Shown piece by piece: positions 1 through 64,000 of a stretch of 64,000 bases of DNA. Both the position numbers and the translations under genes were made by a program. The DNA is taken from assembly GCA_963920705.1 (NCBI GenBank), contig OY987240.1, forward strand, positions 5,916,766-5,980,765, given 5' to 3'. Source of the DNA: Odiellus spinosus. Taxonomy: Eukaryota; Arthropoda; Arachnida; Opiliones; Phalangiidae. Position 1 is the first letter of the stretch. Each line of letters opens with the position of its first letter. A model generated the notes under the pieces. The model had not been told where the DNA came from. It saw nothing but the letters and a program-made list of their open reading frames with translations, and searched no databases.

Positions 1-32
1 GAAGGACCGAGGTTCGAGTCCTGGTAGGTACA
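1..32 (+). tRNA. tRNA-Val 3' end, cut by the window start
   Basis: Only the end of the anticodon stem, the variable region, the T-arm and the 3' acceptor strand TAGGTAC plus A are inside the window. The anticodon is not visible. The T stem carries the CGAGG variant seen in the AAC-type units with a weakened fold. Confidence 0.85.
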
Positions 33-109
33 ATGTTGAACTTTCATTGAACTTTGGTATTTTATATCATTTTTGCTTTTATAAAAGATATACAACAGTT
101 GAAGGATAA

Positions 110-182
110 TTATCTATGGTGTAGTGGTAATCACGTCCGCCTTACACGCGGAAGGACCCAGGTTCGAGCCCTGGTAGGTACA
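110..182 (+). tRNA. tRNA-Val(TAC) with base 1 changed
   Basis: The acceptor begins TTATCTA, so T1 faces C72 and the first pair is lost; the rest of the fold is intact. Other units with the same change include 856, 4141, 6279, 8792, 11937 and 27038. It sits in the ATAATTATCTA or TTTAATTATCTA context. Confidence 0.8.
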
Positions 183-409
183 ATTTTAAACTTTCATTGA
201 ACTTCAGTATTTTATGTCATTTTTGCTTTTATAAAAGGTACAGTATTTTCTGATCTTAAGTATCTATGGTGTAGTGGTTATCACGTCCGCCTCACACGCG
301 GAAGGACCCAGGTTCGACCCCTGGTAGGTACAATGTTAAATTTTCATTGAACTTCAGTATTTTATGTCTTTTTTGCTTTTATAAAAGGTACAGTACTTTC
401 TGATCTTAA

Positions 410-482
410 GTATCTATGGTGTAGTGGTTATCACGTCCGCCTAACACGCGGAAGGACCCAGGTTCGAGCCCTGGTAGATACA
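410..482 (+). tRNA. tRNA-Val(AAC), reference copy
   Basis: Reads GUU, and GUC/GUA if A34 is inosine. The acceptor GTATCTA/TAGATAC pairs perfectly at all seven positions, and all other stems pair. It is followed by the ATGTTAAG-type spacer that usually accompanies AAC members. Confidence 0.92.
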
Positions 483-706
483 ATGTTAAGATTTCATTGA
501 TCTTTGGTATTTTATGTCGTTTTTGTTTTTATAAAAGATATACAACAGAAGGGTAAGTATCTATTGTGTAGTGGTTATCACGTCCGCCTCACACGCAGAA
601 GGACCCAGGTTCGAGTCCTGGTAGATACAATGTTAAGCTATCATTGAACTTTGGTATTTTATGTCATTTTTGCTTTTATAAAAGATATACAACAGATGAA
701 GGATAA

Positions 707-779
707 GTATCTATGGTGTAGTGGTAATCACGTCCGCCTTACACGCGGAAGGACCCAGGTTCGAGCCCTGGTAGGTACA
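707..779 (+). tRNA. tRNA-Val(TAC), reference copy
   Basis: Reads GUA. All stems pair fully, and the D-loop is the GGTAATCAC variant typical of TAC members. It is preceded by the GATATACAACAGATGAAGGATAA leader type, with TATAAAA at -30. Confidence 0.92.
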
Positions 780-1301
780 ATGTTAAACTTTCATTGAACT
801 TCAGTATTTTATGTCATTTTTGCTTTTATAAAAGGTACAGTACTTTATGATTTAATTATCTATGGTGTAGTGGTTATCACGTCCGCCTCACACGCGGAAG
901 GACCCAGGTTCGAGCCCTGGTAGGTACAATGTTAAACTTTCATTGAACTTCAGAATTTTATGTCATTTTTGCTTTTATAAAAGGTACAGTACTTTCTGAT
1001 CTTAAGTATCTAAGGTGTAGTGGTTATCACGTCCGCCTAACACGCGGAAGGACCGAGGTTCGAGCGCTGGTAGATACAAAGTTGAGATTTCATTGATCTT
1101 TGGTATTTTTGTCATTTTTGTTTTTATAAATGACATACAACAGAAGGGTAAGTATCTATGGTGTAGTGGTTATCACTTCCGCCTCACACGCGGAAGGACC
1201 CAGGTTCGAGCCCTGGTAGGTACAATGTTAAACTTTCATTGAACTTCAGTATTTTATGTCATTTTTGCTTTTATAAAAGGTACAGTACTTTCTGATCTTA
1301 A

Positions 1302-1374
1302 GTATCTATGGTGTAGTGGTTATCACGTCCGATTTACACGCGGAAGGACCCAGGTTCGAGCCTTGCTAGGTACA
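1302..1374 (+). tRNA. tRNA-Val(TAC), GATTT class with weak stems
   Basis: The anticodon stem is TCCGA, giving A31 opposite G39. The T stem ends CTTGC, giving C49 opposite C65. This allele recurs about once per higher-order repeat (2709, 4587, 6725, 8942, 14368, 25257, 43912, 54713, 60749). It may be a pseudogene class. Confidence 0.7.
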
Positions 1375-1451
1375 ATGTTAAACTTTCATTGAACTTCAGT
1401 ATTTTATGTCATTTATGCTTTTATAAAAGGTACAGTACTTTCTGATCTTAA

Positions 1452-1524
1452 GTGTCCATGGTGTAGTGGTTATCACGTCCGCCTAACACGCGGAAGGACC
1501 CAGGTTCGAGCCCTGGTAGATACA
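1452..1524 (+). tRNA. tRNA-Val(AAC), GTGTCCA acceptor class
   Basis: The 5' acceptor strand is GTGTCCA instead of GTATCTA, leaving a C6-A67 mismatch against TAGATAC. The body of the tRNA is intact. The class recurs at 2021, 5123, 9478, 13066, 28160, 45463, 49267, 53697 and 59703. Confidence 0.75.
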
Positions 1525-1595
1525 ATGTTAAGCTTTCATTGATCTTTGGGATTTTATGTAATTTTTGCTTTTATAAAAGATATACAACAGAAGAT

Positions 1596-1643
1596 GTCCG
1601 CCTTACACGCGGAAGGACCCAGGTTCGAGCCCTGGTAGGTACA
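1596..1643 (+). pseudogene. 3'-half tRNA-Val(TAC) remnant
   Basis: The leader GATATACAACAGAAG runs straight into tRNA position 26, so the acceptor 5' strand and the D-arm are absent. The anticodon arm, T-arm and 3' acceptor strand are intact. About two dozen identical-type copies exist, including adjacent pairs (2165 and 2284; 7105 and 7224; 14748 and 14867). It has a B-box but no A-box. Confidence 0.85.
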
Positions 1644-2528
1644 ATGTTGAACTTTCATTGAACTTTGGTATTTTATGTCATTTTTGCTTTTGTAAAAGAT
1701 ATACAACAGATGAAGGATAAGTATCTATGGTGTAGTGGTAGTCACGCCCGCCTTACACGCGGAAGGGCCCAGGTTCGAGCCCTGGTAGGTACAATGTTAA
1801 ACTTTCATTGAACTTCAGTATTTTATGTCATTTTTGCTTTTATAAAAGGTACAGTACTTTCTGATCTTAAGTATCTATGGTGTAGTGGTTATCACGTCCG
1901 CCTCACACTCGGAAGGACCCAGGTTCGAGCCCTGGTAGGTACAATGTTAAACTTTCATTGAACTTCAGTATTTTATGTCATTTTTGCTTTTATAAAAGGT
2001 ACAGTACTTTCTGGTCTTAAGTGTCCATGGTGTAGTGGTTATCACGTCCGCCTAACACGCGGAAGGACCCAGGTTCGAGCCCTGGTAGATACAATGTTAA
2101 GCTTTCATTGATCTTTGGGATTTTATGTAATTTTTGCTTTTATAAAAGATATACAACAGAAGGTGTCCGCCTTACACGCGGAAGGACCCAGGTTCGAGAC
2201 CTGGTAGGTACAATGTTGAACTTTCATTGAACTTTGGTATTTTATGTCATTTTTGCTTTTATAAAAGATATACAACAGAAGGTGTCCGCCTTACACGCGG
2301 AAGGACCCAGGTTCGAGCCCTGGTAGGTACAATGTTGAACTTTCATTGAACTTTGGTATTTTATGTCATTTTTGCTTTTATAAAAGATATACAACAGACG
2401 AAGGATAAGTATCTATGGTGTACTGGTAATCACGTCCGCCTTACACGCGGAAGGACCCAGGTTCGAGCCCTGGTAGGTACAATTTTAAACTTTCATTGAA
2501 CTTCAGTATTTTATGTCATTTTTGCTTT

Positions 2529-2535
2529 TATAAAA
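2529..2535 (+). promoter_or_regulatory. TATAAAA motif at -30 of a tRNA-Val gene
   Basis: The motif begins exactly 30 bp before the tRNA at 2559 and recurs before almost every unit at -30, or at -27 in the shorter-spacer class. TATA-like boxes at about this distance are known to help TFIIIB at tRNA genes in plants, yeasts and insects. That it works here is inference. Confidence 0.6.
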
Positions 2536-2565
2536 GGTACAGTATTTTCTGATCTTAAGTATCTA

Positions 2566-2576
2566 TGGTGTAGTGG
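2566..2576 (+). promoter_or_regulatory. Pol III A-box of the reference tRNA-Val
   Basis: TGGTGTAGTGG at tRNA positions 8-18 matches the A-box consensus TRGYNNANNNG. The same sequence occurs in most full-length units. Units with GCGTAGTGG or GTATAGTGG deviate from it. Confidence 0.8.
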
Positions 2577-2609
2577 TTATCACGTCCGCCTCACACGCGG
2601 AAGGACCCA

Positions 2610-2620
2610 GGTTCGAGCCC
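2610..2620 (+). promoter_or_regulatory. Pol III B-box of the reference tRNA-Val
   Basis: GGTTCGAGCCC matches the B-box core GTTCRANNC. The B-box is retained in the 3'-half units but destroyed in the T-arm-deleted and T-loop-fused classes. Confidence 0.8.
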
Positions 2621-2658
2621 TGGTAGGTACAATGTTAAACTTTCATTGAACTTCAGTA

Positions 2659-2673
2659 TTTTATGTCATTTTT
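2659..2673 (+). terminator. Pol III T-run terminators in the array spacer
   Basis: A TTTT run (2659-2662) followed by TTTTT (2669-2673) lies about 28 and 38 nt after the tRNA end. The same two runs recur in nearly every spacer. They would give a short trailer removed by RNase Z and would isolate each unit's transcript. Confidence 0.65.
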
Positions 2674-2858
2674 GCTTTTATAAAAGGTACAGTACTTTCT
2701 GATCTTAAGTATCTATGGTGTAGTGGTTATCACGTCCGATTTACACGCGGAAGGACCCAGGTTCGAGCCTTGCTAGGAACAATGTTAAACTTTCATTGAA
2801 CTTCAGTATTTTATGTCATTTTTGCTTTTATAAAAGGTACAGTACTACCTGAACTTAA

Positions 2859-2913
2859 GTATCTATGGTATAGTGGTTATCACGTCTGCCTAACACGCGG
2901 AAGGACCCAGGTT
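2859..2913 (+). pseudogene. tRNA-Val(AAC) fused to spacer in the T-loop
   Basis: The sequence is tRNA-like to positions 54-55 and then jumps into the spacer at GTATAAAAG, losing the rest of the T-arm, the 3' acceptor strand and about half a spacer. Similar fusions lie at 4737, 6875, 9092, 12533, 14518, 16476, 27634, 30322, 31732, 44062, 47077 and 60899, so one deletion event was multiplied. Confidence 0.85.
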
Positions 2914-3244
2914 GTATAAAAGATATACAACAGATGAAGGATAAGTATCTATAGTGTAGTGGTAATCATGTCCGCCTTACACGCGGAAGGACCCAGGTTC
3001 GTACCCTGGTAGGTACAATGTTAAACTTTCATTTAACTATGGTATTTTATGTCATTTTTGCTTTTATAAAAGGTACAGTAGTTCGTGATCTTAAGTATCT
3101 ATGGTGTAGTGGTTATCACGTCCGCCTCACACGCGGAAGGACTCAGGTTCGAGCCCTGGTAGGTACAATGTTGAACTTTAATTGAGCTTCGGTATTTTAT
3201 GTCATTTTTGCTTTTATAAAAGATATACAACAGGTGAAGGATAA

Positions 3245-3317
3245 GTATCTATGGCGTAGTGGTTATCCGGTCCGCCTAACGCGCGGAAGGACCGAGGTTC
3301 GAGCCCTGGTAGGTACA
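3245..3317 (+). tRNA. tRNA-Val(AAC), weakened GCGTAGTGG class
   Basis: The D stem reads GCG...CCG, losing two of three pairs. Position 37 is G and the T stem is CGAGG with a G-G clash. Copies at 5680, 7637, 10035, 13623, 33686, 38665, 47865 and elsewhere share these changes. It is full length but a doubtful tRNA. Confidence 0.6.
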
Positions 3318-5391
3318 ATGTTGAACTTTCATTGAACTTTGGTATTTTATGTCATTTTTGCTTTTATAAAAGATATACAACAGATGAAGGATAAGTATCT
3401 ATGGTGTAGTGGTAATCACGTCCGCCTTACACGCGGAAGGACCCAGGTTCGAGCCCTGGTAGGTACATTTTTAAACTTTCATTGAACTTCAGTATTTTAT
3501 GTCATTTTTGCTTTTATAAAAGGTACAGTATTTTCTGATCTTAAGTATCTATGGTGTAGTGGTTATCACGTCCGCCTCACACGCGGAAGGACCCAGGTTC
3601 GACCCCTGGTAGGTACAATGTTAAATTTTCATTGAACTTCAGTATTTTATGTCTTTTTTGCTTTTATAAAAGGTACAGTACTTTCTGATCTTAAGTATCT
3701 ATGGTGTAGTGGTTATCACGTCCGCCTAACACGCGGAAGGACCCAGGTTCGAGCCCTGGTAGATACAATGTTAAGATTTCATTGATCTTTGGTATTTTAT
3801 GTCGTTTTTGTTTTTATAAAAGATATACAACAGAAGGGTAAGTATCTATTGTGTAGTGGTTATCACGTCCGCCTCACACGCGGAAGGACCCAGGTTCGAG
3901 TCCTGGTAGATACAATGTTAAGCTATCATTGAACTTTGGTATTTTATGTCATTTTTGCTTTTATAAAAGATATACAACAGATGAAGGATAAGTAGCTATG
4001 GTGTAGTGGTAATCACGTCCGCCTTACACGCGGAAGGACCCAGGTTCGAGCCCTGGTAGGTACAATGTTAAACTTTCATTGAACTTCAGTATTTTATGTC
4101 ATTTTTGCTTTTATAAAAGGTACAGTACTTTATGATTTAATTATCTATGGTGTAGTGGTTATCACGTCCGCCTCACACGCGGAAGGACCCAGGTTCGAGC
4201 CCTGGTAGGTACAATGTTAAACTTTCATTGAACTTCAGAATTTTATGTCATTTTTGCTTTTATAAAAGGTACAGTACTTTCTGATCTTAAGTATCTAAGG
4301 TGTAGTGGTTATCACGTCCGCCTAACACGCGGAAGGACCGAGGTTCGAGCGCTGGTAGATACAAAGTTGAGATTTCATTGATCTTTGGTATTTTTGTCAT
4401 TTTTGTTTTTATAAATGACATACAACAGAAGGGTAAGTATCTATGGTGTAGTGGTTATCACTTCCGCCTCACACGCGGAAGGACCCAGGTTCGAGCCCTG
4501 GTAGGTACAATGTTAAACTTTCATTGAACTTCAGTATTTTATGTCATTTTTGCTTTTATAAAAGGTACAGTACTTTCTGATCTTAAGTATCTATGGTGTA
4601 GTGGTTATCACGTCCGATTTACACGCGGAAGGACCCAGGTTCGAGCCTTGCTAGGTACAATGTTAAACTTTCATTGAACTTCAGTATTTTATGTCATTTA
4701 TGCTTTTATAAAAGGTACAGTACTACCTGAACTTAAGTATCTATGGTATAGTGGTTATATCGTCTGCCTAACACGCGGAAGGACCCAGGTTGTATAAAAG
4801 ATATACAACTGATGAAGGATAAGTATCTATGGTGTAGTGGTTATCACGTCCGCCTCACACGCGGAAGGACCCAGGTTCGAGCCCTGGTAGGTACATTGTT
4901 AAACTTTCATTGAACTTCAGGAATTTATGTTATTTTTGCTTTTATAAAAGGTACAGTGCTTTCTGAACTTAAGTATCTATGGTGTAGTGGTTATCACGTC
5001 CGCCTAACACGCGGAAGGACCCAGGTTCGAACCCTGGTAGGTACAATGTTAAACTTTCATTGAACTTCAGTATTTTATGTCATTTTTGCTTTTATAAAAG
5101 GTACAGTACTTTCTGATCTTAAGTGTCCATGGTGTAGTGGTTATCACGTCCGCCTAACACGCGGAAGGACCCAGGTTCGAGCCCTGGTAGTTACAATGTT
5201 AAGCTTTCATTGATCTTTGGGATTTTATGTCATTTTTGCTTTTATAAAAGATATACAACAGAAGGTGTCCGCCTTACACGCGGAAGGACCCAGGTTCGAG
5301 CCCTGGTAGGTACAATGTTGAACTTTCATTGAACTTTGGTATTTTATGTCATTTTTGCTTTTATAAAAGATATACAACAGATGAAGGATAA

Positions 5392-5452
5392 GTATCTATG
5401 GTGTAGTGGTAATCACGTCCGCCTTACACGCGGAAGGGCCCTGGTAGGTACA
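5392..5452 (+). pseudogene. tRNA-Val(TAC) lacking the 5' half of the T-arm
   Basis: Twelve bases are missing between the variable region and the 3' T stem (GGAAGG joined to GCCCTGG), so no T-loop or B-box can form. The unit is 61 nt. The same allele lies at 7349, 8504, 9747, 10903, 13335, 14992, 25407, 28429, 29435 and 49536. Confidence 0.85.
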
Positions 5453-8400
5453 ATGTTAAACTTTCATTTAACTATGGTATTTTATGTCATTTTTGCTTTT
5501 ATAAAAGGTACAGTAGTTCGTGATCTTAAGTATCTATGGTGTAGTGGTTATCACGTCCGCCTCACACGCGGAAGGACTCAGGTTCGAGCCCTGGTAGGTA
5601 CAATGTTGAACTTTGATTGAGCTTCGGTATTTTATGTCATTTTTGCTTTTATAAAAGATATACAACAAGTGAAGGATAAGTATCTATGGCGTAGTGGTTA
5701 TTCGGTCCGCCTAACGCGCGGAAGGACCGAGGTTCGAGCCCTGGTAGGTACAATGTTGAACTTTCATTGAACCTTGGTATTTTATGTCATTTTTGCTTTT
5801 ATAAAAGATATACAACAGATGAAGGATAAGTATCTATGGTGTAGTGGTAATCACGTCCGCCTTACACGCGGAAGGACCCAGGTTCGAGCCCTGGTAGGTA
5901 CAATTTTAAACTTTCATTGAACTTCAGTATTTTATGTCATTTTTGCTTTTATAAAAGGTACAGTATTTTCTGATCTTAAGTATCTATGGTGTAGTGGTTA
6001 TCACGTCCGCCTCACACGCGGAAGGACCCAGGTTCGACCCCTGGTAGGTACAATGTTAAATTTTCATTGAACTTCAGTATTTTATGTCTTTTTTGCTTTT
6101 ATAAAAGGTACAGTACTTTCTGATCTTAAGTATCTATGGTGTAGTGGTAATCACGTCCGCCTTACACGCGGAAGGACCCAGGTTCGAGCTCTGGTAGGTA
6201 CAATGTTAAACTTTCATTGAACTTCAGTATTTTATGTCATTTTTGCTTTTATAAAAGGTACAGTACTTTATGATTTAATTATCTATGGTGTAGTGGTTAT
6301 CACGTCCGCCTCACACGCGGAAGGACCCAGGTTCGAGCCCTGGTAGGTACAATGTTAAACTTTCATTGAACTTCAGAATTTTATGTCATTTTTGCTTTTA
6401 TAAAAGGTACAGTACTTTCTGATCTTAAGTATCTAAGGTGTAGTGGTTATCACGTCCGCCTAACACGCGGAAGGACCGAGGTTCGAGCGCTGGTAGATAC
6501 AAAGTTGAGATTTCATTGATCTTTGGTATTTTTGTCATTTTTGTTTTTATAAATGACATACAACAGAAGGGTAAGTATCTATGGAGTAGTGGTTATCACT
6601 TCCGCCTCACACGCGGAAGGACCCAGGTTCGAGCCCTGTGAGGTACAATGTTAAACTTTCATTGAACTTCAGTATTTTATGTCATTTTTGCTTTTATAAA
6701 AGGTACAGTACTTTCTGATCTTAAGTATCTATGGTGTAGTGGTTATCACGTCCGATTTACACGCGGAAGGACCCAGGTTCGAGCCTTGCTAGGTACAATG
6801 TTAAACTTTCATTGAACTTCAGTATTTTATGTCATTTATGCTTTTATAAAAGGTACAGTACTACCTGAACTTAAGTATCTATGGTATAGTGGTTATATCG
6901 TCTGCCTAACACGCGGAAGGACCCAGGTTGTATAAAAGATATACAACAGATGAAGGATAAGTATCTATGGTGTAGTGGTTATCACGTCCGCCTCACACGC
7001 GGAAGGACCCAGGTTCGAGCCCTGGTAGGTACATTGTTAAACTTTCATTGATCTTTGGGATTTTATGTCATTTTTGCTTTTATAAAAGATATACAACAGA
7101 AGGTGTCCGCCTTACACGCGGAAGGACCCAGGTTCGAGCCCTGGTAGGTACAATGTTGAACTTTCATTGATCTTTGGGATTTTATGTCATTTTTGCTTTT
7201 ATAAAAGATATACAACAGAAGGTGTCCGCCTTACACGCGGAAGGACCCAGGTTCGAGCCCTGGTAGGTACAATGTTGAACTTTCATTGAACTTTGGTATT
7301 TTATGTCATTTTTGCTTTTATAAAAGATATACAACAGATGAAGGATAAGTATCTATGGTGTAGTGGTAATCACGTCCGCCTTACACGCGGAAGGGCCCTG
7401 GTAGGTACAATGTTAAACTTTCATTTAACTATGGTATTTTATGTCATTTTTGCTTTTATAAAAGGTACAGTAGTTCGTGATCTTAAGTATCTATGGTGTA
7501 GTGGTTATCACGTCCGCCTCACACGCGGAAGGACTCAGGTTCGAGCCCTGGTAGGTACAATGTTGAACTTTATTTGAGCTTCGGTATTTTATGTCATTTT
7601 TGCTTTTATAAAAGATATACAACAGGTGAAGGATAAGTATCTATGGCGTAGTGGTTATTCGGTCCGCCTAACGCGCGGAAGGACCGAGGTTCGAGCCCTG
7701 GTAGGTACAATGTTGAACTTTCATTGAACTTTGGTATTTTATGTCATTTTTGCTTTTATAAAAGATATACAACAGATGAAGGATAAGTATCTATGGTGTA
7801 GTGGTAATCACGTCCGCCTTACACGCGGAAGGACCCAGGTTCGAGCCCTGGTAGGTACAATTTTAAACTTTCATTGAACTTCAGTATTTTATGTCATTTT
7901 TGCTTTTATAAAAGGTACAGTATTTTCTGATCTTAAGTATCTATGGTGTAGTGGTTATCACGTCCGCCTCACACGCGGAAGGACCCAGGTTCGACCCCTG
8001 GTAGGTACAATGTTAAATTTTCATTGAACTTCAGTATTTTATGTCTTTTTTGCTTTTATAAAAGGTACAGTACTTTCTGATCTTAAGTATCTATGGTGTA
8101 GTGGTAATCACGTCCGCCTTACACGCGGAAGGACCCAGGTTCGAGCTCTGGTAGGTACAATGTTAAACTTTCATTGAACTTCAGTATTTTATGTCATTTT
8201 TGCTTTTATAAAAGGTACAGTACTTTAGATTTAATTATCTATGGTGTAGTGGTTATCACGTCCGCCTAACACGCGGAAGGACCCAGGTTCGAGCCCTGGT
8301 AGTTACAATGTTAAGCTTTCATTGATCTTTGGGATTTTATGTCATTTTTGCTTTTATAAAAGATATACAACAGAAGGTGTCCGCCTTACACGCGGAAGGA

Positions 8401-10633
8401 CCCAGGTTCGAGCCCTGGTAGGTACAATGTTGAACTTTCATTGAACTTTGGTATTTTCGGTCATTTTTGCTTTTATAAAAGATATACAACAGATGAAGGA
8501 TAAGTATCTATGGTGTAGTGGTAATCACGTCCGCCTTACACGCGGAAGGGCCCTGGTAGGTACAATGTTAAGATTTCATTGATCTTTGGTATTTTATGTC
8601 ATTTTTGCTTTTATAAAAGATATACAACAGGTGAAGGATAAGTATCTATGGCGTAGTGGTTATCACGTCCGCATAACGCGCGGAAGGACCGAGGTTCGAG
8701 TCCTGGTAGGTACAATGTTGAACTTTCATTGAACTTTGGTATTTTATATCATTTTTGCTTTTATAAAAGATATACAACAGTTGAAGGATAATTATCTATG
8801 GTGTAGTGGTAATCACGTCCGCCTTACACGCGGAAGGACCCAGGTTCGAGCCCTGGTAGGTTTAATGTTAAACTTTCATTGAACTTCAGTATTTTATGTC
8901 ATTTTTGCTTTTATAAAAGGTACAGTACTTTCTGATCTTAAGTATCTATGGTGTAGTGGTTATCACGTCCGATTTACACGCGGAAGGACCCAGGTTCGAG
9001 CCTTGCTAGGTACAATGTTAAACTTTCATTGAACTTCAGTATTTTATGTCATTTATGCTTTTATAAAAGGTACAGTACTACCTGAACTTAAGTATCTATG
9101 GTATAGTGGTTATATCGTCTGCCTAACACGCGGAAGGACCCAGGTTGTATAAAAGATATACAACAGATGAAGGATAAGTATCTATGGTGTAGTGGTTATC
9201 ACGTCCGCCTCACACGCGGAAGGACCCAGGTTCGAGCCCTGGTAGGTACATTGTTAAACTTTCATTGAACATCAGGAATTTATGTTATTTTTGCTTTTAT
9301 AAAAGGTACAGTGCTTTCTGAACTTAAGTATCTATGGTGTAGTGGTTATCACGTCCGCCTAACACGCGGAAGGACCCAGGTTCGAACCCTGGTAGGTACA
9401 ATGTTAAACTTTCATTGAACTTCAGTATTTTATGTCATTTTTGCTTTTATAAAAGGTACAGTACTTTCTGATCTTAAGTGTCCATGGTGTAGTGGTTATC
9501 ACGTCCGCCTAACACGCGGAAGGACCCAGGTTCGAGCCCTGGTAGTTACAATGTTAAGCTTTCATTGATCTTTGGGATTTTATGTCATTTTTGCTTTTAT
9601 AAAAGATATACAACAGAAGGTGTCCGCCTTACACGCGGAAGGACCCAGGTTCGAGCCCTGGTAGGTACAATGTTGAACTTTCATTGAACTTTGGTATTTT
9701 ATGTCATTTTTGCTTTTATAAAAGATATACAACAGATGAAGGATAAGTATCTATGGTGTAGTGGTAATCACGTCCGCCTTACACGCGGAAGGGCCCTGGT
9801 AGGTACAATGTTAAACTTTCATTTAACTATGGTATTTTATGTCATTTTTGCTTTTATAAAAGGTACAGTAGTTCGTGATCTTAAGTATCTATGGTGTAGT
9901 GGTTATCACGTCCGCCTCACACGCGGAAGGACTCAGGTTCGAGCCCTGGTAGGTACAATGTTGAACTTTAATTGAGCTTCGGTATTTTATGTCATTTTTG
10001 CTTTTATAAAAGATATACAACAGGTGAAGGATAAGTATCTATGGCGTAGTGGTTATTCGGTCCGCCTAACGCGCGGAAGGACCGAGGTTCGAGCCCTGGT
10101 AGGTACAATGTTGAACTTTCATTGAACCTTGGTATTTTATGTCATTTTTGCTTTTATAAAAGATATACAACAGATGAAGGATAAGTATCTATGGTGTAGT
10201 GGTAATCACGTCCGCCTTACACGCGGAAGGACCCAGGTTCGAGCCCTGGTAGGTACAATTTTAAACTTTCATTGAACTTCAGTATTTTATGTCATTTTTG
10301 CTTTTATAAAAGGTACAGTATTTTCTGATCTTAAGTATCTATGGTGTAGTGGTTATCACGTCCGCCTCACACGCGGAAGGACCCAGGTTCGACCCCTGGT
10401 AGGTACAATGTTAAATTTTCATTGAACTTCAGTATTTTATGTCTTTTTTGCTTTTATAAAAGGTACAGTACTTTCTGATCTTAAGTATCTATGGTGTAGT
10501 GGTAATCACGTCCGCCTTACACGCGGAAGGACCCAGGTTCGAGCTCTGGTAGGTACAATGTTAAACTTTCATTGAACTTCAGTATTTTATGTCATTTTTG
10601 CTTTTATAAAAGGTACAGTACTTTATGATTTAA
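5453..10633 (+). repeat. Array block 2: 36 tRNA-Val units
   Basis: Full-length tRNAs start at: CAC 5530, 5980, 6279, 6575, 6961, 7487, 7937, 9178, 9885, 10335; TAC 5830, 6130, 6725, 7787, 8087, 8792, 8942, 10185, 10485; AAC 5680, 6429, 7637, 8235, 8642, 9328, 9478, 10035. Shortened units: 3' half at 7105, 7224, 8379, 9622; T-loop fusion at 6875, 9092; T-arm deleted at 7349, 8504, 9747. Confidence 0.9.
8642..8714 (+). tRNA. tRNA-Val(AAC), GCATAAC class
   Basis: The anticodon loop is ATAACGC, with A32 and G37. The D stem is GCG...CAC with one mismatch and the T stem carries CGAGG. Related copies are at 11041, 25545, 28567, 29573, 53966 and 59853. It is full length with moderate fold defects. 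Confidence 0.65.
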
Positions 10634-10634
10634 T

Positions 10635-13600
10635 TATCTATGGTGTAGTGGTTATCACGTCCGCCTAACACGCGGAAGGACCCAGGTTCGAGCCCTGGTA
10701 GTTACAATGTTAAGCTCTCATTGATCTTTGGGATTTTATGTCATTTTTGCTTTTATAAAAGATATACAACAGAAGGTGTCCGCCTTACACGCGGAAGGAC
10801 CCAGGTTCGAGCCCTGGTAGGTACAATGTTGAACTTTCATTGAACTTTGGTATTTTCGGTCATTTTTGCTTTTATAAAAGATATACAACAGATGAAGGAT
10901 AAGTATCTATGGTGTAGTGGTAATCACGTCCGCCTTACACGCGGAAGGGCCCTGGTAGGTACAATGTTAAGATTTCATTGATCTTTGGTATTTTATGTCA
11001 TTTTTGCTTTTATAAAAGATATACAACAGGTGAAGGATAAGTATCTATGGCGTAGTGGTTATCACGTCCGCATAACGCGCGGAAGGACCGAGGTTCGAGT
11101 CCTTGTAGGTACAATGTTGAACTTTCATTGAACTTTGGTATTTTATATCATTTTTGCTTTTATAAAAGATATACAACAGTTGAAGGATAATTATCTATGG
11201 TGTAGTGGTAATCACGTCCGCCTTACACGCGGAAGGACCCAGGTTCGAGCCCTGGTAGGTACAATTTTAAACTTTCATTGAACTTCAGTATTTTATGTCA
11301 TTTTTGCTTTTATAAAAGGTACAGTATTTTCTGATCTTAAGTATCTATGGTGTAGTGGTTATCACGTCCGCCTCACACGCGGAAGGACCCAGGTTCGACC
11401 CCTGGTAGGTACAATGTTAAATTTTCATTGAACTTCAGTATTTTATGTCTTTTTTGCTTTTATAAAAGGTACAGTACTTTCTGATCTTAAGTATCTATGG
11501 TGTAGTGGTTATCACGTCCGCCTAACACGCGGAAGGACCCAGGTTCGAGCCCTGGTAGATACAATGTTAAGATTTCATTGATCTTTGGTATTTTATGTCG
11601 TTTTTGTTTTTATAAAAGATATACAACAGAAGGGTAAGTATCTATTGTGTAGTGGTTATCACGTCCGCCTCACACGCAGAAGGACCCAGGTTCGAGTCCT
11701 GGTAGATACAATGTTAAGCTATCATTGTACTTTGGTATTTTATGTCATTTTTGCTTTTATAAAAGATATACAACAGATGAGGGATAATTATCTATGGTGT
11801 AGTGGTAATCACGTCCGCCTTACACGCGGAAGGACCCAGGTTCGAGCCCTGGTAGGTACAATGTTAAACTTTCATTGAACTTCAGTATTTTATGTCATTT
11901 TTGCTTTTATAAAAGGTACAGTACTTTATGATTTAATTATCTATGGTGTAGTGGTTATCACGTCCGCCTCACACGCGGAAGGACCCAGGTTCGAGCCCTG
12001 GTAGGTACAATGTTAAACTTTCATTGAACTTCAGAATTTTATGTCATTTTTGCTTTTATAAAAGGTACAGTACTTTCTGATCTTAAGTATCTAAGGTGTA
12101 GTGGTTATCACGTCCGCCTAACACGCGGAAGGACCGAGGTTCGAGCGCTGGTAGATACAAAGTTGAGATTTCATTGATCTTTGGTATTTTTGTCATTTTT
12201 GTTTTTATAAATGACATACAACAGAAGGGTAAGTATCTATAGTGTAGTGGTTATCACTTCCGCCTCACACGCGGAAGGACCCAGGTTCGAGCCCTGGTAG
12301 GTACAATGTTAAACTTTCATTGAACTTCAGTATTTTATGTCATTTTTGCTTTTATAAAAGGTACAGTACTTTCTGATCTTAAGTATCTATGGTGTAGTGG
12401 TTATCACGTCCGAATTACACGCGGAAGGACCCAGGTTCGAGCCTTGCTAGGTACAATGTTAAACTTTCATTGAACTTCAGTATTTTATGTCATTTATGCT
12501 TTTATAAAAGGTACAGTACTACCTGAACTTAAGTATCTATGGTATAGTGGTTATATCGTCTGCCTAACACGCGGAAGGACCCAGGTTGTATAAAAGATAT
12601 ACAACAGATGAAGGATAAGTATCTATGGTGTAGTGGTTATCACGTCCGCCTCACACGCGGAAGGACCCAGGTTCGAGCCCTGGTAGGTACATTGATAAAC
12701 TTTCATTGAACTTCAGGAATTTATGTTATTTTTGCTTTTATAAAAGGTACAGTGCTTTCTGATCTTAAGTATCTATGGTGTAGTGGTTATCACGTCCGCC
12801 TAACACGCGGAAGGACCCAGGTTCGAGCCCTGGTAGATACAATGTTAAGATTTCATTGATCTTTGGTATTTTATGTCATTTTTGTTTTTATAAAAGATAT
12901 ACAACAGGAGGGTAAGTATCTATGAAGTAGTGGTTATCACGTCCGCCTCACACGCGGAAGGACCCAGGTTCGAACCCTGGTAGGTACAATGTTAAACTTT
13001 CATTGAACTTCAGTATTTTATGTCATTTTTGCTTTTATAAAAGGTACAGTACTTTCTGATCTTAAGTGTCCATGGTGTAGTGGTTATCACGTCCGCCTAA
13101 CACGCGGAAGGACCAAGGTTCGAGCCCTGGTAGTTACAATGTTAAGCTTTCATTGATCTTTGGGATTTTATGTCATTTTTGCTTTTATAAAAGATATACA
13201 ACAGAAGGTGTCCGCCTTACACGCGGAAGGACCCAGGTTCGAGCCCTGGTAGGTACAATGTTGAACTTTCATTGAACTTTGGTATTTTATGTCATTTTTG
13301 CTTTTATAAAAGATATACAACAGATGAAGGATAAGTATCTATGGTGTAGTGGTAATCACGTCCGCCTTACACGCGGAAGGGCCCTGGTAGGTACAATGTT
13401 AAACTTTCATTTAACTATGGTATTTTATGTCATTTTTGCTTTTATAAAAGGTACAGTAGTTCGTGATCTTAAGTATCTATGGTGTAGTGGTTATCACGTC
13501 CGCCTCACCCGCGGAAGGACGCAGGTTCGAGCCCTGGTAGGTACAATGTTGAACTTTAATTGAGCTTCGGTATTTTATGTCATTTTTGCTTTTATAAAAG

Positions 13601-16348
13601 ATATACAACACGTGAAGGATAAGTATCTATGGCGTAGTGGTTATCCGGTCCGCCTAACGCGCGGAAGGACCGAGGTTCGAGCCCTGGTAGGTACAATGTT
13701 AAATTTTCATTGAACTTCAGTATTTTATGTCTTTTTTGCTTTTATAAAAGGTACAGTACTTTCTGTTCTTAAGTATCTATGGTGTAGTGGTAATCACGTC
13801 CGCCTTACACGCGGAAGGACCCAGGTTCGAGCTCTGGTAGGTACAATGTTAAACTTTCATTGAACTTCAGTATTTTATGTCATTTTTGCTTTTATAAAAG
13901 GTACAGTACTTTATGATTTAATTATCTATGGTGTAGTGGTTATCACGTCCGCCTCACACGCGGAAGGACCCAGGTTCGAGCCCTGGTAGGTACATTGTTA
14001 AACTTTCATTGAACTTCAGAATTTTATGTCATTTTTGCTTTTATAAAAGGTACAGTACTTTCTGATCTTAAGTATCTAAGGTGTAGTGGTTATCACGTCC
14101 GCCTAACACGCGGAAGGACCGAGGTTCGAGCGCTGGTAGATACAAAGTTGAGATTTCATTGATCTTTGGTATTTTTGTCATTTTTGTTTTTATAAATGAC
14201 ATACAACAGAAGGGTAAGTATCTATGGTGTAGTGGTTATCACTTCCGCCTCACACGCGGAAGGACCCAGGTTCGAGCCCTGGGAGGTACAATGTTAAACT
14301 TTCATTGAACTTCAGTATTTTATGTCATTTTTGCTTTTATAAAAGGTACAGTACTTTCTGATCTTAAGTATCTATGGTGTAGTGGTTATCACGTCCGATT
14401 TACACGCGGAAGGACCCAGGTTCGAGCCTTGCTAGGTACAATGTTAAACTTTCATTGAACTTCAGTATTTTATGTCATTTATGCTTTTATAAAAGGTACA
14501 GTACTACCTGAACTTAAGTATCTATGGTATAGTGGTTATATCGTCTGCCTAACACGCGGAAGGACCCAGGTTGTATAAAAGATATACAACAGATGAAGGA
14601 TAAGTATCTATGGTGTAGTGGTTATCACGTCCGCCTCACACGCGGAAGGACCCAGGTTCGAGCCCTGGTAGGTACATTGTTAAACTTTCATTGATCTTTG
14701 GGATTTTATGTCATTTTTGCTTTTATAAAAGATATACAACAGAAGGTGTCCGCCTTACACGCGGAAGGACCCAGGTTCGAGCCCTGGTAGGTACAATGTT
14801 GAACTTTCATTGATCTTTGGGATTTTATGTCATTTTTGCTTTTATAAAAGATATACAACAGAAGGTGTCCGCCTTACACGCGGAAGGACCCAGGTTCGAG
14901 CCCTGGTAGGTACAATGTTGAACTTTCATTGAACTTTGGTATTTTATGTCATTTTTGCTTTTATAAAAGATATACAACAGATGAAGGATAAGTATCTATG
15001 GTGTAGTGGTAATCACGTCCGCCTTACACGCGGAAGGGCCCTGGTAGGTACAATGTTAAACTTTCATTTAACTATGGTATTTTATGTCATTTTTGCTTTT
15101 ATAAAAGGTACAGTAGTTCGTGATCTTAAGTATCTATGGTGTAGTGGTTATCACGTCCGCCTCACACGCGGAAGGACTCAGGTTCGAGCCCTGGTAGGTA
15201 CAATGTTGAACTTTAATTGAGCTTCGGTATTTTATGTCATTTTTGCTTTTATAAAAGATATACAACAGGTGAAGGATAAGTATCTAAGGCGTAGTGGTTA
15301 TTCGGTCCGCCTAACGCGCGGAAGGACCGAGGTTCGAGCCCTGGTAGGTACAATGTTGAACTTTCATTGAACTTTGGTATTTTATGTCATTTTTGCTTTT
15401 ATAAAAGATATACAACAGATGAAGGATAAGTATCTATGGTGTAGTGGTAATCACGTCCGCCTTACACGCGGAAGGACCCAGGTTCGAGCCCTGGTAGGTA
15501 CAATTTTAAACTTTCATTGAACTTCAGTATTTTATGTCATTTTTGCTTTTATAAAAGGTACAGTATTTTCTGATCTTAAGTATCTATGGTGTAGTGGTTA
15601 TCACGTCCGCCTCACACGCGGAAGGACCCAGGTTCGACCCCTGGTAGGTAGAATGTTAAATTTTCATTGAACTTCAGTATTTTATGTCTTTTTTGCTTTT
15701 ATAAAAGGTACAGTATTTTCTGATCTTAAGTATCTATGGTGTAGTGGTAATCACGTCCGCCTTACACGCGGAAGGACCCAGGTTCGAGCTCTGGTAGGTA
15801 CAATGTTAAACTTTCATTGAACTTCAGTATTTTATGTCATTTTTGCTTTTATAAAAGGTACAGTACTTTATGATTTAATTATCTATGGTGTAGTGGTTAT
15901 CACGTCCGCCTCACACGCGGAAGGACCCAGGTTCGAGCCCTGGTAGGTACAATGTTAAACTTTCATTGAACTTCAGAATTTTATGTCATTTTTGCTTTTA
16001 TAAAAGGTACAGTACTTTCTGATCTTAAGTATCTAAGGTGTAGTGGTTATCACGTCCGCCTAACACGCGAAAAGGACCGAGGTTCGAGCGCTGGTAGATA
16101 CAAAGTTGAGATTTCATTGATCTTTGGTATTTTTGTCATTTTTGTTTTTATAAATGACATACAACAGAAGGGTAAGTATCTATGGTGTAGTGGTTATCAC
16201 TTCCGCCTCACACGCGGAGGGACCCAGGTTCGAGCCCTGGGAGGTACAATGTTAAACTTTCATTGAACTTCAGTATTTTATGTCATTTTTGCTTTTATAA
16301 AAGGTACAGTACTTTCTGATCTTAAGTATCTATGGTGTAGTGGTTATC
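10635..16348 (+). repeat. Array block 3, copy A of a 5.7-kb duplication
   Basis: Full-length tRNAs start at: CAC 11341, 11638, 11937, 12233, 12619, 12916, 13473, 13922, 14218, 14604, 15130, 15580, 15879, 16176; TAC 11191, 11788, 12383, 13773, 14368, 15430, 15730, 16326; AAC 10634, 11041, 11491, 12087, 12769, 13066, 13623, 14072, 15280, 16029. Shortened: 3' half 10778, 13210, 14748, 14867; T-arm deleted 10903, 13335, 14992; T-loop fusion 12533, 14518. The whole segment recurs at +6078 with every landmark checked in register. The unit at 16029 has one extra base next to the anticodon stem, also found in copies B and C. Confidence 0.9.
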
Positions 16349-16712
16349 ACGTCCGATTTACACGCGGAAGGACCCAGGTTCGAGCCTTGCTAGGTACAAT
16401 GTTAAACTTTCATTGAACTTCAGTATTTTATGTCATTTATGCTTTTATAAAAGGTACAGTACTACCTGAACTTAAGTATCTATGGTATAGTGGTTATATC
16501 GTCTGCCTAACACGCGGAAGGACCCAGGTTGTATAAAAGATATACAACAGATGAAGGATAAGTATCTGTGGTGTAGTGGTTATCACGTCCGCCTCACACG
16601 CGGAAGGACCCAGGTTCGAGCCCTGGTAGGTACATTGTTAAACTTTCATTGAACTTCAGGAATTTATGTTATTTTTGCTTTTATAAAAGGTACAGTGCTT
16701 TCTCATCTTAAG
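16349..16712 (+). repeat. Array linker between duplication copies A and B
   Basis: About 364 bp holding the 3' part of the tRNA begun at 16326, a T-loop-fused unit at 16476 and a full-length tRNA-Val(CAC) at 16562. It is ordinary array sequence and has no counterpart at the +6078 offset. Confidence 0.8.
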
Positions 16713-19700
16713 TATCTATGGTGTAGTGGTTATCACGTCCGCCTAACACGCGGAAGGACCCAGGTTCGAGCCCTGGTAGTTACAATGTTAAGCTTTCATT
16801 GATCTTTGGGATTTTATGTCATTTTTGCTTTTATAAAAGATATACAACAGAAGGTGTCCGCCTTACACGCGGAAGGACCCAGGTTCGAGCCCTGGTAGGT
16901 ACAATGTTGAACTTTCATTGAACTTTGGTATTTTCGGTCATTTTTGCTTTTATAAAAGATATACAACAGATGAAGGATAAGTATCTATGGTGTAGTGGTA
17001 ATCACGTCCGCCTTACACGCGGAAGGGCCCTGGTAGGTACAATGTTAAGATTTCATTGATCTTTGGTATTTTATGTCATTTTTGCTTTTATAAAAGATAT
17101 ACAACAGGTGAAGGATAAGTATCTATGGCGTAGTGGTTATCACGTCCGCATAACGCGCGGAAGGACCGAGGTTCGAGTCCTGGTAGGTACAATGTTGAAC
17201 TTTCATTGAACTTTGGTATTTTATATCATTTTTGCTTTTATAAAAGATATACAACAGATGAAGGATAATTATCTATGGTGTAGTGGTAATCACGTCCGCC
17301 TTACACGCGGAAGGACCCAGGTTCGAGCCCTGGTAGGTACAATTTTAAACTTTCATTGAACTTCAGTATTTTATGTCATTTTTGCTTTTATAAAAGGTAC
17401 AGTATTTTCTGATCTTAAGTATCTATGGTGTAGTGGTTATCACGTCCGCCTCACACGCGGAAGGACCCAGGTTCGACCCCTGGTAGGTACAATGTTAAAT
17501 TTTCATTGAACTTCAGTATTTTATGTCTTTTTTGCTTTTATAAAAGGTACAGTACTTTCTGATCTTAAGTATCTATGGTGTAGTGGTTATCACGTCCGCC
17601 TAACACGCGGAAGGACCCAGGTTCGAGCCCTGGTAGATACAATGTTAAGATTTCATTGATCTTTGGTATTTTATGTCGTTTTTGTTTTTATAAAAGATAT
17701 ACAACAGAAGGGTAAGTGTCTATTGTGTAGTGGTTATCACGTCCGCCTCACACGCGGAAGGACCCAGGTTCGAGTCCTGGTAGATACAATGTTAAGCTAT
17801 CATTGAACTTTGGTATTTTATGTCATTTTTGCTTTTATAAAAGATATACAACAGATGAAGGATAAGTATCTATGGTGTAGTGGTAATCACGTCCGCCTTA
17901 CACGCGGAAGGACCCAGGTTCGAGCCCTGGTAGGTACAATGTTAAACTTTCATTGAACTTCAGTATTTTATGTCATTTTTGCTTTTATAAAAGGTACAGT
18001 ACTTTATGATTTAATTATCTATGGTGTAGTGGTTATCACGTCCGCCTCACACGCGGAAGGACCCAGGTTCGAGCCCTGGTAGGTACAATGTTAAACTTTC
18101 ATTGAACTTCAGAATTTTATGTCATTTTTGCTTTTATAAAAGGTACAGTACTTTCTGATCTTAAGTATCGAAGGTGTAGTGGTTATCACGTCCGCCTAAC
18201 ACGCGGAAGGACCGAGGTTCGAGCGCTGGTAGATACAAAGTTGAGATTTCATTGATCTTTGGTATTTTTGTCATTTTTGTTTTTATAAATGACATACAAC
18301 AGAAGGGTAAGTATCTATGGTGTAGTGGTTATCACTTCCGCCTCACACGCGGAAGGACCCAGGTTCGAGCCCTGGTAGGTACAATGTTAAACTTTCATTG
18401 AACTTCAGTATTTTATGTCATTTTTGCTTTTATAAAAGGTACAGTACTTTCTGATCTTAAGTATCTATGGTGTAGTGGTTATCACGTCCGAATTACACGC
18501 GGAAGGACCCAGGTTCGAGCCTTGCTAGGTACAATGTTAAACTTTCATTGAACTTCAGTATTTTATGTCATTTATGCTTTTATAAAAGGTACAGTACTAC
18601 CTGAACTTAAGTATCTATGGTATAGTGGTTATATCGTCTGCCTAACACGCGGAAGGACCCAGGTTGTATAAAAGATATACAACAGATGAAGGATAAGTAT
18701 CTATGGTGTAGTGGTTATCACGTCCGCCTCACACGCGGAAGGACCCAGGTTCGAGCCCTGGTAGGTACATTGATAAACTTTCATTCAACTTCAGGAATTT
18801 ATGTTATTTTTGCTTTTATAAAAGGTACAGTGCTTTCTGATCTTAAGTATCTATGGTGTAGTGGTTATCACGTCCGCCTAACACGCGGAAGGACCCAGGT
18901 TCGAGCCCTGGTAGATACAATGTTAAGATTTCATTGATCTTTGGTATTTTATGTCATTTTTGTTTTTATAAAAGATATACAACAGGAGGGTAAGTATCTA
19001 TGAAGTAGTGGTTATCACGTCCGCCTCACACGCGGAAGGACCCAGGTTCGAACCCTGGTAGGTACAATGTTAAACTTTCATTGAACTTCAGTATTTTATG
19101 TCATTTTTGCTTTTATAAAAGGTACAGTACTTTCTGATCTTAAGTGTCCATGGTGTAGTGGTTATCACGTCCGCCTAACACGCGGAAGGACCAAGGTTCG
19201 AGCCCTGGTAGTTACAATGTTAAGCTTTCATTGATCTTTGGGATTTTATGTCATTTTTGCTTTTATAAAAGATATACAACAGAAGGTGTCCGCCTTACAC
19301 GCGGAAGGACCCAGGTTCGAGCCCTGGTAGGTACAATGTTGAACTTTCATTGAACTTTGGTATTTTATGTCATTTTTGCTTTTATAAAAGATATACAACA
19401 GATGAAGGATAAGTATCTATGGTGTAGTGGTAATCACGTCCGCCTTACACGCGGAAGGGCCCTGGTAGGTACAATGTTAAACTTTCATTTAACTATGGTA
19501 TTTTATGTCATTTTTGCTTTTATAAAAGGTACAGTAGTTCGTGATCTTAAGTATCTATGGTGTAGTGGTTATCACGTCCGCCTCACCCGCGGAAGGACGC
19601 AGGTTCGAGCCCTGGTAGGTACAATGTTGAACTTTAATTGAGCTTCGGTATTTTATGTCATTTTTGCTTTTATAAAAGATATACAACACGTGAAGGATAA

Positions 19701-22426
19701 GTATCTATGGCGTAGTGGTTATCCGGTCCGCCTAACGCGCGGAAGGACCGAGGTTCGAGCCCTGGTAGGTACAATGTTAAATTTTCATTGAACTTCAGTA
19801 TTTTATGTCTTTTTTGCTTTTATAAAAGGTACAGTACTTTCTGATCTTAAGTATCTATGGTGTAGTGGTAATCACGTCCGCCTTACACGCGGAAGGACCC
19901 AGGTTCGAGCTCTGGTAGGTACAATGTTAAACTTTCATTGAACTTCAGTATTTTATGTCATTTTTGCTTTTATAAAAGGTACAGTACTTTATGATTTAAT
20001 TATCTATGGTGTAGTGGTTATCACGTCCGCCTCACACGCGGAAGGACCCAGGTTCGAGCCCTGGTAGGTACATTGTTAAACTTTCATTGAACTTCAGAAT
20101 TTTATGTCATTTTTGCTTTTATAAAAGGTACAGTACTTTCTGATCTTAAGTATCTAAGGTGTAGTGGTTATCACGTCCGCCTAACACGCGGAAGGACCGA
20201 GGTTCGAGCGCTGGTAGATACAAAGTTGAGATTTCATTGATCTTTGGTATTTTTGTCATTTTTGTTTTTATAAATGACATACAACAGAAGGGTAAGTATC
20301 TATGGTGTAGTGGTTATCACTTCCGCCTCACACGCGGAAGGACCCAGGTTCGAGCCCTGGGAGGTACAATGTTAAACTTTCATTGAACTTCAGTATTTTA
20401 TGTCATTTTTGCTTTTATAAAAGGTACAGTACTTTCTGATCTTAAGTATCTATGGTGTAGTGGTTATCACGTCCGATTTACACGCGGAAGGACCCAGGTT
20501 CGAGCCTTGCTAGGTACAATGTTAAACTTTCATTGAACTTCAGTATTTTATGTCATTTATGCTTTTATAAAAGGTACAGTACTACCTGAACTTAAGTATC
20601 TATGGTATAGTGGTTATATCGTCTGCCTAACACGCGGAAGGACCCAGGTTGTATAAAAGATATACAACAGATGAAGGATAAGTATCTATGGTGTAGTGGT
20701 TATCACGTCCGCCTCACACGCGGAAGGACCCAGGTTCGAGCCCTGGTAGGTACATTGTTAAACTTTCATTGATCTTTGGGATTTTATGTCATTTTTGCTT
20801 TTATAAAAGATATACAACAGAAGGTGTCCGCCTTACACGCGGAAGGACCCAGGTTCGAGCCCTGGTAGGTACAATGTTGAACTTTCATTGATCTTTGGGA
20901 TTTTATGTCATTTTTGCTTTTATAAAAGATATACAACAGAAGGTGTCCGCCTTACACGCGGAAGGACCCAGGTTCGAGCCCTGGTAGGTACAATGTTGAA
21001 CTTTCATTGAACTTTGGTATTTTATGTCATTTTTGCTTTTATAAAAGATATACAACAGATGAAGGATAAGTATCTATGGTGTAGTGGTAATCACGTCCGC
21101 CTTACACGCGGAAGGGCCCTGGTAGGTACAATGTTAAACTTTCATTTAACTATGGTATTTTATGTCATTTTTGCTTTTATAAAAGGTACAGTAGTTCGTG
21201 ATCTTAAGTATCTATGGTGTAGTGGTTATCACGTCCGCCTCACACGCGGAAGGACTCAGGTTCGAGCCCTGGTAGGTACAATGTTGAACTTTAATTGAGC
21301 TTCGGTATTTTATGTCATTTTTGCTTTTATAAAAGATATACAACAGGTGAAGGATAAGTATCTATGGCGTAGTGGTTATTCGGTCCGCCTAACGCGCGGA
21401 AGGACCGAGGTTCGAGCCCTGGTAGGTACAATGTTGAACTTTCATTGAACTTTGGTATTTTATGTCATTTTTGCTTTTATAAAAGATATACAACAGATGA
21501 AGGATAAGTATCTATGGTGTAGTGGTAATCACGTCCGCCTTACACGCGGAAGGACCCAGGTTCGAGCCCTGGTAGGTACAATTTTAAACTTTCATTGAAC
21601 TTCAGTATTTTATGTCATTTTTGCTTTTATAAAAGGTACAGTATTTTCTGATCTTAAGTATCTATGGTGTAGTGGTTATCACGTCCGCCTCACACGCGGA
21701 AGGACCCAGGTTCGACCCCTGGTAGGTAGAATGTTAAATTTTCATTGAACTTCAGTATTTTATGTCTTTTTTGCTTTTATAAAAGGTACAGTATTTTCTG
21801 ATCTTAAGTATCTATGGTGTAGTGGTAATCACGTCCGCCTTACACGCGGAAGGACCCAGGTTCAAGCTCTGGTAGGTACAATGTTAAACTTTCATTGAAC
21901 TTCAGTATTTTATGTCATTTTTGCTTTTATAAAAGGTACAGTACTTTATGATTTAATTATCTATGGTGTAGTGGTTATCACGTCCGCCTCACACGCGGAA
22001 GGACCCAGGTTCGAGCCCTGGTAGGTACAATGTTAAACTTTCATTGAACTTCAGAATTTTATGTCATTTTTGCTTTTATAAAAGGTACAGTACTTTCTGA
22101 TCTTAAGTATCTAAGGTGTAGTGGTTATCACGTCCGCCTAACACGCGAAAAGGACCGAGGTTCGAGCGCTGGTAGATACAAAGTTGAGATTTCATTGATC
22201 TTTGGTATTTTTGTCATTTTTGTTTTTATAAATGACATACAACAGAAGGGTAAGTATCTATGGTGTAGTGGTTATCACTTCCGCCTCACACGCGGAGGGA
22301 CCCAGGTTCGAGCCCTGGGAGGTACAATGTTAAACTTTCATTGAACTTCAGTATTTTATGTCATTTTTGCTTTTATAAAAGGTACAGTACTTTCTGATCT
22401 TAAGTATCTATGGTGTAGTGGTTATC
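16713..22426 (+). repeat. Array block 4, copy B of the 5.7-kb duplication
   Basis: Near-identical to 10635-16348. Add 6078 to each copy A start to get the 41 unit starts here (first 16712 AAC, then 16856, 16981, 17119 and so on). Homology begins at the second base of a tRNA and stops inside the D-arm of the unit at 22404. That unit is chimeric: its 5' end belongs to copy B and, from the D-arm on, it carries the AAC anticodon of the unit at 19701. Only scattered single differences separate the copies, so the duplication is young. Confidence 0.9.
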
Positions 22427-25129
22427 CGGTCCGCCTAACGCGCGGAAGGACCGAGGTTCGAGCCCTGGTAGGTACAATGTTAAATTTTCATTGAACTTCA
22501 GTATTTTATGTCTTTTTTGCTTTTATAAAAGGTACAGTACTTTCTGATCTTAAGTATCTATGGTGTAGTGGTAATCACGTCCGCCTTACACGCGGAAGGA
22601 CCCAGGTTCGAGCTCTGGTAGGTACAATGTTAAACTTTCATTGAACTTCAGTATTTTATGTCATTTTTGCTTTTATAAAAGGTACAGTACTTTATGATTT
22701 AATTATCTATGGTGTAGTGGTTATCACGTCCGCCTCACACGCGGAAGGACCCAGGTTCGAGCCCTGGTAGGTACATTGTTAAACTTTCATTGAACTTCAG
22801 AATTTTATGTCATTTTTGCTTTTATAAAAGGTACAGTACTTTCTGATCTTAAGTATCTAAGGTGTAGTGGTTATCACGTCCGCCTAACACGCGGAAGGAC
22901 CGAGGTTCGAGCGCTGGTAGATACAAAGTTGAGATTTCATTGATCTTTGGTATTTTTGTCATTTTTGTTTTTATAAATGACATACAACAGAAGGGTAAGT
23001 ATCTATGGTGTAGTGGTTATCACTTCCGCCTCACACGCGGAAGGACCCAGGTTCGAGCCCTGGGAGGTACAATGTTAAACTTTCATTGAACTTCAGTATT
23101 TTATGTCATTTTTGCTTTTATAAAAGGTACAGTACTTTCTGATCTTAAGTATCTATGGTGTAGTGGTTATCACGTCCGATTTACACGCGGAAGGACCCAG
23201 GTTCGAGCCTTGCTAGGTACAATGTTAAACTTTCATTGAACTTCAGTATTTTATGTCATTTATGCTTTTATAAAAGGTACAGTACTACCTGAACTTAAGT
23301 ATCTATGGTATAGTGGTTATATCGTCTGCCTAACACGCGGAAGGACCCAGGTTGTATAAAAGATATACAACAGATGAAGGATAAGTATCTATGGTGTAGT
23401 GGTTATCACGTCCGCCTCACACGCGGAAGGACCCAGGTTCGAGCCCTGGTAGGTACATTGTTAAACTTTCATTGATCTTTGGGATTTTATGTCATTTTTG
23501 CTTTTATAAAAGATATACAACAGAAGGTGTCCGCCTTACACGCGGAAGGACCCAGGTTCGAGCCCTGGTAGGTACAATGTTGAACTTTCATTGATCTTTG
23601 GGATTTTATGTCATTTTTGCTTTTATAAAAGATATACAACAGAAGGTGTCCGCCTTACACGCGGAAGGACCCAGGTTCGAGCCCTGGTAGGTACAATGTT
23701 GAACTTTCATTGAACTTTGGTATTTTATGTCATTTTTGCTTTTATAAAAGATATACAACAGATGAAGGATAAGTATCTATGGTGTAGTGGTAATCACGTC
23801 CGCCTTACACGCGGAAGGGCCCTGGTAGGTACAATGTTAAACTTTCATTTAACTATGGTATTTTATGTCATTTTTGCTTTTATAAAAGGTACAGTAGTTC
23901 GTGATCTTAAGTATCTATGGTGTAGTGGTTATCACGTCCGCCTCACACGCGGAAGGACTCAGGTTCGAGCCCTGGTAGGTACAATGTTGAACTTTAATTG
24001 AGCTTCGGTATTTTATGTCATTTTTGCTTTTATAAAAGATATACAACAGGTGAAGGATAAGTATCTATGGCGTAGTGGTTATTCGGTCCGCCTAACGCGC
24101 GGAAGGACCGAGGTTCGAGCCCTGGTAGGTACAATGTTGAACTTTCATTGAACTTTGGTATTTTATGTCATTTTTGCTTTTATAAAAGATATACAACAGA
24201 TGAAGGATAAGTATCTATGGTGTAGTGGTAATCACGTCCGCCTTACACGCGGAAGGACCCAGGTTCGAGCCCTGGTAGGTACAATTTTAAACTTTCATTG
24301 AACTTCAGTATTTTATGTCATTTTTGCTTTTATAAAAGGTACAGTATTTTCTGATCTTAAGTATCTATGGTGTAGTGGTTATCACGTCCGCCTCACACGC
24401 GGAAGGACCCAGGTTCGACCCCTGGTAGGTAGAATGTTAAATTTTCATTGAACTTCAGTATTTTATGTCTTTTTTGCTTTTATAAAAGGTACAGTATTTT
24501 CTGATCTTAAGTATCTATGGTGTAGTGGTAATCACGTCCGCCTTACACGCGGAAGGACCCAGGTTCAAGCTCTGGTAGGTACAATGTTAAACTTTCATTG
24601 AACTTCAGTATTTTATGTCATTTTTGCTTTTATAAAAGGTACAGTACTTTATGATTTAATTATCTATGGTGTAGTGGTTATCACGTCCGCCTCACACGCG
24701 GAAGGACCCAGGTTCGAGCCCTGGTAGGTACAATGTTAAACTTTCATTGAACTTCAGAATTTTATGTCATTTTTGCTTTTATAAAAGGTACAGTACTTTC
24801 TGATCTTAAGTATCTAAGGTGTAGTGGTTATCACGTCCGCCTAACACGCGAAAAGGACCGAGGTTCGAGCGCTGGTAGATACAAAGTTGAGATTTCATTG
24901 ATCTTTGGTATTTTTGTCATTTTTGTTTTTATAAATGACATACAACAGAAGGGTAAGTATCTATGGTGTAGTGGTTATCACTTCCGCCTCACACGCGGAG
25001 GGACCCAGGTTCGAGCCCTGGGAGGTACAATGTTAAACTTTCATTGAACTTCAGTATTTTATGTCATTTTTGCTTTTATAAAAGGTACAGTACTTTCTGA
25101 TCTTAAGTATCTATGGTGTAGTGGTTATC
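22427..25129 (+). repeat. Array block 5, copy C: 2703-bp direct duplication
   Basis: An exact-register tandem copy of 19724-22426, directly abutting it. Units lie at +2703 from copy B (22554 TAC, 22703 CAC, 22853 AAC, 22999 CAC, 23149 TAC and so on to 25107 TAC). Both edges fall in the conserved D-arm stretch GTAGTGGTTATC of a tRNA, as expected for unequal crossing-over between two tRNA copies. Confidence 0.9.
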
Positions 25130-28100
25130 ACGTCCGATTTACACGCGGAAGGACCCAGGTTCGAGCCTTGCTAGGTACAATGTTAAACTTTCATTGAACT
25201 TCAGTATTTTATGTCATTTTTGCTTTTATAAAAGGTACAGTACTTTCTGATCTTAAGTATCTATGGTGTAGTGGTTATCACGTCCGATTTACACGCGGAA
25301 GGACCCAGGTTCGAGCCCTGGTAGGTACAATGTTGAACTTTCATTGAACTTTGGTATTTTCGGTCATTTTTGCTTTTATAAAAGATATACAACAGATGAA
25401 GGATAAGTATCTATGGTGTAGTGGTAATCACGTCCGCCTTACACGCGGAAGGGCCCTGGTAGGTACAATGTTAAGATTTCATTGATCTTTGGTATTTTAT
25501 GTCATTTTTGCTTTTATAAAAGATATACAACAGGTGAAGGATAAGTATCTATGGCGTAGTGGTTATCACGTCCGCATAACGCGCGGAAGGACCGAGGTTC
25601 GAGTCCTGGTAGGTACAATGTTGAACTTTCATTGAACTTTGGTATTTTATATCATTTTTGCTTTTATAAAAGATATACAACAGATGAAGGATAATTATCT
25701 ATGGTGTAGTGGTAATCACGTCCGCCTTACACGCGGAAGGACCCAGGTTCGAGCCCTGGTAGGTACAATTTTAAACTTTCATTGAACTTCAGTATTTTAT
25801 GTCATTTTTGCTTTTATAAAAGGTACAGTATTTTCTGATCTTAAGTATCTATGGTGTAGTGGTTATCACGTCCGCCTCACACGCGGAAGGACCCAGGTTC
25901 GACCCCTGGTAGGTACAATGTTAAATTTTCATTGAACTTCAGTATTTTATGTCTTTTTTGCTTTTATAAAAGGTACAGTACTTTCTGATCTTAAGTATCT
26001 ATGGTGTAGTGGTTATCACGTCCGCCTAACACGCGGAAGGACCTAGGTTCGAGCCCTGGTAGATACAATGTTAAGATTTCATTGATCTTTGGTATTTTAT
26101 GTCGTTTTTGTTTTTATAAAAGATATACAACAGAAGGGTAAGTGTCTATTGTGTAGTGGTTATCACGTCCGCCTCACACGCGGAAGGACCCAGGTTCGAG
26201 TCCTGGTAGATACAATGTTAAGCTATCATTGAACTTTGGTATTTTATGTCATTTTTGCTTTTATAAAAGATATACAACAGATGAAGGATAAGTATCTATG
26301 GTGTAGTGGTAATCACGTCCGCCTTACACGCGGAAGGACCCAGGTTCGAGCCCTGGTAGGTACAATGTTAAACTTTCATTGAACTTCAGTATTTTATGTC
26401 ATTTTTGCTTTTATAAAAGGTACAGTATTTTCTGATCTTAAGTATCTATGGTGTAGTGGTTATCACGTCCGCCTCACACGCGGAAGGACCCAGGTTCGAC
26501 CCCTGGTAGGTACAATGTTAAATTTTCATTGAACTTCAGTATTTTATGTCTTTTTTGCTTTTATAAAAGGTACAGTACTTTCTGATCTTAAGTATCTATG
26601 GTGTAGTGGTTATCACGTCCGCCTAACACGCGGAAGGACCTAGGTTCGAGCCCTGGTAGATACAATGTTAAGATTTCATTGATCTTTGGTATTTTATGTC
26701 GTTTTTGTTTTTATAAAAGATATACAACAGAAGGGTAAGTGTCTATTGTGTAGTGGTTATCACGTCCGCCTCACACGCGGAAGGACCCAGGTTCGAGTCC
26801 TGGTAGATACAATGTTAAGCTATCATTGAACTTTGGTATTTTATGTCATTTTTGCTTTTATAAAAGATATACAACAGATGAAGGATAAGTATCTATGGTG
26901 TAGTGGTAATCACGTCCGCCTTACACGCGGAAGGACCCAGGTTCGAGCCCTGGTAGGTACAATGTTAAACTTTCATTGAACTTCAGTATTTTATGTCATT
27001 TTTGCTTTTATAAAAGGTACAGTACTTTATGATTTAATTATCTATGGTGTAGTGGTTATCACGTCCGCCTCACACGCGGAAGGACCCAGGTTCGAGCCCT
27101 GGTAGGTACAATGTTAAACTTTCATTGAACTTCAGAATTTTATGTCATTTTTGCTTTTATAAAAGGTACAGTACTTTCTGATCTTAAGTATCTAAGGTGT
27201 AGTGGTTATCACGTCCGCCTAACACGCGGAAGGACCGAGGTTCGAGCGCTGGTAGATACAAAGTTGAGATTTCATTGATCTTTGGTATTTTTGTCATTTT
27301 TGTTTTTATAAATGACATACAACAGAAGGGTAAGTATCTATGGTGTAGTGGTTATCACTTCCGCCTCACACGCGGAAGGACCCAGGTTCGAGCCCTGGTA
27401 GGTACAATGTTAAACTTTCATTGAACTTCAGTATTTTATGTCATTTTTGCTTTTATAAAAGGTACAGTACTTTCTGATCTTAAGTATCTATGGTGTAGTG
27501 GTTATCACGTCCGGTTTACACGCGGAAGGACCCAGGTTCGAGCCTTGCTAGGTACAATGTTAAACTTTCATTGAACTTCAGTATTTTATGTCATTTATGC
27601 TTTTATAAAAGGTACAGTACTACCTGAACTTAAGTATCTATGGTATAGTGGTTATATCGTCTGCCTAACACGCGGAAGGACCCAGGTTGTATAAAAGATA
27701 TACAACAGATGAAGGATAAGTATCTATGGTGTAGTGGTTATCACGTCCGCCTCACACGCGGAAGGACCCAGGTTCGAGCCCTGGTAGGTACATTGTTAAA
27801 CTTTCATTGAACTTCAGGAATTTATGTTATTTTTGCTTTTATAAAAGGTACAGTGCTTTCTGATCTTAAGTATCTATGGTGTAGTGGTTATCACGTCCGC
27901 CTAACACGCGGAAGGACCCAGGTTCGAGCCCTGGTAGATACAATGTTAAGATTTCATTGATCTTTGGTATTTTATGTCATTTTTGTTTTTATAAAAGATA
28001 TACAAGTAAGTATCTATGAAGTAGTGGTTATCACGTCCGCCTCACACGCGGAAGGACCCAGGTTCGAACCCTGGTAGGTACAATGTTAAACTTTCATTGA

Positions 28101-28716
28101 ACTTCAGTATTTTATGTCATTTTTGCTTTTATAAAAGGTACAGTACTTGCTGATCTTAAGTGTCCATGGTGTAGTGGTTATCACGTCCGCCTAACACGCG
28201 GAAGGACCCAGGTTCGAGCCCTGGTAGTTACAATGTTAAGCTTTCATTGATCTTTGGGATTTTATGTCATTTTTGCTTTTATAAAAGATATACAACAGAA
28301 GGTGTCCGCCTTACACGCGGAAGGACCCAGGTTCGAGCCCTGGTAGGTACAATGTTGAACTTTCATTGAACTTTGGTATTTTCGGTCATTTTTGCTTTTA
28401 TAAAAGATATACAACAGATGAAGGATAAGTATCTATGGTGTAGTGGTAATCACGTCCGCCTTACACGCGGAAGGGCCCTGGTAGGTACAATGTTAAGATT
28501 TCATTGATCTTTGGTATTTTATGTCATTTTTGCTTTTATAAAAGATGTACAACAGGTGAAGGATAAGTATCTATGGCGTAGTGGTTATCACGTCCGCATA
28601 ACGCGCGGAAGGACCGAGGTTCGAGTCCTGGTAGGTACAATGTTGAACTTTCATTGAACTTTGGTATTTTATATCATTTTTGCTTTTATAAAAGATATAC
28701 AACAGATGAAGGATAA

Positions 28717-28788
28717 GTATCTATGGTGTAGTGTAATCACGTCCGCCTCACACGCGGAAGGACCCAGGTTCGAGCCCTGGTAGGTACA
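28717..28788 (+). tRNA. 72-nt tRNA-Val(CAC) with a one-base D-loop deletion
   Basis: The D-loop reads AGTGTAATCAC, missing one of the paired G18-G19 bases that dock with the T-loop. The same deletion is in units with TAC at 33955, 34404, 35719, 36168, 36886, 37335, 39930, 41024, 42441, 45882, 46331 and 47432, and with CAC at 29723 and 59554. Confidence 0.7.
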
Positions 28789-30782
28789 ATGTTAAACTTT
28801 CATTGAACTTCAGTATTTTATGTCATTTTTGCTTTTATAAAAGGTACAGTACTTTCTGATCTTAAGTATCTATGGTGTAGTGGTTATCACGTCCGATTTA
28901 CACGCGGAAGGACCCAGGTTCGAGCCTTGCTAGGAACAATGTTAAACTTTCATTGAACTTCAGTATTTTATGTCATTTATGCTTTTATAAAAGGTACAGT
29001 ACTTTCTGACCTTAAGTATCTATGGTGTAGTGGTTATCACGTCCGCCTCACACGCGGAAGGACCCAGGTTCGAACCCTGGTAGGTACAATGTTAAACTTT
29101 CATTGAACTACATTATTTTATGTCATTTTTGCTTTTATAAAAGGTACAGTACTTTCTGATCTTAAGTGTCCATGGTGTAGTGGTTATCACGTCCGCCTAA
29201 CACGCGGAAGGACCCAGGTTCGAGCCCTGGTAGTTACAATGTTAAGCTTTCATTGATCTTTGGGATTTTATGTCATTTTTGCTTTTATAAAAGATATACA
29301 ACAGAAGGTGTCCGCCTTACACGCGGAAGGACCCAGGTTCGAGCCCTGGTAGGTACAATGTTGAACTTTCATTGAACTTTGGTATTTTATGTCATTTTTG
29401 CTTTTATAAAAGATATACAACAGATGAAGGATAAGTATCTATGGTGTAGTGGTAATCATGTCCGCCTTACACGCGGAAGGGCCCTGGTAGGTACAATGTT
29501 AAGATTTCATTGATCTTTGGTATTTTATGTCATTTTTGCTTTTATAAAAGATATACAACAGGTGAAGGATAAGTATCTATGGCGTAGTGGTTATCACGTC
29601 CGCATAACGCGCGGAAGGACCGAGGTTCGAGTCCTGGTAGGTACAATGTTGAACTTTCATTGAACTTTGGTATTTTATATCATTTTTGCTTTTATAAAAG
29701 ATATACAACAGATGAAGGATAAGTATCTATGGTGTAGTGTAATCACGTCCGCCTCACACGCGGAAGGACCCAGGTTCGAGCCCTGGTAGGTACAATGTTA
29801 AAGTTTCATTGAACTTCAATATTTTATGTCATTTTTGCTTTTATAAAAGGTACAGTACTTTCTGATCTTAAGTATCTATGGTGTAGTGGTTATCACGTCC
29901 GATTTACACGCGGAAGGACCCAGGTTCGAGCCTTGCTAGGAACAATGTTAAACTTTCATTGAACTTCAGTATTTTATGTCATTTATGCTTTTATAAAAGG
30001 TACAGTACTTTCTGACCTTAAGTATCTATGGTGTAGTGGTTATCACGTCCGCCTCACACGCGGAAGGACCCAGGTTCGAGCCCTGGTAGGTACAATCTTA
30101 CACTTTCAATGAACTTCAGTATTTTATGTCGTTTTTGCTTTTATAAAAGGTACAGTACTTTCTGATCTTAAGTATCTATGGTGTAGTGGTTATCACGTCC
30201 GATTTACACGCGGAAAGACCCAGGTTCGAGCCTTGCTAGGTACAATGTTAAACTTTCATTGAACTTCAGTATTTTATGTCATTTATGCTTTTATAAAAGG
30301 TACAGTACTACCTGAAGTTAAGTATCTATGGTATAGTGGTTATCACGTCTGCCTAACACGCGGAAGGACCCAGGTTGTATAAAAGATATACAACAGATGA
30401 AGGATAAGTATCTATAGTGTAGTGGTAATCACGTCCGCCTTACACGCGGAAGGACCCAGGTTCGAGCCCTGGTAGGTACAATGTTAAACTTTCATTGAAC
30501 TTTGGTATTTTATGTCATTTTTGCTTTTATAAAAGGTACAGTACTTCGTGATCTTAAGTATCTATGGTGTAGTGGTTATCACGTCCGCCTAACACGCGGA
30601 AGGACCCAGGTTCGAGCACTGGTAGATACAATGTTAAGATGTCATTGATCTTTGGTATTTTATGTCATTTTTGCTTTTATAAAAGATATACAACAGGTGA
30701 AGGATAAGTATCTATGGTGTAGTGGTTATCACGTGCGCCTAACACGCGGAAGGACCCTGGTAGATACAATGTTTAGATTTCA

Positions 30783-32530
30783 TTGATCTTTGGTATTTTA
30801 TGTCATTTTGCTTTTATAAAAGGTAAAGTATTTCTTGATCTTAAGTATATATGGTGTAGTGGTTATCACGTCCGCCTATCACGCGGAGCGATTCAGGTTC
30901 GAGTCCTGGTAGATAATATGTTAAGCTTTCCTAGATCTTTGGTATTTTATGTAATTTTTGTTTTTATAAAAGATATACAACAGAAGGGTAAGTATCTATG
31001 GTGTAGTGGTTATCACGTCCGCCTTACACGCGGAAGGACACAGGTTCGAGCCCTGGTAGGTACAATGTTAAACTTTCATTGGACTTTGGTATTTTATGTC
31101 ATTTTTGCTTTTATAAAAGGTACAGTACTTCGTGATCTTAAGTATCTATGGTGTAGTGGTTATCACGTCCGCCTCACACGCGGAAGGACCCAGGTTCGAA
31201 CCCTGGTAGGTGCAATGTTAAACTTTCATTGAACTTCAGTATTTTATGTCATTTTTGCTTTTATAAAAGGTACAGTACTTTCTGATCTTAAGTATCTATG
31301 GTGTAGTGGTTATCACGTCCGCCTAACACGCGGAAGGACCCAGGTTCGAGCCCTGGTAGATACAATGTTAAGATTTCTTTGGTATTTTATGTCATTTTTG
31401 TTTTTATAAAAGATATACAACAGAAGGGTAAGTATCTATGGTGTAGTGGTTATCACGTCCGCCTCACACGCGGAAGGACCCAGGTTCGAGCCCTGGTAGG
31501 TACAATGTTACACTTTCATTGAACTTCAGTATTTTATGTCATTTTTGCTTTTATAAAAGGTACAGTACTTTCTGATCTTAAGTATCTATGGTGTAGTGGT
31601 TATCACGTCCGATTTACCCGCGGAAGGACCCAGGTTCGAGCCTTGCTAGGAACAATGTTAAACTTTCATTGAACTTCAGTATTTTATGTCATTTATGCTT
31701 TTATAAAAGGTACAGTACTACCTGAACTTAAGTATCTATGGTATAGTGGTTATAACGTCTGCCTAACACGCGGAAGGACCCAGGTTGTATAAAAGATATA
31801 CAACAGATGAAGGATGAGTATCTATAGTGTAGTGGTAATCATGTCCGCCTTACACGCGGAAGGACCCAGGTTCGTACCCTGGTAGGTACAATGTTAAACT
31901 TTCATTTAACTATGGTATTTTATGTCATTTTTGCTTTTATAAAAGGTACAGTAGTTCGTGATATTAAGTATCTATGGTGTAGTGGTTATCACGTCCGCCT
32001 CACACGCGGAAGGACTCAGGTTCGAGCCCTGGTAGGTACAATGTTGAACTTTATTTGAGCTTCGGTATTTTATGTCATTTTTGCTTTTATAAAAGATATA
32101 CAGCAGGTGAAGGATAAGTATCTATGGCGTAGTGGTTATCACGTCCGCCTAACGCGCGGAAGGACCGAGGTTCGAGTCCTGGTAGATACAATGTTAAGCT
32201 TTCATTGATTTTTGGGATTTTATGTCATTTTTCCTTTTATAAGAGATATACAACAGAAGGTGTCCGCCTTACACGCGGAAGGACCCAGGTTCGAGCCCTG
32301 GTAGGTACAATGTTGAACTTTCATTGAACTTTGGTATTTTATGTCATTTTTGCTTTTGTAAAAGATATACAACAGATGAAGGATAAGTATCTATGGTGTA
32401 GTGGTAATCACGTCCGCCTTACACGCGGAAGGACCCAGGTTCGAGCCCTGGTAGGTACAATGTTAAACTTTCATTGAACTTCAGTATTTTATGTCATTTT
32501 TGCTTTTATAAAAGGTACAGTACTTTCTGA
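30783..32530 (+). repeat. Array segment duplicated at +12330
   Basis: Unit starts from 30845 to 32262 recur at a constant +12330 (43175 to 44592), and at +12329 from 32387 onward. The copy is 43113 to about 44860. It includes the ATC unit, the T-loop fusion and the 3'-half unit, so the whole block moved together. Confidence 0.75.
30845..30917 (+). pseudogene. tRNA-Val-derived unit with ATC anticodon
   Basis: Loop CTATCAC gives anticodon ATC at 30878-30880, which would read Asp GAU instead of valine. The acceptor GTATATA/TAGATAA has two mismatches and the discriminator is T, so it is probably not functional. Related units with GTATACA acceptors lie at 32806, 38934, 40192, 41592, 48284 and 49943; 43175 is the duplicate of this one. 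Confidence 0.65.
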
Positions 32531-33235
32531 TCATAAGTATCTATGGTGTAGTGGTTATCACGTCCGCCTCACACGCGGAAGGACCCAGGTTCGAGCCCTG
32601 GTAGGTGCAATGTTAAACTTTCATTGAACTTCAGTATTTTATGTCATTTTTGCTTTTATAAAAGGTACAGTACTTTCTGATCTTAAGTATCTATGGTGTA
32701 GTGGTTATCACGTCCGCCTAACACGCGGAAGGACCCAGGTTCATTGATCTTTGGTATTTTATGTCATTTTGCTTTTATAAAAGGTACAGTACTTCCTGAT
32801 CTTAAGTATACATGGTGTAGTGGTTATCACGTCCGCCTATCACGCGGAGGGATTCAGGTTCGAGCCCTGGTAGATAATATGTTAATATTTCTTTGATCTT
32901 TGGTATTTTATGTCATTTTTGTTTTTATAAAAGATATACAACAGAAGGGTAAGTATCTATGGTGTAGATACACGCGGAAGGACCCAGGTTCGAGCCCTGG
33001 TAGGTACAATGTTAAACTTTCATTGAACTTTGGTATTTTATGTCATTTTTGCTTTTATAAAAGGTACAGTACTTCGTGATCTTAAGTATCTATGGTGTAG
33101 TGCTTATCACGTCCGCCTCACACGCGGAAGGACCCAGGTTCGAGCCCTGGTAGGTACAATGTTAAACTTTCATTGAACTTCAGTATTTTATGTCATTTTT
33201 GCTTTTATAAAAGGTACAGTACTTTCTGATCTTAA

Positions 33236-33308
33236 GTATCTATGGTGTAGTGGTTATCACGTCCGCCTAACACGCGGAAGGACCCAGGTTCGAGCCCTGG
33301 TAGATACA
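33236..33308 (+). tRNA. tRNA-Val(AAC), clean copy
   Basis: All seven acceptor pairs (GTATCTA/TAGATAC) and all other stems are intact. Identical in structure to the copy at 410, over 32 kb away. Confidence 0.9.
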
Positions 33309-34253
33309 ATGTTAAGATTTCATTGATCTTTGGTATTTTATGTCATTTTTGTTTTTATAAAAGGTACAGTATTTTCTGATCTTAAGTATCTATGGTGTAG
33401 TGGTTATCACGTCCGCCTCACACGCGGAAGGACCCAGGTTCGAACCCTGGTAGGTACAATGTTAAACTTTCATTGAACTTCAGTATTTTATGTCATTTTT
33501 GCTTTTATAAAAGGTACAGTACTTTCTGATCTTAAGTGTCCATGGTGTAGTGGTTATCACGTCCGCCTAACACGCGGAAGGACCCGGGTTCGAGCCCTGG
33601 TAGATACAATGTTAAGGTTTCATTGATCTTTGGGATTTTATGTAATTTTTGCTTTTATAAAAGATATACAACAGGTGAAGGATAAGTATCTATGGCGTAG
33701 TGGTTATCCGGTCCGCCTAACGCTCGGAAGGACCGAGGTTCGAGTCCTGGTAGATACAATGTTAAGCTATCATTGATCTTTGGGATTTTATGTCATTTTT
33801 GCTTTTATAAAAGATATACAACAGAAGGTGTCCGCCTTACACGCGGAAGGACCCAGGTTCGAGCCCTGGTAGGTACAATGTTGAACTTTCATTGAACTTT
33901 GGTATTTTATGTCATTTTTGCTTTTATAAAAGATATACAACGTATGAAAGATAAGTATCTATGGTGTAGTGTAATCACGTCCGCCTTACACGCGGAAGGA
34001 CCCAGGTTCGAGCCCTGGTAGGTACAATGTTAAACTTTCATTGAACTTCAGTATTTTATGTCATTTTTGCTTTTATAAAAGGTACAGTACTTTATGATCT
34101 TAAGTATCTATGGTGTAGTGGTTATCACGTCCGCCTCACACGCGGAAGGACCCAGGTTCGAGCCCTGGTAGGTACAATGTTAAACTTTCATTGAACTTCA
34201 GTATTTTATGTCATTTTTGCTTTTATAAAAGGTACAGTACTTTCTGATCTTAA

Positions 34254-34326
34254 CTATCGATGGTGTAGTGGTTATCACGTCCGCCTAGCACGCGGAAGGA
34301 CCCAGGTTCGAGCCCTGGTAGGTACA
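34254..34326 (+). tRNA. tRNA-Val-derived unit with AGC anticodon
   Basis: Loop CTAGCAC gives anticodon AGC at 34287-34289, formally an Ala (GCU) reader. The acceptor CTATCGA/TAGGTAC has mismatches at positions 1 and 6; the other arms are intact. Body elements remain valine-like, so a tRNA scan would call a mixed isotype. Confidence 0.6.
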
Positions 34327-35299
34327 ATGTTGAACTTTCATTGAACTTTGGTATTTTATGTCATTTTTGCTTTTATAAAAGATATACAACAGATGAAGGA
34401 TAAGTATCTATGGTGTAGTGTAATCACGTCCGCCTTACACGCGGAAGGACCCAGGTTCGAGCCCTGGTAGGTACAATGTTAAACTTTCATTGAACTTCAG
34501 TATTTTATGTCATTTTTGCTTTTATAAAAGGTACAGTACTTTATGATCTTAAGTATCTATGGTGTAGTGGTTAACACGTCCGCCTCACACGCGGAAGGAC
34601 TCTGGTTCGAGCCCTGGTAGGTACAATGTTAAACTTTCATTGAACTTCAGTATTTTATGAAATTTTTGCTTTTATAAAAGGTACAGTACTTTCTGATCTT
34701 AAGTATCGATGGTGTAGTGGTTATCACGTCCGCCTAACACGCGGAAGGACCCAGGTTCGAGCCCTGCTAGGTACAATGTTGAACTTTCATTGAACTTTGG
34801 TATTTTATGTCATTTTTGCTTTTATAAAAGATATACAACAGATGAAGCATAAGTATCTATGGTGTAGTGGTAATCACGTCCGCCTTACACGCGGAAGGAC
34901 CCAGGTTCGAGCCCTGGTAGGTACAATTTTAAACTTTCATTGAACTTTAGTATTTTATGTCATTTTTGCTTTTATAAAAGGTACAGTACTTTCTGATCTT
35001 AAGTATCTATGGTGTAGTGGTTATCACGTCCGCCTAACACGCGGAAGGACCCAGGTTCGAGCCCTGGTAGATACAATGTTAAGATTTCATTGATCTTTGG
35101 TATTTTATGTCATTTTTGTTTTTATAAAAGATATACAACAGAAGGGTAAGTATCTATGGTGTAGTGGTTATCACGTCCGCCTCACACGCGGAAGGACCCA
35201 GGTTCGAGCCTTGCTAGGAACAATGTTAAACTTTCATTGAACTTCAGTATTTTATGTCATTTATGCTTTTATAAAAGGTACAGTACTACCTGAACTTAA

Positions 35300-35372
35300 G
35301 TATCTATGGTATAGTGGTTATCACGTCTGCCTAACACGCGGAAGGACCCTGGTTCGAGCCCTGGTAGGTACG
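35300..35372 (+). tRNA. tRNA-Val(AAC) with discriminator G
   Basis: The unit ends GTACG, so base 73 is G in place of the A that is near-universal in this array; A73 is usual for valine tRNA. The D-arm is the GTATAGTGG variant. Duplicated at 38231 with the same change. Confidence 0.65.
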
Positions 35373-36017
35373 ATGTTAAACTTTCATTGAACTTTGGTAT
35401 TTTATGTAATTTTTGCTTTTATAAAAGATATACAACAGGTGAAGGATAAGTATCTATGGCGTAGTGGTTATCCGGTCCGCCTAACGCTCGGAAGGACCGA
35501 GGTTCGAGTCCTGGTAGATACAATGTTAAGCTATCATTGATCTTTGGGATTTTATGTCATTTTTGCTTTTATAAAAGATATACAACAGAAGGTGTCCGCC
35601 TTACACGCGGAAGGACCCAGGTTCGAGCCCTGGTAGGTACAATGTTGAACTTTCATTGAACTTTGGTATTTTATGTCATTTTTGCTTTTATAAAAGATAT
35701 ACAACGTATGAAAGATAAGTATCTATGGTGTAGTGTAATCACGTCCGCCTTACACGCGGAAGGACCCAGGTTCGAGCCCTGGTAGGTACAATGTTAAACT
35801 TTCATTGAACTTCAGTATTTTATGTCATTTTTGCTTTTATAAAAGGTACAGTACTTTATGATCTTAAGTATCTATGGTGTAGTGGTTATCACGTCCGCCT
35901 CACACGCGGAAGGACCCAGGTTCGAGCCCTGGTAGGTACAATGTTAAACTTTCATTGAACTTCAGTATTTTATGTCATTTTTGCTTTTATAAAAGGTACA
36001 GTACTTTCTGATCTTAA

Positions 36018-36090
36018 CTATCGATGGTGTAGTGGTTATCACGTCCGCCTAGCACGCGGAAGGACCCAGGTTCGAGCCCTGGTAGGTACA
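36018..36090 (+). tRNA. tRNA-Val-derived unit with AGC anticodon (duplicate)
   Basis: Same allele as the unit at 34254, carried by the +1764 tandem duplication. It has the same acceptor mismatches. Confidence 0.6.
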
Positions 36091-37184
36091 ATGTTGAACT
36101 TTCATTGAACTTTGGTATTTTATGTCATTTTTGCTTTTATAAAAGATATACAACAGATGAAGGATAAGTATCTATGGTGTAGTGTAATCACGTCCGCCTT
36201 ACACGCGGAAGGACCCAGGTTCGAGCCCTGGTAGGTACAATGTTAAACTTTCATTGAACTTCAGTATTTTATGTCATTTTTGCTTTTATAAAAGGTACAG
36301 TACTTTATGATCTTAAGTATCTATGGTGTAGTGGTTAACACGTCCGCCTCACACGCGGAAGGACTCTCGTTCGAGCCCTGGTAGGTACAATGTTAAACTT
36401 TCATTGAACTTCAGTATTTTATGAAATTTTTGCTTTTATAAAAGGTACAGTACTTTCTGATCTTAAGTATCGATGGTGTAGTGGTTATCACGTCCGCCTA
36501 ACACGCGGAAGGACCCAGGTTCGAGCCCTGCTAGGTACAATGTTGAACTTTCATTGAACTTTGGTATTTTATGTCATTTTTGCTTTTATAAAAGATATAC
36601 AACAGGTGAAGGATAAGTATCTATGGCGTAGTGGTTATCTGGTCCGCCTAACGCTCGGAAGGACCGAGGTTCGAGTCCTGGTAGATACAATGTTAAGCTA
36701 TCATTGATCTTTGGGATTTTATGTCATTTTTGCTTTTATAAAAGATATACAACAGAAGGTGTCCGCCTTACACGCGGAAGGACCCAGGTTCGAGCCCTGG
36801 TAGGTACAATGTTGAACTTTCATTGAACTTTGGTATTTTATGTCATTTTTGCTTTTATAAAAGATATACAACGTATGAAAGATAAGTATCTATGGTGTAG
36901 TGTAATCACGTCCGCCTTACACGCGGAAGGACCCAGGTTCGAGCCCTGGTAGGTACAATGTTAAACTTTCATTGAACTTCAGTATTTTATGTCATTTTTG
37001 CTTTTATAAAAGGTACAGTACTTTATGATCTTAAGTATCTATGGTGTAGTGGTTATCACGTCCGCCTCACACGCGGAAGGACCCAGGTTCGAGCCCTGGT
37101 AGGTACAATGTTAAACTTTCATTGAACTTCAGTATTTTATGTCATTTTTGCTTTTATAAAAGGTACAGTACTTTCTGATCTTAA

Positions 37185-37257
37185 CTATCGATGGTGTAGT
37201 GGTTATCACGTCCGCCTAGCACGCGGAAGGACCCAGGTTCGAGCCCTGGTAGGTACA
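37185..37257 (+). tRNA. tRNA-Val-derived unit with AGC anticodon (duplicate)
   Basis: Same allele as at 36018, in the next tandem higher-order repeat (offset 1167). Confidence 0.6.
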
Positions 37258-40200
37258 ATGTTGAACTTTCATTGAACTTTGGTATTTTATGTCATTTTTG
37301 CTTTTATAAAAGATATACAACAGATGAAGGATAAGTATCTATGGTGTAGTGTAATCACGTCCGCCTTACACGCGGAAGGACCCAGGTTCGAGCCCTGGTA
37401 GGTACAATGTTAAACTTTCATTGAACTTCAGTATTTTATGTCATTTTTGCTTTTATAAAAGGTACAGTACTTTATGATCTTAAGTATCTATGGTGTAGTG
37501 GTTAACACGTCCGCCTCACACGCGGAAGGACTCTGGTTCGAGCCCTGGTAGGTACAATGTTAAACTTTCATTGAACTTCAGTATTTTATGAAATTTTTGC
37601 TTTTATAAAAGGTACAGTACTTTCTGATCTTAAGTATCGATGGTGTAGTGGTTATCACGTCCGCCTAACACGCGGAAGGACCCAGGTTCGAGCCCTGCTA
37701 GGTACAATGTTGAACTTTCATTGAACTTTGGTATTTTATGTCATTTTTGCTTTTATAAAAGATATACAACAGATGAAGCATAAGTATCTATGGTGTAGTG
37801 GTAATCACGTCCGCCTTACACGCGGAAGGACCCAGGTTCGAGCCCTGGTAGGTACAATTTTAAACTTTCATTGAACTTTAGTATTTTATGTCATTTTTGC
37901 TTTTATAAAAGGTACAGTACTTTCTGATCTTAAGTATCTATGGTGTAGTGGTTATCACGTCCGCCTAACACGCGGAAGGACCCAGGTTCGAGCCCTGGTA
38001 GATACAATGTTAAGATTTCATTGATCTTTGGTATTTTATGTCATTTTTGTTTTTATAAAAGATATACAACAGAAGGGTAAGTATCTATGGTGTAGTGGTT
38101 ATCACGTCCGCCTCACACGCGGAAGGACCCAGGTTCGAGCCTTGCTAGGAACAATGTTAAACTTTCATTGAACTTCAGTATTTTATGTCATTTATGCTTT
38201 TATAAAAGGTACAGTACTACCTGAACTTAAGTATCTATGGTATAGTGGTTATCACGTCTGCCTAACACGCGGAAGGACCCTGGTTCGAGCCCTGGTAGGT
38301 ACGATGTTAAACTTTCATTGAACTTTGGTATTTTATGTCATTTTTGCTTTTATAAACGGTACAGTACTACGTGATGTAGTGGTTATCACGTCCGCCTCAC
38401 ACGCGGAAGGACCCAGGTTCGAGCCCTGGTAGGTACAATGTTAAACTTTCATTGAATTTCAGTATTTTATGTCATTTTTGCTTTTATAAAAGGTACAGTA
38501 CTTTCTGATCTTAAGTATCTATGGTGTAGTGGTTATCACGTCCGCCTAACACGCGGAAGGACCCAGGTTCGAGCCCTGGTAGATACAATGTTAAGATTTC
38601 ATTGATCTTTGGTATTTTATGTCATTTTTGCTTTTATAAAAGATATACAACAGGTGAAGGATAAGTATCTATGGCGTAGTGGTTATCCGGTCCGCCTAAC
38701 GCGCGGAAGGACCGAGGTTCGAGCCCTGGTAGGTACAATGTTGAACTTTCATTGAACTTTGGTATTTTATGTCATTTTTGCTTTTATAAAAGATATACAA
38801 CAGATGAAGGATAAGTATCTATGGTGTAGTGGTTATCACGTCCGCCTCACACGCGGAAGGACCCAGGTTCATTGATCTTTGGTATTTTATGTCATTTTGC
38901 TTTTATAAAAGGTACAGTACTTCCTGATCTTAAGTATACATGGTGTAGTGGTTATCACGTCCGCCTATCACGCGGAGGGATTCAGGTTCGAACCCTGGTA
39001 GATAATATGTTAATCTTTCTTTGATCTTTGGTATTTTATGTCATTTTTGTTTTTATAAAAGATATACAACAGAAGGGTAAGTATCTATGGTGTAGATACA
39101 CGCGGAAGGACCCAGGTTCGAGCCCTGGTAGGTACAATGTTAAACTTTCATTGAACTTTGGTATTTTATGTCATTTTTGCTTTTATAAAAGGTACAGTAC
39201 TTCGTGATCTTATGTATCTATGGTGTAGTGGTTATCACGTCCGCCTCACACGCGGAAGGACCCAGGTTCGAGCCCTGGTAGGTACAATGTTAAACTTTCA
39301 TTGAACTTCAGTATTTTATGTCATTTTTGCTTTTATAAAAGGTACAGTACTTTCCGATCTTAAGTATCTATGGTGTAGTGGTTATCTCGTCCGCCTAACA
39401 CGCGGAAGGACCCAGGTTCGAGCCCTGGTAGATACAATGTTAAGATTTCATTGATCTTTGGTATTTTATGTCATTTTTGTTTTTATAAAAGATATACAAC
39501 AGAAGGGTAAGTATCCATGGTGTAGTGGTTATCACGTCCGCCTCACACGCGGAAGGACCTAGGTTCGAGCCCTGGTAGGTACAATGTTAAGCTTTCATTG
39601 ATCTTCAGTATTTTATGTAATTTTTGCTTTTATAAAAGATATACAACAGGTGAAGGATAAGTATCTATGGCGTAGTGGTTATCCGGTCCGCCTAACGCTC
39701 GGAAGGACCGAGGTTCGAGTCCTGGTAGATACAATGTTAAGCTATCATTGATCTTTGGGATTTTATGTCATTTTTGCTTTTATAAAAGATATACAACAGA
39801 AGGTGTCCGCCTTACACGCGGAAGGACCCAGGTTCGAGCCCTGGTAGGTACAATGTTGAACTTTCATTGAACTTTGGTATTTTATGTCATTTTTGCTTTT
39901 ATAAAAGATATACAACAGATGAAGGATAAGTATCTATGGTGTAGTGTAATCACGTCCGCCTTACACGCGGAAGGACCCAGGTTCGAGCCCTGGTAGGTAC
40001 AATGTTAAACTTTCATTGAACTTTGGTATTTTATGTCATTTTTGCTTTTATAAAAGGTACAGTACTACGTGATGTAGTGGTTATCACGTCCGCCTAACAC
40101 GCGGAAGGACCCAGGTTCATTGATCTTTGGTATTTTATGTCATTTTGCTTTTATAAAAGGTACAGTACTTCCTGATCTTAAGTATACATGGTGTAGTGGT

Positions 40201-40754
40201 TATCACGTCCGCCTATCACGCGGAGGGATTCAGGTTTGAGCCCTGGTAGATAATATGTTAATCTTTCTTTGGTATTTTATGTCATTTTTGTTTTTATAAA
40301 AGATATACAACAGAAGGGTAAGTATCTATGGTGTAGATACACGCGGAAGGACCCAGGTTCGAGCCCTGGTAGGTACAATGTTAAACTTTCATTGAACTTT
40401 GGTATTTTATGTCATTTTTGCTTTTATAAAAGGTACAGTACTTCGTGATCTTAAGTATCTATGGTGTAGTGGTTATCACGTCCGCCTCACACGCGGAAGG
40501 ACCCAGGTTCGAGCCCTGGTAGGTACAATGTTAAACTTTCATTGAACTTCAGTATTTTATGTCATTTTTGCTTTTATAAAAGGTACAGTACGTTCTGATC
40601 TTAAGTTTCCATGGTGTAGTGGTTATCACGTCCGCCTAACACGCGGAAGGACCCAGGTTCGAGCCCTGGTAGATACAATGTTAAGCTTTCATTGATCTTT
40701 GGGATTTTATGTAATTTTTGCTTTTATAAAAGATATACAACAGGTGAAGGATAA

Positions 40755-40827
40755 GTATCTATGGCGTAGTGGTTATCCGGTCCGCCTAATGCTCGGAAGG
40801 ACCGAGGTTCGAGTCCTGGTAGATACA
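40755..40827 (+). tRNA. tRNA-Val-derived unit with AAT anticodon
   Basis: Loop CTAATGC gives anticodon AAT at 40788-40790, formally an Ile (AUU) reader. It belongs to the weakened GCGTAGTGG class, with C31-T39 and D-stem mismatches. A pseudogene is likely. The duplicate at 42172 keeps AAC, so the change is recent. Confidence 0.55.
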
Positions 40828-41322
40828 ATGTTAAGTTATCATTGATCTTTGGGATTTTATGTCATTTTTGCTTTTATAAAAGATATACAACAGAAGGTGT
40901 CCGCCTTACACGCGGAAGGACCCAGGTTCGAGCCCTGGTAGGTACAATGTTGAACTTTCATTGAACTTTGGTATTTTATGTCATTTTTGCTTTTATAAAA
41001 GATATACAACAGATGAAGGATAAGTATCTATGGTGTAGTGTAATCACGTCCGCCTTACACGCGGAAGGACCCAGGTTCGAGCCCTGGTAGGTACAATGTT
41101 AAACTTTCATTGAACTTCAGTATTTTATGTCATTTTTGCTTTTATAAAAGGTACAGTACTTTATGATCTTAAGTATCTATGGTGTAGTGGTTATCACGTC
41201 CGCCTCACACGCGGAAGGACCCAGGTTCGAGCCCTGGTAGTTACAATGTTGAACTTTCATTGAACTTTGGTATTTTATGTCATTTTTGCTTTTATAAAAG
41301 ATATACAACAGATGAAGGATAA

Positions 41323-41395
41323 GTATCTATGGTGTAGTGGTAATCACGTCCGCCTTACACGCGGAAGGACCCAGGTTCGAGCCCTGGTAGGTACA
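41323..41395 (+). tRNA. tRNA-Val(TAC), clean copy
   Basis: Fully paired TAC member with GGTAATCAC D-loop and TATAAAA at -30. It shows that intact TAC genes persist in the right half of the array. Confidence 0.9.
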
Positions 41396-43321
41396 ATGTT
41401 AAACTTTCATTGAACTTCAGTATTTTATGTCATTTTTGCTTTTATAAAAGGTACAGTACTTTCTGATCTTAAGTATCTATGGTGTAGTGGTTATCACGTC
41501 CGCCTAACACGCGGAAGGACCCAGGTTCATTGATCTTTGGTATTTTATGTCATTTTGCTTTTATAAAAGGTACAGTACTTCCTGATCTTAAGTATACATG
41601 GTGTAGTGGTTATCACGTCCGCCTATCACGCGGAGGGATTCAGGTTTGAGCCCTGGTAGATAATATGTTAATCTTTCTTTGATCTTTGGTATTTTATGTC
41701 ATTTTTGTTTTTATAAAAGATATACAACAGAAGGGTAAGTATCTATGGTGTAGATACACGCGGAAGGACCCAGGTTCGAGCCCTGGTAGGTACAATGTTA
41801 AACTTTCATTGAACTTTGGTATTTTATGTCATTTTTACTTTTATAAAAGGTACAGTACTTCGTGATCTTAAGTATCTATGGTGTAGTGGTTATCACGTCC
41901 GCCTCACACGCGGAAGGACCCAGGTTCGAGCCCTGGTAGGTACAATGTTAAATTTTCATTGAACTTCAGTATTTTATGTCATTTTTGCTTTTATAAAAGG
42001 TACAGTACGTTCTGATCTTAAGTTTCCATGGTGTAGTGGTTATCACGTCCGCCTAACACGCGGAAGGACCCAGGTTCGAGCCCTGGTAGATACAATGTTA
42101 AGCTTTGATTGATCTTTGGGATTTTATGTAATTTTTGCTTTTATAAAAGATATACAACAGGTGAAGGATAAGTATCTATGGCGTAGTGGTTATCCGGTCC
42201 GCCTAACGCTCGGAAGGACCGAGGTTCGAGTCCTGGTAGATACAATGTTAAGTTATCATTGATCTTTGGGATTTTATGTCATTTTTGCTTTTATAAAAGA
42301 TATACAACAGAAGGTGTCCGCCTTACACGCGGAAGGACCCAGGTTCGAGCCCTGGTAGGTACAATGTTGAACTTTCATTGAACTTTGGTATTTTATGTCA
42401 TTTTTGCTTTTATAAAAGATATACAACAGATGAAGGATAAGTATCTATGGTGTAGTGTAATCACGTCCGCCTTACACGCGGAAGGACCCAGGTTCGAGCC
42501 CTGGTAGGTACAATGTTAAACTTTCATTGAACTTCAGTATTTTATGTCATTTTTGCTTTTATAAAAGGTACAGTACTTTATGATCTTAAGTATCTATGGT
42601 GTAGTGGTTATCACGTCCGCCTCACACGCGGAAGGACCCAGGTTCGAGCCCTGGTAGTTACAATGTTAAACTTTCATTGAACTTCAGTATTTTATGTCAT
42701 TTTTGCTTTTATAAAAGGTACAGTACTTTCTGAATCTTAAGTATCGATGGTGTAGTGGTTATCACGTCCGCCTAACACGCGGAAGGACCCAGGTTCGAGC
42801 CCTGGTAGATACAATGTTAAGATTTGATTGATCTTTGGTATTTTATGTCATTTTTGTTTTTATAAAAGATATACAACAGAAGGGTAAGTATCTATGGTGT
42901 AGTGGTTATCACGTCCGCCTCACACGCGGAAGGACCCAGGTTCGAGCCTTGCTAGGAACAATGTTAAACTTTCATTGAACTTCAGTATTTTATGTCATTT
43001 TTGCTTTTATAAAAGGTACAGTACTTTCTGATCTTAAGTATCTATGGTGTAGTGGTTATCACGTCCGCCTAACACGCGGAAGGACCCTGGTAGAGACAAT
43101 GTTTAGTTTTCATTGATCTTTGGTATTTTATGTCATTTTGATTTTATAAAAGGTAAAGTATTTCTTGATCTTAAGTATATATGGTGTAGTGGTTATCACG
43201 TCCGCCTATCACGCGGAGGGATTCAGGTTCGAGTCCTGGTAGATAATATGTTAAGCTCTCCTAGATCTTTGGTATTTTATGTAATTTTTGTTTTTATAAA
43301 AGATATACGACAGAAGGGTAA

Positions 43322-43394
43322 GTATCTATGGTGTAGTGGTTATCACGTCCGCCTTGCACGCGGAAGGACACAGGTTCGAGCCCTGGTAGGTACA
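43322..43394 (+). tRNA. tRNA-Val-derived unit with TGC anticodon
   Basis: Loop CTTGCAC gives anticodon TGC at 43355-43357, an Ala (GCA) reader. The acceptor GTATCTA/TAGGTAC is intact; the only stem defect I see is A49 opposite G65. Its duplicate at 30992 keeps TAC, so A35G happened after that duplication. This is the best-folded anticodon-changed member. Confidence 0.65.
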
Positions 43395-43471
43395 ATGTTA
43401 AACTTTCATTGAACTTTGGTATTTTATGTCATTTTTGCTTTTATAAAAGGTACAGTACTTCGTGATCTTAA

Positions 43472-43544
43472 GTATCTATGGTGTAGTGGTTATCACGTCC
43501 GCCTCACACGCGGAAGGACCCAGGTTCGAGCCCTGGTAGGTACA
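43472..43544 (+). tRNA. tRNA-Val(CAC), clean copy
   Basis: Fully paired CAC member preceded by the GTACAGTACTTCGTGATCTTAA leader variant. Confidence 0.9.
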
Positions 43545-46180
43545 ATGTTAAACTTTCATTGAACTTCAGTATTTTATGTCATTTTTGCTTTTATAAAAGG
43601 TACAGTACTTTCTGATCTTAAGTATCTATGGTGTAATGGTTATCACGTCCGCCTAACACGCGGAAGGACCCAGGTTCGAGCCCTGGTAGATACAATGTTA
43701 AGATTTCTTTGGTATTTTATGTCATTTTTGTTTTTATAAAAGATATACAACAGAAGGGTAAGTATCTATGGTGTAGTGGTTATCACGTCCGCCTCACACG
43801 CGGAAGGACCCAGGTTCGAGCCCTGGTAGGTACAATGTTAAACTTTCATTGAACTTCAGTATTTTATGTCATTTTTGCTTTTATAAAAGGTACAGTACTT
43901 TCTGATCTTAAGTATCTATGGTGTAGTGGTTATCACGTCCGATTTACACGCGGAAGGACCCAGGTTCGAGCCTTGCTAGGAACAATGTTAAACTTTCATT
44001 GAACTTCAGTATTTTATGTCATTTATGCTTTTATAAAAGGTACAGTACTACCTGAACTTAAGTATCTATGGTATAGTGGTTATCACGTCTGACTAACACG
44101 CGGAAGGACCCAGGTTGTATAAAAGATATACAACAGATGAAGGATAAGTATCTATAGTGTAGTGGTAATCATGTCCGCCTTACACGCGGAAGGACCCAGG
44201 TTCGTACCCTGGTAGGTACAATGTTAAACTTTCATTTAACTATGGTATTTTATGTCATTTTTGCTTTTATAAAAGGTACAGTAGTTCGTGATATTAAGTA
44301 TCTATGGTGTAGTGGTTATCACGTCCGCCTCACACGCGGAAGGACTCAGGTTCGAACCCTGGTAGGTACAATGTTGAACTTTAATTGAGCTTCGGTATTT
44401 TATGTCATTTTTGCTTTTATAAAAGATATACAGCAGGTGGAGGATAAGTATCTATGGCGTAGTGGTTATCACGTCCGCCTAACGCGCGGAAGGACCGAGG
44501 TTCGAGTCCTGGTAGATACAATGTTAAGCTTTCATTGATTTTTGGGATTTTATGTCATTTTTCCTTTTATAAGAGATATACAACAGAAGGTGTCCGCCTT
44601 ACACGCGGAAGGACCCAGGTTCGAGCCCTGGTAGGTACAATGTTGAACTTTCATTGAACTTGGTATTTTATGTCATTTTTGCTTTTGTAAAAGATATACA
44701 ACAGATGAAGGATAAGTATCTATGGTGTAGTGGTAATCACGTCCGCCTTACACGCGGAAGGACCCAGGTTCGAGCTCTGGTAGGTACAATGTTAAACTTT
44801 CATTGAACTTCAGTATTTTATGTCATTTTTGCTTTTATAAAAGGTACAGTACTTTCTGATCTTAAGTATCTATGGTGTAGTGGTAATCACGTCCGCCTTA
44901 CACGCGGAAGGACCCAGGTTCGAGCCCTGGTAGGTACAATGTTAAACTTTCATTGAACTTCAGTATTTTATGTCATTTTTGCTTTTATAAAAGGTACAGT
45001 ACTTTCTGATCTTAAGTATCTATGCTGTAGTGGTTATCACGTCCGCCTCACACGCGGAAGGACCCAGGTTCGAGCCCTGGTAGGTACAATGTTAAACTTT
45101 CATTGAACTTCAGTATTTTATGTCATTTTTGCTTTTATAAAAGGTACAGTACTTTCTGATCTTAAGTATCTATGGTGTAGTGGTTATCACGTCCGCCTAA
45201 CACGCGGAAGGACCCAGGTTCGAACCCTGGTAGATACAATGTTAAGATTTCATTGATCTTTGGTATTTTATGTCATTTTTGTTTTTATAAAAGATATACA
45301 ACAGAAGGGTAAGTATCTATGGTGTAGTGGTTATCACGTCCGCCTCACACGTGGAAGGACCCAGGTTCGAACCCTGGTAGGTACAATGTTAAACTTTCAT
45401 TGAACTTCAGTATTTTATGTCATTTTTGCTTTTATAAAAGGTACAGTACTTTCTGATCTTAAGTGTCCATGGTGTAGTGGTTATCACGTCCGTCTAACAC
45501 GCGGAAGGACCCAGGTTCGAGCCCTGGTAGATACAATGTTAAGGTTTCATTGATCTTTGGGATTTTATGTAATTTTTGCTTTTATAAAAGATATACAACA
45601 GGTGAATGATAAGTATCTATGGCGTAGTGGTTATCCGGTCCGCCTAACGCTCGGAAGGACCGAGGTTCGAGTCCTGGTAGATACAATGTTAAGCTATCAT
45701 TGATCTTTGGGATTTTATGTCATTTTTGCTTTTATAAAAGATATACAACAGAAGGTGTCCGCCTTACACGCGGAAGGACCCAGGTTCGAGCCCTGGTAGG
45801 TACAATGTTGAACTTTCATTGAACTTTGGTATTTTATGTCATTTTTGCTTTTATAAAAGATATACAACAGATGAAGGATAAGTATCTATGGTGTAGTGTA
45901 ATCACGTCCGCCTTACACGCGGAAGGACCCAGGTTCGAGCCCTGGTAGGTACAATGTTAAACTTTCATTGAACTTCAGTATTTTATGTCATTTTTGCTTT
46001 TATAAAAGGTACAGTACTTTATGATCTTAAGTATCTATGGTGTAGTGGTTATCACGTCCGCCTCACACGCGGAAGGACCCAGGTTCGAGCCCTGGTAGGT
46101 ACAATGTTAAACTTTCATTGAACTTCAGTATTTTATGTCATTTTTGCTTTTATAAAAGGTACAGTACTTTCTGATCTTAA

Positions 46181-46253
46181 CTATCGATGGTGTAGTGGTT
46201 ATCACGTCCGCCTAGCACGCGGAAGGACCCAGGTTCGAGCCCTGGTAGGTACA
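46181..46253 (+). tRNA. tRNA-Val-derived unit with AGC anticodon (distant duplicate)
   Basis: Same allele at offset 11927 from 34254, within a copied block that starts near 45613. Confidence 0.6.
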
Positions 46254-48164
46254 ATGTTGAACTTTCATTGAACTTTGGTATTTTATGTCATTTTTGCTTT
46301 TATAAAAGATATACAACAGATGAAGGATAAGTATCTATGGTGTAGTGTAATCACGTCCGCCTTACACGCGGAAGGACCCAGGTTCGAGCCCTGGTAGGTA
46401 CAGTGTTAAACTTTCATTGAACTTCAGTATTTTATGAAATTTTTGCTTTTATAAAAGTTACAGTACTTTCTGATCTTAAGTATCGATGGTGTAGTGGTTA
46501 TCACGTCCGCCTAACACGCGGAAGGACCCAGGTTCGAACCCTGCTAGGTACAATGTTGAACTTTCATTGAACTTTGGTATTTTATGTCATTTTTGCTTTT
46601 ATAAAAGATATACAACAGATGAGGCATAAGTATCTATGGTGTAGTGGTAATCACGTCCGCCTTACACGCGGAAGGACCCAGGTTCGAGCCCTGGTAGGTA
46701 CAATTTTAAACTTTCATTGAACTTTAGTATTTTATGTCATTTTTGCTTTTATAAAAGGTACAGTACTTTCTGATCTTAAGTATCTATGGTGTAGTGGTTA
46801 TCACGTCCGCCTAACACGCGGAAGGACCCAGGTTCGAGCCCTGGTAGATACAATGTTAAGATTTCATTGATCTTTGGTATTTTATGTCATTTTTGTTTTT
46901 ATAAAAGATATACAACAGAAGGGTAAGTATCTATGGTGTATTGGTTATCACGTCCGCCTCACACGCGGAAGGACCCAGGTTCGAGCCTTGCTAGGAACAA
47001 TGTTAAACTTTCATTGAACTTCAGTATTTTATGTCATTTATGCTTTTATAAAAGGTACAGTACTACCTGAACTTAAGTATCTATGGTATAGTGGTTATCA
47101 CGTCTGCCTAACACGCGGAAGGACCCAGGTTGTATAAAAGATATACAACAGGTGAAGGATAAGTATCTATGGCGTAGTGGTTATCCGGTCCGCCTAACGC
47201 TCGGAAGGACCGAGGTTCGAGTCCTGGTAGATACAATGTTAAGCTATCATTGATCTTTGGGATTTTATGTCATTTTTGCTTTTATAAAAGATATACAACA
47301 GAAGGTGTCCGCCTTACACGCGGAAGGACCCAGGTTCGAGCCCTGGTAGGTACAATGTTGAACTTTCATTGAACTTTGGTATTTTATGTCATTTTTGCTT
47401 TTATAAAAGATATACAACAGATGAAGGATAAGTATCTATGGTGTAGTGTAATCACGTCCGCCTTACACGCGGAAGGACCCAGGTTCGAGCCCTGGTAGGT
47501 ACAATGTTAAACTTTCATTGAACTGTGGTATTTTATGTCATTTTTGCTTTTATAAAAGGTACAGTACTACGTGATGTAGTGGTTATCACGTCCGCCTCAC
47601 ACGCGGAAGGACCCAGGTTCGAGCCCTGGTAGGTACAATGTTAAACTTTCATTGAATTTCAGTATTTTATGTCATTTTTGCTTTTATAAAAGGTACAATA
47701 CTTTCTGATCTTAAGTATCTATGGTGTAGTGGTTATCACGTCCGCCTAACACGCGGAAGGACCCAGGTTCGAGCCCTGGTAGATACAATGTTAAGATTTC
47801 ATTGATCTTTGGTATTTTATGTCATTTTTGCTTTTATAAAAGATATACAACAGGTGAAGGATAAGTATCTATGGCGTAGTGGTTATCCGGTCCGCCTAAC
47901 GCGCGGAAGGACCGAGGTTCGAGCCCTGGTAGGTACAATGTTGAACTTTCATTGAACTTTGGTATTTTATGTCATTTTTGCTTTTATAAAAGATATACAA
48001 CAGATGAAGGATAAGTATCTATGGTGTAGTGGTAATCACGTCCGCCTTACACGCGGAAGGACCCAGGTTCGAGCCCTGGTAGGTACAATGTTAAACTTTC
48101 ATTGAACTTCAGTATTTTATGTCATTTTTGCTTTTATAAAAGGTACAGTACTTTCTGATCTTAA

Positions 48165-48220
48165 GTATCTATGGTGTAGTGGTTATCACGTCCGCCTAAC
48201 ACGCGGAAGGACCCAGGTTC
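48165..48220 (+). pseudogene. tRNA-Val(AAC) whose 3' end is replaced by spacer
   Basis: After the T-loop TTC the sequence jumps to ATTGATCTTTGG of a spacer, losing the 3' T stem, acceptor strand and spacer start. TTC occurs at both joined sites, so a microhomology deletion is likely. Copies are at 32687, 38815, 41473 and 49824; each is followed by an ATC unit. Confidence 0.8.
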
Positions 48221-50044
48221 ATTGATCTTTGGTATTTTATGTCATTTTGCTTTTATAAAAGGTACAGTACTTCCTGATCTTAAGTATACATGGTGTAGTG
48301 GTTATCACGTCCGCCTATCACGCGGAGGGATTCAGGTTTGAGCCCTGGTAGATAATATGTTAATCTTTCTTTGATCTTTGGTATTTTATGTCATTTTTGT
48401 TTTTATAAAAGATATACAACAGAAGGGTAAGTATCTATGGTGTAGATACACGCGGAAGGACCCAGGTTCGAGCCCTGGTAGGTACAATGTTAAACTTTCA
48501 TTGAACTTTGGTATTTTATGTCATTTTTGCTTTTATAAAAGGTACAGTACTTCGTGATCTTAAGTATCTATGGTGTAGTGGTTATCACGTCCGCCTCACA
48601 CGCGGAAGGACCCAGGTTCGAGCCCTGGTAGGTACAATGTTAAACTTTCATTGAACTTCAGTATTTTATGTCATTTTTGCTTTTATAAAAGGTACAGTAC
48701 GTTCTGATCTTAAGTTTCCATGGTGTAGTGGTTATCACGTCCGCCTAACACGCGGAAGGACCCAGGTTCGAGCCCTGGTAGATACAATGTTAAGCTTTCA
48801 TTGATCTTTGGGATTTTATGTAATTTTTGCTTTTATAAAAGATATACAACAGGTGAAGGATAAGTATCTATGGCGTAGTGGTTATCCGGTCCGCCTAACG
48901 CTCGGAAGGACCGAGGTTCGAGTCCTGGTAGATACAATGTTAAGTTATCATTGATCTTTGGGATTTTATGTCATTTTTGCTTTTATAAAAGATATACAAC
49001 AGAAGGTGTCCGCCTTACACGCGGAAGGACCCAGGTTCGAGCCCTGGTAGGTAAAATGTTAAACTTTCATTGAACTTTGGTATTTTATGTCATTTTTGCT
49101 TTTATAAAAGGTACAGTACTACGTGATGTAGTGGTTATCACGTCCGCCTCACACGCGGAAGGACCCAGGTTCGAGCCCTGGTAGGTACAATGTTAAACTT
49201 TCATTGAACTTCAGTATTTTATGTCATTTTTGCTTTTATAAAAGGTACAGTACTTTCTGATCTTAAGTGTCCATGGTGTAGTGGTTATCACGTCCGCCTA
49301 ACACGCGGAAGGACCCAGGTTCGAGCCCTGGTAGTTACAATGTTAAGCTTTCATTGATCTTTGGGATTTTATGTCATTTTTGCTTTTATAAAAGATATAC
49401 AACAGAAGGTGTCCGCCTTACACGCGGAAGGACCCAGGTTCGAGCCCTGGTAGGTACAATGTTGAACTTTCATTGAACTTTGGTATTTTATGTCATTTTT
49501 GCTTTTATAAAAGATATACAACAGATGAAGGATAAGTATCTATGGTGTAGTGGTAATCACGTCCGCCTTACACGCGGAAGGGCCCTGGTAGGTACAATGT
49601 TAAGATTTCATTGATCTTTGGTATTTTATGTCATTTTTGCTTTTATAAAAGATATACAACAGGTGAAGGATAAGTATCTATGGTGTAGTGGTAATCACGT
49701 CCGCCTTACACGCGGAAGGACCCAGGTTCGAGCCCTGGTAGGTACAATGTTAAACTTTCATTGAACTTCAGTATTTTATGTCATTTTTGCTTTTATAAAA
49801 GGTACAGTACTTTCTGATCTTAAGTATCTATGGTGTAGTGGTTATCACGTCCGCCTAACACGCGGAAGGACCCAGGTTCATTGATCTTTGGTATTTTATG
49901 TCATTTTGCTTTTATAAAAGGTACAGTACTTCCTGATCTTAAGTATACATGGTGTAGTGGTTATCACGTCCGCCTATCACGCGGAGGGATTCAGGTTTGA
50001 GCCCTGGTAGATAATATGTTAATCTTTCTTTGATCTTTGGTATT

Positions 50045-50854
50045 TTATGTCATTTTTGTTTTTATACAAGTTGGGAAAACCCAAAATGGTACCTCCCCGA
50101 GCACTAACCGAACCTGATTTCTAGCACGTTCGGCTTCAGCATATTCTTCCTCTTGGCGTCTAAAAGCCTTCGCTAACTGATTTCTAGCACGTTCGGCTTC
50201 AGTACATTCTACCTCTTGGCGTCTAAAAGCCATCGCCGACTGATTTCTAGCACGTTCGGCTTCAGTATATTCTACCTCTTGGCGTTTAAAACCCATCGCT
50301 AACTGATTTCTAGCACGTTCTGCTTCAGTATATCCTACATCTTGGCGTTTATCAGCCATTGCCAACTGACTTCTAGCCCGTTCTGCTTCTGTATATCCTA
50401 CCTCTTGGCGTTTATCAGCCATGGCTAGCCTTTTTCTAGCTCGTTCTACTTCTGTATATTCTGCGTCTTTGCGCGATTTTTTTTTCGCTAGCGAACCTGC
50501 ACTATTGTTGGCCCTCGGTTCTGAGTTAGAGGTGGAAGGTTGATTTTCATCCTTTGGAGAAGTTATAAAACCCTCCATTACCTGTATTCCTACCACTTCA
50601 GTATTGCTTTTAACTACATTGGTAGATGGCGGTACTTCGTAATTATCTTGCCTAGCAATAGCGCGTGATAAGATCACTTCAGTCGGAGTAACAGTTATAT
50701 TAGTACCGGACACAATGACTTTCTTTTGGGCCGCTAAATCTTTCCTTCTTTCACATTCTCTCCTACGATATTCTGGATCAGCTCTGCGTTCTCTCATTCT
50801 CTCTCTAGCTTTACTCTTTCTTAATTCCTCTTTGCTAATATCTTCGTCTCCCAT
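50045..50854 (-). CDS. Charged repeat protein of the inserted element, 269 codons, unknown function
   Basis: Starts at an ATG (50854) encoding MGDEDISKEELRKSKARER. The first 45 residues are Arg/Lys/Glu-rich with ADPEYRRRECERRK, a style of motif seen at the N-terminus of many invertebrate Helitron helicase proteins. A low-complexity linker follows (residues about 46-125), then six 21-residue repeats built on YTEAERARNQ, probably helical. The frame runs through the left element edge into tRNA-array spacer, so its last residues are host sequence and the stop is accidental. It is likely the N-terminal stump of a longer transposase-type gene. Upstream DNA is AT-rich with no clear promoter. Confidence 0.5.
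   Translation of the reverse strand: MGDEDISKEELRKSKARERMRERRADPEYRRRECERRKDLAAQKKVIVSGTNITVTPTEVILSRAIARQDNYEVPPSTNVVKSNTEVVGIQVMEGFITSPKDENQPSTSNSEPRANNSAGSLAKKKSRKDAEYTEVERARKRLAMADKRQEVGYTEAERARSQLAMADKRQDVGYTEAERARNQLAMGFKRQEVEYTEAERARNQSAMAFRRQEVECTEAERARNQLAKAFRRQEEEYAEAERARNQVRLVLGEVPFWVFPTCIKTKMT
50071..50084. other. Terminal hairpin of the inserted element
   Basis: TTGGGAAAACCCAA forms a five-pair stem with a four-base loop, four bases from the left element edge. Confidence 0.6.
50114..50491 (-). repeat. Six 63-bp tandem repeats coding 21-residue units
   Basis: The landmark CTGATTTCTAGC or its variants recurs at 50114, 50177, 50240, 50303, 50366 and 50429, an exact 63-bp step. The period is a multiple of three and keeps the frame; most changes retain the charged YTEAERAR pattern. 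Confidence 0.85.
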
Positions 50855-52370
50855 TTTTTATGATTAAAATTTTTAAAGTAAATAATACCCAAACGCAATA
50901 ATAAAAATCCAAATCGAAGTTGAATGAATTCAAAACTACAATCTCAAGAAAGTGTTAAATAACTCTTAACACAAAGTAAAATAAATTACTAACGAATACA
51001 AAAACCAAATAGAGAGTAACTACTTTGATCTTCAAAGTAAACATTAAACTCGTACACTTGAGTAACAAAAAATATATCAGAATTCAATCGGTAAAGCGTA
51101 AAATAATATTTTACGAAAATAGAAATTTATAGCTTTAGAAAAAAAAATAATGAATCGGAAATAACCATTGTTTTTCAACAATTATTCCAATTCTAAACTC
51201 AATAATAAATCGAAACAAAATTAGAATTCAAGCGATTGAAAATAGCAATCTTCAGTAAATATTTGGTACAGATATAATAAGAATATCTCAATTAAACACT
51301 AAATACATCAATTAAATAATTGAAAGGAAAAATTAATTTGTTACCGAGAATAAGTTGAATTCGAAGAATTCGAAGAATCCAAAATTTCATAGAGGGAACT
51401 TTTATGTAAACTAGCTTGATCAAGAAGTAAATAAATTATGGATTAAGCAAGTCTTTCAAGAATTAAAATCAATTAAAAAGAAAAAAAGGTCAAGGTTACT
51501 CTGATAAAACCATATGGGAAATACGGTACTAGAGTATTTGTAAACCAAGTAACGCCAATAAGCAAAACTTTATATGCATGACTTCGGAATAGTTGACACA
51601 ATCCTAAGCAAACAATAAACACATTATCTTTCCGCGTGTGAGTCTAAAACAAGGCTTATGGCGTAAAATTTCGGTTTTTGGTGATACTCGGTCTATAGAT
51701 ACGCAATTAAATGACGGCCGAATCAGTATTTCGCGCTTATATATGCGCCGAGAAACGATAAACTAATTAAAAAATTCAATCCCATGATAAAAGAAACACC
51801 TACAATTTTAACAACGGTGGCTAAGCTAAAAAATTAAATCAATCTATCAAAATTATATACAAGAGTATAGACATTTGTATACAACTTGTATTAGATTTTC
51901 AATCCACCCTGAGTTTGCAGCAAGCCTAAGCCTAGAGTACCGTTATACTTATGCTTTTTGAACTAAATGGTATATGGAAAATAGCTTAGCGCGTGCTGCC
52001 AACTCTAGCTGGTATCATAACGCTCATTTTTCTTTAAATTTTGGACTATTTCTTAAATATCTTCTAAACTATCTCCAATTTTAAATTTAATTTTCAACTA
52101 AATTATAAATTAGATTAAGTGAAACAATTGTAATATTTTTAATTACATTTTAAATTAATATTACGTTTCAATTCACCAAAAGATATCCCGGCATAAGGCA
52201 ACTTTACACTTTACGCTTCCAAAGAGACTATAAAAGCGAATCGAATGCCATTATATAGTATCCGATTGTGGTAAGATCTGGTGGACACCCCAACTTATCA
52301 AAGCTCAAAGGTTCTGGCATTGAGTGTTCACGTGTCGGTCAATTTACCCTTGGGGGGCGATGTTTGGAGA
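50855..52370. other. AT-rich interior of the inserted element, no gene seen
   Basis: About 1.5 kb, strongly AT-rich, with no convincing reading frame on either strand. It may hold the 5' flank of the minus-strand gene. I see no recognisable motif. Confidence 0.5.
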
Positions 52371-52640
52371 GTGGATGGTTGACGTGGACCATATTAGTGA
52401 GGGACGCCTCGCTAGTATGGCCCGCTGAGATCGGAAACTGGAGGTTGGACCTTGGTGTGTGGATGGTCGGAGGTGATTATAACAGTGGGAGACGTCCCAT
52501 TGGCTATAATCGCCTTCAACTGTCCGGCATCGAGGTTCGAACATGATGTGGATGGTGGAAGGTGATAATATGCAATGGGAGACGTCCGGTTGCATAATAT
52601 TGCACGACACCTGAAGCTCAATTTGGCAGCCAGATTATAG
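52371..52640. repeat. Three 88-bp modules, each with a GACG-capped hairpin
   Basis: Modules begin GTGGATGGT at 52371, 52459 and 52548. Each holds a hairpin with apical loop GACG. Hairpin 1 (52389-52420) has a 14-pair stem, hairpin 2 lies at 52475-52511 and hairpin 3 at about 52564-52603. Stem sequences differ between modules while pairing is kept. The region is GC-richer than the rest of the element. Confidence 0.65.
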
Positions 52641-52802
52641 GAATTCCCGTTGAACGGAATTGAACGATAAGAAGGCATGATTACGTCACTAGACTTTTGA
52701 TCCGATTATTAAGGTCACGTGATATCCGGTTACACCGGAAATTGTGTACACCGGAAGCCACAAACACACACACAGACACACAGACTGACACGACGAACGT
52801 AA
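52641..52802. other. Subterminal region with CA-rich tract
   Basis: Contains two ACACCGGA copies and a CACACACACAGACACACAGAC-like simple stretch (about 52760-52790) leading to the right-end palindrome. No coding potential is seen. Confidence 0.5.
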
Positions 52803-52836
52803 TACCTCCCCGTGAACTAGTTCACTCGGGGAGGTA
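52803..52836. repeat. Right-end palindrome containing the terminal inverted repeat
   Basis: TACCTCCCCG and CGGGGAGGTA flank the perfect palindrome GTGAACTAGTTCAC, making a long hairpin at the element's right edge. The outer motif also occurs at the left end (50090-50101). Confidence 0.75.
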
Positions 52837-52860
52837 AAAAGATATACAACAGAAGGGTAA

Positions 52861-52916
52861 GTATCTATGGTGTAGATACACGCGGAAGGACCCAGGTTCG
52901 AGCCCTGGTAGGTACA
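52861..52916 (+). pseudogene. tRNA-Val remnant lacking D-arm 3' strand and anticodon
   Basis: GTATCTATGGTGTAG runs into ATACACGCGG, removing 17 bases including the anticodon's first bases. The unit is 56 nt. Copies are at 32953, 39081, 40322, 41739 and 48431. Confidence 0.8.
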
Positions 52917-53556
52917 ATGTTAAACTTTCATTGAACTTTGGTATTTTATGTCATTTTTGCTTTTATAAAAGGTACAGTACTTCGTGATCTTAAGTATCTA
53001 TGGTGTAGTGGTTATCACGTCCGCCTCACACGCGGAAGGACGCAGGTTCGAGCCCTGGTAGGTACAATGTTAAACTTTCATTGAACTTCAGTATTTTATG
53101 TCATTTTTGCTTTTATAAAAGGTACAGTACGTTCTGATCTTAAGTTTCCATGGTGTAGTGGTTATCATGTCCGCCTAACACGCGGAAGGACCCAGGTTCG
53201 AGCCCTGGTAGATACAATGTTAAGCTTTCATTGATCTTTGGGATTTTATGTAATTTTTGCTTTTATAAAAGATATACAACAGGTGAAGGATAAGTATCTA
53301 TGGCGTAGTGGTTATCCGGTCCGCCTAACGCTCGGAAGGACCGAGGTTCGAGTCCTGGTAGATACAATGTTAAGTTATCATTGATCTTTGGGATTTTATG
53401 TCATTTTTGCTTTTATAAAAGATATACAACAGAAGGTGTCCGCCTTACACGCGGAAGGACCCAGGTTCGAGCCCTGGTAGGTAAAATGTTAAACTTTCAT
53501 TGAACTTTGGTATTTTATGTCATTTTTGCTTTTATAAAAGGTACAGTACTACGTGA

Positions 53557-53619
53557 TGTAGTGGTTATCACGTCCGCCTCACACGCGGAAGGACCCAGGT
53601 TCGAGCCCTGGTAGGTACA
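53557..53619 (+). pseudogene. tRNA-Val(CAC) lacking the 5' acceptor strand
   Basis: The leader GTACTACGTGA joins directly to TGTAGTGG of the D-arm (about tRNA position 11). The rest to A73 is intact. Copies are at 38375, 47575 and 49127, and a doubly shortened one at 40073. Confidence 0.8.
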
Positions 53620-54937
53620 ATGTTAAACTTTCATTGAACTTCAGTATTTTATGTCATTTTTGCTTTTATAAAAGGTACAGTACTTTCTGATCTTAAGTGT
53701 CCATGGTGTAGTGGTTATCACGTCCGCCTAACACGCGGAAGGACCCAGGTTCGAGCCCTGGTAGTTACAATGTTAAGCTTTCATTGATCTTTGGGATTTT
53801 ATGTCATTTTTGCTTTTATAAAAGATATACAACAGAAGGTGTCCGCCTTACACGCGGAAGGACCCAGGTTCGAGCCCTGGTAGGTACAATGTTGAACTTT
53901 CATTGAACTTTGGTATTTTATGTCATTTTTGCTTTTATAAAAGATATACAACAGGTGAAGGATAAGTATCTATGGCGTAGTGGTTATCACGTCCGCATAA
54001 CGCGCGGAAGGACCGAGGTTCGAGTCCTGGTAGGTACAATGTTGAACTTTCATTGAACTTTGGTATTTTATATCATTTTTGCTTTTATAAAAGATATACA
54101 ACAGATGAAGGGTAAGTATCTATGGTGTAGTTGTAATCACGTCCGCCTTACACGCGGAAGGACCCAGGTTCGAGCCCTGGTAGGTACAATTTTAAACTTT
54201 CATTGAACTTCAGTATTTTATGTCATTTTTGCTTTTATAAAAGGTACAGTATTTTCTGATCTTAAGTATCTATGGTGTAGTGGTTATCACGTCGGCCTCA
54301 CACGCGGAAGGACCCAGGTTCGAGCCCTGGTAGGTACAATGTTAAACTTTCATTGAACTTCAGTATTTTATGTCTTTTTTGCTTTTATAAAAGGTACAGT
54401 ACTTTCTGATCTTAAGTATCTATCGTGTAGTGGTTATCACGTCCGCCTAACACGCGGAAGGACACAGGTTCGAGCCCTGCTAGATACAATGTTAAGATTT
54501 CATTGATCTTTGGTATTTTATGTCATTTTTGTTTTTATAAAAGATATACAACAGAAGGGTAAGTATCTATTGTGTAGTGGTTATCACGTCCGCCTCACAC
54601 GCGGAAGGACCCAGGTTCGAGCCCTGGTAGGTACAATGTTAAACTTTCATTGAACTTCAGTATTTTATGTCATTTTTGCTTTTATAAAAGGTACAGTACT
54701 TTCTGATCTGAAGTATCTATGGTGTAGTGGTTATCACGTCCGATTTACACGCGGAAGGACCCAGGTTCGAGCCTTGCTAGGAACAATGTTAAACTTTCAT
54801 TGAACTTCAGTATTTTATGTCATTTTTGCTTTTATAAAAGGTACAGTACTTTCTGATCTTAAGTATCTATGGTGTAGTGGTTATCACGTCCGCCTAACAC
54901 GCGGAAGGACCCAGGTTCGATCCCTGGTAGATACAAT

Positions 54938-54942
54938 GTTAA
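54938..54942. repeat. Left target-site duplication GTTAA
   Basis: GTTAA of the spacer ATGTTAAG precedes the element. The same five bases follow it at 59479-59483, and removing the element restores an ordinary array spacer. Confidence 0.9.
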
Positions 54943-54958
54943 TGTGGAAATAGTTCAC

Positions 54959-55802
54959 TGTGCAACGCTCTTAACTCTTGAACATTACTAGATTTTTGCA
55001 CTTGTTTTAATTTTAAAATGTTATTTAGCCTAGCGCTAATTATCAGTTCATTTCTACCAAATCGTTTCTGTAATACGTCTATTGCAATCTCATAGCTACT
55101 ATCACAAACAGTTAATCCTTCAATAGCCTTTTCAGCTGAACCCTCCAAATATGACCTTAGGTAAATGAACTTATCTGTTTTCGTCAAATCGGAGTCTTGA
55201 TTTATTGTTCCATCGAAATGAGACCAAAATCTTTGCCATTGTTCAATGTTCCCACTAAATTTCGGCATCTGCAATTTCGGTATTTTCACTTTGGATCTTG
55301 ACGATGAATTGGCACCCGAGACTCCTCCCGAAGCTCCTTGGTTTTGTTGTACTTGACTTTGATGGTTTTGACTCGGATTCTGCTGACTTTGACTTTTATT
55401 TTGCGTGGATTGGCTTGGGTTATTTATATTCTGCACGTTGAATGACGTTGCGCTACCCTGCACTGATACAGTTGTACTTCCGGCAGTACTTCCGTTTTGA
55501 ATTCGCTCGAGCCATCTCCTGGCTCTCTCCTTCCACAACGTCGTTCTATCGTTCCAATCCTCGACTTCATCCACCTCCTTAGTTAGGTCATCCGTCTCGA
55601 CGATCAGATCATATATTGCTTGATTAACTTTCGCAATTTTGTTTTCCCTGGAAACAACTTGAGCGATGTTGTCTGCTATGATTTCTTGATCTGGTTGCGG
55701 CTTGCCTAATTCGATTTCGATTTCATCTAGCGCCTTATTTAGGCTTTTTCGCATAGCCTCTCTTCTTATTACTTGCTTCTCGAGATCCGTTGGTTTCGAC
55801 AT
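54959..55802 (-). pseudogene. BEL/Pao gag part
   Basis: Begins MSKPTDLEKQ. An N-terminal helical region is followed by a Gln/Ser-rich linker, then a DUF1759-type capsid-like region (IPKLQMPKFSGNIEQWQRFW, later KTDKFIYLRSYLEGSAEKAI). This is the structural protein of a Pao-type element, here part of a broken fossil. Confidence 0.8.
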
Positions 55803-55824
55803 CTCAAATTCACGCGGAACACAA

Positions 55825-55842
55825 TCCCGGGTTTCGGCACCA
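55825..55842 (-). other. Second primer-binding site matching tRNA-Phe
   Basis: Same 18 bases as at 58669-58686, next to the middle LTR. Confidence 0.75.
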
Positions 55843-55846
55843 AACG

Positions 55847-56634
55847 TGTGGAAATAGTTCACCCTGCTATACGCTTGGCGCGGTGGGAGAGCTCTTAATT
55901 GTTAATGAGCCCCAGCGGACTGAAACACTGGACTCAGGGTTTAATTCTAATTTGTTGGTTCCGTGTTCGCGCGCGTGATCTTGAAATAAAGAAAACTTCT
56001 CTTTTTATCTAACATAAAATATCGCACACATTTATTTTTCTGAAATCTTACACAAGCACTTATTTTTAATCTTATTCTAAGCACATTTTTATCTCAGAGT
56101 GTAAGCCTGGCTAAGAAAGTTTCTTCCAGGTCTTACCCCTTCGCTCGCTCGTTCGCTTGTACTAAACTGGTTAAAAACCCCTATTTTTGGCCCCGCACGC
56201 TCTATTTTTCGTTATGTGGCCAAATTCTTTTATTATCTATGCTTGCGACCAATGTCGCCTGGGAGCACTGACAACCCACAGAAAAGCCTTCTATCCCTTT
56301 CGTGGAATTTCCCCGACCGGCAAACACCACTCGCACACGTGGGCTGCTTAAACTTGTTCTTGTTCGAAAGGGAGAATTTCAATGGGAGGGGCGCTACCCC
56401 TTTCTTACTTCAAGAAATTCCCCCCTAGAACAGGTTTTCTTTCTTAGCTCTCGTTTTCAACAAACATTTAAGAAAATATACAAGTATAAAGAGAAAAAAT
56501 GAACAAAATATATATATACAGATCAGCGCTGACAAAACAAATTATTTACATGAATATACACTTATTCACAACAAATACACTGGAAATAATAATTAGCACG
56601 AAAATTACACCAAATTGTTCTACAATATTTAACA
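55847..56634 (-). repeat. LTR of the BEL/Pao fossil (middle copy)
   Basis: 788 bp with TG...CA ends, near-identical to 58691-59478 at offset 2844. A polypurine tract abuts it on the internal side. Small reading frames inside it are not genes. Confidence 0.9.
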
Positions 56635-56646
56635 CCCTCCCCCCTT
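56635..56646 (-). other. Polypurine tract
   Basis: On the minus strand AAGGGGGGAGGG lies directly before the LTR, the usual place for plus-strand priming. Confidence 0.8.
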
Positions 56647-56667
56647 GAACGTTGTTCAAGAGAAGAC

Positions 56668-58300
56668 TCAAAATTCTAAATTATATAAAAGTTGAATCGG
56701 GCGCCTAAGCTGCGACCCGTTTGGTAAACGCACTAGGCATGACCGAACTATGCCATCTCTACCCTTTATGGCATCTGCTACCACCGCGAGCATCCACATA
56801 GATCTAGGTACTTTAGCGTCTTCGATTAACACTACGTCACCGATTTTTACCTCTTTGGTGGGCTCCCCCCGAACGTCCGTTCGGTGGTGAGCAGACCGTA
56901 ATTCAAGCAAATAATTGCTTTTCCAACGCGCCCAGAAACGCTCCAGGAGCACTTGCCTATATTTTAACCGCTTTGTTAGCTCTTGTCGGTTTACCGTTGG
57001 CGACATGTCACTAGAAAATGTTTGTGCCGGTAGAGCTGTTAACCGTTTGCCCACTAAAAAATGAGCGGGAGTAAGAGGTTCGGGTTCTCCTGGATTTTCA
57101 TAAATATACGTCATGGGACGCGAATTTATGGTTGCTTCAATTTCAATTAGGATTGTCTGAATCTCTTCATAGGTCAGGTGGGCCCGACCCATGACTTTGC
57201 GGAGGGATGTTTTCACGGAGCGGACCATCCGCTCCCAAAATCCACCCCACCATGCAGCTCTGTCCGCGATGTTTCTCCATTTTATTTTTAACCCTCCGAA
57301 AAATTCCACGACCTCGGGGCTTCTCATGTGATCTAGTAGTATTTGAAGATCTGCGTCAGCTCGTTTAAATGTTGTAGCGTTATCACTAAAAATAACGCGA
57401 GCTATCCCTCGGCGCGCTATAAATCGGCGGAAAGACATCAAGAAACTTTCCGTGGTCAAGTCCGTCACGAGCTCTAGGTGCACTGCACGCGTGACGGCAC
57501 AAGTGAAAAGAGTGATATAACACTTCTTATTTGGTTTAGCGTAGAGAGGACCAGCGTGGTCAACTCCGCAAATTTCAAATGGTGGCGCTGGGTTAATTCT
57601 CAGTTCCGGTAGAGGAGCCATCACTGCAGATGAGGGTCTCGCCCGATAAATCTTGCATCTAGGGCACGAATAAATTACTTTATTTATCAATTGGCGCGCT
57701 TTGGGGACCCAATATTGCTCTCGGATTTCTATTATAACGTCGTTGACGCCGGCATGTTTTAGCCTAATGTGGTGATACCACCCGAGTAGGAACGCTAATT
57801 GGTGATTTTCTGGTATAATTCTGGGGTGACGCTCGCTATACGACATCTTAGCGGCTCCCAATCTGCCGCCTACGCACATGATTCCTTGTTCATCAAGGAA
57901 GGGACTCAGAGACAATATCGTTGACTTTCTATTAATTGGGAAACCAGACGTCAAGCTCTCAACCTCGTCTGGGAATTTTTCCAATTGAGCTCTTTGCACC
58001 CAATAAATTTCAGCTTTTACAAGTTCCTCAGGTGTAAGTGGCCCCTTAATCTTGTTGCATCTTGGTTTGGCATTCTGAGCAAACCGCTTAATCCAGGCCG
58101 TAATCTTTAAAACTTGGTTAAATCCGCTATGTCTTTTCAAATCAAACATGGCTTCCTTGGCTTCTTCCGCTTTACTCATGTTTACCCCTACGTTGAGGGT
58201 TTTCTCTCGCAGCTCGTCTTTAATTTCGCTCGGAATGTCGTCATTAATGAAAAATTCTGGCTCTGTGTAATTGCTCTCGGTCAAGAAGGCAGGTCCGTGA
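56668..58300 (-). pseudogene. BEL/Pao pol C-terminal part with integrase
   Basis: In order: the CELWLHGPAFL linker region, a His/Cys zinc-binding segment (HHIRLKHAGV to CPRCKIYRA), an rve integrase core (VDHAGPLY, FSDNATTF, WWGGFWERMV), and a C-terminal DUF5641-type region ending near QLRRPIQLLYNLEF. It belongs to a broken fossil. Confidence 0.85.
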
Positions 58301-58646
58301 AGCCACAACTCACAGTTGTACTTCCGGCAGTACTTCCGTTTTGAATTCGCTCGAGCCATCTCCTGGCTCTCTCCTTCCACAACGTCGTTCTATCGTTCCA
58401 ATCCTCGACTTCATCCACCTCCATAGCTAGGTCATCCGTCTCGACGATCAGATCATATATTGCTTGATTAACTTTCGCAATTTTGTTTTCCCTGGAAACA
58501 ACTTGAGCGATGTTGTCTGCTATGATTTCTTGATCTGGTTGCGGCTTGCCTAATTCGATTTCGATTTCATCTAGCGCCTTATTTAGGCTTTTTCGCATAG
58601 CCTCTCTTCTTATTACTTGCTTCTCGAGATCCGTTGGTTTCGACAT
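58281..58646 (-). pseudogene. BEL/Pao gag N-terminal part (second copy)
   Basis: Same N-terminal gag region as at 54959-55802, with a couple of residue differences, directly after the outer LTR and primer site. Confidence 0.8.
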
Positions 58647-58668
58647 CTCAAATTCACGCGGAACACAA

Positions 58669-58686
58669 TCCCGGGTTTCGGCACCA
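58669..58686 (-). other. Primer-binding site matching tRNA-Phe
   Basis: The plus strand reads TCCCGGGTTTCGGCACCA, the 3' end of animal tRNA-Phe(GAA) plus CCA. It lies four bases from the LTR, so tRNA-Phe would prime minus-strand synthesis. The tRNA identity is from memory of the family. Confidence 0.75.
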
Positions 58687-58690
58687 AACG

Positions 58691-59478
58691 TGTGGAAATA
58701 GTTCACCCTGCTATACGCTTGGCGCGGTGGGAGAGCTCTTAATTGTTAATGAGCCCCAGCGGACTGAAACACTGGACTCAGGGTTTAATTCTAATTTGTT
58801 GGTTCCGTGTTCGCGCGCGTGATCTTGAAATAAAGAAAACTTCTCTTTTTATCTAACATAAAATATCGCACACATTTATTTTTCTGAAATCTTACACAAG
58901 CACTTATTTTTAATCTTATTCTAAGCACATTTTTATCTCAGAGTGTAAGCCTGGCTAAGAAAGTTTCTTCCAGGTCTTACCCCTTCGCTCGCTCGTTCGC
59001 TTGTACTAAACTGGTTAAAAACCCCTATTTTTGGCCCCGCACGCTCTATTTTTCGTTATGTGGCCAAATTCTTTTATTATCTATGCTTGCGACCAATGTC
59101 GCCTGGGAGCACTGACAACCCACAGAAAAGCCTTCTATCCCTTTCGTGGAATTTCCCCGACCGGCAAACACCACTCGCACACGTGGGCTGCTTAAACTTG
59201 TTCTTGTTCGAAAGGGAGAATTTCAATGGGAGGGGCGCTACCCCTTTCTTACTTCAAGAAATTCCCCCCTAGAACAGGTTTTCTTTCTTAGCTCTCGTTT
59301 TCAACAAACATTTAAGAAAATATACAAGTATAAAGAGAAAAAATGAACAAAATATATATATACAGATCAGCACTGACAAAACAAATTATTTACATGAATA
59401 TACACTTATTCACAACAAATACACTGGAAATAATAATTAGCACGAAAATTACACCAAATTGTTCTACAATATTTAACA
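58691..59478 (-). repeat. LTR of the BEL/Pao fossil (outer copy)
   Basis: 788 bp, the 5' LTR in element orientation, directly followed by the primer-binding site and gag start. Confidence 0.9.
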
Positions 59479-59483
59479 GTTAA
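59479..59483. repeat. Right target-site duplication GTTAA
   Basis: Matches 54938-54942. Five-base duplications are usual for BEL/Pao integrase. Confidence 0.9.
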
Positions 59484-60002
59484 GATGTCATTGATCTTTG
59501 GTATTTTATGTCATTTTTGCTTTTATAAAAGATATACAACAGATGAAGGATAAGTATCTATGGTGTAGTGTAATCACGTCCGCCTCACACGCGGAAGGAC
59601 CCAGGTTCGAGCCCTGGTAGGTACAATGTTAAACTTTCATTGAACTTCAGTATTTTATGTCATTTTTGCTTTTATAAAAGGTACAGTACTTTCTGATCTT
59701 AAGTGTCCATGGTGTAGTGGTTATCACGTCCGCCTAACACGCGGAAGGACCCGGGTTCGAGCCCTGGTAGTTACAATGTTAAGATTTCATTGATCTTTGG
59801 TATTTTATGTCATTTTTGCTTTTATAAAAGATATACAACAGGTGAAGGATAAGTATCTATGGCGTAGTGGTTATCACGTCCGCATAACGCGCGGAAGGAC
59901 CGAGGTTCGAGTCCTGGTAGGTACAATGTTGAACTTTCATTGAACTTTGGTATTTTATATCATTTTTGCTTTTATAAAAGATATACAACAGATGAAGGGT
60001 AA

Positions 60003-60075
60003 GTATCTATGGTGTAGTGGTAATCACGTCCGCCACACACGCGGAAGGACCCAGGTTCGAGCCCTGGTAGGTACA
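60003..60075 (+). tRNA. tRNA-Val(CAC) with base 33 changed to A
   Basis: The anticodon loop is CACACAC, so the near-universal U33 that makes the U-turn is A. The rest of the fold is intact. It is probably a recent, non-functional change. Confidence 0.65.
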
Positions 60076-60448
60076 ATTTTAAACTTTCATTGAACTTCAG
60101 TATTTTATGTCATTTTTGCTTTTATAAAGGTACAGTATTTTCTGATCTTAAGTATCTATGGTGTAGTGGTTATCACGTCCGCCTAACACGCGGAAGGACC
60201 CAGGTTCGAGCCCTGGTAGATACAATGTTAAGATTTCATTGATCTTTGGTATTTTATGTCATTTTTGTTTTTATAAAAGATATACAACAGAAGGGTAAGT
60301 ATCTATTGTGTAGTGGTTATCACGTCCGCCTCACACGCGGAAGGACCCAGGTTCGGGCCCTGGTAGGTACAATGTTAAACTTTCATTGAACTTCAGTATT
60401 TTATGTCATTTTTGCTTTTATAAAAGGTACAGTACTTTCTGATCTTAA

Positions 60449-60521
60449 GTATCTATGGTGTAGTGGTTATCACGTCCGCCTCACACGCGGAAGGACCCAG
60501 GTTCGAGCCCTGGTAGGTACA
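60449..60521 (+). tRNA. tRNA-Val(CAC), clean copy near the array end
   Basis: Identical in structure to the reference at 2559. Intact members therefore reach within 1 kb of the array edge. Confidence 0.9.
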
Positions 60522-61442
60522 ATGTTAAACTTTCATTGAACTTCAGTATTTTATGTCATTTTTGCTTTTATAAAAGGTACAGTACTTTCTGATCTTAAGT
60601 ATCTATGGTGTAGTGGTTATCACGTCCGCCTCACACGCGGAAGGACCCAGGTTCGAGCCCTGGTAGGCACAATGTTAAACTTTCATTGAACTTCAGTATT
60701 TTATGTCGTTTTTGCTTTTATAAAAGGTACAGTACTTTTTGATCTTAAGTATCTATGGTGTAGTGGTTATCACGTCCGATTTACACGCGGAAGGACCCAG
60801 GTTCGAGCTTTGCTAGGTACAATGTTAAACTTTCATTGAACTTCAGTATTTTATGTCATTTATGCTTTTATAAAAGGTACAGTACTACCTGAACTTAAGT
60901 ATCTATGGTATAGTGGTTATCACGTCTGCCTAACACGCGGAAGGACCCAGGTTGTATAAAAGATATACAACAGATGAAGGATAAGTATCTATTGTGTAGT
61001 GGTAATCACGTCCGCTTTACACGCGGAAGGACCCAGGTTCGAGCCCTGGTAGGTACAATGTTAAACTTTCATTGAACTTTGGTATTTTATGTCATTTTTG
61101 CTTTTATAAAAGGTACAGTACTTCGTGATCTTAAGTATCTATGGTGTAGTGGTTATCACGTCCGCCTCACACGCGGAAGGACCCTGGTTCGAGCCCCGGT
61201 AGGTACAATGTTAAACTTTCATTGAACTTTGGTATTTTATGTCATTTTTGCTTTTATAAAAGGTACAGTACTTCGTGATCTTAAGTATCTATGGTGTAGT
61301 GGTTATCACGTCCGCCTAACACGCGGAAGGACCCAGGTTCTAGCCCTGGTAGATACAATGTTAAGATGTCATTGATCTTTGGTGTTTTATGTCATTTTTG
61401 CTTTTATAAAAGATATACAACAGATGAAGGATAAGTATTCTT

Positions 61443-61460
61443 AGAACCCGGTAGGGTTCT
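61443..61460. other. Perfect hairpin just past the array end
   Basis: AGAACCC GGTA GGGTTCT, a seven-pair stem, begins five bases after the last array base. There is no T-run after it, so it does not look like a terminator. Confidence 0.5.
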
Positions 61461-61772
61461 ATGTATTGGGCCCATCATCATCTGTAATGCTATTTTGATT
61501 TCCTAAAAAATTCAGTCTCTAGCCAATCAAAACGCTCCATTCTCCCATAGAATAACATTAAAATCGACTCTTTCGACGACAAGTCCAGTGATTGACAGAA
61601 CTAAAAGAGGAATTATTTGTTACAGATATAATCACTTTTAAATGGTAGAGCAAGGTTCGAATGTTGAACTTTTCAAGTTTCATTTAAAAATATTAAGTCT
61701 AAGTATTTTAAAATTAATTCTAAAGTTGACCCTTTTTTTGGTACTTAGCTGGTTTCGCGCATGGCCAAATCG
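61461..61772. other. Unique flank, no gene seen
   Basis: AT-rich sequence without coding potential. It contains CCCATAGAATAACATTA (61544-61560), which recurs inverted at 61773-61789 and directly at 62261-62277. Confidence 0.5.
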
Positions 61773-62277
61773 TAATGTTATTCTATGGGATTTGGTTTTT
61801 TGAAAGTGGCTTACCTTTCAGATTTATTTTCTAATACTTCCGGATATTTTTCAGACTTGGATTTTCCGTGTGGTATGAATTAAGATTCGAGCTTTATTTT
61901 AAGACTAATTTCATAATTTTACACCAATTAGATGGCATACAATCTATTTATGAAAACGGAGGGAACAACAAGGCGGAGAAATAGATTCGCCAAAAACCTA
62001 AGCCTAATTTGACAAATTAGGCTTAGGTTTTATATGGCTTTTTAAAATCACGAGCACGAGCGCGCGCGCTTGATTTGGAGGCTATGGGTATTGAACTCTA
62101 ATGACTTAATTTCTCCTTCTTCATATTTTTGCCGTTTATAGACTGTGACCAAACTAATCGGTATAAAATTATGAAATTAGTCTTAAAATAAAGCCTGTAA
62201 AATATTTGGAAGCATTAGAAAATAAATCTGAAAGGTAAGTCTCTTGCAAAAAAACTAAATCCCATAGAATAACATTA
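61773..62277. repeat. Fold-back region with long imperfect inverted repeats
   Basis: The left arm 61773-61930 and right arm 62155-62277 are imperfect inverse copies. They share TAATGTTATTCTATGGG at the outer tip, TTACCTTTCAGATTTATTTT, and TTTTAAGACTAATTTCATAA near the inner end. The left arm carries about 35 extra bp. It may be a MITE or fold-back transposon; I see no clear target duplication. Confidence 0.65.
61993..62031. repeat. 19-bp-arm perfect palindrome
   Basis: Arms 61993-62011 and 62013-62031 are exact inverse copies separated by one base. It lies in the middle of the fold-back region and could extrude as a cruciform. Confidence 0.85.
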
Positions 62278-62366
62278 ATTTTCAATTTCTCCGCCTTAAA
62301 AGTACTCTCCTTTTTAAAAATGAGTGAAATTCCGAACGACTTGCCATTCCGAACGGCAATAAGGAA
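62278..62366. other. Short unique spacer before the satellite
   Basis: AT-rich, with a small direct repeat of CATTCCGAACG or a close variant. No gene is seen. Confidence 0.4.
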
Positions 62367-62870
62367 GGTATTAACATCAAAAATAATGAAAAAATTAATT
62401 GGAATTTGGTTTAAAGGGCAATGGGGAAAATATAAAGATTTCGCTGCGGCTGTCGGAGGTATTAACATCAAATTTGCTGTAATAATTAATTTAAATTTGG
62501 TTTAAAGGGCAATGGGGAAAATATAAAGATTTCATTGCGGCTGTCGGAGGTATTAACATCAAAATTGCTGAAATAATTAATTTAAATTTGGTTTAAAGGG
62601 CAATGGGGAAAATATAAAGATTTCATTGCGGCTGTCGGAGGTATTAACATCAAAATTGCTGAAATAATTAATTTAAATTTGGTTTAAAGGGCAATGGGGA
62701 AAATATAAAGATTTCACTGCGGCTGTCGGAGGTATTAACATCAAAATTGATGAAAAATTTAATTTAAATTTGGTTTAAAGGGCAATGGGGAAAATATAAT
62801 GATTTCGCTGCGGCTGTCGGAGGTATTAACATCAAAATTGATGAAAAAATTAATTTTAATTGGGTTTAAA
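62367..62870. repeat. Satellite, 91-bp period
   Basis: The landmark GGGCAATGGGG occurs at 62416, 62507, 62598, 62689, 62780 and 62871, an exact 91-bp step. Units contain GCGGCTGTCGGAGGTATTAACATC. It is unrelated to the tRNA array. Confidence 0.9.
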
Positions 62871-64000
62871 GGGCAATGGGGAAAATGTAGAGATCTGACT
62901 GAATCAAGTGAGGCTGCCCCAGCTATTAACATCAAAAATTATGAAAAAATTAATTTTAATTGGGTTTAAAGGGCAATGGTAAAAATGTAGAAATTTGACT
63001 AAATCAAGTGCGGCTGCCCCAGCCATTAACATCAAAAATTATGAAAAAATTAATTTTAATTGGGTTTAAAGGGCAATGGTAAAAATGTAGAAATTTGACT
63101 AAATCAATTGCGGCTGCCCCAGCCATTAACATCAAAAATTATGAAAAAATTAATTTTAATTGGGTTTAAAGGGCAATGGTAAAAATGTAGAAATTTGACT
63201 AAATCAAGTGCGGCTGCCGCAGCTATTAACATCAAAAATTATGAAAAAATTTAGTTTAATTAGGTTTAAAGGGCAATGGTAAAAATGTAGAAGTTTGACT
63301 AAATCAAGTGCGGCTGCCCCAGCTATTAACATCAAAAATAAGGAAAAATTAATTTTAATTGGGATTAAAGGGCAATGGTAAAAATGTAGAGATTTGACTG
63401 AATCAAGTGCGGCTGCCCCAGCTATTAACATCAAAAATAAGGAAAAAATTAATTTTAATTGGGATTAAAGGGCAATGGTAAAAATGTAGAGATTTGACTG
63501 AATCAAGTGCGGCTGCACAAGCTATTAACATCAAAAATTATGAAAAAATTAATTTTAATTGGGTTTAAAGGGCAATGGTACAAATGTAGAGATCTGACTG
63601 AATCAAGTGCGGCTGCCCCAGCTATTAACATCAAAAATAATGTAAAAATTAATTTTAATTGGGATTAAAGGGCACTGGTAAAAATGTAGAGGTTTGACTG
63701 AATCAAGTGAGGCTGCCCCAGCTATTAACATCAAAAATAATGAAAAAATAAATTTTAATTGGGATTAAAGGGCACTGGTAAAAATGTAGAAATTTGACTG
63801 AATCAAGTGAGGCTGCCCCAGCTATTAACATCAAAAATTGTGAAATAATTAATTTTAATTGGGTTTAAAGGGCAATGGTAAAAATGTAGAGATCTGCCTG
63901 AATCAAGTGCGGCTGCCCCAGCTATTAACATCAAAAATAATGAAAAAATAAATTTTAATTGGGATTAAAGGGCACTGGTAAAAATGTAGAAATTTGACTG
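62871..64000. repeat. Satellite, 100-bp period, continuing past the window
   Basis: The same landmark then occurs every 100 bp (62971, 63071, 63171, 63271, 63370, 63470, 63570, 63670, 63770, 63870, 63970; one step is 99). Units carry TGACTGAATCAAGTGCGGCTG, about 9 bp longer than the 91-bp form, and GCCCCAGC replaces GTCGGAGG. Frames across it are not genes. Confidence 0.9.

Follow-up and report, generated by a model that had tools for sequence, protein, structure and literature searches.

Most of the window analysed here, a 64-kb stretch of Odiellus spinosus DNA, is taken up by tandemly repeated tRNA-Val genes of three isoacceptor types. The likely explanation is that unequal exchange multiplied a trimer of tRNA-Val isoacceptor genes to form a higher-order satellite, whose units have a transcribable anatomy and show no clear selection on the tRNA of each copy. 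Scanning the window with a repeat profile made from 225 well-spaced units gave 381 matches, all on the + strand and lying head to tail with a modal spacing of 150 bp. One unit is cut in two by an insertion (54863-54944 and 59478-59552), which gives 380 units. The main block (1..50066, + strand) extends beyond the left edge of the window and was identified by profile matches, ARAGORN and Rfam, its right edge being set by eye. A second block (52837..54942, +) is flanked by two insertions, and a final block (59479..61438, +) gives way to unrelated DNA; both rest on profile matches and ARAGORN. When the two insertions (~50067-52836 and ~54943-59478) are removed the net length is ~54.1 kb. The stretch thus consists of many evenly spaced tRNA-bearing units on one strand, as is characteristic of a tandem tRNA gene array. 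The leftmost match opens at profile column 42, showing that the first unit is clipped by the left edge of the window and, therefore, that the array is larger than what is seen. A sequence-only reading of the same DNA had put the array at about 380 units filling about 54 kb and beginning outside the window, and these figures agree with ours.

ARAGORN predicts 292 tRNAs, of which 282 are Val (CAC 112, AAC 92, TAC 78), the others being called as Asp-ATC (4), Ala-AGC (4), Ala-TGC (1), and Ile-AAT (1). Rfam RF00005 gives 295 matches (121 + 115 + 59) at its gathering score, a cut-off of 29 bits, with a top score of 67.1 bits. Both programs thus score the majority of the 381 profile matches as tRNA; a failure to do so had been named beforehand as grounds for abandoning the tRNA interpretation. 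The earlier count of 12 CAC, 10 TAC, and 9 AAC genes in the first 5.4 kb is reproduced exactly by ARAGORN. Read directly from the units, the anticodon is a Val anticodon in 365 of the 379 readable cases (TAC 133, AAC 119, CAC 113), while the other 14 read ATC (8), AGC (4), AAT (1), or TGC (1), and two further units are without an anticodon. A73 is present in 348 of 358 units, so that the units combine an NAC anticodon with A73, as expected for tRNA-Val.

One study gives a Val stem motif for human and silkworm, with acceptor GUUUCCG, D stem GUGU, anticodon stem UYYGC, T stem CCCGG or CUGGG, and U13-U22 (PMC9023262). The array consensus agrees with this motif in the D stem (GUGU), the anticodon stem (UCCGC), and U13-U22. 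Its acceptor, GUAUCUA, departs at positions 3, 6, and 7, and its T stem, CCAGG, at position 51, but all these positions are paired in the consensus. Since the Val hallmarks are kept and the departing stem positions still pair, the founder was probably a genuine, functional tRNA-Val gene. The commonest TAC and the commonest AAC body each differ from the commonest CAC body by the wobble base and one more base. The body at 707..779 (+), which Rfam scores at 65.8 bits, is an example of the commonest sequence among TAC units counted as structurally intact. Altogether 103 distinct sequences are found across the 292 tRNA calls, and variants at other positions of the body go with the anticodon class (A20 in 56 of 79 TAC bodies, A69 in 65 of 109 class-A bodies). 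Exact-pattern scans gave 0 stretches in viral contigs and 0 in prokaryote genomes, a result confined to these collections and to the exact patterns used. Unmodified tRNAs often fold without a cloverleaf in minimum-energy prediction; three common bodies folded in this way formed no cloverleaf and were not unusually stable (z -0.11, -0.16, and -0.66), a result that was given no weight.

The majority of the gapless units display a complete Pol III gene anatomy, with A and B boxes, an upstream TATA-like element, and a T-run terminator. Among 281 gapless bodies, in which up to two absent first bases were taken from the window sequence, TATAAAA is found at -30 in 229 and the first run of four or more T residues at +28 in 233, and in none of them is there a TTTT inside the body. 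Each column of the B-box core GGTTC varies in no more than 1.2% of the units. The conserved spacer segment at 208..237 (+), recognized by sequence and column conservation, illustrates the arrangement; it precedes the CAC gene at 260 and contains three T-runs and a TATAAAA starting at 230 (-30).

Only a minority of the units are intact by strict rules. The 381 matches were sorted into 102 intact, 55 with one broken pair, 124 degenerate, 49 of full length with indels, 35 5'-truncated, and 16 3'-truncated, the pieces of the split unit being counted within these classes. One of the 35 5'-truncated matches is merely clipped by the window edge, and the other 34 all read TAC. The 102 intact units represent 25 distinct sequences, and some are found in each 10-kb stretch. 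The 5'-truncated unit at 1595..1719 (+) covers profile columns 25-149 and lacks the 5' acceptor strand and the A-box/D-arm side. A 3'-truncated unit at 2859..2913 (+) covers columns 1-55; the tRNA 3' part and the T-runs are missing, and the sequence picks up again at the TATA motif. The earlier description of a tRNA-Val array is apt in that most units score as tRNA, but it needs the qualification that many of them are pseudogenes (102 of 381 strictly intact). Filters differed between analyses: 296 units have near-complete tRNA bodies, structure tests relied on the 281 gapless bodies, and the tree and distinct-unit counts used 291 units with few gaps, among which 157 are distinct over 150 columns and 143 over 139 columns.

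The order of the units is not random. The anticodons follow each other as T>C>A>T in 199 of 378 adjacent pairs, compared to 126 +/- 9 (maximum 154) in 2000 shuffles; the units at 110..556 (+) are an example of such a TAC-CAC-AAC trimer, with genes at 110-182, 260-332, and 410-482, each with its spacer. Longer blocks have also been duplicated. The largest example is a stretch of 32 consecutive units at 11789..16325 (+) that recurs at 17866..22403 (+) with a mean identity of 99.87%, 26 of the 32 unit pairs being identical. In total, 19 recent duplicate blocks give 210 unit pairs. Monomers in ordered multimers that are duplicated as blocks are what define higher-order satellite DNA. Four explanations of the array had been offered beforehand (extreme valine tRNA dosage, a supply of tRNA fragments, Pol III-bound chromatin, and the capture of a tRNA gene by a satellite), and the last is best supported, because of the repeat order, the near-identical multi-unit duplications, the many broken copies, and a tRNA body that has changed about as much as the spacer.

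The process would have started from a cluster of three tRNA-Val genes (TAC, CAC, and AAC) with nearly identical bodies, which was amplified head to tail to a higher-order satellite with monomers of ~150 bp. The multi-unit blocks that are more than 99% alike suggest that growth occurred by unequal exchange and block duplication. After the expansion single copies would not clearly be held to tRNA structure, which would explain why about a quarter are intact while the others are decayed or truncated. The array may be mostly silenced or make a modest addition to the valine tRNA pool, and any function would presumably reside in the intact subset.

Rates of change in the tRNA body and in the spacer have been about equal since the array expanded. 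The number of parsimony steps per column is 2.14 for the tRNA (70 columns, anticodon excluded) and 2.37 for other spacer (46 columns; p = 0.30). The recent-block pairs show 58 differences in 13717 sites of the tRNA (4.23 per kb), 45 in 9232 of the spacer (4.87 per kb), and 3 in 627 of the anticodon (4.78 per kb); with the spacer cut at column 128 the difference between tRNA and spacer in recent blocks has p = 0.74. Nor are pair-breaking variants depleted in the 281 bodies, where 15 of 56 minor stem alleles keep a standard pair and 12.6 would be expected. The diversity figures, calculated for distinct units within each class and with eight diagnostic spacer columns excluded, are mixed: tRNA diversity is below that of the spacer for CAC (0.040 versus 0.075) and AAC (0.075 versus 0.106), and the relation is reversed for TAC (0.053 versus 0.032). 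The lower values for CAC and AAC, and the persistence of 102 intact units, count against the amplified-trimer explanation, as does the finding, made both in the tree and in recent blocks, that T-runs and TATA motifs change less than other columns, since drift alone would not produce it.

Position 34 was considered separately. It is A, C, or T in all 379 readable units and never G; eukaryotic Val anticodons are not known to carry G34, and to this extent the observation counts against the amplified-trimer explanation, although a founder trimer with few later changes would account for it as well. This position has 18 parsimony steps, the highest of the 150 columns, the next highest being 10, while anticodon bases 35 and 36, with 3 and 1 steps, show no special conservation. 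We do not take the absence of G34 to prove that the wobble base is under selection: among distinct-unit pairs that differ at one column alone, only 4 do so at position 34, fewer than at column 59 (5) and as many as at column 61 (4), and the variants are class-linked. As the three classes carry linked variants, the absence of G34 is mostly explained by the founder trimer and exchange.

It had further been proposed that the array gives an extreme valine tRNA dosage. This would be an active multigene locus that supplies a large part of the cellular valine tRNA, with the three isoacceptors together, like the tandem clusters of secretory tissues, and in which the loss of a single copy is nearly neutral so that selection per copy would be invisible. 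We find this doubtful. It is anatomically possible, given the 102 intact copies with all three anticodons and no G34, with TATA at -30 and the T-run at +28 in most gapless units, and it fits with founder stems that pair even where they depart from the published motif and with the lower tRNA than spacer diversity within CAC and AAC. The Arabidopsis Ser/Tyr cluster, mostly silent and reactivated in root cap cells (PMC12308677), offers a parallel. The selection tests give it no clear support, however: change in the tRNA body is similar to that in the spacer, pair-keeping alleles are not in clear excess, and about three quarters of the units fall short of strict intactness. The 5S arrays of pikes differ in that their genic regions are more homogeneous than the spacers (PMC5437419). 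Since weak selection on each copy of so large an array would give the same results, these tests make a high dosage, which is unproven, doubtful rather than impossible.

The T-runs and the TATA motif differ from the rest of the unit. They show 0.35 parsimony steps per column, compared to 1.60 for random sets of A/T columns, and in recent blocks they differ at 2 of 4037 sites compared to 41 of 10822 other A/T sites (Fisher p = 0.0002, the block pairs overlapping and not being independent). These p-values are optimistic, as the element columns were picked after inspection of the column table. The T-runs are invariant after 5'-truncated units (0 of 455 sites) and after units of full length that carry indels (0 of 629); those that follow degenerate units show 20 differences in 1612 sites, and those that follow intact units 6 in 1313. 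For the TATA motif there are 7 differences in 385 sites ahead of units with a single broken pair (18 per thousand, compared to 21 for other spacer) and 2 in 238 ahead of 5'-truncated units (8 compared to 10 per thousand). The copy-level counts are therefore mixed, TATA being no better kept than other spacer before these two classes. An adjoining satellite with 100-bp units was also inspected; its A/T runs are not conserved (28 of 320 sites differ, compared to 40 of 737 other A/T sites, in 16 units).

This pattern weakly encourages the idea, also put forward earlier, of Pol III-bound chromatin. The block would then be kept as Pol III/TBP-bound or otherwise structured DNA, in which the TATA motif and the T-runs matter and the tRNA product does not, acting as a boundary, in replication pausing, in nucleosome phasing at 150 bp, or in heterochromatin. 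In a second version, what was once a tRNA locus would have been retained because of the Pol III signals outside the tRNA, as a satellite that binds Pol III or TBP and acts in chromatin or as a boundary. Both versions are improbable in our judgement. They draw on the near constancy of TATA and T-runs through the history of the array and in recent duplications, also beside broken or truncated units, and on the contrast with the neighbouring satellite. However, post hoc column choice, overlapping pairs, and mixed copy-level counts weaken this evidence, and conversion bias or the local mutation rate could yield the same pattern. Moreover, the A- and B-box columns show no clear conservation in parsimony steps, though Pol III binding should need them.

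Tandem tRNA arrays are already known, and several reports allow a comparison with the amplified trimer. Hydractinia has tandem ncRNA and tRNA arrays (PMC11067881); the present one has a 150-bp unit and one amino acid with three interleaved isoacceptors. Entamoeba also has long tandem arrays with tRNA-bearing units, but a unit there can contain as many as five tRNA genes, which in E. histolytica and E. dispar are separated by short tandem repeats, and within an isolate of E. histolytica the copies are mostly uniform, while many units are degenerate and nearly all are Val here (PMC2652664). The Arabidopsis Ser-Tyr-Tyr cluster is likewise a group of three tRNA genes tandemly repeated at one place; it encodes two amino acids, intersects heterochromatin, and is silent in most tissues (PMC12308677), whereas the present array encodes one. 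The human 1q23.3 repeat has tRNA genes inside a tandem repeat with 7.3-kb units, 9-43 per allele, and less than 6% tRNA, compared to about half of the 150-bp unit here (PMC4041453). Pike 5S rDNA is also an amplified Pol III gene with higher-order arrays and mixed spacer types, but has more than 20,000 copies, is methylated, and is without significant pseudogene formation (PMC5437419), in contrast to the many broken tRNA-Val copies. In Nematostella, zebrafish, and stickleback 89%, 65%, and 87% of the tDNAs are clustered; that study defined and counted clusters for the same amino acid and described a syntenic turn-over close to that of unconstrained DNA, but is a survey of counts and pairs, and the parts covered contain no higher-order isoacceptor trimer (PMC2888827). 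Among the matches listed in the literature on tRNA arrays, clusters, and satellites and on valine tRNA copy number, which included few subscription papers, none was found that describes a higher-order satellite in which the three isoacceptors of a single amino acid are interleaved every 150 bp. Such an array is a natural experiment with hundreds of copies of one tRNA at one place, ranging from intact to dead, and allows the effects of mutation and homogenisation on Pol III genes to be told apart from those of selection and from each other. Satellites of this kind can also swell the tRNA counts annotated for a genome.

A tandemly amplified tRNA-derived SINE or other retro-copy would share the tRNA-like head with Pol III boxes, but is very improbable for units that lie head to tail on a single strand, with a spacer carrying the TATA of the next gene at -30 and, in the stretches read, no A-rich tail, target duplications between units, or body unrelated to tRNA. 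One of the two insertions (54943..59478, - strand) has Pfam matches to DUF1759, DUF5641, and Integrase_H2C2 and is presumably, judging from these domains, a remnant of a BEL/Pao-type LTR element; GTTAA is found at both flanks, in register with the array. An inflated or mis-joined assembly might be suspected from the recurrence of blocks of up to 32 units at 99.87% identity with 26 of 32 pairs identical, but is scarcely credible as the source, since the variety of sequences (103 among 292 tRNA calls, 157 distinct units among 291), the differences between block copies in 6 of 32 units, and the GTTAA-flanked insertion would be hard to produce in this way, although the copy number itself could be off. 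The other insertion (50067..52836, strand not assigned, boundaries set by eye) is mobile-element-like and lies within a spacer TATA motif. A long open frame on the - strand (50045-50857, stop to stop), one of 3 among the 31 open frames in 49800-64000 that were compared with Pfam, had no match there; it is rich in a repeated peptide, and the right end of the insertion carries a TACCTCCCCG hairpin.

In this eukaryote-like DNA the tRNA-Val array occupies positions 1-61438 on the + strand, with the units, each a tRNA-Val body and its spacer, placed head to tail at a modal spacing of 150 bp. A unit profile, constructed from 225 well-spaced copies, matched the window 381 times, always on the + strand; a single unit is broken into two matches by an insertion, and the window edge cuts the first unit of the array. 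Without its two insertions (about 50067-52836 and 54943-59478) the array comes to approximately 54.1 kb. ARAGORN predicted 292 tRNAs, 282 of them Val (CAC 112, AAC 92, TAC 78), and Rfam gave 295 matches over the gathering score, with a top score of 67.1 bits. The sequence-only reading had counted 12 CAC, 10 TAC, and 9 AAC genes in the first 5.4 kb, and ARAGORN returns identical numbers. Ten ARAGORN predictions are Asp, Ala, or Ile tRNAs through changes in anticodon base 35 or 36 (ATC, AGC, TGC, AAT); they lie at 30844-30918, 32807-32877, 34255-34325, 36019-36089, 37186-37256, 38935-39005, 40755-40827, 43174-43248, 43322-43394, and 46182-46252. Since some of these recur in repeated blocks, they are read as drifted Val copies.

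The unit starts with a 73-nt mature tRNA, followed by the spacer. TATAAAA begins 30 nt upstream of the tRNA in 229 of the 281 gapless bodies and is absent within 60 nt of it in 16, the first run of at least four T lies 28 nt downstream in 233, and TTTT is found inside the tRNA in none of them. A TATA motif at -30, a tRNA, and a downstream T-run make up a complete Pol III gene layout, and most gapless units are anatomically complete. Compared with the Val motif published for human and silkworm (PMC9023262), the array agrees in its D stem (GUGU), anticodon stem (UCCGC), and U13-U22 mismatch, while the acceptor is GUAUCUA vs. the published GUUUCCG and the T stem CCAGG vs. CCCGG or CUGGG. The consensus pairs at all three divergent acceptor positions and at T-stem position 51; if the published stems are Watson-Crick there, four stem pairs would have changed on both sides. 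We read such two-sided changes as a probable sign that the founder was under selection ahead of the expansion, and the founder would then have been functional tRNA-Val genes. The divergent stems could also simply belong to the usual Val tRNA of a lineage not yet studied.

Relative to the commonest CAC body, the commonest TAC body has a different wobble base and A20, the commonest AAC body a different wobble base and A69, and linked spacer variants accompany the anticodon classes. Three classes from one body are unsurprising, since shifts at the first anticodon base are documented: 39 of 44 isoacceptor shifts were found to involve this base (PMC3923123). The order TAC, CAC, AAC, TAC is followed in 199 of 378 adjacent steps, compared to 126 ± 9 (maximum 154) in 2000 shuffles. 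Blocks of up to 32 consecutive units are repeated with a mean identity of 99.87%, the largest duplication, of 32 units, being 11789-16325 and 17866-22403. Both the order and the blocks match the pattern expected for a higher-order satellite, which would have expanded by unequal exchange. We consider it reasonably probable that a trimer of tRNA-Val isoacceptor genes has turned into such a satellite, with the constraint on the tRNA of each copy relaxed.

A body was classed as intact when it was gapless, kept every one of 20 stem pairs as well as A73, and had the required base at eleven positions in loops or tertiary contacts. This holds for 102 of the 281 gapless bodies (CAC 57, AAC 23, TAC 22), which represent 25 distinct sequences. 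The 381 matches further comprise 55 with a single broken pair, 124 degenerate, 49 of full length with indels, 35 5'-truncated, and 16 3'-truncated. Every 10-kb stretch has intact units, with only 2 and 4 in the last two. The 5'-truncated matches are TAC in 34 cases, the remaining one being the window-edge cut; because all those with a readable anticodon are TAC, the truncation probably goes back to a single TAC unit, from which it spread with the higher-order repeat.

A parsimony tree built from 157 distinct units, their anticodons masked, gives the tRNA an average of 2.14 changes per column and the other spacer 2.37 (p = 0.30). Recent duplicates (210 unit pairs, 19 blocks) display 4.23 differences per kb in the tRNA vs. 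4.87 in the spacer, with p = 0.74 when the spacer is cut at column 128. A standard pair is retained by 15 of 56 minor stem alleles, with 12.6 expected without constraint. Among distinct units, within-class diversity in the tRNA falls below that of the spacer for CAC (0.040 vs. 0.075) and AAC (0.075 vs. 0.106), and exceeds it for TAC (0.053 vs. 0.032). The rates, the stem alleles, and the mixed diversities point to a single-copy constraint that is at best weak; within the limits of the mixed diversity figures, it would have been relaxed after the expansion. Weak constraint is compatible with a collective function of the array, as loss of one copy in so large an array should be almost neutral. 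An active valine tRNA dosage locus, for which the intact units speak and against which the many broken ones do, is in our judgment unlikely.

The 13 columns of the T-runs after the tRNA and the 7 of the TATA motif have 0.35 changes per column on the tree and differ at 2 of 4037 sites in recent blocks, compared to 41 of 10822 other A/T sites; this apparent conservation is a lead only, because the columns were picked after the column table had been seen and the block pairs overlap. It is not a plain homopolymer effect, since in 16 units of the neighboring 100-bp satellite A/T runs (28/320) show no extra conservation over other A/T sites (40/737). Counts by unit class are mixed. T-runs 3' of units with one broken pair (0/715), with indels (0/629), or with 5' truncation (0/455) have no differences, those of intact units 6/1313, and those of degenerate units 20/1612. 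For the TATA motif 5' of units the counts are 0/112 (3'-truncated), 2/840 (degenerate), 1/329 (indel-bearing), and 6/629 (intact); 5' of 5'-truncated (2/238) and one-pair-broken units (7/385) they are no lower than in the other spacer (9/945 and 31/1485, leaving out its eight most variable columns). The A- and B-box columns showed no clear extra conservation over the remaining tRNA on the tree, which argues against selection acting simply to keep Pol III binding. That the array serves as DNA bound by Pol III or otherwise structured is very doubtful.

Tandem tRNA arrays are already known from Entamoeba (PMC2652664), Hydractinia (PMC11067881), Arabidopsis (PMC12308677), and human (PMC4041453), and clustered tDNAs are widespread (PMC2888827). 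No description of the three-isoacceptor Val arrangement was found among the matches listed from the literature on tRNA arrays and valine tRNA copy number. The closest parallel is the 5S array of pike, a Pol III gene turned into a higher-order satellite, where the genes, unlike the Val units, remained homogeneous (PMC5437419). In a spider genome, 3,084 tRNAs were predicted for the standard amino acids, alongside 57,824 putative tRNA pseudogenes, which illustrates the number of tRNA-like copies that an animal can carry; whether they lie in tandem is unstated in the excerpt (PMC9912274).

The insertion at 50067-52836 lies inside a spacer TATA motif and has a - strand frame with repeats of about 21 residues (a 63-bp tandem repeat, 50114-50473), for which there was no Pfam match, and a hairpin, TACCTCCCCG, at its right end. 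The insertion at 54943-59478 contains the Pfam domains DUF1759, DUF5641, and Integrase_H2C2, from which we take it to be a BEL/Pao-type remnant. Within it 746 bases are present twice with zero differences (55757-56502 and 58601-59346). Its left end falls within the DUF1759 frame, and GTTAA still borders both sides in the array register. The other tandem satellite, with units of about 91-100 bp (62366-64000), starts 0.9 kb past the array end and exits the window, and the Val array may therefore lie in a repeat-rich neighborhood.
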